This document shows positions 1 to 64,000 of a stretch of DNA of 64,000 nucleotides, piece by piece. The stretch is from Cliona cf. orientalis (lineage: Eukaryota > Porifera > Demospongiae > Clionaida > Clionaidae): assembly GCA_963930775.1 (NCBI GenBank), contig OZ005692.1, forward strand, positions 1,226,135 to 1,290,134. Reading direction: 5' to 3'. The notes beneath the pieces were generated by a model, which was given only the letters and a program-made list of their open reading frames with translations, searched no databases and was not told the DNA's origin. The first letter of the stretch is position 1, and the number at the start of each line of letters is the position of its first letter. Both the position numbers and the translations under genes were made by a program.

Positions 1-962
1 GGTACATGTATTATTATCATGGATATCAGTATGAAGCTGAAGGAAAGTGTGCTTCAACTGATTCAAACATGCTATTACCAGATTCATACACCACCACTGC
101 TCCAAATCAAACATCAAATCAACCAGTCACCACTCCTAGTTCAACCCAAATGATGCCCACTTCAATTGGCTCAGAAGAAATTGTCAGTAGTGACTTAAAT
201 ATGAAGGCAAACATAGTTGGTGGAGTACTAGGATCCATTATCATAATCCTACTGCTGTTGTTGGCAATGTGTGGAGGAGCACTGCTATTCTTGTTGCGAT
301 CAAGAAGCATGACCAAAAAGCAAGTACTTAGGCTGTAATCAATAATAATTATGTGACCTCCAATCACAACCTTTTTTTAAGGGACCACTTGGGGAAGATG
401 GTAGTATGTCAATTTAAATTTGCATGTCTTGTATGCATAAAGCCACAAGCACTGAGTGGACTTGATGTACACTACATAGCTACAACATAATAATATGATA
501 AGATAAGCCACTGTACCATACTACAAAATCCCAAAATTATGGTCCCTTTTGGTAATACCTATAACTTATAGACTTTTAATAACACACAGATCATCAACAG
601 AAATGGCCGTTAGAAACGTAAGCTATCTATAACAACAGCACTAACAGCAAGTGGAGAGGCTCAAGCCAGTGACACAGTAGATCACACACCGGTTGCTGCA
701 ACTGAGTACAGTAGGATTGGTCCATCATACGAAACCATCGCCAACTCAAGTCGTTCGAGGAGGCAGCAGCAACCATGCAGTGGCTGGAGTGTCTGCTGCT
801 AGGCTCTCAGAGAGGTATGAGTTTTCAGAACCACACCTAGCAGCCATGATTTCAGCAGGACGTAGTGGTGGTACACAAGGTAATAAAGCAGCTGCAGCTA
901 TGGATTATGAGGTTCCACTCCAAAGTGGAAAACACGAGGAATACTCACATCTGCAACATTGA
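1..962 (+). CDS. R1: alpha-type SRCR receptor, 3' part only, tail disrupted
   Basis: The window opens inside the third coding exon (to 319): the end of a fibronectin-III-like domain (YYYHGYQYEAEGKC), a Thr/Ser/Pro linker, a TM segment (about 223-298) rich in I/L with a GGVLGS start, and a basic stop-transfer. The exon appears to end at AA|GCAAGT, a GC donor shared with R4, R5 and R6. The tail exon starts at 590 after acacacag. Compared with R4 it has 2 extra bases near 628, giving an in-frame TAA at 630-632, and 4 extra bases near 775. The two changes cancel, so the rest of the tail (ERYEFSEPHLA, MDYEVPL, EEYSHLQH) is again in frame. As read, the product has only about 14 tail residues. It could be a decayed copy or an allele. 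Confidence 0.75.
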
Positions 963-1527
963 AACATTAACATTGAAGGAGGAACTAACATTAAATTTTA
1001 TTGACATTGATTCTCTGACAGTAGAATACATATCACTGATGCATATTAAACAAATTTGTGTGTCATAACACTATCTTTTCATCTTTAGTTGTGTGTGCAT
1101 GCATGGTGTATCCAAATTTACTTGGTAGCTAGCTACAATAATATCATCATCAGATCAGATAAGATTCTGTTATTGTAATCAGCTCAGATCTACACGTACG
1201 TGTGAGTGGTGCATGTGTGTGTGTTCTAATTAACCACTGAGTCCACAATGACAGTTTATTCTAATATTTCATCATCAGTGATTGTCACAGTGGTATATTA
1301 ATATGGACATCAATATTAATGCTCAGCTAGTGTGAAAAACGGTTTTTCCTTATAATTAGTCTCTTTCCCAGGCCACTCCCACACATGAAAACATATATAG
1401 GAGTGGCCTGGGGACGAGGTTAGTTTTCCTTGGCTGTGGACTATACTCTAGCTATATTCAACAGCGGATCCTATATTAGCTATACTGAATTGACTTAGCC
1501 ATTGCTATAGTATTCAGGCTCAGCAGA
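963..1527 (+). promoter_or_regulatory. R1 3' flank and beta-type 5' block of R2
   Basis: No gene. The first 110 bases match the 3' flank of R4 near 7190-7270. About 1140-1527 is the conserved beta 5' block (cagctcagatctacac, gacagtttatt, aatgctcagcta, caacagcggatcc) seen upstream of R7-R15. It resembles most closely the block before R12. Confidence 0.55.
1367..1412. repeat. Short hairpin repeat (cccaggccactccc / ggagtggcctggg)
   Basis: Inverted repeat with arms at 1367-1380 and 1399-1412. The same hairpin lies at 24205-24258 in the same place upstream of R12, and half-copies are at 53083-53110 and 58146-58172. It looks like a small foldback element that predates the R2/R12 duplication. Confidence 0.6.
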
Positions 1528-2837
1528 ATGACATTGTGGACTCTTAGCAAGAATGCTCAGAATTTGGTGCTGTACGGCTTATATCTACTATACCAAATGC
1601 GGGTGCATGTAATCAATTTTTGCAATGGATCTCGGTGGGGTACAATCTGTAGTGATGGCTGGGATCATTTTGACGCTGCAGTTGTGTGTAGAGAGCTGGG
1701 GTACACAGCTGATGGTAAGTCAGACTCTGTTCACATTCATAAATCTTCACCATGCGTGCTTCAGGTGCTCAAGCAACATATTACGGTTCTAATGAAAATG
1801 ATGCTATTAATATTGTGATAGAGGATGTTAATTGTTATTGGGATGAACAGAGATTGCGTGACTGTTCATATTCAGTATCAGATAGCTATCAAAGCGGTGG
1901 AATGGCTGGTGTGAAATGTAAGATAATCAAGAATATCAATTTTGCTATAGTCAATAACTCTGTCTTGGTCACCTGGGAGTATAATAATATTACATCACAT
2001 CAGCCGAGTTCATTTGATGTTCGTTGCAATGGACAGCGACGATTAACTTATAATAATTATAAATACCGGTAAATGTTATTTTAGTGAGCATGCAATGGAA
2101 CTTCTAGACTTAGTGATATTGTGGGAGATCTCCTTCCAAATGCTTCCTATGACTGCTGTGTATCAGCTAAATATACGTGGTATAGTAGAACTGAAATAAG
2201 ATGTGCTTCGATTAAATCTGAGGATCTGCTTCCCCCCACTACCATCAGTGACACAAATAACATGACGGCCACCTGTCTACCTCCCGTAGTAGTGGGTGCT
2301 GTGCTAGGCTGTGTCATTGTAATCCTACTAGTTCTGTTGGCAGTGTGTGGAGGAGTTCTGTTGCGATCAAGAACCTCGATCACCTGAGGCCCCTAAAAGG
2401 TAAATACTACTGCTATATATTAAATCTTTTGTGTATGCTTACGAATCATATAATAATTATTATGATTCTGCAAAGTTTATATTGGTGACATTAGTTTCAC
2501 CATGCCAGATCAAAATTATGATCATAACATTATCATTACTTAACTATACACACAGATCATCAACAGAAATGGCTTTCAACAGAAACATAAGCTATGAAAC
2601 AACAGAAATGGTTGTTAATAGAAATATAAGCTATGAAACCATTGCCGACTCGAATCATCCTTCGAGTAGGCAGCAACCACTGCCATCTGAGAGAAACCGA
2701 GTCTCTGCCACTAGTCCTTCGACAGAGAATTATGTCATTGAGTATTTAGAGCCACACCACTGAGACTACTGGAGGAGGTGGAGAGAAAGATGAAATACAA
2801 CATGAGGACTATATATACTTACAACTGCATCATGTGA
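1528..2837 (+). pseudogene. R2: broken beta-type SRCR receptor
   Basis: Recognisable as a copy of the R12 type. SRCR first half (FCNGSRWGTICSDGWDHFD, VVCRELGYTADG) ends at donor 1714|gtaagt. The exon from 1765 to 2399 carries the SRCR second half, FN3 and a TM (VLGCVIVILLVLLAVCGG). The tail exon runs from 2556. Defects: the signal-peptide exon and first intron are missing, because the 5' block (gctcagcagaatg) runs straight into a shortened SRCR exon with no intron between. The N-terminal SRCR codons are frame-shifted and then restored. Exon 3 is shifted around 2045-2100 and has extra bases at 2376-2384. The tail stops early at 2761-2763 (CAC CAC TGA) where other copies read on. It probably makes no functional receptor. 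Confidence 0.8.
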
Positions 2838-3162
2838 AACATTAAATTTGATTGTAACTATAATAATAATGATCATTATCATGCATCCGTGTACATGTAC
2901 AGTTACATACGGTGGTTACATGGTATTAACAGCTGGTGGTGGCTGTGATGATATATAGTGTATAATAATATGCATGGTGTATGATCAAGATGAAGCAAGT
3001 CAATGGAGATTATGACAATGTCTGGCTGTTTCATGCAATTCCCAAAAGCCACAAACTACAAAGGAATACTATAGAGAGCTATCATATCAACAACACTTTC
3101 ACTTTATCTAGCAGTACTAGTAGTACATGCCACTTTCACTGCCGGTCACTCTACTGGTGATC
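2838..3162. other. R2-R3 intergenic spacer
   Basis: AT-rich spacer with a 3' flank shared with R3 and R5 tails (tgtaactataataat...gcat). I see no other feature. Confidence 0.4.
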
Positions 3163-4747
3163 ATGAGAGTCGATCAAAGCTCTAGCTTTGCTTGTGTTCT
3201 TCTCTTCTCAATCAAAATTACAGTTGGAATTGGTAAGTTATTGGTGCATGCATGAACAGCTAGTAAAGCTACATACCCCCTACCATAGATAGTAGCTAGT
3301 TATCATAATAATAATGCTGGTTGTGATGAACTTTTTGAACAAGCACAAGGGAACTGCATTTTCTTGAAGATTGGGCACAATAGACATAGCTAATTCAATG
3401 ACAGCAGCTGTTTCAACACCTTCAGATTTGATCACCTGTAATGGTTGTTACAATGAAGTGTTTGAAAACACTTCTATGCTTCAACTGTTGGAGAATTGCT
3501 GCCCGTGTAATTTCACAAGTATGACATACAATCAAAATCTATGTAAGTATATCTACTATGAGCATACAAATGCTTGTGTGTTCATGGGTTTTTGTATTAT
3601 ATTATATTGTTTCTCTATGCAGGTATAGTGAATACTGATGAAGGTAAATATGAAAACATAGTTTTAATTTTCCTGGTACTGTATACAGTGATATATAATG
3701 ACTGCTATTTGATGCCAATCTAGAATCAGAATCCACTCTGGCAGAAAGGAGGCTCATAATAGTTATCTTGGGATCTCTATTGGGTTTCACAACATTACTG
3801 CTAGCAGTTAGCATTGCTGCTTTGATTGGCTTTATTACAGCCAACGTGAGACTTAAAATCAAGCTCAAACAATTTGCAAGATCACACAGCAGGTATAGTA
3901 TTTCAACCTTTCAAGCAAAAATATTCATCCGGTAGTTGATAGCTAGCCATTCATGATTGTGCATGTGCATGCTATTGGGCTGCCTGTGGTATAATTAATT
4001 CAGCTCCCATCATAAATATGTCTGTCGATGTCATTGGTGGAGTTAAAATTTCATAGGTATCCTAGGCTATTTAAATCCATATTATATACCCTCAATCGCC
4101 CCCCTCCTTCCCCCCACCCCCACCCACCCCCCCCCCCATCCCCTGTATAGATATCTTGTAATTATAATAAGTATTATACAATCTGGACATGTTGACAATT
4201 GAAGGGCTCAGAAGCAAAGTGGGCTAACCCAGAAATGTTGACTTAGCCCCCTGAATCTTGAAAACATGTTTAAAATGTGTTTCATGAGCTATTATAATAG
4301 AAAATTCAATTTTTTGAAAATTTTGGCAATTTGGTAGAGTACAATGTACGGTTTTTAGTCCATTTTTGAGCTTTTTAGACAATTTCCCACATTTAATTCG
4401 GGGTTAGCCTACTTTGCATCTGAGCCCTTCAATTATTTAACAGACTTTCCCAACAGCACAATTAATGTAATACACGCAGATCATCAGCAGAAATGGCTAT
4501 CAACAGAAACGTAAGCTATGAAACAACAGAAAATTTAATGGTTGTTAATAGAAACATAAGCTATGCAACCATTACCGATCCGAATCCTTCGAGCAGGCAG
4601 CAACTGCTGCCGTCTGAGAGAAACCGAGTCTCTACTACTCTCTCAGAGAATTATGTCATTCAGTGTTTAGAGCCACACCAGGCCACTGGAGGAGGTGGAG
4701 AGAAAGGTGAAGCACAACATGAGGACTACTTACAACTGCAACATTGA
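3163..4747 (+). CDS. R3: small type I receptor with a novel Cys-rich ectodomain on the shared tail
   Basis: Five-exon model, 228 aa: 3163-3232, 3384-3542, 3623-3643, 3724-3892, 4480-4747. Phases fit throughout (1,1,1,2) and all sites are GT-AG. Exon 1 is a signal peptide (MRVDQSSSFACVLLFSIK). Exon 2 gives a short ectodomain with five cysteines (CNGCYNEVF ... LLENCCPCNFTSM) and NxT/S sites. Exon 3 adds seven residues with one more Cys. Exon 4 is a TM (LIIVILGSLLGFTTLLLAVS) with a basic stop. Exon 5 is the standard short tail (ISYATI, NYVIQCLEPH, EDYLQLQH), joined with the same phase-2 AG|A junction as its neighbours. There is no SRCR or FN3 domain and I do not recognise the ectodomain. It appears intact. 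Intron 4 holds a 238-bp foldback element and a C-rich tract. Confidence 0.75.
4098..4140. repeat. C-rich low-complexity tract
   Basis: Almost pure C with occasional A or T inside intron 4 of R3. Confidence 0.8.
4197..4434. mobile_element. Foldback MITE in R3 intron 4
   Basis: Ends form an imperfect inverted repeat of about 35 bp: aattgaagggctcagaagca at the left, and its complement (tgcatctgagcccttcaatt) at the right. There is no coding capacity. AATT at both edges may be a target duplication or part of the repeat. Family not assigned. Confidence 0.7.
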
Positions 4748-5213
4748 AAGGAAACTATTGACTGTAACTATAATAATTATTATGCATTCGTGTACATATA
4801 CAATTATACGGTATTAACAGCTGGTAATAATATGCATAGTGTATGATCATGATGAAGTCAGTGGGAATTGTGATGATGTATAATATTATAGCTACAACAT
4901 AATAAACAGCTACGCAAAGCTACCATATTATGCAGCCTAGCTATATATGAGATGAATCAGGATAGTGAAACTAAACATCAAGTGTCTGTTATTATAATTT
5001 GTGTAGTGTCGTGCCAGTGTTTATCAGTAAGAGCACATACAATTGAATAGTCATGTGAGTAATTCTACATCACAGTCATGACATTATAGCTGTTTTCTGT
5101 TATCCAGGCTGAACCTTATGCAGTATTGGTTCTAATTGAAGCTATCTATAGCCATTAACTCTGTCTGATAGGATTAATTGTGGTGATATTCAATGTGTGT
5201 ACAGGCAGCAAAA
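4748..5213 (+). promoter_or_regulatory. R3 3' flank and alpha-type 5' block of R4
   Basis: No gene. About 4970-5213 is near-identical in arrangement to 9550-9803 upstream of R6 (agtgtctgttat, ggttgaacctta/ggctgaacctta, caatgtgtgtaca.gcagcaaaaatg). This marks a conserved alpha promoter and 5' leader. Confidence 0.5.
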
Positions 5214-6927
5214 ATGTTGAATAAAATGTTAATGGTGATTTTGATGACCATCACTTTTACTAAAGGTACAATTTCTGGGACCAATTTTGTGATTAATCAC
5301 CATAATCAAAATTAATGCAGAATCATTGACTCAGCACTGCAGCACTCACGGTGATATCCGGCTTGTGTATGGGAATACTCTTAGAAGTCGAGGCATAGTA
5401 GAGATCTGCATCAATTCACGCTGGGGTAGAGTTTGCATAGATGGCTGGGGAGACAATGATGCTGCCGTTGTTTGCAGACAGCTCGGTTATGGATCAGAGG
5501 GTAGGTAACTTCCTTAACTCTATATGCCTTTCTTTTTTTTAACTAATCTAGTATAGGTGCTATTCATACTACCATTTGGATTGGACGAAGTAGTGTACCT
5601 ATTTTCCTGAATAATGTTGATTGTCACTCCAATGAAGCAACATTGCTCAACTGTTCTCACTCCAGAAGAGATGACGGTGGATACAAATGCTACAACTATA
5701 ATAGTGGTGTCAAATGCAGTGAAGAACGGTTAAGAGTGCAGAATGTCAGCACTGTGACTGTTAATACCACAAATTATACTCAGTCTGTCATGGTATCCTG
5801 GGAGCTTTATAGTGGTGTACCGCACGAACCAAGTTCATTCAGAGTAAGGTGCTATAATCAACAACGTGCTATAGAATTCAGTTTGCTGGTGTACAATGAA
5901 ACTTTCACACGTGTAAGTGTAGGAGGTGCTCTTTCTTCTGTCTCCTTTGTCTGCTGTGTGTCAGTCTGGTATTATTATCGTGGATATTATTATCGTGGAT
6001 ATTATTATGAAGCTGAAGAAAAGTGTGCTTCAACTGATTCAAACATGCTGTTACCAGATTCATACATCACCTCTGCTCCAAATCAAACATCAAATCAACC
6101 AGTCACCACTCTTAGTTCAACCCAAATGATGCTCACTTCAATTGGATCAGAAAAAGTTATTGGTAGTGATTTAAATATGAGGGCAAGCATAGTTGGTGGA
6201 GTACTAGGATCCATCATCATAATCCTACTGCTGTTGTTGGCAATGTGTGGAGGAGCACTGCTATTCTTGTTACGATCAAGAAGCATGACCCCCAAAAAGC
6301 AAGTACCGGTACTTAGGCTGTAATCAATAATAATTGTGTGACCTTCAATCACAAACCGTTTTTAAGGGACCATTAGGGGAAGATGGTAGTATGTCAATTT
6401 TGTATGCCTTGTATGCATAAAGCCACAAACACTGAGCGAACTTTATGTACAGTACATACGACATAATAATAAGATAAGCCACTGTACCATACTACAAAAT
6501 CCCAAAATTATGGTCCCTTTTGACAATACTTACAACTTATAGACTTTTAATAACACACAGATCATCAACAGAAATGGCTGTTAGAAACGTAAGCTATCTA
6601 ACAACAGCACTAACAGCCAGTGGAGAGGCTCAAGCCACTGACACAGTAGGTCACACACCGGGTGCTGCAACTGAGTACAGTAGGATTGGTCCATCTTACG
6701 AAACCATCGCCAATTCAAGTCGTTCGAGGAGGCAGCAGCAACCAGTGGCTGGAGTATCTGCTGCTAGGCTCTCAGAGAGGTACGAATTTTCAGAGCCACA
6801 CCTAGCAGCCATGATTTCAGCTGGACGTGGTGGTGGCACACAAGGTAATGAAGCAGCTGCAGCTATGGATTATGAGGGTCCACTCCAAAGTGGACAACAC
6901 GAGGAATACTCGCATCTGCAGCATTGA
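5214..6927 (+). CDS. R4: alpha-type SRCR-FN3 receptor, long tail
   Basis: Exons 5214-5265, 5321-5500, 5557-6298, 6561-6927 give 446 aa. Signal peptide MLNKMLMVILMTITFTK; SRCR (about 20-130) split over two exons, as in group A SRCR domains (RWGRVCIDGWGDNDAAVVCRQ is too long to quote whole; key parts GRVCIDGW and VVCRQLGYG). FN3-like domain to about residue 240 (VMVSWELYSG, PSSFRVRC, SFVCCVSVWYYY), Ser/Thr linker, TM about 288-316. The tail has EYSRIGPSYETI, ERYEFSEPHLA, MDYEGPL and C-terminal EEYSHLQH. The last intron keeps frame only if the donor is AA|GCAAGT (GC-AG). If it is not spliced there, translation ends at VPVLRL, a tail-less form. The FN3 end holds a YYYRG repeat. Looks intact. Confidence 0.88.
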
Positions 6928-7740
6928 AACATTAACATGTATATAGCTATGTACACACACGCAGTGTCATACAGTGTCATGCATATGGTTTACATTAAAG
7001 GCCTTAACTTGATTTGTCCACACGATGTATAAAGCAGCTTACATATAGGTCATACGTGAATCAATACAGGCAACGTGGTCTTAGAAATAGTTGTTATTGT
7101 TTTTATGATTGTAGCCAGCTGTGTGTGTGATATCAATTCAATAGACTTTCCTGATAATATACATGATAAGGTCAACAACAACGTAGCAATATTGAAAGAG
7201 AAACTAACATAGCTATTGACATTGATTCTGTGATAGGTCACTGATGCATATTAAACAAAATTTGTGTATCATAACACTATAATATTATCTTTTCATCTTA
7301 GTTATGTGTGCATGCATGGCGTATCCAAGTCTACTCTATAGCTACAATAAACATCATCAGATAATAAGATTCTGTTATTGTAACCAGCTCCTCAGGTCTA
7401 CGTGTTTGTGAGCGGTGCGTGTGTGTGTATTCTAGATATAGACTAGCTATTCAACAGCAGATCCTATATTATAATATAGCCCAGTACGTATTCAAGTTCA
7501 GAAGAATTATTATGGGATTTATGTAACATTTAAAGGTTAGCCATAATTATACATGTATAATAATTTAATAGTAATATAATAATTATTACCTCCTGTATTG
7601 TGATTCATCTCACATAACAACTTAATATCATCCAGGTTGAATCTTAGTATCACGAATAATAAGTATAGAAGCTGTTACATAGCTACCTCTGATTGGACTA
7701 GTACTATAATTATTGTTACCGTGAATGTCAGTAAGCAAAA
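6928..7740 (+). promoter_or_regulatory. R4 3' flank and 5' region of R5
   Basis: No gene. Relative to R1, about 250 bp (roughly 6940-7190) is inserted in the 3' flank. From about 7380 the region resembles the 5' blocks of R8/R9/R13, including a degenerate beta-type first exon near 7500-7545 (tcagaagaat ... aaaggttagcc) upstream of the alpha-type first exon actually used. Confidence 0.45.
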
Positions 7741-9316
<1,576 letters not shown>

Positions 9317-9803
9317 AAGGAAACATTAAATTTGACTGTAACTACATGTATAATAATAATGAACATTATCATGCATCTGTGTACATATAAAACTATTATA
9401 CGGCATTAACAGCTGCATGGTGGTGGCTGTGATGGTAGTCTAGTGTATAACAATACTATGCATGGATGAAGTCAGTGGGGATTATGATGATGTAGATACA
9501 ACATAAAAACAGCTATAATAATAGTAATTATTATGCAGCCTATGAGATGTGAAGGATAGTGAAACTAAACATCAAGTGTCTGTTATTACAATTTGTATAA
9601 TAGTGTCGTGTGTTTATCATTAAGAACACATACAACTGCATAGTCATGTGAGTCATTCTACGGCATATATAGTCATGACGTAGCAGTTATCTGTTATCCA
9701 GGTTGAACCTTATGTAGTGTCGGTACTAACTGAAGTTAGCTTTAGCCATTAACTCTGTCTGATAGGATTGTGGTGATAGTCAATGTGTGTACATGCAGCA
9801 AAA
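9317..9803 (+). promoter_or_regulatory. R5 3' flank and alpha-type 5' block of R6
   Basis: No gene. Parallel to 4748-5213, with the same leader ending gcagcaaaaatg. Confidence 0.5.
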
Positions 9804-11508
9804 ATGTTAAAGAAAATATTAATGGTGATTTTGATGACCATCGCTTTTACTACTAAAGGTATTATACAATTTGGGGCCATTTCTGTGATTAACAGCCATA
9901 ATTAAAATCAATGCAGAATCTTCAACTCAGGATGGTTGCACTCATGGCGATGTCCGGCTTGTGGGGACTCCTCTAAGTAGCTTTGGTGTAGTGGAAGTCT
10001 GCATCGATTCAAATTGGGGTAGAGTATGCAGAGATGGCTGGACTAGCAATGATGCTGAAGTGGTTTGCAATCAGCTTGGTTTTGGACGAGATGGTAATTT
10101 TTTTATTACCCATGCCAGTCTTACAAAGTATTGATTTTTTTAGTAGGTGCACTCGCCTTACAGGAAATACCAGTGGAAGACTCAAATTTTATGTATGATG
10201 GATCTGTCGTGATTGATGAGGTCCACTGTGACTCCACTAAAACAAAGCTGCTTGAATGTTTTCATATCAAAAGAGGTTATCATGGATTCTGGTGTAGAAA
10301 TGGTGGAGATGCTGGTGCTAGATGTACAAACAAATGGTTACAAGTTAAGAATATCACTGCTGCTACCATTCAAGCATCGTACAATAATGATACAAGACAA
10401 AGCATCTTACTCTCATGGGAGCTGTACAATAACGCATCATACACGCCAAGTTCATTTTCAGTAGACTGCTTTAATCAACAACACAATAGGAACCTGTCGA
10501 TGAATAACTGGACTCTCACACAGCTAAACATAGGAGATATTTTTTCTTCTACTATCTTTGTCTGCTGTGTGTCAGCCATATATTATCGTGGACATTATTC
10601 GACTGAGCAAAGGTGTACTGTAGCTGATTCAGACATGTTATTACAAGATTTATTTACTATCCCCGCTCTAAATCAAACACCAAATCAATTGGTCACCACT
10701 CCTAGTTCAACCCAAATGATGCCCGCTTCAATTGGATCAGAAGAAGTTGTTAGTAGTGACTTAAATATGAGGGCAAGCATAGTCGGTGGAGTACTAGGAT
10801 CCATTATCATAATCCTGTTGCTGTTGTTGGCAATGTGTGGAGGAGCACTGCTATTCTTGTTACGATCAAGAAGCATGACCCCCAAAATGCAAGTATACTC
10901 AGGCTGTAATCAATGATCTTCAATCACACACCTTTTTTTAAGGGACCATTTGGGGAAGATGGTAGTATGTCAATATTGCATGCCTTGTATGCATAAAGCC
11001 ACAAATACTGAGTGGACTTGATGTATAGTATACGACATAATTATGCATTGATAGATAAGCCACTGTACCATACTACAAAGTCCCAAAATTGTGGTCCCTT
11101 TTGACAATATTTATAGCTTATAGATTTTTAATAACACACAGATTATCAACAGAAATGGTCGTTAAAAGAAATGTAAGCTATCTAACAACAGCACTAACAG
11201 CAAGTGGAGAGGCTCAAGCCAGTGACACAGTCGGTCACACACCAGGTGCTGCAACTGAGTACAGTAGGATTGGCCCTTCATATGAAACCATCACCAATTC
11301 AAGTCATTCGAGGAGGCAGCAACCAGTGGCTGGAGTATCTACTGCTAGGCTCTCAGAGAGGTATGAGTTTTCAGAGCCACACCTAGCTGCCATTATTTCA
11401 GCTGGAGGTAGTGGTGGTACACAAGGTAATGAAGCAGCTGCAGCAATGGATTATGAGGTTCCACTTCAAAGTGGACAACATGAGGAATACTCACATCTGC
11501 AGCATTGA
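9804..11508 (+). CDS. R6: alpha-type SRCR-FN3 receptor, long tail
   Basis: Exons 9804-9858, 9917-10093, 10147-10888, 11142-11508 give 446 aa. Signal peptide MLKKILMVILMTIAFTTK; SRCR (CTHGDVRLVG, GRVCRDGWTSNDAEVVC, LGFGRDG; VVIDEVHCDS, KLLECFHI, ARC). The FN3-like domain is diverged from R4/R5 (LLSWELYNNASYTPSSFSVD), with many NxT/S sites. TM GSIIIILLLLLAMCGG. The tail has NVSYLTT, EYSRIGPSYETI, ERYEFSEPHLA, MDYEVPL and EEYSHLQH at the C-terminus. The GC donor is CCC AAA AT|GCAAGT, phase 2. The reading frame past the donor runs on to a stop at 10914-10916 if the intron is kept. Confidence 0.88.
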
Positions 11509-12375
11509 AAGGAAAATTTAAACTTACAAATAATATCAACTGACTTATTATGTACTAAATATCATGCATGCATGTATGCCCACAAAATAGCATACAATGT
11601 CATATATAATGTTATTAGTATGGCACACATGACATTATATAGTCCAAATAAAATTCTATAGTCGAAACTACAATATCATGACATTGTATTTCCATAATAT
11701 ACTAATATCCTTATCACTGAATTAATTGAGTTGAAAAATAGTCTAAGAGTGCTTGAGCCAATAACCTAAACATGTTTATGCATGTGACATAATGTTATTG
11801 GAGTTAATGAAAATATTATGCAGGTGTCTTCCAAAAACATTTTACTGTTTATACACGATAAGCTAGCTTAAAAGGGAATTATATATTTTGGAATCTCTAT
11901 AATAATATCACGTTTACTTTGTTGTAATCAATTACAGATGGTGCTTATTACTGTAACATTGCTCAACTAATTTTTGTAGCAGGAGACATTAATATAATAT
12001 TATGCAGGCCACGATTTCCTGTGAATAAACAGCTGGTGGGCTGGAGAAGTTTCCCAAACCTGCATGCCTTAATTAGCATCTGATGATGAGATAATTCTGT
12101 TATAATAATAATAATTGTAAGCAGCTCATGCATGTGAGCCGTGCATATGTGAAGCGCTTGTAATAATTATTAGCTATTATAGTTACTGTGTCTACACTGA
12201 CAGTTTAAATTGTTTCATCATCAATACTCTGTTTGGTAGAATCTGATATCAAAAATTGATGCTCAGCTATCAGTATTCAAACTTGGCTATAGACTACGGA
12301 GCGCTACACTAGTTATTCAACAGCAGATTCTAAATTGACCTGCATATACAGCCACTGCTATTCAAGCTCAGAAGA
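11509..12375 (+). promoter_or_regulatory. R6 3' flank and beta 5' block of R7
   Basis: No gene. The left half is unremarkable AT-rich DNA. From about 12115 it matches the beta 5' block (cagctcatgcatgtgag, tgtctacactgacagttta, ttcaagctcagaagaatg). Confidence 0.5.
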
Positions 12376-13807
12376 ATGTTGAATTATGTCATTTTTGTAT
12401 TGCTGATAACTTTTAGGGTTCATAAAGGTATAGCCATACGGTTACACGTACAATTTTAGTGTCATCAATCTATTATACCTCCTGTATATTATATAGCTTC
12501 AACCCAAGAAAACAAATGTACAGAATATGGTGCTGTGCGGCTTAATTCTATTCCAAACATAGGGCGAGTTTATTTTTGCAATGGATCTCAATGGGGTACA
12601 ATCTATCGGCCTGGCTGGGATCATTTTGACGCTGCAGTTGTGTGTAGAGAACTGGGGTACACAGCAGATGGTAAGTCTCCTTTCACATTCAAGATAAATC
12701 ATCATTATCAAATCTTCACCATGAACTTCAGGTGCTCAACCAATATAATACAGTTCTAATGTAAATGATTCCATTGTGATAGAGAAAGTTAATTGCACAT
12801 GTGATGAACCGAGATTGCGTGACTGTCCATATTCCAATTACACAGTTTCACATAGTGTCAATTGTCAATCGGATAGAATAGCTGGTGTGAGATGTAAGAT
12901 AATTGAGAACATCAATTTTGCTACTGTCAATAACTCTGTCTTGGTCACCTGGAAGTATAATAATATTACATCACGTCAACCGAGCTCATTTGATGTTCAT
13001 TGCAATGGACAGCGACGTTATAATAATATTATTTCAGTGAGCAATGGAACTTCTAGATTTAGTGACATTGTGGGACATCTCCTTCCAAATACTTTCTATG
13101 ACTGCTGTGTATCAGCTAAATATGTACGGCTTACTGGACCAGGTACTATAGTAACCACTGATATAAGATGTGCTTCGATTAGATCTGAGGATTTGCTTCC
13201 TCCCACTACCATCAGTGACACAAATAACATGATGGCTACTGTCACTGTAGCTAACATCAGTGACTCAAACATGACGGCCCCTGTACATGTAGTAGGTGCT
13301 GTGCTAGGCTGTGTCATTGTTATCCTACTAGTTCTGTTGGCAGTGTGTGGAGGAGCTCTGTTACGATCAACAACCTCATCTGAGGCCCCTAAAAGGTAAG
13401 CACTGCTGCTAATTATAATCTTATGTGCATATTTACGAATATTCTGTAAAATTTGTATTGGTGACATATAAATTTAGCTACCATGACCTGTAGGCTCCAT
13501 GCATCATTGTAACATTATCATTGTTTATTGTACACTCAGATCATCAGCAGAAATAGTTATCAACAGAAACGTAAGCTATGAAACAGCAGAAATTATAGTT
13601 GTTAATGGAAACATAAGCTACGAAACTATTGGCGACTCAAATCCTTCGAGTAGGCAGCAATCACTGCCATATGAGAGAGAACGAGTCTCTGCCAGTCTCT
13701 CAGAGAATAATTACGTCATTGAGTATTTAGAGCCACACCTAGCCACTGGAGGAGGTGGAGAGAAAGGTGAAGCACAACATGAGGACTACTTACAACTGCA
13801 GCATTGA
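12376..13807 (+). pseudogene. R7: beta-type SRCR-FN3 receptor with one nonsense codon
   Basis: Exons 12376-12427, 12497-12670, 12732-13395, 13540-13807. Signal peptide MLNYVIFVLLITFRVHK; SRCR (GTIYRPGWDHFDAAVVC; note TIY where the family has TIC, so a conserved SRCR cysteine is lost). Next come IEKVNCTCDEPRLRDC, FN3 (VLVTWKYNN, PSSFDVHCNGQ, FYDCCVSAKY), TM (VLGCVIVILLVLLAVCGG), and a short tail with ISYETI, NYVIEYLEPH and EDYLQLQH. In exon 3 the codon that is TAT in R12 reads TAA (12746-12748), directly after the acceptor. No alternative acceptor rescues it. Everything else (385 codons) is open. The combination of a lost Cys and a stop suggests a recently dead gene; an allelic null or a sequence error is possible. 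Confidence 0.75.
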
Positions 13808-13989
13808 AGGAAAGTTTAACATTTATTAACTGTAACATTATTATGCACTCCTACAGTGCAGTTCCAATACATTATAGTAGTAGTACTATGTACTAGTGTA
13901 CATGTACAATCCATAGTCATAAAGTAGGTAGTATGATATATTATGATAAAAAAATATGTATTCTGTAAAATATCACTGAAGCATTTATG
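13808..13989. other. R7 3' flank, near-copy of R12 3' flank
   Basis: 13396-13989 is almost identical to 25402-25984 downstream of R12 exon 3, marking a recent duplication. Confidence 0.7.
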
Positions 13990-15291
13990 TATTACAAGTA
14001 TAAAAACAATTGAATAAAATTGAAGGTTGAAGTAGGGATGGCAATGCCAAAAAGTACACAAACAATTAAGATTTCTCAAGGATAAGAGATAATCACAACC
14101 ACTGTAGCTACATCCCTACGCTTACTTTTTTTTTATTATAATCATTGAGCCCTATTAATCTCGACTTATTTAAGGTATGCTATCCTTGGAGTGTTCTTGA
14201 CTTGCATGTAGGAGAAATTCATATTCTCCCTGTCAGTCATGATTATTTATGATTCCCAAAAGCAAGCGTAGGGATGTACAGTGGTTGTGATTATCTCTTA
14301 TCCTTGAGAAATCTTGTTTGTGTACTTTTTGGCATTGCCATCCCTACTTCAACCTTCAATTTTATTCAATTGTTTTATACTTGTTTCTGTTCTTTTTTAT
14401 TGCATGAGTGCAACTATTATACAGTAAGCATAGATGAAGTTCGCGCGTGCGCGTAAAAGTAGTAGCCACGCCCCTCGTTAACTCTCATAGGCGATAAAGC
14501 TGTTTCAGACGGAGACTCTAGTACTAGTATAGCTATAATTTATTGATTTATCGATTATCTTTGTTACTACTGAGCTGGCCGCTGTTATGCTGACTGCTGA
14601 GGGCCGTGTCGCGCCCGTACGTTGAGGCCTCGAGTCTCCATATCTCAGCGCAGTACTAGCGCTGCACGCGCTAGCCTCTAGCTAGGTTCGCTTTTATCGC
14701 GCTCGCGCTCGCACTGGCCTAGCTCGCGCGGGATAGCCTGGCGCTTAGCTACGGCTAGGCTAAGCTAGCTTGGTTCGAGGCGCTAGCTACTATACTAGCG
14801 GCGGTGGCGCGCGCCGCTGACTACAGTCACATGACTTCACCATGGCAACACATTATGAGCATGTGCATTATATGATAAAAATGGCGTATCATCAGACACA
14901 CCCGATAGTTAATGCGCCGTACACACCCACCATTACGTGACTGTATAGATAACACAAAACTAGCGTGCCACTGCACTGCGCGCTACAAAATAGAGTGGAT
15001 TTATATGAGAACTAAGGTGAGAGGTCCAGAGAGTCTTGAGTTAGCCCTGGAAATGAGAAAGAAAGAAAGATTGAGAAATGGCTATTTTTTGAACATCATC
15101 TGGTTCTGGCATGTACAATTGTTTTGATAAATGATCTTGGTCTCAATAGATAGATAATTTGTTGGAGATTCTGATTTTGGCACTTAGAAAGTTCACAAAC
15201 TTACATATTTTGAGATATTTGGGTGTTTGTAATGTATTACGCATATGGGAGTGTCCGTGCCATCCCTACTTATAGAGTCTACCGACTCTAT
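13990..15291. mobile_element. 1.3-kb insertion with a large foldback at its left end
   Basis: Present after R7 but absent from the matching site after R12, where gcatttatg runs directly into cattattatagctacattac (25976-26000). TATG occurs at both edges and may be a target duplication. The left part is an inverted repeat: arms 13994-14123 and 14264-14384 (for example gaaggttgaagtagggatgg and its complement). The middle (14430-14830) is rich in CpG and in gcgcgc / ctcgcg motifs, unlike the AT-rich surroundings. No convincing coding sequence. It may be a composite of two elements. Confidence 0.65.
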
Positions 15292-15440
15292 GATTATAGC
15301 TACATTACAGGAAATGGGCTACTTGCAGTCATGGTTTCTGTATGTACATGGACAAACTTCCCCCAACCCTCCCCCCCTTGTTCTGAAGCCTCAATTACTA
15401 AAGCAGGAAGCAGTTTGAATTCATGCAGCTGCTAGCTCTA

Positions 15441-15838
15441 ATTACCCCGCGCGCATGCGCAAGGGGTAAAGCAATCGGTTTGTCCGTCTGTTGTCGGCAC
15501 GAAAATCGCCAGATCTCGAGTTCTAGGCGTCTCTGCGTGCTATAAGCACAATCAATCGGTAGATATCGGTGAAAAACTGGTTTGTACGCGCATCGAATTT
15601 CTCAAAAAGGCTTACTAGTGCTACAAATCGTGCATTTTCTGTTCAGCATGCCTGTGGTTTATTGACCACACCCATCCATTTAGTATGCGGATGCGATTGC
15701 GCATGCTCAAGCACTGTATTGGAAAGGGTCGTCACGTCATGAAACAGCTACATGTATGCCTCAGAGTGTTGCAATACTGTATAAATGCTATAGTGGCTAC
15801 AGAGCGCGCGGGGTATGTGCTCTACAGAGCTCTAGTTA
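15441..15838. mobile_element. About 400-bp element, copy 1 (TACCCCGCGCGC inverted repeats)
   Basis: Bounded by TACCCCGCGCGC near 15444 and GCGCGCGGGGTA near 15807, with short flanking agctcta(a/g)tta on both sides. The matching sites at 18104, 22138 and 26129 lack it. A diverged copy lies in reverse orientation at 48445-48842. Shared internal words include aaaatcgccagatc and tgaaaaactgg/cgaaaaactgg. Non-coding DNA transposon relative, family not assigned. Confidence 0.65.
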
Positions 15839-16342
15839 TTGTTATAGTATACGTGATGTGGGGTCTGTTATTTTAACTAGCTCAGATCTACACATGTGAG
15901 TAGTGCACGTGTGTGTGTGCATGTTTGTAATAATTACCTATTGTGTTGACACTGACAGTTTATTTCATCATCGGTGCTCTGTTTTTGTATTACAGTAGCT
16001 AGATATCAAAGTTAATGCTCAGCTACCATGCAGTGTACTAGGCTATAGATTAGATATAGACTAGCTATTCAATAGCAGATCCTATAGCCACTGGCGGCTA
16101 TTGAAGCTCAGAAGAATTAATGATAATGTAACATTAAAAGTTAGCCATAATTATAATTATACATGTATAAACATTTTCTCTAAGTCATCAGTCTATTATA
16201 CCTCCTGCATTGTGATTCATCTACTTCTGTCATCCAGACTGAATCCTTGGTATCATGAATAATAAGTATCTATAGAAGCTGTTAGCTACCTCTGATAAGG
16301 ACTAGTACTATGATTATTATTACCACGATTGATATTGCAAAA
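15839..16342 (+). promoter_or_regulatory. 5' block of R8
   Basis: Beta-type 5' block (cagatctacacatgtgag, gacactgacagtttattt, ttgaagctcagaagaat), then a relic of a beta first exon near 16115-16140, then the leader of the first exon in use. The arrangement is shared with R9 and R13. Confidence 0.5.
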
Positions 16343-17771
<1,429 letters not shown>

Positions 17772-18634
17772 AAGATAACTGGCAGTCTGTATTAGTAACA
17801 TTATCATGCACTCATACAGTGTACATTATAGTAGTAGTAGTAGTAGTAGTAGTAGTATAGATGTACTAAGTGTATAATATGATGTATTATGATAAAATAT
17901 GTATTTCTGTAGAATATCAGTATCACTGAAAAGTTTATACACTTCATTACAGGAAATGGGTTACTTGTAGCCAAAGTTTCCCCAACCTTCTTCCTTGTTC
18001 TGAAGCCTCGTTTACTAAAACTAATTTAAATTTTATGTCCTGTACAAACTTAGTACTGACGTATATAGTCAGGAAGCAGTTTGAATTCATGCAGCTGCTA
18101 GCTCTAATTATATTATAGCATGTGATGTAGTGTCTGTTATTTTAACCATCTCAGATCTATAAACACATGTGAGTATAGTGCATATGTGTGCATGTTTATA
18201 ATAATATACCTACTGTGTTGATGCTGACAGTTTATCAAGTTTCATCATTGGTGCACTGTAATTGTAACAGTAGTATCCAAATTAATGCTCAGCTACCTGT
18301 CAGTGTATAGCAGCTATAGACTATAGACGGCATAGACTAGCTACTCAACAGCAGATCCTAGCCACTTGTGGCGACTCAAGCTCAGAAGAATGTTGAATTA
18401 TGTCATTTATGTACTGCTGATAACATTTATTGCTTGAGCTCATAAAGGTTAGTCATAATAATAATTTTCTCTAAGTCATCTGTCTATCATACCTCCTGCA
18501 TTGTGATTCATCTATACTTTCTGTCATCCGGGCTGAATCCTTAGTATCAAGAATAATAAGTAGCTAGGAAAGCTGTAGCTACCTCCGATAGGACTAGTAG
18601 TAAACAACGTATTACTGCAATTGACATCGCAAAA
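17772..18634 (+). promoter_or_regulatory. R8 3' flank and 5' block of R9
   Basis: Holds a (TAG)n microsatellite at about 17829-17857. The beta 5' block runs from about 18140. A complete but broken beta-type first exon (18390-18447, stop TGA after TTT ATT GCT, good gttag donor) lies upstream of the R9 first exon. Confidence 0.55.
17829..17857. repeat. (TAG)n microsatellite
   Basis: About nine tandem trinucleotide units. The equivalent site after R7 and R12 has only two or three. Confidence 0.9.
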
Positions 18635-19805
18635 ATGTTGAACATAAAGCAAATGGTGATTCTGATGGCTATTCTTTTTACTAAAGGTACATCAGATTCT
18701 ATACATTTTCTGACTATATTATACGAGTGTTACTGTAGCTGCATATTAATTTTTGTGGTATAATAGAATCGACTCAATGTGATTACGGTGAAGTCCGGAT
18801 TGTACCTCTGAATCAAACTCTAAATTACGGAAGAGTGGAGGTCTGCATTGATTCGAACTGGGATACAGTTTGTAGAAATGGCTGGGATAATGACGATGCT
18901 GCAGTGGTTTGCTATCAACTTGGTTATGGACGAGATGGTAAAATTTTCAGTATTGCAACTTCTTGCCATATATTTTTGTCCCTAGGTGCACGTGCATTCT
19001 TTATTGGAAATGAGAATAATGGATCCATTTTGATTGACGAAGTGGACTGTGACTCTAGTAACACAAGGCTGATTGACTGCAGCCATATTATACTAAGATC
19101 CGGTAATAACTCGGACTGTAATTATGCTGGTGTTTTTTGTTCTGGAGAGCAGCTAAGGACACAAACTTTTAATGTTAGTGCTGCTACTGTTGTTAGCAAT
19201 GACTCAAAATTGAGGACAAGTATTATCGGTGGAGTACTAGGATCCATTATTGCTCTACTTTTGCTGATAGTGTGTGGAGGGGCTCTTCTCTATCTGCTAC
19301 GATCAAAAAGTGTGACTTCCACAAGGTAAAAATAATTGGTTGTTAATGTTTTTTCACATGCATGATTAATGTTTATATTTGGATATTTGCACCAACATGA
19401 TCTCGCTTACACTGCAACTATATACACCGGCAAAGATCACCACAAAATGCAGTAGAACTGCCTGTTAACGGAAACAGCTACACAACAGCACCATCAACAG
19501 CAAGTGGAGCTCAAGCCACTGACACAGTAGATCACACACCGAGTGCTGCAACTGAGTACAGTAGGATTGTCCCTTCATATGAAAACATTGCCAACTCAGG
19601 CAGGCAGCCACCGCTGCAGTCTGGGGGAAACCGAGTCTCTGCTAGTCTCTCAGAGAGGCATGAGTTTTCAGAGCCACACCTAGCCACTGGCCGAGGGGAT
19701 GGTGGTTGTGGTATTTGGCAACGTGAAGCAGCTCCAGTGGAATATGAGGTTCCACTCCATGGCCAAAGTGGAGAACACACAGAATACTCACATCTGCAGC
19801 ATTGA
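18635..19805 (+). CDS. R9: gamma-type SRCR receptor without FN3
   Basis: Exons 18635-18686, 18767-18937, 18986-19325, 19436-19805 give 310 aa. Signal peptide MLNIKQMVILMAILFTK; SRCR ([50 protein letters not shown]). A short membrane-proximal stretch (TQTFNVSAATVV) leads straight into the TM, about residues 153-178. The tail exon has no start codon of its own. It follows acceptor caccggcaaag and reads SPQNAVELPVNGNSY, EYSRIVPSYENI, ERHEFSEPHLA (the usual Tyr replaced by His), VEYEVPLHGQ and EYSHLQH. The frame is open to TGA at 19803-19805. Looks intact. Confidence 0.85.
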
Positions 19806-20332
19806 AAGGAAATGTTAAACTCCCCCAACCTTCCCATTGTTTCAAAGCCTTAATAAATTAGCTAGAATGTCCTGCTAGCTCTATAGCGTCTGATGATGTG
19901 GTGTCTGTTATTTTTAATTAGTTCAGATCTATTGTACAATATCATGTGTAACACTGCACACAGGAAGTGAATTAACTGATTAACTGAACTCTTTAGTAAT
20001 AATGAATGTACCCATAATTATAGTGCATGTGCATTGCTGTATTGAGTCAGTCTTGAACTTAAAGTATCTTTCTGAGACCTTGAAACTATAACTTAGTTAC
20101 ATATGACATCGTTAGCAGTGCATGCATGTGTAACATGTTTATCAACTGTGTCCACACTGACAGTTTATTTTCATCGCCAGTTCTATTTTTTTTGTTTTTG
20201 TAACAGTAGCTATAGATATCAAAAATAATGGACAGCTATTACCAGTGTAGCAAGCTATTATATTATATTGATACGTAGACTAGCCATTCAACAGCAGATC
20301 CTAGCCACTCGCGGCTATTCAAGCTCAGAAGA
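19806..20332 (+). promoter_or_regulatory. R9-R10 spacer, near-identical to 27807-28333
   Basis: No gene. Base-for-base close copy of the R13-R14 spacer, ending in the beta leader caagctcagaagaatgatg. Confidence 0.7.
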
Positions 20333-21719
20333 ATGATGAATCATGGTATTTATGTACTGCTGGTAACATTTATTGTTCATAGAGGTTAGCCATACATGTA
20401 TAATAATTTTCTCTATAAGTTATCATAACTCCTGTTTATCTATAATGTATCTAGCTTCAGCCCAAGAAAATAGCTGTACAGAGTTTGGTGCCATACGGCT
20501 TAGCTCTTCTGTACATTACTATGAACCAAATGTGGGTCGAGTCAATTTTTGTAACGGAACTCAGTGGGGTACAATCTGTTTCAATGGCTGGGATCATTTT
20601 GACGCTGCAGTTGTGTGTAGAGAGCTGGGGTACACAGCAGATGGTAAGTCCCTATATTGTTTACATTCAAGATAATAAAAATGATTATCATTGACATTAG
20701 CTTATTATCATTATGAATTGCAGGTGCACAACCACAGTATTACACCTCTAATAAAAATGATACTATTTCAATAAATAATATTGATTGCTCTTCGGATGAA
20801 CCGAGATTGCGTGACTGTCCATATTCCAATTACACAAAGACAAACAGCTGTCAAAGTGGTGGAGTAGCAGGTGTTAGATGTAGGGTAATCAAGAGTATCG
20901 ATTTTGCTATAGACAGTAACTCTGTCTTGGTCACCTGGAAGTATAACAATATAATTACATCACGTCAACCGAGTTCATTTGATGTTCGTTGCAATGGACA
21001 GCGACGTTATAGTAATGTTATTTCAGTGAGCAAAGGAACTTCAAGAGTTAATGTCGGTGAACTTCTTCCAAATGTTTCCTATGACTGCTGTGTATCAGCT
21101 AACTATGTACGAAACATAGTAACTACTGAAATAAGATGTGCTTCAATTAGATCTGAAGATTTACTTACTTCAACGGATACATTCATCATCAGTGGCACAT
21201 GTGCAAACATGACGGCCACCGTAGTAGTGGGTGCAGTGCTAGGCTGTGCCATTATTATCCTACTAGTTTTGTTGGCAGTGTGTGGAGGAGCTCTGTTGCG
21301 ATCAAGAACCTCACCTGAGGCACCTAAAAGGTAAGCACTGCTGCTAATTATGTGCATGTTTACGAATATTCTGTAAAGTTTGTATTGGTGACATTAAATA
21401 ATATTTACCATGTCCTGGCTCCATGCATCATCATAACATTATCATTGCTTATTATACACACAGATCATCAGCAGAAATGGCTATCAACAGAAATATAAGC
21501 TATGAAACAACAGAAATAATTGTTAATGGAAACATAAGCTACGAAACCATTGCCAACTCGAATCCTTCGAGAAGGCAGCAACCACTGCCGTCTGAGAGAA
21601 ACCGAATCTCTGCCACTAGTCCCTCTGAGAATTATGTCGTTGAGTATTTAGAGCCACACCAAGCCACTGGAGAAGGTGGAGAAAAGGGTGAAGCACAACA
21701 TGAGGACTACTTACAATAG
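20333..21719 (+). CDS. R10: beta-type SRCR-FN3 receptor
   Basis: Exons 20333-20384, 20455-20643, 20724-21330, 21464-21719 give 367 aa. Signal peptide MMNHGIYVLLVTFIVHR; SRCR (CTEFGAIRLSSS, GTICFNGWDHFDAAVVC, LGYTADG; DEPRLRDCPYSN, GVRC). FN3 (VLVTWKYNN, PSSFDVRCNGQ, SYDCCVSANY); TM (VLGCAIIILLVLLAVCGG) with RSRTSPEAPKR. The last intron is a normal gtaagc donor. The tail is short: ISYETT, ISYETI, NYVVEYLEPH, then DYLQ and TAG, so the usual C-terminal LQH is lost. The near-identical paralogue R14 also ends early (EDYLQM). Otherwise intact. Confidence 0.87.
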
Positions 21720-22425
21720 TAACATTGAAGGAAACATTAAAATTAATGTTATTAACTGTAACATTTTATGCATGCACTCATACAGTATAGTTCTAATACA
21801 TATCAGATTCTGCAGTATAGTACTATGTACTAGCTGAGTGTACATATTAATATTAATAGTCATAAACTAGGTAGTATGTCAAAAACATGTATATTTCCGT
21901 AGAATATCAGTATCACTGAAAAGTTTATACACTTCATTGCAGGAAGTGCATGGGTTACTTGCAGCCAAGTTTTCTGTATGTACATGGATAAACTTCCCAT
22001 AGCTAACCTCCCCCCACCTTGTTCCGAAGCCTCATTTGCTAAAACTAATAGTCATGATCGATTTAAATTTTATGTTCCGTGCAAACTTAGTACTGACATC
22101 AGGAAGCAGTTTGAATTCATGCAGCTGCTGCTAGCTCTAATTATAGCACATGATGATGTGGTGTCTGTTATTTTAGCTAGCTCAAAGCTACACATGTGAG
22201 TAGTGCACATGTGTTTGCATGTTTGTAATAATTACCTACTGTGTTGACACTGACAGTTTCGGTGCTCTGATTTTGTAACAGTAGCCAGATATCGAAGTTA
22301 ATTATAATGTTCAGCTACCAGTGTACTAGCTTAAGGCTATAGACTAGATATAGACTAGCTATTCAACAGCAGATCCTATTAAGTTGATCTACTGCCACTT
22401 GCAGCCATTCAGGCTCAGAAGAAAG
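21720..22425 (+). promoter_or_regulatory. R10 3' flank and 5' block of R11
   Basis: No gene. The 3' flank parallels R14, with the conserved beta 5' block from about 22150. Confidence 0.5.
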
Positions 22426-23958
22426 ATGAATTGTGGCATTTTTGTACTGCTGATAACATTTATTGTTCATAAAGGTTAGCCATACATGTTTTTCTAAGTC
22501 ATTAGTCTACTATACCTCCTGCATGTATGTATATTATTGAGATCTAGCTTCAACACAAAAAAATAGCTGTACAGAATTTGGTGCTGTACGGCTTAATTCT
22601 ACTGAACCAAATGTGGGTCGAGTCAATTTTTGCAACGGATCTCAATGGGGCACAATCTGTATTGATGGCTGGGATCATTTTGACGCTGCTGTTGTGTGTA
22701 GAGAACTTGGGTATGCGGCAGATGGTAAGTCTGGCCCCTATAATAATAATATTATTATACCAATATTCACACTATCATTGGTATTAGCTAATAATAATTA
22801 TCATGCACTGCAGGTGCACAACCGGAGTATAACGCTAACGAAAATAATACTATTGTGATAGAGAATATTAATTGCTCTTGGGATGAACTGAGATTGCGTG
22901 ACTGTCCATATTCCAATTGCACAATATCACACAGCTGTCAAAGTGTAACAATAGCAGGTGTTAGATGTAAGGCAATCAAGAATATCAATTTTGCTACAGT
23001 CAATAACTCTGTCTTGGTCACCTGGGAGTATAATAATAATACATCACGTCAACCGAGCTCATTCGATGTTCGTTGCAATGGACAGCGACATTATAATAAT
23101 GTTATTTCAGTGAGTAACGGAACTTCTAGATTTAGTGACATTGTGGGAGGTCTCCTTCCAAACATTCACTATGACTGCTGTGTATCAGCTAAATATATAC
23201 GGTCTCATGGTTCCGACATAATAACTACTGAAATAAGTTGTGTTTCGAGTAAATCTGAGGATTTGCTTCCCCCCACTACCATCGGTGACACAAATAACAT
23301 GACGGCCACTGTAGTAGGTGCTGTGCTAGGCTGCATCATTGTTATCCTACTAGTTCTATTGTCAGTGTGTGGAGGAGCTCTGTTTCATCTAGTACGATCA
23401 AGAACCTCATCTGAGGTCCCTAAAAGGTGAAGATTGCCTCTAGTCTCTGTGTATGTTTATAATGTATTGTGCGGCATGAATAAGCTGTTTATAGATTTGT
23501 ATTGGACATTATAGATACACTATGTATGTCATTGATCATTATAGTTATTATTATTATTGCTGCATATACATTCACTGTACACACAAAGATCAGCAACAGA
23601 GGTGGCAGTTGGGAGAAACGTAAGCTATCTAGGAACACCACCATCAACAACAAGTGGAGCTCAAGCTATCAACACAGTCGGTCACATGCCGGGAGCTGCA
23701 ACTGAGTACAGTAGGATTGGCCCTTCATACGAAACCATTACAAACTCGAATCCTTCGAGCAGGCAGCAATCGCTGCCGTCTAGAGGAAACAGAGTCTCTG
23801 CTAGTCTCTCAGAGAGGTATGAGTTTTCAGAGTCACACCTAGCCACTGGCCAAGGGGGTGGTGGTAGTCGTGTTGGGCAACGTGAAGCAGCCCCAGTGGA
23901 ATATGAGGTTCCATTCAACAGTGGAGAACTCACGGAATACTCACATCTGCAACATTGA
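22426..23958 (+). CDS. R11: beta-type SRCR-FN3 receptor, long tail
   Basis: Exons 22426-22474, 22548-22724, 22814-23426, 23589-23958 give 402 aa. Signal peptide MNCGIFVLLITFIVHK; SRCR (CTEFGAVRLNS, GTICIDGWDHFDAAVVC; IENINCSWDELRLRDC). FN3 (VLVTWEYNN, PSSFDVRCNGQ, HYDCCVSAKY); TM ends CGGALFHLVRSR. The donor is AG|gtgaag, shared only with R15. The tail is the long type: NVSYLGT, EYSRIGPSYETI, ERYEFSESHLA, VEYEVPF and EYSHLQH. So a beta ectodomain here carries the L tail seen in alpha genes. Intact. Confidence 0.88.
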
Positions 23959-24384
23959 AAGGAAATGTTAAAGTTACAAAATTAATTAACTTACTACGTA
24001 CATTCATGCATGTATGCTCACATAGTAGCATACATGTACAAGCCATAGTCAAAGACTCATAAACTGTAACAATAACATGTATTTCTGTGTAATAACAGTG
24101 TCATTGAAAGTGTATTAATTGCAGCCATTAATTGATCCATAGCAAATTTCATGAGCGTAGAGTGCTCGAATCAATAACATATCTATGCAATTGAAGCTAG
24201 CTATCCCAGGCCACTGACTCCCACACATATAATATTGAAAACATAGGAGTGGCCTGGGGATGAGCCAGGCTAGTTTTCCTAGTATAGACTATAGATTACT
24301 ATATAAATATTATAGTGACAGCAGATCCTATATTATACTGAATTGACTTTAATAGCCATTGCTATAGTATTCAGGCTCAGCAGA
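23959..24384 (+). promoter_or_regulatory. R11 3' flank and 5' block of R12
   Basis: No gene. Contains the cccaggccac...ggagtggcctggg hairpin at 24205-24258, as in the R2 5' block, then the leader aggctcagcagaatg. Confidence 0.55.
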
Positions 24385-25800
24385 ATGTGGAATCGTGGCA
24401 TTTTTGTACTGCTGATAACATTTCATAAAGGTTAGCTACATAAAAATTTTCTAAGTCATCAGTCTATTATATCATAATACTTCATATCTAGCTATAGATT
24501 TAGCTTCAGCCCAAGAATGCTCAGTATTTGGTGCTGTGCGGCTTACTTCTATACCAAACATGGGTCGAGTCAATTTTTGCAATGGATCTCGGTGGGGTAC
24601 AATCTGTAGTGATGGCTGGGATCATTTTGACGCTGCAGTTGTGTGTAGAGAGCTGGGGTATACAGCTGATGGTAAGTCTTCATTTTATACCAGTGTTCAT
24701 ATTCAAGATAAAATTTAATAATTCATTAACTATTTATCATTATCACCATGCACTTCAGGTGCTCAACCAGCATATTACACTTCTTATGTAGACGATCCTA
24801 TGATAATTGTGATAGAGAATGTTAATTGCTCTTGGAATGAACCGAGATTGCGTGACTGTCCATATTCAATACCGCACAGCTGTCAAAGTGGTGGAGTAGC
24901 GGGTGTTAGATGTAGGGTAATCAAGAATATCAATTTTGCTACAGTCAATAACTCTGTCTTGGTCACCTGGGAGTATAATAATATTACATCACGTCAGCCA
25001 AATTCATTCGATGTTCGTTGCAATGGACAGCGACGTTATAATAATGTTATTTCAATGAGCAATGGAACTTCTAGATTTAGTGACATTGTGGGTGATCTCC
25101 TTCCAAATGCTTCCTATGACTGCCATGTATCGGCTAAATATGCTCGGTTTAATAGAACTGAAATAAGATGTGCTTCGATTAAATCTGAGGATATGCTTCC
25201 CCCCACTATAATCAGTGACACAAATAATAATATTATGATGGCCTCTATCACTGTAGCTAACATCAGTGACTCAAACATGACGGCCACTGTACATGTAGTG
25301 GGTGCTGTGCTAGGCTGTGTCATTGTTATCCTACTAGTTCTGTTGGTAGTGTGTGGAGGAGCTCTGTTACGATCAAGAACCTCACCTGAGGCACCTAAAA
25401 GGTAAGCACTGCTGCTAATTATAATCTTATACGAATATTCGGTAAAATTTGTATTGGTGACATATAAATTTAGCTACCATGACCTGTAGGCTCCATGCAT
25501 CATTGTAACATTATCATTGTTTATTGTACACTCAGATCATCAGCAGAAATAGTTATCAACAGAAACGTAAGCTATGAAACAGCAGAAATAGTTGTTAATG
25601 GAAACATAAGCTACGAAACTATTGGCGACTCAAATCCTTCGAGTAGGCAGCAATCACTGCCATCTGAGAGAAAACGAGTCTCTGCCAGTCTCTCAGAGAA
25701 TAATTACGTCATTGAGTATTTAGAGCCACACCTAGCCACTGGAGGAGGTGGAGAGAAAGATGAAGCACAACATGAGGACTACTTACAACTGCATCATTGA
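24385..25800 (+). CDS. R12: beta-type SRCR-FN3 receptor, short tail
   Basis: Exons 24385-24430, 24504-24671, 24759-25401, 25536-25800 give 373 aa. Signal peptide MWNRGIFVLLITFHK; SRCR (CSVFGAVRLTS, GTICSDGWDHFDAAVVC; IENVNCSWNEPRLRDC). FN3 (VLVTWEYNN, NSFDVRCNGQ, SYDCHVSAKY, where the second of the usual two Cys is His). The linker is long and Asn-rich, then TM. The tail has ISYETI, NYVIEYLEPH, and ends EDYLQLHH. The 3' half and flank are nearly identical to R7. R2 is its decayed relative. Intact. Confidence 0.87.
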
Positions 25801-26619
25801 AGGAAAGTTTAACATTTATTAACTGTAACATTATTATGCACTCCTACAGTGCAGTTCCAATACATTATAGTAGTAGTACTATGTACTAGTGTACATGTAC
25901 AATCCATAGTCATAAAGTAGGTAGTATGATATATTATGATAAAAAAAATATGTATTCTGTAAAATATCACTGAAGCATTTATGCATTATTATAGCTACAT
26001 TACAGGAAATGGGCTACTTGCAGTCACGGTTTCTGTATGTACATGGACAAACTTCCCCCAACCCTCCCCCCCTTGTTCCGAAGCCTCATTTACTAAAGCA
26101 GGAAGCAGTTTGAATTCATGCAGCTGCTAGCTCGAATTATTATTATAGTATACATGATGTTGTGTGTGTTATTTTAACTAGCTCAGATCTACACATGTGA
26201 GTAGTGCACGTGTTTGTAATAATTACCTATTGTGTTGACACTGACAGTTTATTTCATTATCGGTGCTCTGTTTTTGTATTACAGTAGCTAGATATCAAAA
26301 TTTATGCTCAGCTAGCTACCAGTGTACTAGGCTACAGAGACTAGATATAGACTAGCTATTCAACAGCAGATCCTATAGCCACTTGCAGCTATTCAAGCTC
26401 AGAAGAATGATAATGTAACATTAAAAATTAGCCATAATTATAATTATACATGTATAAACATTTTCTCTAAGTCATCAGTCTATTATACCTCCTGCATTGT
26501 GATTCATCTACTTCATCTGTCATCCAGGCTGAATCCTTAGTATCACGAATAATAAGTAGCTAGAGAAGCTGTAGCTACTTCCGATAGGACTAGTAGTAAC
26601 TGCGATTGACATTGCAAAA
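25801..26619 (+). promoter_or_regulatory. R12 3' flank and 5' block of R13
   Basis: No gene. Matches the R7-R8 interval except that both insertions there (13990-15291 and 15441-15838) are missing, so it serves as the empty-site reference. Confidence 0.65.
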
Positions 26620-27806
<1,187 letters not shown>

Positions 27807-28333
27807 AAGGAAATGTTAAACTCCCCCAACCTTCCCATTGTTTCAAACCCTTTATAAATTAGCTAGAATGTCCTGCTAGCTCTATAGCGTCTGATGATGT
27901 GGTGTCTGTTATTTTTAATTAGTTCAGATCTATTGTACAATATCATGTGTAACACTGCACACAGGAAGTGAATTAACTGATTAACTGAACTCTTTAGTAA
28001 TAATGAATGTACCCATAATTATAGTGCATGTGCATTGCTGTATTGAGTCAGTCTTGAACTTAAAGTATCTTTCTGAGACCTTGAAACTATAACTTAGTTA
28101 CATATGACATCGTTAGCAGTGCATGCATGTGTAACATGTTTATCAACTGTGTCCACACTGACAGTTTATTTTCATCGCCAGTTCTATATTTTTTGTTTTT
28201 GTAACAGTAGCTATAGATATCAAAAATAATGGACAGCTATTACCAGTGTAGCAAGCTATTATATTATATTGATACGTAGACTAGCCATTCAACAGCAGAT
28301 CCTAGCCACTCGCGGCTATTCAAGCTCAGAAGA
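27807..28333 (+). promoter_or_regulatory. R13-R14 spacer (copy of 19806-20332)
   Basis: Near-identical to the R9-R10 spacer; contains the 5' block of R14. Confidence 0.7.
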
Positions 28334-30068
28334 ATGATGAATCATGGTATTTATGTACTGCTGGTAACATTTATTGTTCATAGAGGTTAGCCATACATGT
28401 ATAATAATTAGTTATCTCCTGTTTATAATATATCTATAATATATCTAGCTTCAGCCCAAGAAAATAGCTGTACAGAATTTGGTGCCATACGGCTTAGCTC
28501 TTCTGCATAGGCGTCGGAACCGGGGGGGCCAGGGGGGCCATGGCCCCCCCACTTTTTCAGGCTGACACACCCACTCTTGCCTTGTGCTAAGCAAAATCAG
28601 TGAACTTGTCAATTTTACCAGTCTGCAATAGCCTTCTGTCATCTCTGAGTCAAAATCATGCTAGTTTCTTTGCTTCTCTCCTTGAAATTGACTGTTTTTT
28701 TCCTATTATCCATCGTTGTTTCTTCATTTTCGCCATCAGTGTCACGAACGCGTTACCGTTAATTAGTGGGCGTGGCTTAAAATTTTGCGCGCGCGCTTCG
28801 CGCGCGTACTGTACTAACTCCTGGCCCCCTCACATTCAAAATGCTTCCGGCGCCTATGTTCTGTACATTACTATGAACCAAATGTGGGTCGAGTCAATTT
28901 TTGTAACGGAACTCAGTGGGGTACAATCTGTTTCAATGGCTGGGATCATTTTGACGCTGCAGTTGTGTGTAGAGAGCTGGGGTACACAGCAGATGGTAAG
29001 TCCCTATATTGTTTACATTCAAGATAATAAAAATGATTATCATTGACATTAGCTTATTATCATTATGAATTGCAGGTGCACAACCACAGTATTACACCTC
29101 TAATAAAAATGATACTATTTCAATAAATAATATTGATTGCTCTTCGGATGAACCGAGATTGCGTGACTGTCCATATTCCAATTACACAAAGACAAACAGC
29201 TGTCAAAGTGGTGGAGTAGCAGGTGTTAGATGTAGGGTAATCAAGAGTATCGATTTTGCTATAGACAGTAACTCTGTCTTGGTCACCTGGGAGTATAATA
29301 ATATTACATCACGTCAACCGAGTTCATTTGATGTTCGCTGCAATGGACAACGACGTTATAATAATGTTATTTCAGTGAGCAAAGGAACTTCAAGAGTTAA
29401 TGTCGGTGAACTTCTTCCAAATGTTTCCTATGACTGCTGTGTATCAGCTAACTATGTACGAAACATAGTAACTACTGACATAAGATGTGCTTCTATTAGA
29501 TCTGAGGATTTACTTACACCAAACGATATGTTCATCATCAGTGGCACATGTGCAAACAAGACGGCCACTGTAGTGGGTGCAGTGCTAGGCTGTGTCATTA
29601 TTATCCTACTAGTTCTGTTGTCAGTGTGTGGAGGAGCTCTGTTGCGATCAAGAACCTCACCTGAGGCACCTAAAAGGTAAGCACTGCTGCTAATTATGTG
29701 CATGTTTACGAATATTCTGTAAAGTTTGTATTGGTGACATTAAATAATATTTACCATGTCCTGGCTCCATGCATCATCATAACATTATCACTGCTTATTA
29801 TACACATAGATCATCAGCAGAAATGGCTATTAACAGAAATATAAGCTATGAAACAACAGAAATAATTGTTAATGGAAACATAAGTTACGAAACCATTGCC
29901 AACTTGAATCCTTCGAGAAGGCAGCAACCACTGCCGTCTGAGAGAAACCGAATCTCTGCCACTAGTCCCTCTGAGAATTATGACATTGAGTATTTAGAGC
30001 CTCACCAGGCCACTGGAGGAGGTGGAGAGAAAGATGAAGCACAACATGAGGACTACTTACAAATGTAA
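28334..30068 (+). pseudogene. R14: beta-type SRCR-FN3 receptor disrupted by a transposon
   Basis: Near-identical sister of R10. Exons 28334-28385, 28449-28995 (with a 353-bp insert), 29076-29676, 29810-30068. The insert lies after RLSSS in the SRCR first half and brings a TAG within two codons. Downstream parts are otherwise open: SRCR second half, FN3 (VLVTWEYNN), TM (VLGCVIIILLVLLSVCGG), and tail ISYETT, ISYETI, NYDIEYLEPH, ending EDYLQM. The rest is undamaged and close to R10, so the disruption is recent. The insert might be skipped only if it were spliced out, and I see no matching splice sites that would do this. Confidence 0.85.
28506..28858. mobile_element. 353-bp MITE inside the R14 SRCR exon
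   Basis: Ends CATAGGCGTCGGAA and TTCCGGCGCCTATG are inverted repeats with one mismatch. Flanked by TTCTG on both sides (28501-28505, 28859-28863), a 5-bp target duplication. R10 shows the empty site with a single TTCTG. The interior has G-run and C-run segments and a gcgcgcgcttcgcgcgcgt palindrome. It has no coding capacity. The ends resemble those of 59152-59409. Confidence 0.9.
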
Positions 30069-30724
30069 CATTGAAAGGAAACATTAATTTTATTAACTGT
30101 AACATTATCATTCACTCTTACAGTGTAGTTCTAATACATAGCTGCAGTAGTACTATAATATTATACTAGTGTACATGTACAATCCATAGTCATAAACTAG
30201 TTAATATGGCAAAAACATGTATATTTCCATAGAATATCAGTATCACTGAAAAGTTTATACACTTTATTGCAGGAAGTGCATGGGTTACTTGCAGCCAAGG
30301 TTTCTGTATGTACATGGATAAACTTCCCCCAACCTTCCCCCCACCTTGTTCTGAAGCCTCGTTTACTTAAATTTTATGTCCTGTGCAAACTTAGTACTGA
30401 TGTACATAGCCAGGAAGCAGTTTGAATTCATGCAGCTGCTGCTAGCTCTAATTACATTATAGCACGTGATGATGTGGTGTCTGTTATTTTAATTAGCTCT
30501 GATCTACACCATATGAATAGTGCACGTGTGTGTGCATATTTGTAATAATTACCTACCGTGTTGACACTGACAGTTTATTTCATTATCGGTGCTCTGTTTT
30601 TGTAACAGTAGCCAGATATCAAGTTAATGCTCAGCTACTCAGTGTACTAGGCTATAGATTAGATATAGACTAGCTATTTAACAGTAGATCCTATAGCCAC
30701 TGGCGGCTATTGAAGCTCAGAAGA
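30069..30724 (+). promoter_or_regulatory. R14 3' flank and 5' block of R15
   Basis: No gene. Parallels 21720-22425 between R10 and R11. Confidence 0.55.
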
Positions 30725-32196
30725 ATGTTGAATTATGGCATTCATGTACTGCTGGTAACACTTATTGTTCATAAAGGTTAGCTAATATTAATTTCTAAGT
30801 CATAAGTCAGTTATATCTGATGCATATCTAGATCTAGCTTCAACCCAAGAATGCTCAGAATATGGTGCTGTACGGCTTAATAATTCTAACATGCCGAATG
30901 TGGGACAAGTCAATTTTTGCAATGGATCTCAGTGGGGTACAATCTGTTTCAATGGCTGGGATCACTTTGACGCTGCAGTTGTGTGTAGAGAGCTCGGATA
31001 CACAGCAGATGGTAAGTCTCTATCAGCATTCACATTAATGACGATTATTTTCACCATGCACTACAGGTGCTCAAACAATGTTTTATGCTATAAATGATGT
31101 TATGATAGAGGATGTTAATTGCTATTGGGATGAACTGAGATTGCGTGACTGTAATTACACAATATCACATTGTGGTCAAAATTGTACAATAGCTGGTGTT
31201 AGATGTAAGATAATCAAGAATGTCAATTTTGCTACAGTCAATAACTCAGTCTTGATTATCTGGGAGTATAGACTAAGTAATAAAACATCACACATACAGC
31301 CAAATTCATTTGATGTTCGTTGCAACGGACAGCAATATTATATTAATTCAGTGAGCAATGGAACTTCTAGTGTTAGTGTGGGCCATCTCCTTTCAAACAC
31401 TTTTGAATCATATGACTGCTGTGTATCGGCTAAATCCACACAGCCTACCAATGCCACCACTGATATAAGATGTGCTTCAATTAGATCTGAGGATTTGCTC
31501 CCCCCCACTACCATCAGTGACACAAACATGACGGCCACTGTAGTAGTGGGTGCTGTGCTAGGCTGTGTCATTGTTATCCTACTAGTTCTGTTGGCAGTGT
31601 GTGGAGGAGCTCTGTTTCATCTAGTACGATCAAGAACCTCCGCATCTGAGGTCCCTAAAAGGTGAAGATTGTCATTAGTCTCTGTGTACATTTATGTATC
31701 ACAGCATGAATAAGCTGTTTAAATTTGTATTGGATATAGATACACTATGCATACATCATTGATCATGATAATATTATAGTTGCTATTGTTGCTGTATATA
31801 CATTCACTATGCACACAAAGATCAGCAACAGAGATGGCAGTTGGTAGAAACGTAAGCTATCTAGGAACAGCACCATCAACAGCAAGTGGAGCTCAAGCCA
31901 CTGACACAGTAGCTGGTCACACACCGGGTGCTGCAACTGAGTACAGTAGGATTGGCCCTTCATATGAAACCATTACCAACTCGAATCATTTGAGCAGGCA
32001 GCAACCAGTACTATCTGGGGGAAATGGAGTCTCTGATAGTCTCTCAGAGAGGTATGAGTTTTCAGAGTCACACCTAGCCACTGGCCAAGGGGGTGGTGGC
32101 GGTGGTGGTGTTGGGCAACGTGAAGCAGCCCCAGTAGAATATGAGGTTCCACTCCAAAGTGGAGAGCACACGGAATACTCACACCTGCAACGTTGA
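30725..32196 (+). CDS. R15: beta-type SRCR-FN3 receptor, long tail
   Basis: Exons 30725-30776, 30838-31011, 31067-31661, 31821-32196 give 398 aa. Signal peptide MLNYGIHVLLVTLIVHK; SRCR (CSEYGAVRLNNS, GTICFNGWDHFDAAVVC; IEDVNCYWDELRLRDC). The FN3 is diverged (VLIIWEYRLSNKTS, NSFDVRCNGQ, SYDCCVSAKS). TM CVIVILLVLLAVCGG and ALFHLVRSR; donor AG|gtgaag as in R11. Long tail with NVSYLGT, EYSRIGPSYETI, ERYEFSESHLA, a Gly run of eight to nine residues, VEYEVPL, ending EYSHLQR (Arg instead of His). Intact. Confidence 0.88.
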
Positions 32197-33876
32197 AAGG
32201 AAATGTTAAAGTTACAAATTAACTTACTATGTACATTCATGCATGTATACTCCCATAGTAGCATATATGTACAATCCATAGTCGAAAACTCATAAACCAT
32301 AGCTGTTGTGAGTATTATTACAGTAATAATAATAATGTGTTTTCAGTGTAATAGCGGTGTCACTGAATTCGAAAGTGCATTGATTAATCAAATGTCATGC
32401 CGTATAGCGTACTCGAACCAATAACATGTTTATGCCAATTGAAGCTAGCTATTATGACACGTTCATGCATCTTTAAAATTTAATACAGAGGTGGCTAATG
32501 AGCTAGAATATGCAGATCTGCGATGTACTTTCCCACCTCGTAGGAAAACATTAGCTACTGTTTATATTATAAGATTACGGAAGATGATAGTTTGTTGGGA
32601 ATACATTAATTTTACAAAATTTGTATTCATACTAGTAGCTACTAAGGCAAAACAGTCCTTGATCTGCCACACATCTCCGCTAGTGTAAGCAGGCAACAGG
32701 TGTACATGTAAATTAAAGTGAAAATACTGAGTTTTAAATTACACAAATGGTTTACACAACTTTGTACAAACTACAACTTGATAGTTTAGAGTATACTAAA
32801 TGCATGCAATATTATGTCGACATGCTTTTCATTGATCTCACCACCAGTCAAATAGGCTGCTCTTCCCGACAGCAGAGACTTTCCACTGCCTGGGTTGGTT
32901 TATACATAGTTATAGAGATGAACGTGGCACTATCATTGAAGTCTTGATAGTCTCCAAACCTCCAGGTGCCAGTGCACATTATAGCTAACTATATAATATA
33001 TGGCCAGCTATGAGAAAAGGGAGCGACCATTTGGGAGTTTTTTTTTATTTGTAGTATGTAGCTTGTTGCATGTATGGAGTGATGTACTGTTCATGTAGCT
33101 GATCCGCTCTGTTTGTGCCTATACATGCATACATAGGCTGTAGCTACTCACTAGCTACCAGCTACATAATTTTATTGAAAGCAAGCTAATTGGGCATAAA
33201 AGTTGAACACTATCCGGCATCGTCCACAAATGGTCCCTTTTCTCATACTAACAGGTCACATAATAATAGTTGTTTGCCAAGCAGTAGCTCTATCTTCCGT
33301 CATCATTAAAGGTTTCTACATAGGGATGCCTCAGCCCATTCATTAGCAATATTAATCATAATTATTATGTATGGAGCTGAATCTAATATAACGCATGGAA
33401 ATAATTTCAATCTTGAAAAACGCGCGTCTTTCTGGTAATGGTCGTCAATCGCTTCCGAGCTCGTTATGAGAATTCGTAAAAATTATGCTAATAATTATTT
33501 CTTGCGTTAAATTGGATCATGTATTGTGTTCAATTAACTATAGAGTAATGCAATACATGTACTATTATTCTGAAACTGATCAGCTGTACATGTGTACAGT
33601 GGAACTGCAAATTTTAAAGGTCACGATGATGCCATGGTTTATTTATAGCTAGTAGCTAGCTATAGCCTACACTACATTTGTATACCATAATATTATAATA
33701 TTATTGTACATGAACGGAACTGAAACAAGGAAGCATCATAACTCTATTGTAGCTATAGCATTGTATAAATACAGCAGCCTTTTATTGATCATTGTAGCCA
33801 GTTTTGTTCATTTTAAGCAGCAAGCCTGGCTTCTTCAGTGAGAGTTTGTGTATGTGCCACGCAGCAGCGGCAGTAC
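32197..33876. other. R15-R16 spacer with a foldback repeat
   Basis: No gene that I can support. The first 250 bases parallel the R11 3' flank. 33000-33256 is a foldback repeat. The last 150 bases lead into R16. Confidence 0.45.
33000..33256. mobile_element. Foldback MITE (ctatgagaaaaggga / tcccttttctcata)
   Basis: Imperfect inverted ends: ggccagctatgagaaaaggg at the left and aatggtcccttttctcat at the right. A related pair lies at 45195-45451, and shorter traces lie in the last introns of alpha genes. Confidence 0.55.
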
Positions 33877-35634
33877 ATGATGTTAGTGCCGATCATCATG
33901 ATCATACTGGCCACTTTCTTGAAAGGTAGGCTTGTGTATAATACTATACAATTCTTTAACCCCCTCCATCAAAAGATTATTTCTTAATTATTAATTATTA
34001 CATTATTATGCTCCTCAGTGGCATTTTGCAACTCATTATCATGTGCTTGCAGTATCAGCTCAGTGTAGTCGCGGTGAAATTAGGCTGGTAAATGGTTCTG
34101 CACCTCATGAAGGAACGGTAGAGGTATGTGTTAATACCAATTGGGCCACAATCTGCAACGACAACGTTAACTGGGGCACTGAAGAGGCCATGGTTGTTTG
34201 CAGGCAACTCGGATACACACCAGAAGGTACGTAATTATATATATAATAATTGCAATGCATGCAGTGCCATGGTTTCTATCTTGTGACTGATAGCTAATAG
34301 CTACAGTAGTAGAATGTTACTAATGATCTTGTACTATTATTAGTCTAATAAATTAAATAATAGGTGCTCTGGCTCTGAGAGCTGGTTATTTTGGGCCTGG
34401 AAATGGATCTGTCGCCATGACACTGCATAACATCAGATGTAAACCAGATAGAGACATGACAATACTAGAATGTTGCAAAGAGGAAGTGTCAGAGTCTGAC
34501 CACTGTGTTCAACGTAGTTCTAGGCGTGGTCCTGTTGCCGTTAGATGCAGTGGAGATAATCAGATCATCAGAAATGTTAGTATTTCTCTCATCACTGACG
34601 AAACTCCAACTTCCGGTAGTACTCTAAATCTAACACACTACTATAGTGTCTTGGTCATTTGGCAGACACACCATCATCACCATGACGATAGGTTAAGAAC
34701 CACTGCGGCCATGCTACGTTCATTTGAGGTTCGATGCTTTAACAATATGCACAGCATAAAGATATTATTATCACCGAGTAATACAACCTTTATGTCACAA
34801 ATTGGAGGTCTCCTTCGAAGTAGCTACCACTACACATGCTGTGTCTCAGCCATATATGACTCATACACTGCTCAAGGAGTCTGTAATAGAGCAGAAACCC
34901 CTCATGAATCACAACTACTCACAACAGTTACGGAGATTTTCAGTACCGAAGCAGAAACACTGCATTTGAACACCACAAAAGAAAGTATTACTCAAGGAGA
35001 AATTACAAAAATGTTAACATCTAAAGATCTCAGTGCTCGAGCTAAAACTGTAGACTTGTTCACATCAACAGAAATTGTCAGTGCTTGTATTGGAACATCG
35101 AAATTCATGAATGTGGTGGTTCTTGTAACACTTGGAGCTGTTGCTGCCATTTTTGCAATCTTGTCCGCCTTATTTTGTGTGGCACTGATCATTTATCAAA
35201 GATCAAGGAAGGGTACACACAATGTCACTATGACACCTATGAGGTAAGGCACACTAGCTATTAATAGATCAAATTAATAGTTCTGAGATCTTAGACTTAA
35301 TATCGCACTTTACACACAATATCACTATAGATCGATACAGCTTGCTGATAGATGCTCCATGGATGTATCTACTCATGGCAATATAAGTTATGACACTATA
35401 ACAGTGCCCTCTAATTATTACTCTAAGGGCAATTCAGATTCAAGTAAAGCTGCCATTAGCACCTGTGATATTGATACTGCTGACTCAACAAATCAAACGG
35501 AAAAGCTTAACGATGCAGAAGAGCTTCAGCTTTATGAAATTCCCAATCCTGATTTCGGAGCAATATCCAATGGTAGAGATGCAGAGGAAAGCCACATATA
35601 TACTATTAAAGATCCTATACTACTGTATTATTGA
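33877..35634 (+). CDS. R16: divergent SRCR-FN3 receptor with its own tail type
   Basis: Exons 33877-33925, 34053-34226, 34364-35243, 35331-35634 give 468 aa, with the same phases (1,1,2) as the other receptors. Signal peptide MMLVPIIMIILATFLK; SRCR (CSRGEIRLVNGS, ATICNDNVNWGTEEAMVVC, RQLGYTPEG, then a weak second half HNIRCKPDRDMTILECC). FN3-like domain with an insert (VLVIWQTHHHHHDD, RSFEVRCFN, HYTCCVSAIYDS), a long Ser/Thr linker, TM about 323-351, basic stop. The tail is unrelated at the C-terminus: ISYDTITV (a strict I-x-Y-x-x-I ITIM), QLYEIPN and HIYTIKD. It lacks the Y-x-x-L-x-H end shared by the rest. It sits 380 bp upstream of K1. Intact. Confidence 0.85.
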
Positions 35635-36014
35635 AGACACACTTAGTTGCCATATAGTTACACAATATTTATTATTATGGCTCATAGTGAGTATCATAAT
35701 TCACAACTAGCATTTACATTATCTCTACTTTCAGTTTCATATAATCATGATCTATCTGTCTATAATATTATGCAGATATTTTATGCTAATGTCTATGAGC
35801 TACATAGCTAAGCTTTCATCGGAACATTCGATGATTTTGTGAGAACTAAAATTTAAATCTCTGCCAGTCATACCAAGTTACCAAAACAACACTCCTCTTC
35901 TCAATCTACTTGAATTGTAAGTATTAGCTAACTTAGTAAGTTTGTATTCACGAAGCATGATGAAGTCAGAAGATCTCAAAAAGTGGGTGGTCTAGTTGAA
36001 GTGTGTCGCTATTA
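35635..36014 (+). promoter_or_regulatory. R16 3' flank and K1 leader
   Basis: Contains a kinase-type leader (aaatctctgccagtc, acaacactcctcttctc, gaattgtaagta) shared with K3-K5. The gtaagta may start a 5' UTR intron. Confidence 0.45.
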
Positions 36015-38303
36015 ATGGCTGAGGTACCAAAATATGAATTCAAGAGTGTACAACTTTTCAAGGATCAATCACTTGGAGTTGGGTCTTACGGAGCTGTCTG
36101 TAAAGCAAAATGTGATGACCTCCTCTGTGCTGCTAAAATCATCCACCCTACTCTATTCGATCCGACTGCACTACAGCAAGTTGCCCCTCAAAGAGAGCAC
36201 AGACTGCCCATTAGACGCTTTGAGCAGGAGTGTGAGTTCATGAGTGCCATAAGACATCCCAACATCGTCCAGTACCTGGGCATGTTCAGAGACACTGAGA
36301 CAGTGACACGCTTGCCCGTACTCCTAATGGAGCTGATGGATGACAGCTTGACCCACTTCCTTGAAATCTCCACACAGCCAATTCCCTACCACATCCAGGT
36401 CAATATTTGTCATGATGTTACTCTAGCTCTATCGTTTCTTCACTCCAACAACATCGTCCACAGGGATCTCTCCAGCAACAATGTGTTGCTGATCGGTAAT
36501 GTGAGAGCAAAAGTGACCGATTTTGGAATGGCAAGGCTGGATGACATTAATCCTCAAGTAACTCGCTTTACCAACACCATGTGTCCCGGCACTGATGTCT
36601 ACATGCCTCCAGAAGCTGTTCAAGACAAACCAGTGTACACAGAGAAGATCGACTGCTTCTCATTTGGTGTCATTATAGTCCAGATATTGACACGAAAGTT
36701 TCCAAAACCTGGAGATCGATTGCAGGAAGTAGAATTGAACCACCCAGGAATAAGAGCTAGAACTGTGTTAGTACGTGTACCAGAAGTTGAGCGTCGACAA
36801 AACCATATCAGTGAAATTCCTCCAAACAGCTCTCTCCTATCAATCGCACTCGACTGTCTGAAGGATAAGGACAGTGAACGTCCTTCAGCTCATCAGCTTT
36901 GTGAGAGAGTAGCAGATTTAAAAGGAATGCCCAAATACTTAGAGAGTATTAGAACTGTACGAGATAAGGACAAATTGATTCAATCACAAGCCATTGACAC
37001 TGAAGAAAATAAGTGTAAAATATCTGCAAAAGAAGAGGAGATTCAGCAACTGAGACGTCAATTGCAGGAAGAAAAAGATCAAGCCAACAGACAACTGGAG
37101 GAGACAGTGAGATGACTACATCAAGAAAGAGATCATGCCAATAGACAGTTCGAGAAGAGACGGAGAAGTCTACAGCAAGAAAATGATCGTGCTTTAGGGG
37201 AAAGTAGAAGACAACTACAAGAGAAAGAGAGACAACTTGGACGTGTAAACCAGCAGCTAGAAGATAGTGAACAAGTGGTAGCTCAGTTTGAGAGACGAAT
37301 CGCTGAACTGGAAGAGCTAGTTAGCCAGAGAGAACAGCAAATAATAAAAGCCAGTAGCAGAGGAAAAGAGTTGACCAGCTTCAAACTGACGTGGAGGGAG
37401 GGAAAGAGGGCTCCATGTGAAATGTATAGACTGTGTGATAGTGTCGTTAATGGCAATACAGTATATATAATGAATGGGAACCTTTATTCTTATGACATCA
37501 CAAGTAACACCTGGTCTCGTATACTAGACCGTATTCATGAGAATTCATCAATAACCGTCATCAATGGCTGGCTGACTACTATAGGGGGATATTCCTTCCC
37601 TAATTATGTCAATGAGTTGTTAAGCCTCACTGGGGAAGGCAGTAGCAGGAAATGGACTAAGAAATTCCCACCCATGCCAACAAAGAGATGTCGGGTAGCT
37701 TCACTGTGCACCGGAACCACACTAATTGTGGTCGGAGGAGAGAGAGAAGGTGATGTGCTCCCAATAGTTGAAGTGATGAATACCGAGACTCACCAGTGGT
37801 CCACTGCTGCTGCTCTACCTGAACCAATGTACTATGTATCAGCAACAGTATGTGGAGATCAATTCTGTATATTAGGAGGACTCGACAAAAATCGCACTCA
37901 TACTAAGTCAGTGTACACTTGTTCAGTGAGTTCCCTCCTCCTGTCTTGTGTTTCAAGTTCATTGGAAGGAATATTTAAGAGAATATCGATATCTATGAAA
38001 GCCGTAAACTTATGGAGACAAATTGCTGATTTACCGGTTACACATTCCACTTGTCAGTCTTTTCATGGTCGACTGCTGTCTATTGGTGGGAAGATGGATT
38101 CAGGAGTACCTACCACAGCTGTTTACATGTATAACCCAACTATTAACTCCTGGGAAATCTTCAGTCACATGATAGCTGGTCGATATCGTTGCTTTACAGC
38201 TGTCCTCCCTGACAACCAACTAGTGATAGTGGGAGGTACACGGAAGACTGATCATGATGACGCTGGTACTGATATAGTAGAAATAGCCAGCATCATATCC
38301 TGA
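36015..38303 (+). CDS. K1: TKL-like kinase, coiled coil, Kelch; one in-frame UGA
   Basis: Intronless coding stretch of 762 codons after ATG 36015 (MAEVPKYEF). The kinase domain spans about residues 15-320: glycine loop GVGSYGAV (21-28), Lys 41 in CAAKIIH, IVHRDLSSNNVLL (HRD 149-151), DFG at 169-171, and MPPEA in place of APE. Next comes a Glu/Gln/Arg-rich coiled coil (about 320-450), then Kelch repeats with IGGY, VVGG, LGG, IGG and VGG turns (about 465-762). One TGA at 37113-37115 lies in the coiled coil. It is followed by CTA, the context of efficient stop readthrough, and the frame is open on both sides. So either a kinase-only product plus a readthrough fusion, or a single nonsense mutation. 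It forms a tandem pair with R16. Confidence 0.82.
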
Positions 38304-38801
38304 AATTGTATACATTGAAATTAACACTCAATTTTCTGACATACTAGCTATGTATTCAGACATAACTATTCTATAGCTAGCCAAAGCCAGCTATTAATTG
38401 TGAGTATTAGAGCAATCAGATTTACATGTAATGTCAGTGTCACTGAATATGTGTTGGTTGTAGCCATTGATTGAAGGTTAAACATGTTTATGTGGGCTAA
38501 TTATCGTGGCATAATAATTTATGTATCTTAAACTAATTACATTTTACTTGTCTATAATTATTGTAAACACATGCACACAGAGGTGTGCGATGTATAATAT
38601 GCCACTTCATAAGAAAACATTTCTGTTTACATAAGAAATTCTTATAATATTATAAGCGAGATGATTGAGTGAACAATGGTAGAGGTCTCTATGCATATCT
38701 ATAATATACTATTACATACAACTGCAAAAGTTTACATGTACATGATATTATTATATAACTATGACCCTATGATGGTTTCAGTACAATTCTAGTATGTAAT
38801 A
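38304..38801. other. K1-K2 convergent spacer
   Basis: AT-rich DNA between the 3' ends of two converging genes. It carries a stretch similar to the R15 3' flank (ttgaaggttaaacatgtttatg...). No gene seen. Confidence 0.4.
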
Positions 38802-41800
38802 CTAAAAGCATGCAATGTCAACACGCTTTTCATTGATCTCCCCGCCAGTCACAAGCATCCTACCATCAGGAAGAATCACGCAAACACAAGCTGCTCTTTC
38901 CGTGGGCAACTCCGCAGCGACCTTAACCCACTCCCTCTTGGTCGGTTGATAGAGGTGAATCACTTTAGTCCCCACACCGCCAACTGCCAACAATGCTCCT
39001 TGGTACGCTAACACTGTTGAACCTTCCAGCGGAGCCCTAGGCAGTGTCTGCCATGGCGATGGTGTGGGCAGGGCGCTTACTGATTTCGCAGCTGCTGCCT
39101 GTGTGGCGGTAGCTTGAGAGATGAGGTCGTCTAGACACACCTGAATCGCGGCGCCTCTCCTCATGACACCCCCACAGAGTACAAAAAGATTACCCACCAC
39201 TGCGGATGTTATTTTGTACAGTGGCTGAGTAATTGGGGGTGCCGTGATCCACTTTCCTTGAAATGTAGAGACGTCCAAGATTTCTACTCTCGATACATCA
39301 GACATCCTGTCTCCGAAATCTCCCACCACTACCAACCACTTGTCGTCATGACTGACTACTCTTGGTGACCGGCGCGCCACCTGCATTGATGGATAGGGGT
39401 GTACCCATCTCCCATATTGCTCGTTCCACACTCCAAGCTTATTGGTCCTTCGATCAGTTTGAGGATTAACACCGCCAACTAATGTTAACTGGTTATTTAC
39501 GACAGCCATGCCAAAGTGACTATAGTCATAGGGAGGTAGGGTTGACCACTGCTCGACGGACGGATTAAAGACCATCACGAGTCCCTTCTGTCCAGTCCAT
39601 GGTGATTCTGCTCCTCCTGCATACACCTTCCCCCTTACCACGACAGCTTGAGGGTAGCTTCCCATGAGGTATGGCAAATCATTCGATCTACTCCACTTCA
39701 GCTTGAGAGGGGCTTCCAGATCTTTCAATGACGTCTGTACACAATGGGAGAATAAAAATAGTGTAGCTTCCAGCCAGCTGTAACTAATATTAAATTATAT
39801 GTACATACCTGATTAAATGTTTTGCTCTGTTGCAATGCTGTTGCAAGCTGAACATCTTTTTCTTTAAGTAACTCCTACCATGCAGTATAAATGAAAGGTA
39901 ATTCTTATCTCCCACCCTACCACCCCTCCCCCTCTCTCTCACAAAGATAAACACACCAATGCACACATACTTCCCCGTCGGAGAAAATAATAGTTGTTTT
40001 CACTGAGTAATCACAAGTTGTACTCTATTTGGGTGTTGTATACTTTCACTATGAAGTGATGATAACTTGCATTATGTGCACTATATACACGCATGTATTA
40101 TGTACTTGAAGCTTTTGAAGCTCTTCTTGAATTCTGTCAATATGTGCGTTTTTTTGTAGAAGCTCGGTTCTCCTTCGAATTAGCATCCTTTCCTTCTGCT
40201 TCCCCACTTCTTTCAGATTCGCATACTCAGCCTAACCATAGATTCGCAGGTACAGTGGAGCATGTGATATTAATTGCATACCATATTAAAGGGGCATACC
40301 TGGAGTAGGCTTAGCTCCCGACGAGTTTCAGCCAACTGACTGTCGTGCTTTTGGACTTCTGTGTCCTTCAATTGAATATTTGTCAATAGCTCAGACTCCT
40401 TTAATTGTAATAGCCTATCCTTTTCTTTCTCTTTCTCTTCCAAGAAAGTTTTCTCAGCCTGTGCATAAATTTAAGACATAGTACTATATGAAATAAATTA
40501 AATTAATGGCCCCAATCAACATACCCAATCCATATTAGGTCAAGCATGAACTAATAATTTAGGGTAATATAAAAAATGTGCTATCAGATTCATGCCTGAA
40601 GTTTTTCCACTCGTTGTTGAAAATCATTCAACAGTAGAGTTTTCTGTTGGAGTTCAGAATTCTTTTGTTTCAGTTGATCATTCATCGTTTGGATATCCCT
40701 CTCCTTCTCTTGCAGTTCAATATCTTTCTGCTGAAGCTTGGAGGCATTCTCTCGTTTTAAGTTCTCCAATTTTGTTTCTGCTGCTGTCTGGACTTCAATC
40801 ATCTCTGCCTACAATTACCACAATGATAGTAATAAAGCACATAATAATATTCAATTTGATACTGTATTAGTACTAAAATTATTTAACCTGAATATATTGT
40901 AGCTGTTTCTGAACATCATTCAACTGCTCTTCTCTTTCGTGGAGTTCCAATTCATGTCTTTGCTACATGAGTACAAAATTAGAGTGTATAATAATAATAT
41001 GGATACTATACTAAAGATGTATAGCTATAGTAGCTGAATAAACCTGTGTTTGTTCTATCTGTGCTTGTAGCCTCCGAATCTCTCTCTCTTTCTCCCTCAA
41101 CACTCCTTCCCTTGTTCTGAGACATTTTAACGTGACTACTTGCTTCACGGCATCAATTTTGGTAACAGCTCCATATGGACCTTCAATGGTTTTCCTTATA
41201 TCCTCCAGAGTTGCTGTAACTTCATCACAGGTTGGACGTTCCGAGGGTATGTTATCAAGACACTCTTGGATCATTTTGACTAGAGGATAGCCTGCACTGT
41301 CAGACAGTTTTCTTTCTAATCGATTGAAGTATTCCCCTCTACGTTCTACCTCTGAGCGGCCAATAAGATTTCGAGGATAGACAGTGTGTGGATCGGGGTA
41401 ATTTGGCTCTAGTAGATCTCCTGGAAAGACCTACAGCATGCATGTAATACTATCAGTTAGGTGGTAATTCACCTTCATATACATAGCTAGTAGCTATAAT
41501 CACACTTAGCTTAATTACCTGAGTTAATGTAAAGAGGGCAAGATGACCAAATGAGAAGACATCAAGGCTGGGGCCATAGCGAGATGATGATGAAAGAGCC
41601 TCGGGAGGCATGTAGACCAGTGTCCCTGGTAACCGAGATAGCGTCTTAGCTAGCTGGCCGGGCTGTAGGTTGACAATGCGCGAGTTACCAAAATCAGTGA
41701 CCTTTGCCACCAGGGACGAAGTCAGCAGAACATTCTTCGCCGTCAGGTCCCTATGGATGATTTGAGGAGTGTGTTTGTGCAGGTAGAGAAGGCCCCTGGA

Positions 41801-42476
41801 CACGTCCTCCAGAATGGATAACTTCAACACCAGAGGGATGTTGGGGACTGTTTCAAGTAGATCATCTAAACTCCCATCAAGTCTCTCCATCAGCAGCACA
41901 GGGAGTTGGCAGTCGGGGAAGAAGCATAGACCCAGGAACAGCGTGATGTTGGGGTGACGAAGGTCAGACATGAGCTGGCACTCCTGTACGTACCTATCAA
42001 CCACATTCTCCATCCCAGTATTGTCTGTGTCCAGGAGAACCTCATGAATCCTCTTTCCAGCACACACTAGTCCATTCACAACCACCTATACCATGTGAAA
42101 TTTAATAGCTACACGTCACGGTTGCCATAGCTAAGATTCTAAGAAATTTATTCTGATTAGTGTCAATTATTATGATGCGGAGGTTATAATTTGGATATGG
42201 CACGATAATATTAAATATCATGACCGGCAAATCGTAGTTTTGGCCCTCTTTTCCTTCCCCTGTACCACAACAAAGAAATAGCTAAGTATTTAATATAGGC
42301 TGGGGAAGAACACATGAAGTAGTATAGCTAGCTAGCTGGGTCCATTTTGATGTTACCTCTTCCACTGATCCATAGGAGCCAGTGCCCAGTTGTTTTCCTG
42401 TGGCTCTGCCTTCTACCACGAAGCGAGAAAGATTAGGATGATGCTGTATTTGATGTCTCCCTTCTTGATTAGCCAT
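38802..42476 (-). CDS. K2: multi-exon TKL-like kinase, coiled coil, Kelch
   Basis: Nine exons on the minus strand: 42476-42357, 42085-41519, 41430-41044, 40962-40888, 40808-40596, 40458-40300, 40231-40106, 39874-39809, 39734-38802. Every exon is a multiple of three and every intron is phase 0; total 881 aa. Start MANQEGRHQ. The kinase spans about 25-300: GTGSYGSV, VCAGKRIHEV, IIHRDLTAKNVLL, TDFGNSR, MPPEAL. Five short symmetric exons encode a long coiled coil (about 330-560). The last exon carries Kelch repeats (AGGAESPW, LVGGVNPQ, LCGGVMRR, AVGGVGTK, VTGGEINE). Intron 5 starts with GC (CTTCAG|GCATGA) in this model; a weak GT in CGA|GTGGAA is the alternative. It is head-to-head with R17, 374 bp apart. 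Looks intact. Confidence 0.82.
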
Positions 42477-42850
42477 CACGTGTAGATTTGGTGAGAACAC
42501 AGTTCAAGTGTAATTTATGTATTACTGCAAGTTTTCAGTATGTCAGCACAAACAGTGAAAGTTATAATTATACTGAAAGAGAAATGTATCATAGCTTATG
42601 GTTCATTGTTTACTCATGATAGTCAATAAAATCATTACAATGTCGTATTATAGTAAATAATATAATAATTATGCACAGTATTGGGGGTGTGGCTCGCAAG
42701 ATCATACTAAAACTTGACCCGCATAATAATTATTGGTTCAAGCGTGTGTTTAAGCATGCATAGTGCGCATGCGCACGATGTCTATCGCTCGTCCGGGCAA
42801 TAGTTAACCCAAATAGAGATCGTAGACGAGGCTATAAATTATAATCCAAA
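42477..42850. promoter_or_regulatory. Bidirectional promoter K2 / R17 with NRF1-like palindrome
   Basis: Separates the two ATGs by 374 bp. TGCGCATGCGCA at 42764-42775 matches the consensus of the animal factor NRF1 and lies 87 bp before the R17 ATG. Copies of this block stand before R18, R19, an orphan exon and R20. Confidence 0.6.
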
Positions 42851-45068
42851 ATGATAGGGAGTTTTGGAGTCATAATAGTCGTTTTCGTTAAAGGTAATCT
42901 TCTCTTGGATAGCTGTAATTATAATCATGGTACAGTATTAGCTATAATTTTGTATTCCTATTTCCTACAGCTGCAGTATCTGACCAGTGTAGCCATGGTG
43001 ATGTTCGGCTCGTGAATGGCACTACGTTACAAGAAGGAAGACTGGAGATCTGTTACAACTCCAACTGGGGCACAGTTTGCCAAGATGGATGGGGGAATGC
43101 CGACTCCTTTGTAGTCTGCAGGCAACTAGGATACCAAGAAAATGGTACACAGTAAAAACAAGTGGATCATATTATTAAAACTAATGTGGATTGCTTCAGT
43201 TGCACACACTATACCTACAACAAACTGGCATGCTTGCATGTACCACTTACTTGTCCCATGTGTATTCTCGAATATAACTGGCATACTACCACGTACTTAT
43301 CTTAGAATGTTCTCGAATTAATGTGGACTAAGTACTGTATACACTCTATGTGCATAATTACATTAATAAGGCTATTAGGCACAAATGCTGCATGCAATCA
43401 TACATCATGAGAGTATGTAGTAGAATAATTATGCCAGTTTTGATAGCTACTCATAAATTGGCAAGTTTGACGTACTGAAAGTATCAGATTCTGTAATTAA
43501 CTGGATTATGAGAACTATGATGCGAATGTGCCAGTACAACTGAGGCAACCCATATTAGATTACTGCGATCCACTTGTTTTTGCTGTGTAATCACTGTTAG
43601 ACGTATAGCTACCTGTATATTATAGCCAAAAATTATGATAATAAATAATATTACTATTATTATTGTTATGCAATTTCTGCATGGATTAAGGTTTATATGA
43701 AAACTACTCATTAGATTTTATTAACATAGCTGGTCGTGGCATATACGGAGCATATTTTGGACAAGGAACAGGACCTGTAGTATTCGGCAATGTTCGCTGC
43801 AACAGGATGGAACGAGAACTGCTTGAATGTGTTCACAATATGTCCCATAATTGTGGGCACAGTAAAGATATTAGTGTACGGTGTATCCTGAGAGAAGATC
43901 AAAGAGTAAAAAACATGACTGTAAGTGCAAATGTCATCGATACAAACACACCCAGTACTGTGCATACCGCCCTCATCTCTTGGGTCCTGCACAATACCAC
44001 TATGGACGAACCCACTTCATTCGACATTGAGTGCTCTAATGAAAGTCACAGCATAACAATGTTAGTGAGTGACCAAGATTTTACTACACGTCTAATGGGT
44101 CTCCTTCCACTTACTTCCTACAACTGCTGTGTGTCAGTTGTGTATGAGCTCTATCGAGCTGAAGGAGTGTGTGATGATGAAATAGAAACACCGGAATTGT
44201 CTACTACTTCAGCTAATTCTGATCATGATTCAGATGCCAAACTAGTTGGTGGAGTGCTTGGATTCATTGTCGTGATTCTTTCAGTCTTGTTGATAATATT
44301 TGGAGCAGCACTGGTGTTTTTGCTACTACCAAGATGGAAAGGGAATGGAATACCAGCCAGGTAAAGTGTTTACTCCAAAAACAGATAAAAAGATCTCCAT
44401 GTAAGTATCTTGATGTTTTCAAAAGTGCGTGCATACATTAAAAAACTGGACGACAGTGGAACTAGTCCGTATGCTTTGGGAATGAGGTTTGTTTACTCTA
44501 GGATCTTAGTGGTGTACATTGCAGCTTATACATACATTGTGATTGATGATCGTCGCACGACTTGTCACATCACATGCATATCATCATAATAATACTATCA
44601 CTTAGTCTATTATTACTATAATTATTGTTACTGCTATATTTATACAGATCATCAGAGTTAATTAATCATGGCAAAAACAATAATATGGAAATGCCCGTTC
44701 ATAGCAACCAAAGTTATGTGCAGGCACCAGCTCACACCGGTGCATCAAATTCAACAACGAAAGCTAGAGGAGATTGTCGTTCTCAAGCTGTGACAGTAAC
44801 TGTTAGTCAACTCAAAGATGGAGCGGCAGATCCAGACTACAGCAGCTTTGGCCCAGATTACGAAAGTATCGACTCCAGTGGGCCGAAACAGCCACAGAGG
44901 AGAGGGGAAGTGCCGGCTGGACGACTCTCTCAGCGCTATGAGTATTCAGAAGCACATCTGGCTACTCTGAATGAAGAAGGGTTAGCTGGTGCTAGTTATG
45001 AGGTTCCTTTGAATTTGAGGCAGAATGTGACGACAGAAAGTGAGGACTATTCACACCTGAAGCATTGA
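42851..45068 (+). CDS. R17: delta-type SRCR-FN3 receptor
   Basis: Exons 42851-42893, 42971-43144, 43730-44360, 44648-45068 give 422 aa. Signal peptide MIGSFGVIIVVFVK; SRCR (CSHGDVRLVNGTT, GTVCQDGWGNADSFVVC, RQLGYQENG; FGNVRCNRMERELLEC, NCGH). FN3 (HTALISWVLHNTT, PTSFDIECSN, SYNCCVSVVYELYRAEGVC), linker, TM about 246-271, PRWKGNG. The tail has QSYVQAP, DYSSFGPDYESID, QRYEYSEAHLA, SYEVPLNL and C-terminal EDYSHLKH. The second intron is unusually long (585 bp). Intact. Confidence 0.88.
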
Positions 45069-45550
45069 ATCTATTAAGATTTTGGATTTTTGATTTGTGT
45101 AAGTGTAGGATAAGGGTTTTTTTCTAAAGTTTGCCTTTAATAATAGATGTGTAGCAACATTCTAGTGTGCATTTAATATAATAATATAATAATAATATGT
45201 GACCTGCTATGACAAAAGGGACCATTCATATTATGCATGTTAGTATGAAATAAGATCAATTTCTATCATGACAATGTCCAAATTGCTTTCTAGTAGTGAG
45301 TATACTTGTATCAGTGTATTGACATTAACATACAGCGGATACACCTACAGAATAGTACATTATACTCTATGCATACTAGTACAAGCTACATACGACAAAC
45401 ATGAAGTCCCAAATGGTCTTTTTTCTCACAGTTGGTTACATAAGTAATATTATACTCTTTTCCTCAAATTGTATTTTTGTCCTATAATATATGCTGTACA
45501 TGTACCCACTCTTAGTATATAAAGTATTGGCAAAGGGTTGGAGTGCCTCT
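45069..45550. other. R17 3' flank with foldback repeat
   Basis: No gene. Includes the foldback at 45195-45451. Confidence 0.45.
45195..45451. mobile_element. Foldback MITE, relative of 33000-33256
   Basis: Left end tatgtgacctgctatgacaa aaggg, right end with aaatggtctttttt and ggttacata; an imperfect inverted repeat. No coding content. Confidence 0.5.
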
Positions 45551-45579
45551 CCGCCAGCCCCTCCCATTTGGAGGGCCTG

Positions 45580-45775
45580 GACCGGTATACGGTCGACGTC
45601 CGCAAGAATCTGATCACGTGATCTGGCTTATCGCTAGCTATAGCATCGCCGCCATTATGCGAGAGCTAAATTTGAAGAAGCTAAAATCTCTACCATCGTA
45701 CCGAGTCTCGGAGTCTCAGTTGTCGAAGCAAATCCCATTTTCTCTTAGAATTGTAAGTTTAAAAAAAAATTTGTC
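45580..45775 (+). promoter_or_regulatory. Orphan kinase-type promoter
   Basis: Carries gatcacgtgatctgg, catcgccgccattatgcgag, aaatttgaagaagctaaa and agaattgtaagttt, the blocks that precede K3, K4 and K5. No kinase follows; the next gene is R18. I read it as the remnant of a deleted kinase. Confidence 0.6.
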
Positions 45776-46050
45776 AGTATTTTTTAGCACGAAGTTCATA
45801 TAATTATTAATAACTATACTGAAAGAGAAAATGTATCATAGCTTATGGTTCATTGTTTACTCATCAGTGATAGTCAATAAAATCATTACAATGTCATAAT
45901 ATTATAGTAAAATTAATAAGCATAGTATTGGGGGTGTGGCTCGCAAGATCATGACTAAACATTGGTTCAAGGCACAGTGCGCATGCGCACGATGTCTATC
46001 GCTCGTACGATTAACCCAAATAGAGATCGTAGACGAGGCTGTAATCCAAA
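45776..46050 (+). promoter_or_regulatory. R18 promoter with NRF1-like palindrome
   Basis: TGCGCATGCGCA at 45978-45989, 73 bp before the ATG, within a block (ggggtgtggctcgcaagatc ... gtagacgaggct) shared with the other delta receptors. Confidence 0.6.
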
Positions 46051-48062
46051 ATGATAGGTAGTTTGGGAGTCATAATAGTCGTTTTCGTTAAAGGTAATCT
46101 TCTCTGATTTAATGGATAACTGCAACTATAATCATGATACAGTGTTAGGCCACTCCAAATAGATTTCCTGTTTCCCGTCCACCGCCCGCATCCTTTTCTG
46201 GCATGTCACAAAATTTTCCATTATTAGTACTTTTGTATGTATGCAATATCCGCATTTACTTTTGTACACGTAGTATTCTTGCCTCAAGTGAGTGATAATT
46301 AATTAGTTTAAATGTTTCCTGTAGGCCTTGCTACTATGTAAATAATGGGATTTACCGCCCGCCCGCATACTACATTAGTTGTTTTCAGGACGGGAAACAG
46401 GAAATTTATTTGGAGTGGCCTTAGCTATAATTTCGTAATCCTATTTCCTACAGCTGCAGTATCTGACCAGTGTAGCCATGGCGATGTTCGGCTCGTGAAT
46501 GGCACTACGTTACAAGAAGGAAGACTGGAGATCTGTTACAACTCCAACTGGGGCACAGTTTGCCAAGATGGATGGGGGAATGCCGACTCCTTTGTAGTCT
46601 GCAGGCAACTAGGATACCAAGAAAATGGTATAAATCGGTTTTAGACGTATAGCCACCTGTATCCAAAAATTATGATAATAGTATTATATTGTTATGCAAT
46701 TTCTGCATGGATTGAGCTTTGTATGAAAATAGATTTTATTAACATAGCTGGTCGTGGCATATACGGAGCATATTTTGGACAAGGAACAGGGCCTGTAGTG
46801 TTTGGCAATGTTCGCTGCAACGGAATGGAATCAGAATTGCTTGATTGTGATGGCAATATGTCTCCCAATTGTGGCCACAATAAAGATGTTAGTGTACGGT
46901 GTATCCTGAGAGAAGATCAAAGAGTAAAAAACATGACTGTAAGTGCAAATGTCATCGATACAAACACACCCAGTACTGTGCATACCGCCCTTATCTCTTG
47001 GGTCCTGCGCAATACCACTATGGATGAACCCACTTCATTCGACATTGAATGCTCTAATATTAATGAAAGGCACAGCATAACAATGTCAGTGAGTGGCCAA
47101 GATTCTACAATGCATTTAATGGGTCTCCTTCCCCTTACTTCCTATAACTGCTGTGTGTCAGCTGTGTATGAGCTATATCGAGCTGAAGGAGTGTGTGATG
47201 ATATAGAAACACCGGAATTATTTATCCACACAAGAGCTTCAGAGACCAAAATCGTTGGTGGAGTGCTTGGATTTATTATCATTGTTCTTTTGATCTTGTT
47301 GGTGATATCTGGAGCAGCACTGGTGTTTTTGTTATTACCAAGATGGAAAGGAAATGGAATACCAGCCAGGTATTAATAATTGTGTGACAGATCTTCCATG
47401 TACTAGGTAGCTATATTTGATGTTTTCAAAAGACTAGTATGCATGTGTATACATTAGAAAACAGATCCTGGAACTAGTCCATATGCTTTGGGAATGAGGC
47501 TTGTTTACACTATGATCTTAGTGATGTACGTATACATTGCAGCTTATACATACATTGCAATTGATGATCATTGCACGATTTGTCACGTCACGTGCATAAC
47601 ACCATAATAATAACATTATTATTAGCACTTAGTCTATTACTATAATTATTGTTACTGTCAGAGTCAAGCAGAAACAATACAATGGAAATGCCCATTCTTA
47701 GCAACCAAAGTTATGTGCAGGCACCAGCTCACATCGATGCATCTAATTCAATAACGAAAGCTAGAGGAGATTTTCGTTCTCAAGCTGTGACAGTAACTGT
47801 TAGCCAACTCGAAGATGGAGTGGCGGGTTCCGACTACAGCAGCTTTGGCCCAGATTACGAAAGCATCGACTCCAGCCGGCCGAAACAGCCACAGAGGAGA
47901 GGAGAAGTACCAGCTGGACAACTCTCTCAGCGGTATGAGTATTCAGAGGCACATCTGGCTACTCTGAATGAAGAAGGGTTAGGTGTTAGTTATGAGGTTC
48001 CTTTGAATTTGAGGCAGAACATGACGACAGAAAGTGAGGACTATTCACACCTGAAGCATTGA
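46051..48062 (+). CDS. R18: delta-type SRCR-FN3 receptor, shifted tail acceptor
   Basis: Exons 46051-46093, 46454-46627, 46748-47369, 47669-48062 give 410 aa. Signal peptide MIGSLGVIIVVFVK. The SRCR first half is identical in protein to R17; second half FGNVRCNGMESELLDC, NCGHNK. FN3 (LISWVLRNTT, PTSFDIECSN, SYNCCVSAVYELYRAEGVC); TM about 238-265. Before the tail the segment containing the usual acceptor (acag|atcatcagag) is gone. A new acceptor in cagagtcaag restores phase 2, so the tail starts SRNNTMEMP. Tail motifs are QSYVQAP, DYSSFGPDYESID, QRYEYSEAHLA, SYEVPLNL and EDYSHLKH. Intron 1 hosts a 273-bp MITE. Pairs with K3 downstream. Confidence 0.85.
46148..46420. mobile_element. 273-bp Tourist/Harbinger-like MITE in R18 intron 1
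   Basis: Long inverted ends (ggccactccaaatagatttc and complement, roughly 33 bp), flanked by TTA on both sides (46145-46147, 46421-46423). R17 intron 1 has the single-TTA empty site (acagtattagctata). A GGCC start with TTA duplication is typical of PIF/Harbinger-related MITEs. Confidence 0.8.
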
Positions 48063-49094
48063 TTTTACTGTATTAAGATTTTTGGATTTTGATTTGTGTA
48101 TTATAGGAAATCTATAGGATAAGATAAAGTTTGCTAAAGTCTGCCTTATCTTCTAAAGATGTGTAGCAATATTGTACGTGTGTGTATTACCAGTATAATA
48201 ATAATATTATGTATGTGCTAATAGGAATTATTATTGCTTTTAATACTAGTTTCCATACACATGTCTATTTAAAATGCATGAAATATTGTATTTTGTCTAG
48301 TATACTTAACATATTATTTTAGGCGGTACATGCATCCAGTAGGGTGGGAGTATGGTCACGTCACTGCACCAATCAAGGGGGAGGGAGGGGCTGGTCGCGG
48401 AGGTCTAATCGATCACATGATCTGGTTTGCAGCTAGCTGCTTTGCGCAACTAGAGCTCTATAGAGCACATACCCCGCGCGCTGCAGCGTCGATGTCGAAC
48501 TCTCTATGCATGCCACCTGTAGGCTGTTGCCGACCTTTACCTACATATTGTGCCAGGTTGTGCGCATGAGCAGAAAGCACATGGTGGGTAGTGTTGATAG
48601 GCGTGGCCAACAAAATGCAGTATTTGCGACGCTCATAGACCTTGCCAAACGATTCGAAGCGTAATGAAGCCAGTTTTTCGACGATATCGACGGAAACGTT
48701 ATATTTACGAGTCGCTCAGATGCCTAGATCTCCCGATCTGGCGATTTTTGTGCTAACGACAGACAGACGACAGACGACAGACGACAGACGACAGACAAAA
48801 CCGATTACTTGACCCCTTGCGCATGCGCGCGGGGTAATTATTGCATCGCCGCCATTTTGCGAGAGCTGAACTTGAAGAAGCTAAATCTCTCAGCAATTGA
48901 AATCTCTGCCATTGTAGTGAGTTTCAGTTATCGAAACAACGCCCCTCTAGATCTTCTCTTTAATACTACTTGAGTTGATTTGTAAGCTAAAATAGACATT
49001 CAGCAAATTTTATGCCGCATGCACTGGCTCTTGGTGATGAAGTTGAAAGATCATAAGAACTGAGTTGTCTCGCTTATATTAATAGTATACAGTA
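48063..49094 (+). promoter_or_regulatory. R18 3' flank, inserted element and K3 promoter
   Basis: 48300-48440 holds the kinase promoter start (agggaggggctggtcgcgga, gatcacatgatctgg). It is split by the element at 48445-48842 from the rest (catcgccgccattttgcgag, then leader gatttgtaagc). K4 shows the unsplit form. Confidence 0.6.
48445..48842. mobile_element. About 400-bp element, copy 2, inside the K3 promoter
   Basis: Reverse-orientation relative of 15441-15838 with the same TACCCCGCGCGC / GCGCGCGGGGTA ends. At K4 the empty site reads tttgcgcaatcattgcatcgcc (55555). It contains a period-7 tandem (cagacga)n at about 48758-48797. Confidence 0.7.
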
Positions 49095-51373
49095 ATGGCT
49101 GAGATAGCAAAATATCAGTTCAAGAGTATTCAACTTCTCAAGGATCAATCCCTTGGCATTGGATCTTATGGAGCTGTCTGTAAAGCAAAATGTGATGACC
49201 TCCTCTGTGCTGCTAAAATAATCCACCCTACTCTATTCGATCCGACTGCACTACAGCAAGTTGCCCCTCAAAGAGAGCACAGACTGCCAATTAGACGCTT
49301 TGAGCTGGAGTGTGAGTTCATGAGTGCCATAAGACACCCCAACATCGTCCAGTACCTGGGCATGTTCAGAGACACCGACACACACTTGCCCGTGCTCCTA
49401 GTGGAGCTGATGGACGACAGCTTGACCCACTTCCTGGAAAGCTCCACACAGCCAATTCCCTACCACATCCAAGTCAATATTTGTCACGATGTTAGTCTAG
49501 CACTATCATTTCTCCACTCCAACAAAATCGTCCACAGAGATCTCTCTAGCAACAATGTTCTGTTGCATGGAAATATCCTAGCCAAAGTGACTGACTTTGG
49601 AATGGCAAGGTTGGGTGACATTAATCCTCAAGCAACTCGCTTTACCAGCACCATGTGTCCCGGCACTGATGTCTACATATGCATGCCTCCAGAAGCTGTT
49701 CAAGATAAACCAGTGTACACAGAGAAGATCGACTGCTTCTCATTTGGTGTCATCATAGTCCAGACATTGACACGACAGTTTCCCAAACCTGAAGATCGAC
49801 TGGAGAGAGTGGAATTAAATCATCCAGGGATACGCACAAGATCGGTGCTGGTAGAAATACCAGAAGTTGAGCGTCGACAAAACCACATCAGTCAAATTGA
49901 TCCAAATCACTCTCTCTTACCAGTTGCGCTCAATTGTCTGAAGGATAAGGACAGCGAACGTCCTTCAGCTCATCAGCTTTGTGAGAGAGTAGCTGATCTG
50001 AAAGGAATGCCCAAATACAGAGACAGTGCTAGAGCTGTTGAGGATAGAGATGATGTTATTCAATTACAAGCAATTTGTATAAAAGAAAAGGATTGTATAA
50101 TATCATCAAAAGAGGAGGAGATTCAGCAACTAAGACAGCAACTTCATGAGAAAGATCAACAAATGGAGGAGAGGGAGAGACAGCTAAATCAGCCAACGAG
50201 ACAACTACAGCAAGAAAATGATCAAATTAGGGGAAACTAGAAGACAATTTTTACAAGAGAAAGAGAGACAACTTGGATGTGTAAACCAACTAGAAGCAAG
50301 TGAACAAGTGGTAGCTCAGTTTGAGAGTCGAATCGCTGAACTGGAACCGCAACTTAGTCAGAGAGAGCTGCAAATGATAAAAGCCAGCAGCAGTGGAAAA
50401 GAGCTGACAAAACTGACATGGAGGGAGGGAAAGAGGGCACCATGTACATGTAAAATGGATAGGTGGTGTGATGCTGTAGTGGATGGGAATATACAGTGTA
50501 TATCATGGATGCAGGATCAAAGAAGATATATTCCTATAATGTCACCAGTGACAGTTGGTCTCAATTACCAGACTGTGTTTACAAGTATTGTTTATTAGCA
50601 ATAATCGATGGCCTACTCACTACTATAGGAGGTTATCTCTCTCCTTTATACGCCAATGAGTTGTTCAGCCTCACTGGGGAAGGAAATGATAGGAGATGGA
50701 CTCAGCAATTCCCATCCATGCCAACGGAGAGGATGTCTACAGCTGCAGTGTGCAGTGGAAGTATGTTAATAGTGGTTGGAGGGATTGGAAGGGGTGGCCA
50801 AGTGCTATTGACTGTGGAAATTATGAATACTGAGCATCACCAGTGGTCCACTGCTGCCAGTCTACCTGAGCCATTGTACTACACATCTTTAGCAGTCTGT
50901 GGGGAGCAAATTTTTATGCTGGGTGGAAGGGACAAGCACTTTTCGGATACTACATCAGTGTATACTTGTTCAGTGAGTGCTCTTCTCCAGTCTTGTGTTT
51001 GGAGTTCACTAGAAGCAACTTTTAAGAGAGCATCTTTGGTAGATGAATCCAGTACTGGCAGTGTATGGGGACAAATTACTGATTTACCAGTTAAAGAGTC
51101 CACTTGCGAGTCCTTTCATGGTCAACTGCTGGCTATATTGGTGGGAGGCTGGACTCATTGGGAGCCACCACGGCTGTCTACATGTACCATTCATCCACCA
51201 ACTCCTGGGAAATAGTGAGTCACATGAAAACTGGTCGAATCAGGTGTTTTGCAGCTGTTCTCCCCGACAGCCATCTGATTGTAGTGGCTGGTGGTATTCT
51301 CAGTGATACGGTGGAAATTGCCAGTGTTAAGGTACCATTTAATTGCGTGGGCGTGAGCGTCAGGAATGGCTAA
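49095..51373 (+). pseudogene. K3: kinase-Kelch copy with frameshifts and a transposon in its 3' end
   Basis: ATG 49095 (MAEIAKYQF). The kinase domain is complete: GIGSYGAV, CAAKIIH, IVHRDLSSNNVLL, DFGMARL, MPPEA. Two extra codons in the activation segment give DVYICMPPEA. The frame shifts near 50220-50235 in the coiled coil (ends IRGN). Two bases are extra near 50490 and two more near 51134, so the Kelch part is spread over three frames (50218-50598, 50496-51215, 51104-51373). The natural end (SIKLKA in K4) is replaced: a TTAA element enters after the GTT A of the third-last codons and translation ends inside it. Kinase-only products are possible. Confidence 0.78.
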
Positions 51374-52346
51374 TTTAATTAGCGAATCGTGAAGGGGCGT
51401 GGCCGAAGAGGCCATACGAGTGCTTTTGGTCGAAGGTGGGCGTGTCCAGAATCGGCCAGGGACGATTATGCGCGTGTAATTAGCGACCGGAAGTGGCCCC
51501 TGAAGAAAAGGCCGGTAATTGCCCACATCAAAGCAAGATCAAAGCATTCTTTCTTAACTATTAACCGCAACGACAAAAAAAAAAAAAAAAAAAAAAAGCT
51601 TATTAGGCCTAATTAAGCATGTGGGCGTGTTCCTGGCACTGTGTGGAGTGTGTGCGTGTGCGTTAATGCAGGTTTTATTGCTTCCGATTGGGCGTGGCTT
51701 CACGGGCCAGTGCTTGGACATCGGCGCCTGGGACTTGGCCTCGGCGATAGGTGGGCGTGTCCCGGAAGCGGTGGTGACCTTTGAACCCCGCGAGGAGGCT
51801 TTGGGGGCGTGGCAGGAGGTCAAAGGTGAGGCCATGTCTGTTAATGAGGCACTGTACGGCGGTGCGATCGAGGGGCCTGTACGGCTGGACGGAAGCTGAC
51901 GATGGTTTGAAGCGGATGTGGTTGCGATGACGTGTTGTTACTCCGCCCACACAGGAAATGAGGTGAGCTCTTGCGTGGGCGGTGTGGCAGAACGGCCTCC
52001 AAGTGTTTGTGTGTGTTTTGGCCTTGAGGAAGCTGTGTGTTTTAATTGGGATTGATTGTGGGCTTCCGGTGGACATCCGGTGGTTGGTAGGCACTTGATT
52101 GAGAATGGCGGTCCTTGGGGAACAGGGTGGGGCTGTTTTGGGCGTGGCCTGGCCCCTCCCTTCCGGCTCGGCTTCCGGTCCATGGAGGATATTAAATGAA
52201 CACTTCCGGCTCTAGCAGCCACACCCCTGAGACCTGTGCAATTAAAAGGGCGTGGTTACACAACATGCACCTAGGCCTCACTAATGACTTTGATGTGGTT
52301 TAGGTGTCATATCCCCCACCTCACGCCCACGCAATTTAATGGTACC
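51331..52346. mobile_element. 1016-bp TTAA-flanked non-autonomous element
   Basis: Inverted ends of 27 bp with one mismatch (ggtaccatttaattgcgtgg at the left), flanked by TTAA at 51327-51330 and 52347-52350. K4 has the empty site (attaagcttaaggcatag). TTAA targets are typical of piggyBac and Kolobok elements. The interior is GC-richer, full of gggcgtgg words, with a 23-A run at 51575-51597. Open frames inside do not resemble a transposase. Confidence 0.9.
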
Positions 52347-52350
52347 TTAA

Positions 52351-53441
52351 GGCATAGTATAATGTTTTTATACATTGAATTATGTTGCTATCTTTAAGTT
52401 ATTTTGTAATTGAAGGGGTCAGTGGAAAAATTTTAGTACTGTTGAGAGTTTGGATATATGTTATTGCCTATATTATCTCTGTTTTGGAGCAATAAAATTT
52501 ATACACACAAAGCATTACACACAGTATTCCAGTGTTGTAAATAGGATTTTCCATCCGGTTTTAATATCGGGAAATGGTCGTCACTTGCGTAAACCATAAA
52601 CGCGCTACGAGTAAAAATACGCGATTTTGAAAAGTTTGCGTTCAAATAATATTCCAATAATATTATAAAGATACACCCCCACGGAAGACTAAATTTTTTA
52701 TTTACCCCCTCAGGAAGTCTAATTATTGACTTTAACCATCAAGAACCAATTAAAAAGAGGACTTGACCCCAAAATGCAACAAGATGCAGTGTCATTTGCA
52801 TAATAACCCCCCAGGATTCTTTATTGTCTTCATGGTAACCATCTAGATTTCATTAAAAGTGGGTATTTACCCATCAAGATTTCAATTTTTACCCATCAAG
52901 AACTTATTAAAATGACATAAATTTAGACCTCTCAGATGTAATTATGGCTCTTCCCTGGGGGTGTATCACTATTAAATGGAAAAGCCCATTGCAGATCATG
53001 CGTGTGAATAGTAGATGGGTTGACTGCACTATCAAAAATGTGACTTGTGTGAATTTCTGCGTGTAACCAGAGGCGTGTAACATTGAAAACATGGGAGTAG
53101 CCTGGGAACGAGGCTAGGCTTGGTGAGAGTACGGTTGTGATTTTGATTTTATGACATTGTACTACTTTTTCAGTATAATAATATTATCAGCACAAACAGT
53201 GAAAGTTTTAACTAGCTACACTGAAAGAGAAAATGTATCATAGCTTATAGTTCATCGTTTACTCATGATAGTCAATATAATAGTTATGCATAGCATTGGG
53301 GGGTGTGGCTCGCAAGACCATACTAAAACTTGATGCCCGCATAATAATTATTGGTTCAAGCATGCACAATGCGCATGCGCACGATGTCTGTCGATCTACC
53401 GAGCGATAATTAACTGATTGTAGACGAGGCTGTAATCCAAA
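52351..53441 (+). promoter_or_regulatory. K3 3' flank, degenerate repeats and R19 promoter
   Basis: 52660-52920 has loosely repeated blocks (acccatcaaga..ttattaaaa; accccc..ggaagactaa). 53083-53110 is a half-copy of the ggagtggcctggg hairpin. 53270-53441 is the delta promoter with TGCGCATGCGCA-like aTGCGCATGCGCA at 53370-53381, 72 bp before the R19 ATG. Confidence 0.5.
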
Positions 53442-55178
53442 ATGATAGGGAGTTTGGGAATCATAATAGTCGTTTTCGTTAAAGGTAATCTTCTCTGATT
53501 TAATGGATGGCTGCAATTATAATCATGATGCAGTTTTATAATTTCGTATTCCTATTTTCTACAGCTGCAGTATCTGACCAGTGTAGCCATGGCGATGTTC
53601 GGCTCGTGAATGGTACTACGTTACAAGAGGGAAGACTGGAGATCTGCTATAACTCCAACTGGGGCACAGTTTGCCAAGATAGATGGGGGAATGAAGACTC
53701 CTTTGTAGTATGCAGGCAACTAGGATATGCAGAAAATGGTAGGCAATTTTGTAGAGTATTTAGCTAATAATAATAATATTATGTAGCTATGTAGAGCTCT
53801 AAACGCGATATCTGCGTGAAAAATAATGCTTCTTAAATTTCGTTATTATAATAATTATTATAGCTGGTCGCAACATAAATAGAGCATATTTTGGACAAGG
53901 AACAGTACCTGTAGTATGGAGCAGAGTTGGATGTGGTGGAATGGAATCAAAATTATTTGAGTGCTCTCATGAAACACCATCTGCTAATTGTGAGCGCAAT
54001 AGGCTCGTTATTGAGTGTACGCTGTATTCTGAGAGATGATCAAAGAGTAAAAAACATGACTGTAAGTGCAAATGTCATCGATACCAATACACCCAGTACT
54101 GTGCATACCGCCCTCATCTCTTGGATGCTGTACGATACCACTGTGGATGAACCCACTTCATTCGACATTGAGTGCTCTAATATTAATGAAAGGCACAGCA
54201 TAACAATGTCAGTGAGTGGCCAAGATTTCACAACGCATTTAATGGGTCTCCTTCCACTTACTTCCTACAACTGCTGTGTGTCAGCTGTGTATGAGTTCTA
54301 TCGAGCTGAAGGAATGTGTGATGATATAGAAACACCGGAATTGTTTATCCATACAAGAGCTTCAGAGACCAAAATCGTTGGTGGAGTGCTTGGATTTATT
54401 ATCATTGTTCTTTTGATCTTGTTGATAATATTTGGAGCAGCACTGGTGTTTTTGCTACTACCAAAATGGAAAAGGAATGGAATAACAGCTAGGTAACTAA
54501 AAGTTTACTCTGTATAGACAGTTTTCCATATAGGAGTCCTGATATTTTCAAAAGTGCGTGCATACATTAGAAAACTGGAACTAGTCCGTATGCTTTGGGA
54601 ATGAGGTTTGTTTACACTAGGATCTTAGTGGTGTACATTGCAGCTTATACATACATTGCAATTGATGATCGTTGCACGACTTGTCACATCACATGCATAA
54701 CACCATAATAATACAATCACTTAGTCTATTACTATAGCAATTATTATTACTGTACAGATCATCAGAGTCAACTAATCATGGCAGAAACAATACTATGGAA
54801 ATGCCCGTTCATAGCAACCGAAGTTATGTGCAGGCACCAGCTCACATCGATGCATCTAATTCAACAACGAAAGCTAGAGGAGATTGTCGTTCTCAAGCTA
54901 TGACAGTAACTGTTAGCCAACTCGAAGATGGAGTGGCGGGTCCAGACTACAGCAGCTTTGGCCCAGATTACGAAAGTATCGACTCCAGTGGGCCGAAACA
55001 GCCACAGAGGAGAGGAGAAGTGCCGGCTGGACGACTCTCTCAGCGCTATGAGTATTCAGAAGCACATCTGGCTACTCTGAATGAAGAAGGGTTAGATGGT
55101 GCTAGGTATGAGGTTCCTTTGAATTTGAGGCAGAACGTGACGATAGAAAGTGAGGACTATTCACACCTGAAACACTGA
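53442..55178 (+). pseudogene. R19: delta-type SRCR-FN3 receptor with a frameshift
   Basis: Exons 53442-53484, 53565-53738, 53864-54492, 54758-55178. Signal peptide MIGSLGIIIVVFVK; SRCR (CSHGDVRLVNGTT, GTVCQDRWGNEDSFVVC, then VVWSRVGCGGMESKLFEC). Four extra bases relative to R20 near 54005-54020 shift the frame at the end of the SRCR, leading to a stop at ERxx (54033-54035). FN3 (LISWMLYDTT, PTSFDIECSN, SYNCCVSAVYEFYRAEGMC), TM and tail (RSYVQAP, DYSSFGPDYESID, QRYEYSEAHLA, RYEVPLNL, EDYSHLKH) are open in the other frame. Likely a recent null copy. Confidence 0.8.
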
Positions 55179-55810
55179 TTTTACTGTATAAAGATCTTTG
55201 GATTTTGATTTGTGTATTTAATATAGGAAATCTATAGGATAAGGTAAAGTTTGCTAAAGTCTGCCTTATCTTCTAAAGATGTGTAGCAACATTGTACATG
55301 TGTGTATTGCCAATTATAATAATTATGTATGTGCTAATAACAATTATTATTGCAGCAATTAAATTTTAATACTAGTTATCCATGCACATGTCTACTGTAT
55401 TTTGTCTAGTATACTTATCATAATATTAATTTTTTAGGTGGTAGCTACATGTATCCAGTAGGGTGGGACTCCCCCGTATGGTCACTGCACCGAATCAAGG
55501 GGGAGGGAGGGGCTGGTCGCGGAGGTCTAATTGATCACATGATCTGGTTTGCAGCTTTGCGCAATCATTGCATCGCCGCCATTTTGCGAGAGCTAAACTT
55601 GAAGAAGCTAAATCTCTCAGTAAATTGAAATCTCTGCCATCATAGTGAGTTTCAGTTATCGAAACAACGCCCCTCTTCTCTTTAATAATACGTGAGTTGA
55701 ACTGTAAGCTAAAATAGACATTCAGCAATACACCGCATGCATGCACTCTTGGTGATGAAGTTGGAAGCCTGATCACAAGAACTGAGCATCTCGCTTATAT
55801 AATAGTAGCA
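55179..55810 (+). promoter_or_regulatory. R19 3' flank and K4 promoter
   Basis: K4 promoter from about 55435: gggactcccc, agggaggggctggtcgcgga, gatcacatgatctgg, catcgccgccattttgcgag (YY1-like GCCGCCATTTTG), leader with gaactgtaagc. Confidence 0.55.
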
Positions 55811-58014
55811 ATGGCTGAGATACCAAAATATCAGTTCAAGAATGTTCAACTTCTCAAGGATCAATCCCTTGGCATTGGATCTTATGGAGCTGTCTGTAAA
55901 GCGAAATGTGATGACCTCCTCTGTGCTGCTAAAATTATTCACCCTACTCTATTCGATCCAACTGCACTACAGCAAGTTGCCCCTCAAAGAGAGCACAGAC
56001 TGCCCATTAGACGCTTTGAGCAGGAGTGTGAGTTCATGAGTGCCATAAGACACCCCAACATCGTCCAGTACCTGGGCATGTTCAGAGACACCGACACACG
56101 CTTGCCTGTGCTCCTAATGGAGCTGATGGATGACAGCTTGACACACTTCCTGGAAAGTTCCACACAGCCAATTCCCTACCACATCCAAGTCAATATATGC
56201 CACGATATAACTCTGGCACTATCATTTCTCCACTCAAACAAAATCATCCACAGAGATCTCTCCAGCAATAATGTTCTCTTGCATGGTAACATCTTAGCTA
56301 AAGTGACTGACTTTGGAATGGCAAGGCTGGATGACATTAACCCTCAAGCAACTCGCTTCACCAGCACCATGTGTCCTGGTACTGACGTCTACATGCCTCC
56401 AGATACTGTTCAAGATAAACCAGTGTACACAGAGAAGATTGACTGCTTCTCATTTGGTGTCATCATAGTCCAGATATTGACACGACAGTTTCCCAAACCA
56501 GGAGATCGACTGGAGAGAGTGGAATTAAATCATCCAGGGATACGCACAAGATCAGTGCTGGTAGAAGTACCAGAAGTTGAGCGTCGACAAAACCACATCA
56601 GTCAAATTGATCCAAATCACTCTCTCTTACCAGTTGCGCTCAATTGTCTAAAGGATAAGGACAGTGAACGTCCTTCAGCTCATCAGCTTTGTGAGAGAGT
56701 AGCTGATCTGAAAGGAATGCCCAAATACAGAGACAGTGCTAGAGCTGTTGAGGATAGAGATGATATTATTCAATTACAAGCAATTTGTATAAAAGAAAAG
56801 GATTGTATAATATCATCAAAAGAAGAGGAGATTCAGCAACTAAGACAGCAACTTCATGAGAAAGATCAACAAATGGAGGAGAGGGAGAGACAGCTAAGGG
56901 AAACTAGAAGACGATTTTTACATGAGAAAGAGAGACAACTTGGATGTGTAAACCAACTAGAAGCAAGTGAACATTGTCAAGTGGTAGCTCAGTTTGAGAG
57001 ACGAATCGCTGAACTGGAACCGCAAAAAGAGCAGCAAATGATAAAAGCCAGCAGCAGTGAAAAAGATCTGACCAGCTTCATATTGACATGGAGAGAGGGA
57101 AAGAGGGCTCCATGTACAATGTCATGTAAAATGGATAGATGGTGTGATGCTGTAGTGGATGGGAATACAGTGTATATATCATGGATGCAGGATCAAAGAA
57201 GATATATTCCTATATTGTCACCAGTGTCAGCTGGTCTCAATTACCAGACTGTATTTACAAGCATTGTTCATTAGTAATAATCGATGGCCTACTCACTACT
57301 GTAGGAGGATATCTCACCCCTTTATATGCCAACGAGTTGTTCAGCCTCACTGGAGAAGGCAGTGATAGGAAATGGACTCAGAAATTCCCACCCATGCCAA
57401 CCGAGAGGATGTCTACAGCTGCAGTTTGCAGTGGAAGTATGTAAATAGTGGTTGGAGGGATTGGAATGGGTGGCCAAGTATTATCGACTGTGAAAGTGAT
57501 GAATACTGAGCATCATCAGTGGTCCACTGCTGCCAGTCTACCTGAGCCATTGTACTACACATCTTTAGCAGTCTGTGGGGAGAAAATTTATATGCTGGGT
57601 GGAAGGGACAAGCATTTTTTAGATACTACATCAGTGTATACTTGTTCAGTGAGTGCTCTTCTCCAATCTTGTGTTTGGAGTCCACTAGAAGCAACTTTTA
57701 AGAGAGCATCTTTGGTAGATGAATCCAGTGACTGTGTATGGGGACAAATTGCTGATTTACCAGTTAAAGAGTCTACTTGCGAGTCCTTTCATGGTCAACT
57801 GCTGGCTATTGGTGGGAGGCTGGACTCATTGGGAGCCACCACGGCTGTCTACATGTACCGTTCATCCACCAACTCCTGGGAAATAGTGAGTCACATGAAA
57901 ACTGGTCGAATCAGGTCCTTTGCAGCTTTCCTCCCTGACAATGAACTGATTGTAGTGGCTGGTGGTATTTTCAGTGATACGGTGGAAATTGCCAGTATTA
58001 AGCTTAAGGCATAG
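55811..58014 (+). pseudogene. K4: kinase-Kelch copy with one frameshift and one stop
   Basis: ATG 55811 (MAEIPKYQF). Open for 487 codons: kinase (GIGSYGAV, CAAKIIH, IIHRDLSSNNVLL, DFGMARL; MPPDT where others have MPPEA, so the conserved Glu is Asp), coiled coil and the start of Kelch. Two extra bases near 57175 shift the frame and it ends at 57272-57274. The Kelch region continues in the proper frame from 57181, is stopped by TAA at 57442-57444 (TTA in K3), and resumes 57448-58014 ending SIKLKA. Total: one shift and one nonsense codon. The kinase and coiled coil are still encoded. Confidence 0.8.
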
Positions 58015-58780
58015 TATAAATTTTTTATACTCATTTTATTATTATTATTCTCTGTTTCTGGATGCATCTACAATTAAGTGAATTCAATAGCTACACACAT
58101 GCATGCAGAAGTTGCAGGTCTTTGAAATTATTACAGGCCATGTTTTCTGTGCATAACATTGAAAAAATGGGAGTGGCCTGGGTATTATACCAGTGCATAA
58201 TATTATGTACAGCACCATTCAGTCATGATATCTGGTCAATGCATATGCATGTATGTTTATCGATCCCCGACATCAATAATGGTATAATAATATTATTATA
58301 GCATGCACCCAGACAATATACCAATAATTATTACCATCACAATAACATTATAGCTAAGCATAGTATAATAAGTATTATTAGAGCTCTTGCTAAAACACAA
58401 GTTATTCAATCATATAACACTTTCTATTTTTAGTGTAGGTCTTAATTGAGAGGGCGGGGCTACTTTGGCCCACCATGTTCTGTTGCGTTTGTCTGCCCAC
58501 CGCCTCTATACACTTATCCTTCAGGACCTGTGATACCAAATCCCTCCAAAGTTCAAATTGATGCTTCACCTAGTGAGAAAAAAAAATAGAAAGGAGAGAG
58601 GGAGTGGGGGGGGGGGGGGGGGGGGGGGGATGATGAGAGATCACAATAAGCAGTATGCATCTTGGATCATCAGTCAATAAATATTCTGCATGGGTTAGCT
58701 TAAACTTTGAAGGAGCGTGCATCACCTTAATTTTAACGTTCAAAATAATATTACTCAGGGGCCGACTCAAACTGTTTTAT
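58015..58780. other. K4 3' flank, poly-G tract
   Basis: No gene. Half hairpin (gggagtggcctggg) at 58159-58172 and a run of 24 G at 58606-58629. Confidence 0.5.
58606..58629. repeat. Homopolymer G tract (24)
   Basis: Uninterrupted G run, preceded by a purine-rich stretch; G-quadruplex potential. Confidence 0.9.
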
Positions 58781-58954
58781 CTTGCCATAATAATTATTGG
58801 TTCAAGCATAGGTTTAAGCACGCACAGTGTGCATGCGCACGATATCTATCGCTCGTCCGGGCAATAATTAACCCAAATAGAAATTGTAGACAATCGAGGC
58901 TGTAATCCAAAATGATAGGGCGTTTGGGAGTCATAATAGCCGTTTTTGTTAAAA
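58781..58954 (+). pseudogene. Orphan delta-receptor promoter and first exon
   Basis: Delta promoter block with TGTGCATGCGCA (58828-58839) followed by exon 58912-58954 encoding MIGRLGVIIAVFVK with donor aaaagtaatc. No SRCR exon follows before the next promoter. Left-over of a lost receptor. Confidence 0.7.
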
Positions 58955-59125
58955 GTAATCTTCCCTAATTTAATGGATAACTGCAATTATAATCATGATG
59001 CAGTGTAATATCACGCTGCTAGTCATTGGTCTCTTCTTCACAGCATGGTTAACGTTCTTTGTGTATCCTCATTATAATTTGTCTTTTCATAACCCTCTCT
59101 CTCATGCACACACTCTATCTATCGT

Positions 59126-59145
59126 ATCCCTTCTTGATTAGCCAT
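59126..59145 (-). pseudogene. Relic of K2-type first codons
   Basis: Reads MANQEG on the minus strand, then diverges to a stop. The same six codons begin K2 (42476-42459). Upstream sequence (cacgtg/taggcttggtgagagcacag) also matches, interrupted by the MITE. Confidence 0.6.
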
Positions 59146-59151
59146 CACGTG

Positions 59152-59409
59152 CACTGGCGTAAGAAGCAGGGGGGCTGGGTCCCCCCCCCCTCCCCCATCT
59201 TGTCAACCAAGTGGGCTAAACCTAGGAAGATATTTATTCTGCTAGGCCTTGACATCAGATTTGTGATGTAAAGTCTACTTTACAGCCAAATTAGCATAAT
59301 AATGGGCATGCTTTGAAGGTGTATCGTGTGATTCAAAAAATTTTTTGCGCGCTTTGCACGCAATTTTATTTACAGCCCCCCTGTTCAAAAACATCTTCTT
59401 ACGCCACTG
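59152..59409. mobile_element. 258-bp MITE with 5-bp target duplication
   Basis: Ends CACTGGCGTAAGAAG and CTTCTTACGCCACTG (one mismatch as inverted repeats), flanked by ACGTG at 59147-59151 and 59410-59414. The site without it is seen at K2 (catcacgtgtag). Similar end design to 28506-28858. Confidence 0.85.
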
Positions 59410-59547
59410 ACGTGTAGGCTTGGTGAGAGCACAGTTGTAATATTTCATGTGCTACTAAGTAACTTTTTCAGTAGCTATATCAGCACAAACAGTGAGTTAT
59501 ATTATATATAACAGTGATTTACTATATATGACATTGGTACAGTAATG

Positions 59548-59670
59548 ATTTTATTGACTATCATGAGTTACTGTACCGTAAACAATGAACCGTAAGCTAT
59601 GATACATTTTCTCTTTCAGTGTAGCTAATAGCTTATGGTTCATTGTTTACTCATGATAGTCAATAAAAAA
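59548..59670. repeat. Local inverted duplication of promoter sequence
   Basis: attttattgactatcatgag ... aacaatgaaccgtaagctat is followed by its reverse complement (atagcttatggttcattgtt ... ). The right arm is the normal delta 5' block. Confidence 0.75.
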
Positions 59671-59860
59671 AATTAATGTCGTATTATGGTAAATAATATA
59701 ATAGTTATGCATAGTATTGGGGGTGTAGCTCGCAAGATCATACTAAAACTTGAAGTATTGGTTCAAGCATAGGTTTAAGCATGCACAGTGCGCATGCGCA
59801 CGATGTCTATCGTTCGTCCGGGCAATAATTAGAGATCGTAGACGAGGCTGTTACTCCAAA

Positions 59861-61645
59861 ATGATAGGGAGTTTGGGAGTCATAATAGTCGTTTTCGTTA
59901 AAGGTAATCTTCTCTGATTTAATGCATGGCTGCAATTATAATCATGATGCAGTGTACGTAATAATTATTATAATAATATCGTATTCCTATTTCCTACAGC
60001 TGCAGTATCTGACCAGTGTAGCCATGGCGATATTCGGCTCGTGAATGGTACTACGTTACAAGAGGGAAGACTGGAGATCTGCTACAACTCCAGCTGGGGC
60101 ACAGTTTGCCAAGAAAAATGGGGGGATAAAGACTCAGTTGTAGTCTGCAGGCAACTTGGATATGAGGATAATGGTAATATTATAAGAATTTTATAGTGCT
60201 ATTAAATTAGATCAGCGTTATAAATAGCTGCAGCTATATATAGAGCTCTAAACGTTATTTCTGTATGGATTGTGCTTTGCACGAGAAAATTAATGCTTCT
60301 TAAATTTCGTTAACATATAATATTATGTAGCTGGTCGCAGCATAGGCAGAGCATATTTTGGACAAGGAACAGTACCTGTAGTATGGAGTGACGTTGAATG
60401 TGACAGAACGGAATCAAAATTGTTTGAGTGCCCTTACGATACACCATCAGATTCTTCTAATTGTGGGCGCAATAGGGTTGTTAGTGTGCGGTGTATCCTG
60501 AGAGAAGATCAAAGAGTAAAAAACATGACTGTAAGTGCAAACGTCATCGATACCAATACACCCAGTACTGTGCATACCACCCTCATCTCTTGGATGCTGT
60601 ACAATACCACTATGGACAAACCCACTTCATTCGACATTGAGTGCTCTAATGAAAGGCATAGCATAACAATGTTAGTGAGTGACCAAGATTTTACTACACA
60701 TCTAGTGGGTCTCCTTCCTCTTACTTCCTACAACTGCTGTGTGTCAGCTGTGTATGAGCTCTATCGAGCTGAAGGAGTGTGTGATGATATAGAAACACCG
60801 AAATTGTTTTTCCACACAAGAGCTTCAGAGACCAAAATCGTTGGTGGAGTGCTTGGATTTATTATCATTGTTCTTTTGATCTTGTTGATAATATTTGGAG
60901 CAGCACTGGTGTTTTTGCTACTACCAAAATGGAAAAGGAATGGAATAACAGCTAGGTAACTAAAAGTTTACTCTGTATATATAGACAGTTTTCCATATAG
61001 GAATCCTGATGTTTTCAAAAGTGCGTGCATACATTAGAAAACTGGAACTAGTCCGTATGCTTTGGGAATGAGGTTTGTTTACTCAAGGATCTTAGTGGTG
61101 TACATTGCAGCTTATACATACATTGCAATTGATGATCGTTGCACGACTTATCACATCACATGTATAACACCATAATAATACAATCACTTAGTCTATTACT
61201 ATAGCAATTATTATTACTGTACAGATCATCAGAGTCAACTAATCATGGCAGAAACAATACTATGGAAATGCCCGTTCATAGCAACCGAAGTTACGTGCAG
61301 ACACCAGTTCACACCGGTGCATCTAATTCAACAACGAAAGCTAGAGGAGATTGTCGTTCTCAAGCTGTGACAGAAACTGTTAGCCAACTCAAAGATGGAG
61401 CGGCAGATCCAGACTACAGCAGCTTTGGCCCAGATTACGAAAGTATCGACTCCAGTGGGTCGAAACAGCCACAGAGGAGAGGAGAAGTGCTGGCTAGACA
61501 ACTCTCTCAGCGCTATGAGTATTCAGAGGCACATCTGGCTACTCTGAATGAAGAAGGGTTAGCTGGTGCTAGTTATGAGGTTCCTTTGAATTTGAAGCAG
61601 AACGTGACGACAGAAAGTGAGGACTATTCACACCTGAAGCACTGA
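59861..61645 (+). CDS. R20: delta-type SRCR-FN3 receptor
   Basis: Exons 59861-59903, 60000-60173, 60331-60955, 61225-61645 give 420 aa. Signal peptide MIGSLGVIIVVFVK; SRCR (CSHGDIRLVNGTT, GTVCQEKWGDKDSVVVC, RQLGYEDNG; VVWSDVECDRTESKLFEC, NCGRNR, VRC). FN3 (LISWMLYNTT, PTSFDIECSN, SYNCCVSAVYELYRAEGVC), linker, TM (GGVLGFIIIVLLILLIIFG), PKWKRNG. The tail has RSYVQTP, DYSSFGPDYESID, QRYEYSEAHLA, SYEVPLNL and C-terminal EDYSHLKH. Intact; pairs with K5, 615 bp downstream. Confidence 0.88.
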
Positions 61646-62260
61646 TTTCACTGTTACAGTAGCCACCAAAATTTTGGATTCAGTTGATTCGTGTGCTGTA
61701 GTTTTCTAAACGTCTGCCTTGTCTTCTATAGATGTGTAGCAACATCGTAGTGATAATCATGACATTGTAGATATTGCAGTTTAAAATTAATTTTATTATA
61801 CCGGTTAATATGGCTGTTATTCATGCACACAATGTGATGGCATAATAATAATAATAATAATTAATATACTTTTTCCCATTTATCTATCTATTTTTGTCCT
61901 AAGCATGTACTCACCACTCTTACAGTGCCCCTCCATCAGCCCCTCCCATTTCTACAACTAGTCAAGGGGGAGGGGCTGGTCGCGGAGGTTAACCGCAAGA
62001 ATGTCCGATCACATGATCTGGCTTTACAGCTTGTTCTGCATCGCAGCCATTAATTTTTGCGAGAGCTAAATTTGAAGAAGCTAAATCTCCACCATCGTAC
62101 CGAGTTTCAGTTAGCGAAACAACGCCCCTCTTCTCTTTCCAACTAGATTTGAATTGTAAGTTAAGAAGACTTATCAGAGATGATGTATGCATCAAGGTCA
62201 AAAAGTGGGTGTGTCTGGTTTATCATGTAATTTTTCTCTTTTACTAGTCCGTCGTTACTA
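61646..62260 (+). promoter_or_regulatory. R20 3' flank and K5 promoter with a likely 5' UTR intron
   Basis: Promoter words: gggaggggctggtcgcggag, gatcacatgatctgg, gcatcgcagccatt, tttgcgagagctaaattt. Donor gaatt|gtaagtt at 62156 and acceptor tttttctcttttactag ending at 62247 mark a probable intron just before the ATG. Confidence 0.6.
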
Positions 62261-64000
62261 ATGGCTGAGATACCAAAATATCAATTCAAGAAGGTGCAAC
62301 TTCTCAAGGATCAATCCCTTGGCATTGGATCTTATGGAGCTGTCTGTAAAGCAAAATGTGATGACCTCCGCTGTGCTGCTAAAATCATCCACCCTACCCT
62401 ATTCGATCCGAATGCACTACAGCAAGTTGCCCCTCAAAGAGAGCACAGACTGCCCATTAGACGCTTTGAGCAGGAGTGTGAGTTCATGAGTGCCATAAGA
62501 CACCCCAACATCGTCCAGTACCTGGGCATGTTCAGAGACACCGACACACGCTTGCCCGTGCTCCTAATGGAGCTGATGGACGACAGCTTGACCCACTTCC
62601 TGGAAAGCTCTACACAGCCAATTCCCTACCATATCCAAATCAATATCTGCCACGATGTCACTCTAGCGCTATCATTTCTCCATTCCAACAAAATCGTCCA
62701 CAGAGATCTCTCCAGCAACAACGTTCTCTTGCGTGGAAATATCCTAGCCAAAGTGACTGACTTTGGAATGGCAAGGCTGGGTGACATTAATCCTCAAGCA
62801 ACTCGTCTCACCAGCACCATGTGTCCCGGCACTGATGTCTACATGCCTCCAGAAGCTGTTCAAGATAAACCAGTGTACACAGAAAAGATCGACTGCTTCT
62901 CATGTGGTGTCATAATTGTCCAAATGTTGACACGAGAGTTTCCAAAACCAGGAGATCGACTGCAGGAGATAGAATTGAGCCATCCAGGAATAAGAGCTGG
63001 AACTGTGTTAGTACGTATACCAGAAGTTGAGCGTCGACAAAACCACATTGGCCAAGTTGATCCAAACCACTCCCTCCTACCAATTGCACTCGATTGTCTA
63101 AAGGATAAAGACGGCGAACGTCCTTCAGCTCATCAGCTTTGTGAGAGAGTAGCTGGTCTGAAAGGAATGCCCACATACAGAGACAGTGCTAGAGCTGTTG
63201 AGGATAGTAGAGATGAGGTCATTCGATCACAAGCAACTAGTATGGAAGAAAAAGATCGTACTATACCATCAAAAGAGGAAGAGATTCAGCAAATGAGACA
63301 GCAACTTCAAGAGAAGGATCGACACCTGAGACAACTACAGCAAGAAAGAGATCAAGCCAATAGACAACTACAGCAAGAAAGTGATCAAAATTTACAAAAA
63401 GAGAGACAACTTCAAGAGAAACAGAGACAACTTGGACGTGTAAACCAGCAGCTAGAAGCCAGTGAACAAGTGGTAGCTCAGTTTGAGAGACGAATCGCTG
63501 AACTGGAACAGCAACTTAGTCAGAGAGAGCAGCAAAAGACAAAAGCCAGCAGCAGAGAAAAGGAGCTGACCAGCTTCAAACTGACATGGAGGGAGGGAAA
63601 GAGGATGCCACATGAAATTCCTAGACTATGTGATGCTGTTGTGGATGGCAATAAAGTGTACATCATGGATGGAGGATTAAAGAAGATACATTCTTATAAT
63701 GTCACCAATGACAGCTGGTCTCAATTACCAGACTGTGTTCTTACTTATTGTCCATTAGCAATAATTGATGGCTTACTCACTACTATAGGAGGATACCACC
63801 CCGATTTATATTACAATGAGCTGTTTAGCCTCACTGGAGAAGGCAGTGGTAGGAGATGGACTAAGATATTCCCACCCATGCCTACCAAGAGGATGTATGC
63901 AGCTGCAGTGTGCAGTAGAAGTATGCTATTAGTGGTTGGAGGGATGAGTGACGAAGTACTATCAACTGTGGAAGTGATGAATATTGAACATCACCAGTGG
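62261..64000 (+). CDS. K5: kinase-Kelch gene, open to the window edge
   Basis: ATG 62261 (MAEIPKYQF); I read 580 codons without a stop to base 64000. Kinase: GIGSYGAV, CAAKIIH, IVHRDLSSNNVLL, DFGMARL, MPPEA; Phe in the DCFSFGV motif of the others is Cys here (DCFSCGV). A long Gln/Arg/Glu coiled coil with repeated RQLQQE units follows, about residues 320-440, then Kelch repeats (YIMDGGLKK, TIGGYHPD, LVVGGMSDE) up to the edge. It is the only single-exon kinase copy here without a visible break, and would be the best candidate for the active member. The C-terminal Kelch repeats lie outside the window. Confidence 0.88.
   Translation, partial: MAEIPKYQFKKVQLLKDQSLGIGSYGAVCKAKCDDLRCAAKIIHPTLFDPNALQQVAPQREHRLPIRRFEQECEFMSAIRHPNIVQYLGMFRDTDTRLPVLLMELMDDSLTHFLESSTQPIPYHIQINICHDVTLALSFLHSNKIVHRDLSSNNVLLRGNILAKVTDFGMARLGDINPQATRLTSTMCPGTDVYMPPEAVQDKPVYTEKIDCFSCGVIIVQMLTREFPKPGDRLQEIELSHPGIRAGTVLVRIPEVERRQNHIGQVDPNHSLLPIALDCLKDKDGERPSAHQLCERVAGLKGMPTYRDSARAVEDSRDEVIRSQATSMEEKDRTIPSKEEEIQQMRQQLQEKDRHLRQLQQERDQANRQLQQESDQNLQKERQLQEKQRQLGRVNQQLEASEQVVAQFERRIAELEQQLSQREQQKTKASSREKELTSFKLTWREGKRMPHEIPRLCDAVVDGNKVYIMDGGLKKIHSYNVTNDSWSQLPDCVLTYCPLAIIDGLLTTIGGYHPDLYYNELFSLTGEGSGRRWTKIFPPMPTKRMYAAAVCSRSMLLVVGGMSDEVLSTVEVMNIEHHQW

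Follow-up and report, generated by a model that had tools for sequence, protein, structure and literature searches.

Receptor and kinase genes side by side in a sponge SRCR array: an arrangement that looks more like positional accident than a dedicated system

Introduction

In the sponge Cliona cf. orientalis, a stretch of 64,000 nucleotides (the whole of which is here called the window) carries SRCR receptor genes, four of which are followed, at short distance, by genes encoding a kinase, a coil and Kelch repeats. The question raised by this locus is whether receptor and kinase constitute a unit of common function or are simply neighbours. A sequence-only reading had favoured the former, proposing that the two genes are amplified together, that their products act in one pathway and that the kinase perhaps binds the phosphorylated receptor tails.

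Receptors of the CD5/CD6 type combine an SRCR ectodomain, one transmembrane (TM) helix and several cytosolic tyrosine motifs. The window receptors, which we liken to them by architecture only, also present an SRCR ectodomain, one TM segment and a tyrosine tail, but they have one SRCR plus a fibronectin III (fn3)-like domain. Tandem amplification of SRCR receptors is described for a sponge in the text of PMC10855680, which places 158 of 296 SRCR genes in tandem arrays; the words kinase and Kelch are absent from its main text, whereas here a kinase family interleaves with one such array. The combination of SRCR and fibronectin III is known from sponge transcriptomes, and protein kinases are among the domains reported there to share one gene with SRCR (both as given in the text of PMC6208332); at the present locus, by contrast, the kinase is a separate gene carrying Kelch. 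No paper on a sponge kinase-Kelch family or on linkage between SRCR and kinase genes was found in the literature searched.

Results

Table 1. Receptor and kinase features in the second half of the window
Feature	Position	Strand	Remarks
R16, SRCR-TM receptor	33877..35634	+	exons open by eye
K1, kinase-coil-Kelch gene	36015..38303	+	coil part interrupted by one in-frame stop (37113-37115)
K2, diverged kinase-Kelch gene	38802..42085	-	versus K5: kinase part 40%, Kelch 25%
R17, SRCR, fn3-like, TM and tyrosine tail	42851..45068	+	exons open by eye
Kinase-upstream-like DNA without kinase	45600..45746	+	homologous to upstream of K3, K4, K5
R18, receptor	46051..48062	+	exons open by eye; start set from R17 homology
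K3	49095..51328	+	first frame 381 aa; coil and Kelch frameshifted; activation segment longer by two residues
R19, receptor	53442..55178	+	frameshift in exon 2, within SRCR half
K4	55811..58011	+	first frame 487 aa; one frameshift common to K3, plus a further stop; PPDT replaces PPEA
R20, receptor	59861..61645	+	four exons, open: signal; SRCR first half; SRCR second half, fn3-like and TM; tail
K5, kinase-coil-Kelch	62261..64000	+	full-length frame, 737 aa; extends about 0.47 kb beyond window end (read in locus L009)

The four same-strand pairs of the sequence-only reading, receptor first and kinase second, are borne out: R16-K1, R18-K3, R19-K4 and R20-K5, with 0.38, 1.03, 0.63 and 0.62 kb, respectively, between receptor stop and kinase start. 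Long direct repeats space K3, K4 and K5 by 6.7 and 6.5 kb, and R18, R19 and R20 by about 7.1 and 6.5 kb. A block of approximately 6.5-7 kb with one receptor and one kinase has thus been amplified in tandem, and for the last three pairs the amplified unit is indeed a receptor plus a kinase, whose order and strand have been retained across at least two duplications. The R17-R18 and K1-K3 spacings are about 3.0 and 13.1 kb. No kinase gene lies downstream of R17; sequence comparison matches the stretch 3' of it (45600-45746) to one upstream of K5, of which the genome holds four copies, three preceding K3, K4 and K5 and one following R17. The "orphan kinase promoter" assigned to this place is therefore real as kinase-upstream-like DNA devoid of its kinase, and putative as a promoter. 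The minus-strand K2 sits between K1 and R17. A tblastn search of the window with K5 returned only K1-K5, and nothing beside the receptors at 1-33.9 kb.

The window receptors are members of the SRCR receptor superfamily and belong to a cluster of at least 34 genes with SRCR, fn3-like and TM segments (C4:1.178-1.288 Mb), four of which have a kinase beside them. Both exon halves of the R17 SRCR exceed the Pfam cut-off, R20 exon 2 reaches 26.6 bits against a cut-off of 26.1, and 13 of 16 exon-2 proteins match SRCR at E<=0.05; R16 exon 2 alone gave no Pfam match, and neither did the tail of R17, the single tail included in the scan. The fn3 match is weak (E<=0.05 in 10 of the 16, best 1.8e-5), and a structure model of exon 2 (mean pLDDT 60), not strong enough to support a fold search, places seven strands in this region, which is consistent with the weak matches and no proof of them. 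The same model predicts a helix at 162-195 (pLDDT 85-92), in agreement with a single TM helix followed by a cytosolic tail. Tyrosine motifs in the tails are similar with or without a kinase neighbour, the exception being R16, a distant member (its exons share about 49% nucleotide identity with R17-R20) whose tail lacks the C-terminal YSHLxH motif. Judging from these motifs, receptor signalling would most likely run through the multi-tyrosine tails, with Src/Syk-type kinases adding the phosphate and SH2 proteins docking on it.

The kinases are a large genome-wide family in their own right. Their signature GTDVYMPPEA has 172 exact matches in the genome (reversed motif control, 0), the accompanying Kelch having been observed at those loci individually scored with a kinase-Kelch search, and two more copies of the family lie on the other strand at C4:1.307 and 1.321 Mb. 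Kinase and Kelch parts have Pfam matches (Pkinase, Kelch), and the coiled coil was assigned by eye. K1 and K5 retain the G-loop, Lys, HRD, DFG and APE motifs, and simple patterns recover all kinase motifs in 26 of 31 loci, missing K3, K4, L024, L028 and L032. A PDB sequence search placed one EGFR entry on top, then IRAK4, with BRI1, BIK1 and RAF lower, a ranking that suggests IRAK-like (TKL) kinases. From the TKL kinases IRAK4 and plant BIK1/BRI1 the window kinases differ in having a coil and Kelch after the kinase domain and no Death domain match. The Pfam scan, which covered K1 and most of K5, found no Death, SH2 or PTB domain, and the suggested binding of phosphorylated tails hence finds no supporting domain. 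Most likely these proteins would be cytosolic serine/threonine kinases assembling through the coil.

Genome-wide linkage was assessed against 230 receptor/SRCR positions, a list that holds part of the family, omits some rows within the same SRCR clusters and counts in a few tail exons as well as a relic's TM fragment. Three of the 172 kinase motifs have a listed position within 5 kb, against a mean of 0.88 under shifting (fraction with three or more, 0.106), and within 20 kb the figures are 3 and 2.03 (fraction 0.285); the shift null is rough, with nine contigs set to 9.5 Mb and at least C2 being longer, and K3 and K4, devoid of the exact motif, fall outside the 172. The three are K1, K5 and the relic at C4:6.62 Mb, and without the TM fragment of the latter linkage drops to 2 of 172. 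We rejected the relic as a second independent linkage site: it is dead, roughly 0.5 kb of unrelated DNA interrupting its kinase and its receptor being reduced to the TM-exon fragment that follows. At the 26 kinase loci read outside the window, no receptor exon occurs in the 1.5-kb flanks (0/26), eight show kinase-Kelch homology within 1.4 kb upstream, and the 2 kb upstream of K6 contain no receptor. Conversely, scanning 30 receptor loci with K5 revealed a kinase piece in four (R16, R19, R20 and the relic), the R18 locus as scanned ending short of K3, and about 30 of the at least 34 cluster receptors lack a nearby kinase-Kelch match. Within the limits of these searches, receptor-kinase linkage does not recur independently in the genome, and the sequence-only reading loses the enrichment elsewhere on which it had staked its claim.

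A 12-base palindrome that occurs in exact form 72-87 bp before the starts of R17-R20 (4/4) was considered as a promoter element common to both families and discarded. It is absent within 1 kb of K1, K4 and K5 (best, 4-5 mismatches) and occurs with one mismatch at -534 of K3; since half of the kinase loci read elsewhere (13 of 26) also have one within 1 kb (at most one mismatch), it is little informative either way.

The duplication histories of the two partners disagree, with R19 grouping with R20 and K4 with K3. Receptor quartets favour (R17,R18)(R19,R20) by 39:13:3, kinase quartets unite K3 with K4 by 88:14:17, and dS is 0.10 for R19-R20 against 0.33 for K4-K5. The pair R16-K1 appears not to be a copy of the unit formed by the other three (dS 1.4 for R16-R20 against 0.35 and 0.63 for K1-K5), and trees suggest a separate origin of K1; the AU test gives p 0.37 for a single local ancestor of K1, K3, K4 and K5 (Kelch, p 0.13). 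A duplication history shared by both partners was not found.

R20-K5 is the one pair of four in which both members are intact. The other members that had been read as genes are present, but no full-length frame is left in three of the four paired kinases (K1, K3 and K4), and R19 is frameshifted. Short first frames affect 3/4 paired kinases versus 2/27 other loci read (p 0.008), 5/27 if C-terminally shortened copies are counted (p 0.04) and 14-16/71 in a wider reading (p 0.03-0.05); the comparison set was drawn from top-scoring loci and is thereby biased towards intact copies. Two of 31 loci, K3 and K4, are altered in the PPE triplet or in its spacing. Nonetheless, the kinase-domain frame is open in all four paired kinases, and dN/dS along the K1, K3 and K4 lineages is 0.08-0.24 for the kinase part and 0.24-0.40 for Kelch (small counts). 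With lineage changes being mostly silent, these kinases were apparently functional for most of their history and their damage is young.

Discussion

The likely explanation, in our view, is that two lineage-specific tandem families abut and interleave, and that unequal duplications have taken the kinases with them; the pairing resembles a positional accident more than a dedicated system. K1, K3, K4, K5 and the copies at C4:1.307/1.321 Mb appear at or beyond the right edge of the receptor cluster, where a kinase landing between receptors would be copied in blocks of about 6.5-7 kb by unequal exchange and gene conversion, and the kinases would hitch-hike with receptor amplification. Block duplication, conflicting histories and broken members are all observed, and the partners would probably have no shared function. 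Several observations pull the other way: linkage is counted above the shift mean (3 versus 0.88), the SRCR list is incomplete with K3 and K4 outside the 172, changes in K1, K3 and K4 are mostly silent in kinase frames that remain open (4/4) with order and strand kept, and the AU test is compatible with one local ancestor for K1, K3, K4 and K5.

A rival reading has receptors and adjacent kinases act in one pathway and be co-amplified since dosage or matching matters. Four same-strand pairs with short gaps, the block duplication, the integrity of both R20 and K5, the IRAK-like kinase domain and the dominance of silent changes in the kinase lineages are all in keeping with this, yet we deem it unlikely, given the roughly 30 cluster receptors without a kinase-Kelch match nearby, the 3/172 kinases close to listed positions, the single intact pair, the discordant histories and the lack of a phosphotyrosine-binding domain match. 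The step from co-amplification to one pathway is not supported, in view of the want of clear linkage elsewhere within the searches made, of those histories and of an R16-K1 pair unlike the other units. Quite unlikely, too, is a young neighbourhood in which the IRAK-like kinase-Kelch protein would be the downstream partner of the adjoining SRCR receptor, with R20-K5 working and the rest partly decayed.

It is decidedly improbable that the shortened K1, K3 and K4 yield working kinase-plus-coil products, such as regulators of K5-type proteins. Their open kinase frames, the position of every first lesion 3' of the kinase domain and a K3-K4 dN/dS of 0.12 in the kinase part would fit, but three first lesions outside that part have a chance of about 0.2 by length, the PPE triplet or spacing kept in 29 of 31 loci is changed in K3 and K4, and constraint is still visible in the Kelch parts, which suggests that they were lost only of late. 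Assembly or base-call errors, to which several 2-bp lesions might point, are a highly improbable source of the breakage, for one lesion falls at the identical codon in K3 and K4 and 22-25 of 27 other loci in the same assembly, depending on the cut-off, have long first frames.

Interleaving of two expanding families, the reading we prefer, implies that neighbouring families that duplicate fast can produce convincing yet incidental "cassettes", for which genome-wide linkage, congruent histories and integrity of both partners provide a simple test. The expansion of the kinase-Kelch genes is a more interesting by-product of this work than the pairing itself. The kinase-coil-Kelch family, in which the Kelch propeller changes faster than the conserved kinase and would most likely serve recognition, is a possible cytosolic recognition repertoire and deserves a study of its own.

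Genomic distribution of kinase and receptor genes

The sequence-only reading suggested that the SRCR receptors (R) and kinase-coil-Kelch genes (K) paired in the window act in one pathway, an idea that a lack of enrichment of such kinases beside SRCR receptors elsewhere in the genome (216.8 Mb; window on C4:1226135-1290134) would speak against. The genomic distribution of the two families does not bear out such an enrichment. The kinase motif GTDVYMPPEA, searched as a degenerate pattern, has 172 exact matches, against none for the reversed control; they are often clustered (e.g. on C1, C4, C5, C14, C15, C16 and C19; see table for examples of gene clusters) and are absent from C8, the contig with the most SRCR matches among those listed. 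The family loci read are mostly single-frame, IRAK-like kinase-coil-Kelch genes. Measured against 230 SRCR or receptor positions (at least, the SRCR list being a lower bound), and with K3 and K4 outside the count for lack of the exact motif, only 3 of the 172 kinases lie within 5 kb of one of these positions: K1, K5 and a relic at C4:6.62 Mb, whose neighbour is a TM-exon fragment and without which the count falls to 2. The null mean is 0.88, and 10.6% of 5000 circular shifts reach 3 or more; within 20 kb, 3 are observed versus 2.03 expected (28.5% reach 3).

Direct comparison of 30 kinase loci with 1.5-kb flanks places receptor exons beside all four window loci and beside none of the 26 outside, in two comparisons that detect relatives of the window receptors only; in eight of those 26, the upstream 1.4 kb resemble a kinase-Kelch gene. 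No receptor lies in the 2 kb upstream of K6, a kinase-Kelch locus outside the window. Conversely, the receptor array on C4 comprises at least 34 receptors (30 via exon 2 and four more via the tail only, matches being merged by hand), and a kinase adjoins four. A scan of 30 receptor loci with K5 finds a kinase piece in four (R16, R19, R20 and the relic), the R18 locus stopping short of K3, and none in the 1.5-kb flanks of scattered receptors on C9, C10 and C4:1.49 Mb.

An insert of some 0.5 kb, unrelated in sequence, interrupts the relic gene itself, and a TM-exon fragment of R17-R20 type comes after it. Immediately upstream are a tail-like frame and another, unrelated frame that includes a TM stretch.

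Coordinates of features discussed in the text
Feature	Coordinates	Strand
R16, K1, R17, R18, K3, R19, K4, R20, K5 (in order)	window, 33.9 kb to end	plus
K2, diverged kinase-Kelch gene	between K1 and R17	minus
K3 and K4 segments compared	window 49095-51328; 55811-58011	
Tandem tail exons	window 17064-17390; 17451-17768	
Palindrome before R17-R20	window 42764; 45978; 53370; 59789	
Receptor array	C4:1.178-1.288 Mb	
Relic kinase-Kelch gene (L070, L064)	G000:C4:6619301-6626488	
Kinase gene clusters	C14:8.24-8.36 Mb; C5:11.04-11.10 Mb; C16:0.88-0.98 Mb; C1:0.51-0.71 Mb	

Structure and duplication history of the locus

Receptor genes were modelled, with splice sites judged by eye, as four exons: one for the signal, one for each half of the SRCR domain (the second also encoding an fn3-like domain and the TM helix) and one for the tail; among 16 exon-2 proteins, Pfam (E<=0.05) recovers SRCR in 13 and fn3 in 10. 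Intact kinase genes are single open frames of about 730-790 codons, with a coil (by eye) between kinase and Kelch parts. In a PDB sequence search the kinase domain matches one EGFR entry at the top and then numerous IRAK4 entries, with BRI1, BIK1 and RAF lower. An exact palindrome, TGCGCATGCGCA, stands 72-87 bp before the starts of R17-R20 and has nine window matches with at most one mismatch (0.07 expected); it resembles an NRF1 site.

Long direct repeats comprise four kinase and four receptor blocks, the last three units being spaced 6.5-7.1 kb apart, and alignments of R18-K3, R19-K4 and R20-K5 with one another span receptor and kinase alike, at about 80-90%. The repeat is thus real, and for these three pairs the amplified DNA includes a receptor as well as a kinase. 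R16-K1 does not look like a further copy of this unit, barring a renewal of K1 by conversion: dS is about 1.4 for R16-R20 and only 0.35 (kinase) and 0.63 (Kelch) for K1-K5. A single clade of K1, K3, K4 and K5 is compatible with the AU test (p 0.37; 0.13 for Kelch by itself). Some 150 bp of DNA lying 3' of R17 recur upstream of K3, K4 and K5 (four genomic copies in all); either a kinase was lost after R17 or this DNA predates the kinase.

Informative sites favour (R17,R18)(R19,R20) by 39 versus 13 and 3, while kinase sites unite K3 with K4, apart from K5, by 88 versus 14 and 17 (K1 as fourth member; likewise with three others). R19-K4 is therefore a mosaic. The dS values agree: 0.10 for R19-R20 in exon 2 versus 0.33 for K4-K5 in the kinase part, and 0.165 for R18-R19 beside 0.18 for K3-K4. 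Along K3-K4, dS is 0.18 in the kinase part, 0.016 in the coil and 0.14 in the Kelch part, and this dip probably marks a gene-conversion tract beside a lesion common to both genes.

Integrity of the receptor-kinase pairs

K1 carries a stop within its coil part. One frameshift, early in the Kelch part, is common to K3 and K4, and each of the two bears further lesions. In R19 the SRCR half of exon 2 is frameshifted. This leaves one intact pair of four; R16, R17, R18, R20 and K5 appear open. In addition, the K3 activation segment has two extra residues and PPDT replaces PPEA in K4. First frames below 640 codons occur in three of four window kinases versus 2 of 27 other loci (Fisher 0.008), 5 of 27 if the C-terminally shortened L016, L027 and K6 are counted (0.04), and 14-16 of 71 in a wider reading (0.03-0.05); with a post hoc cut-off and comparison loci biased to intact copies, this excess is modest evidence. 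Silent changes still predominate in the K1, K3 and K4 lineages, pointing to recent damage as opposed to long-standing decay.

Evolutionary and functional implications

The locus is most simply explained by two arrays that interleave at their edges, with unequal exchange copying anything that the exchanged block happens to hold. A functional receptor-kinase cassette seems to us improbable. Tyrosine motifs (YSxxGPxYExI or close, RYE[FY]SE, YEVPL or close, [DE]YSHLxH) are common to R17-R20 tails and one of two tail types in the R1-R15 receptors, so receptors lacking a kinase neighbour have the same kind of tail and could signal through tyrosine phosphorylation and SH2 proteins, no adjacent kinase being needed. 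The second R1-R15 type ends in EDYLQLQH or close, and the R16 tail is unlike the others. One ectodomain is also followed by two consecutive tail exons of different types, an arrangement that might let alternative splicing select the tail.

Tandem SRCR arrays are already described for a sponge (PMC10855680), and other sponges have had their SRCR domains counted (PMC12465263, PMC12909245). SRCR genes also containing protein kinase domains are mentioned in another report (PMC6208332); they would lend some support to an SRCR-kinase connection, although there, unlike at this locus, the domains share a gene. The literature searched listed no paper on a family of kinase-Kelch genes or on a linkage between these and SRCR genes. 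We regard the locus as a further case of a familiar process, one tandem family hitch-hiking in another.

The kinase part of the family is conserved and the Kelch part changes faster, with dN/dS in intact array copies of about 0.1-0.2 and 0.6, respectively, a contrast that would fit a shared output coupled to a recognition module that varies. This large family may possibly constitute a cytosolic recognition repertoire. Sponge genes reported to respond to microbial molecules include one with a Kelch motif and one for a receptor-like serine/threonine kinase (PMC6208332).
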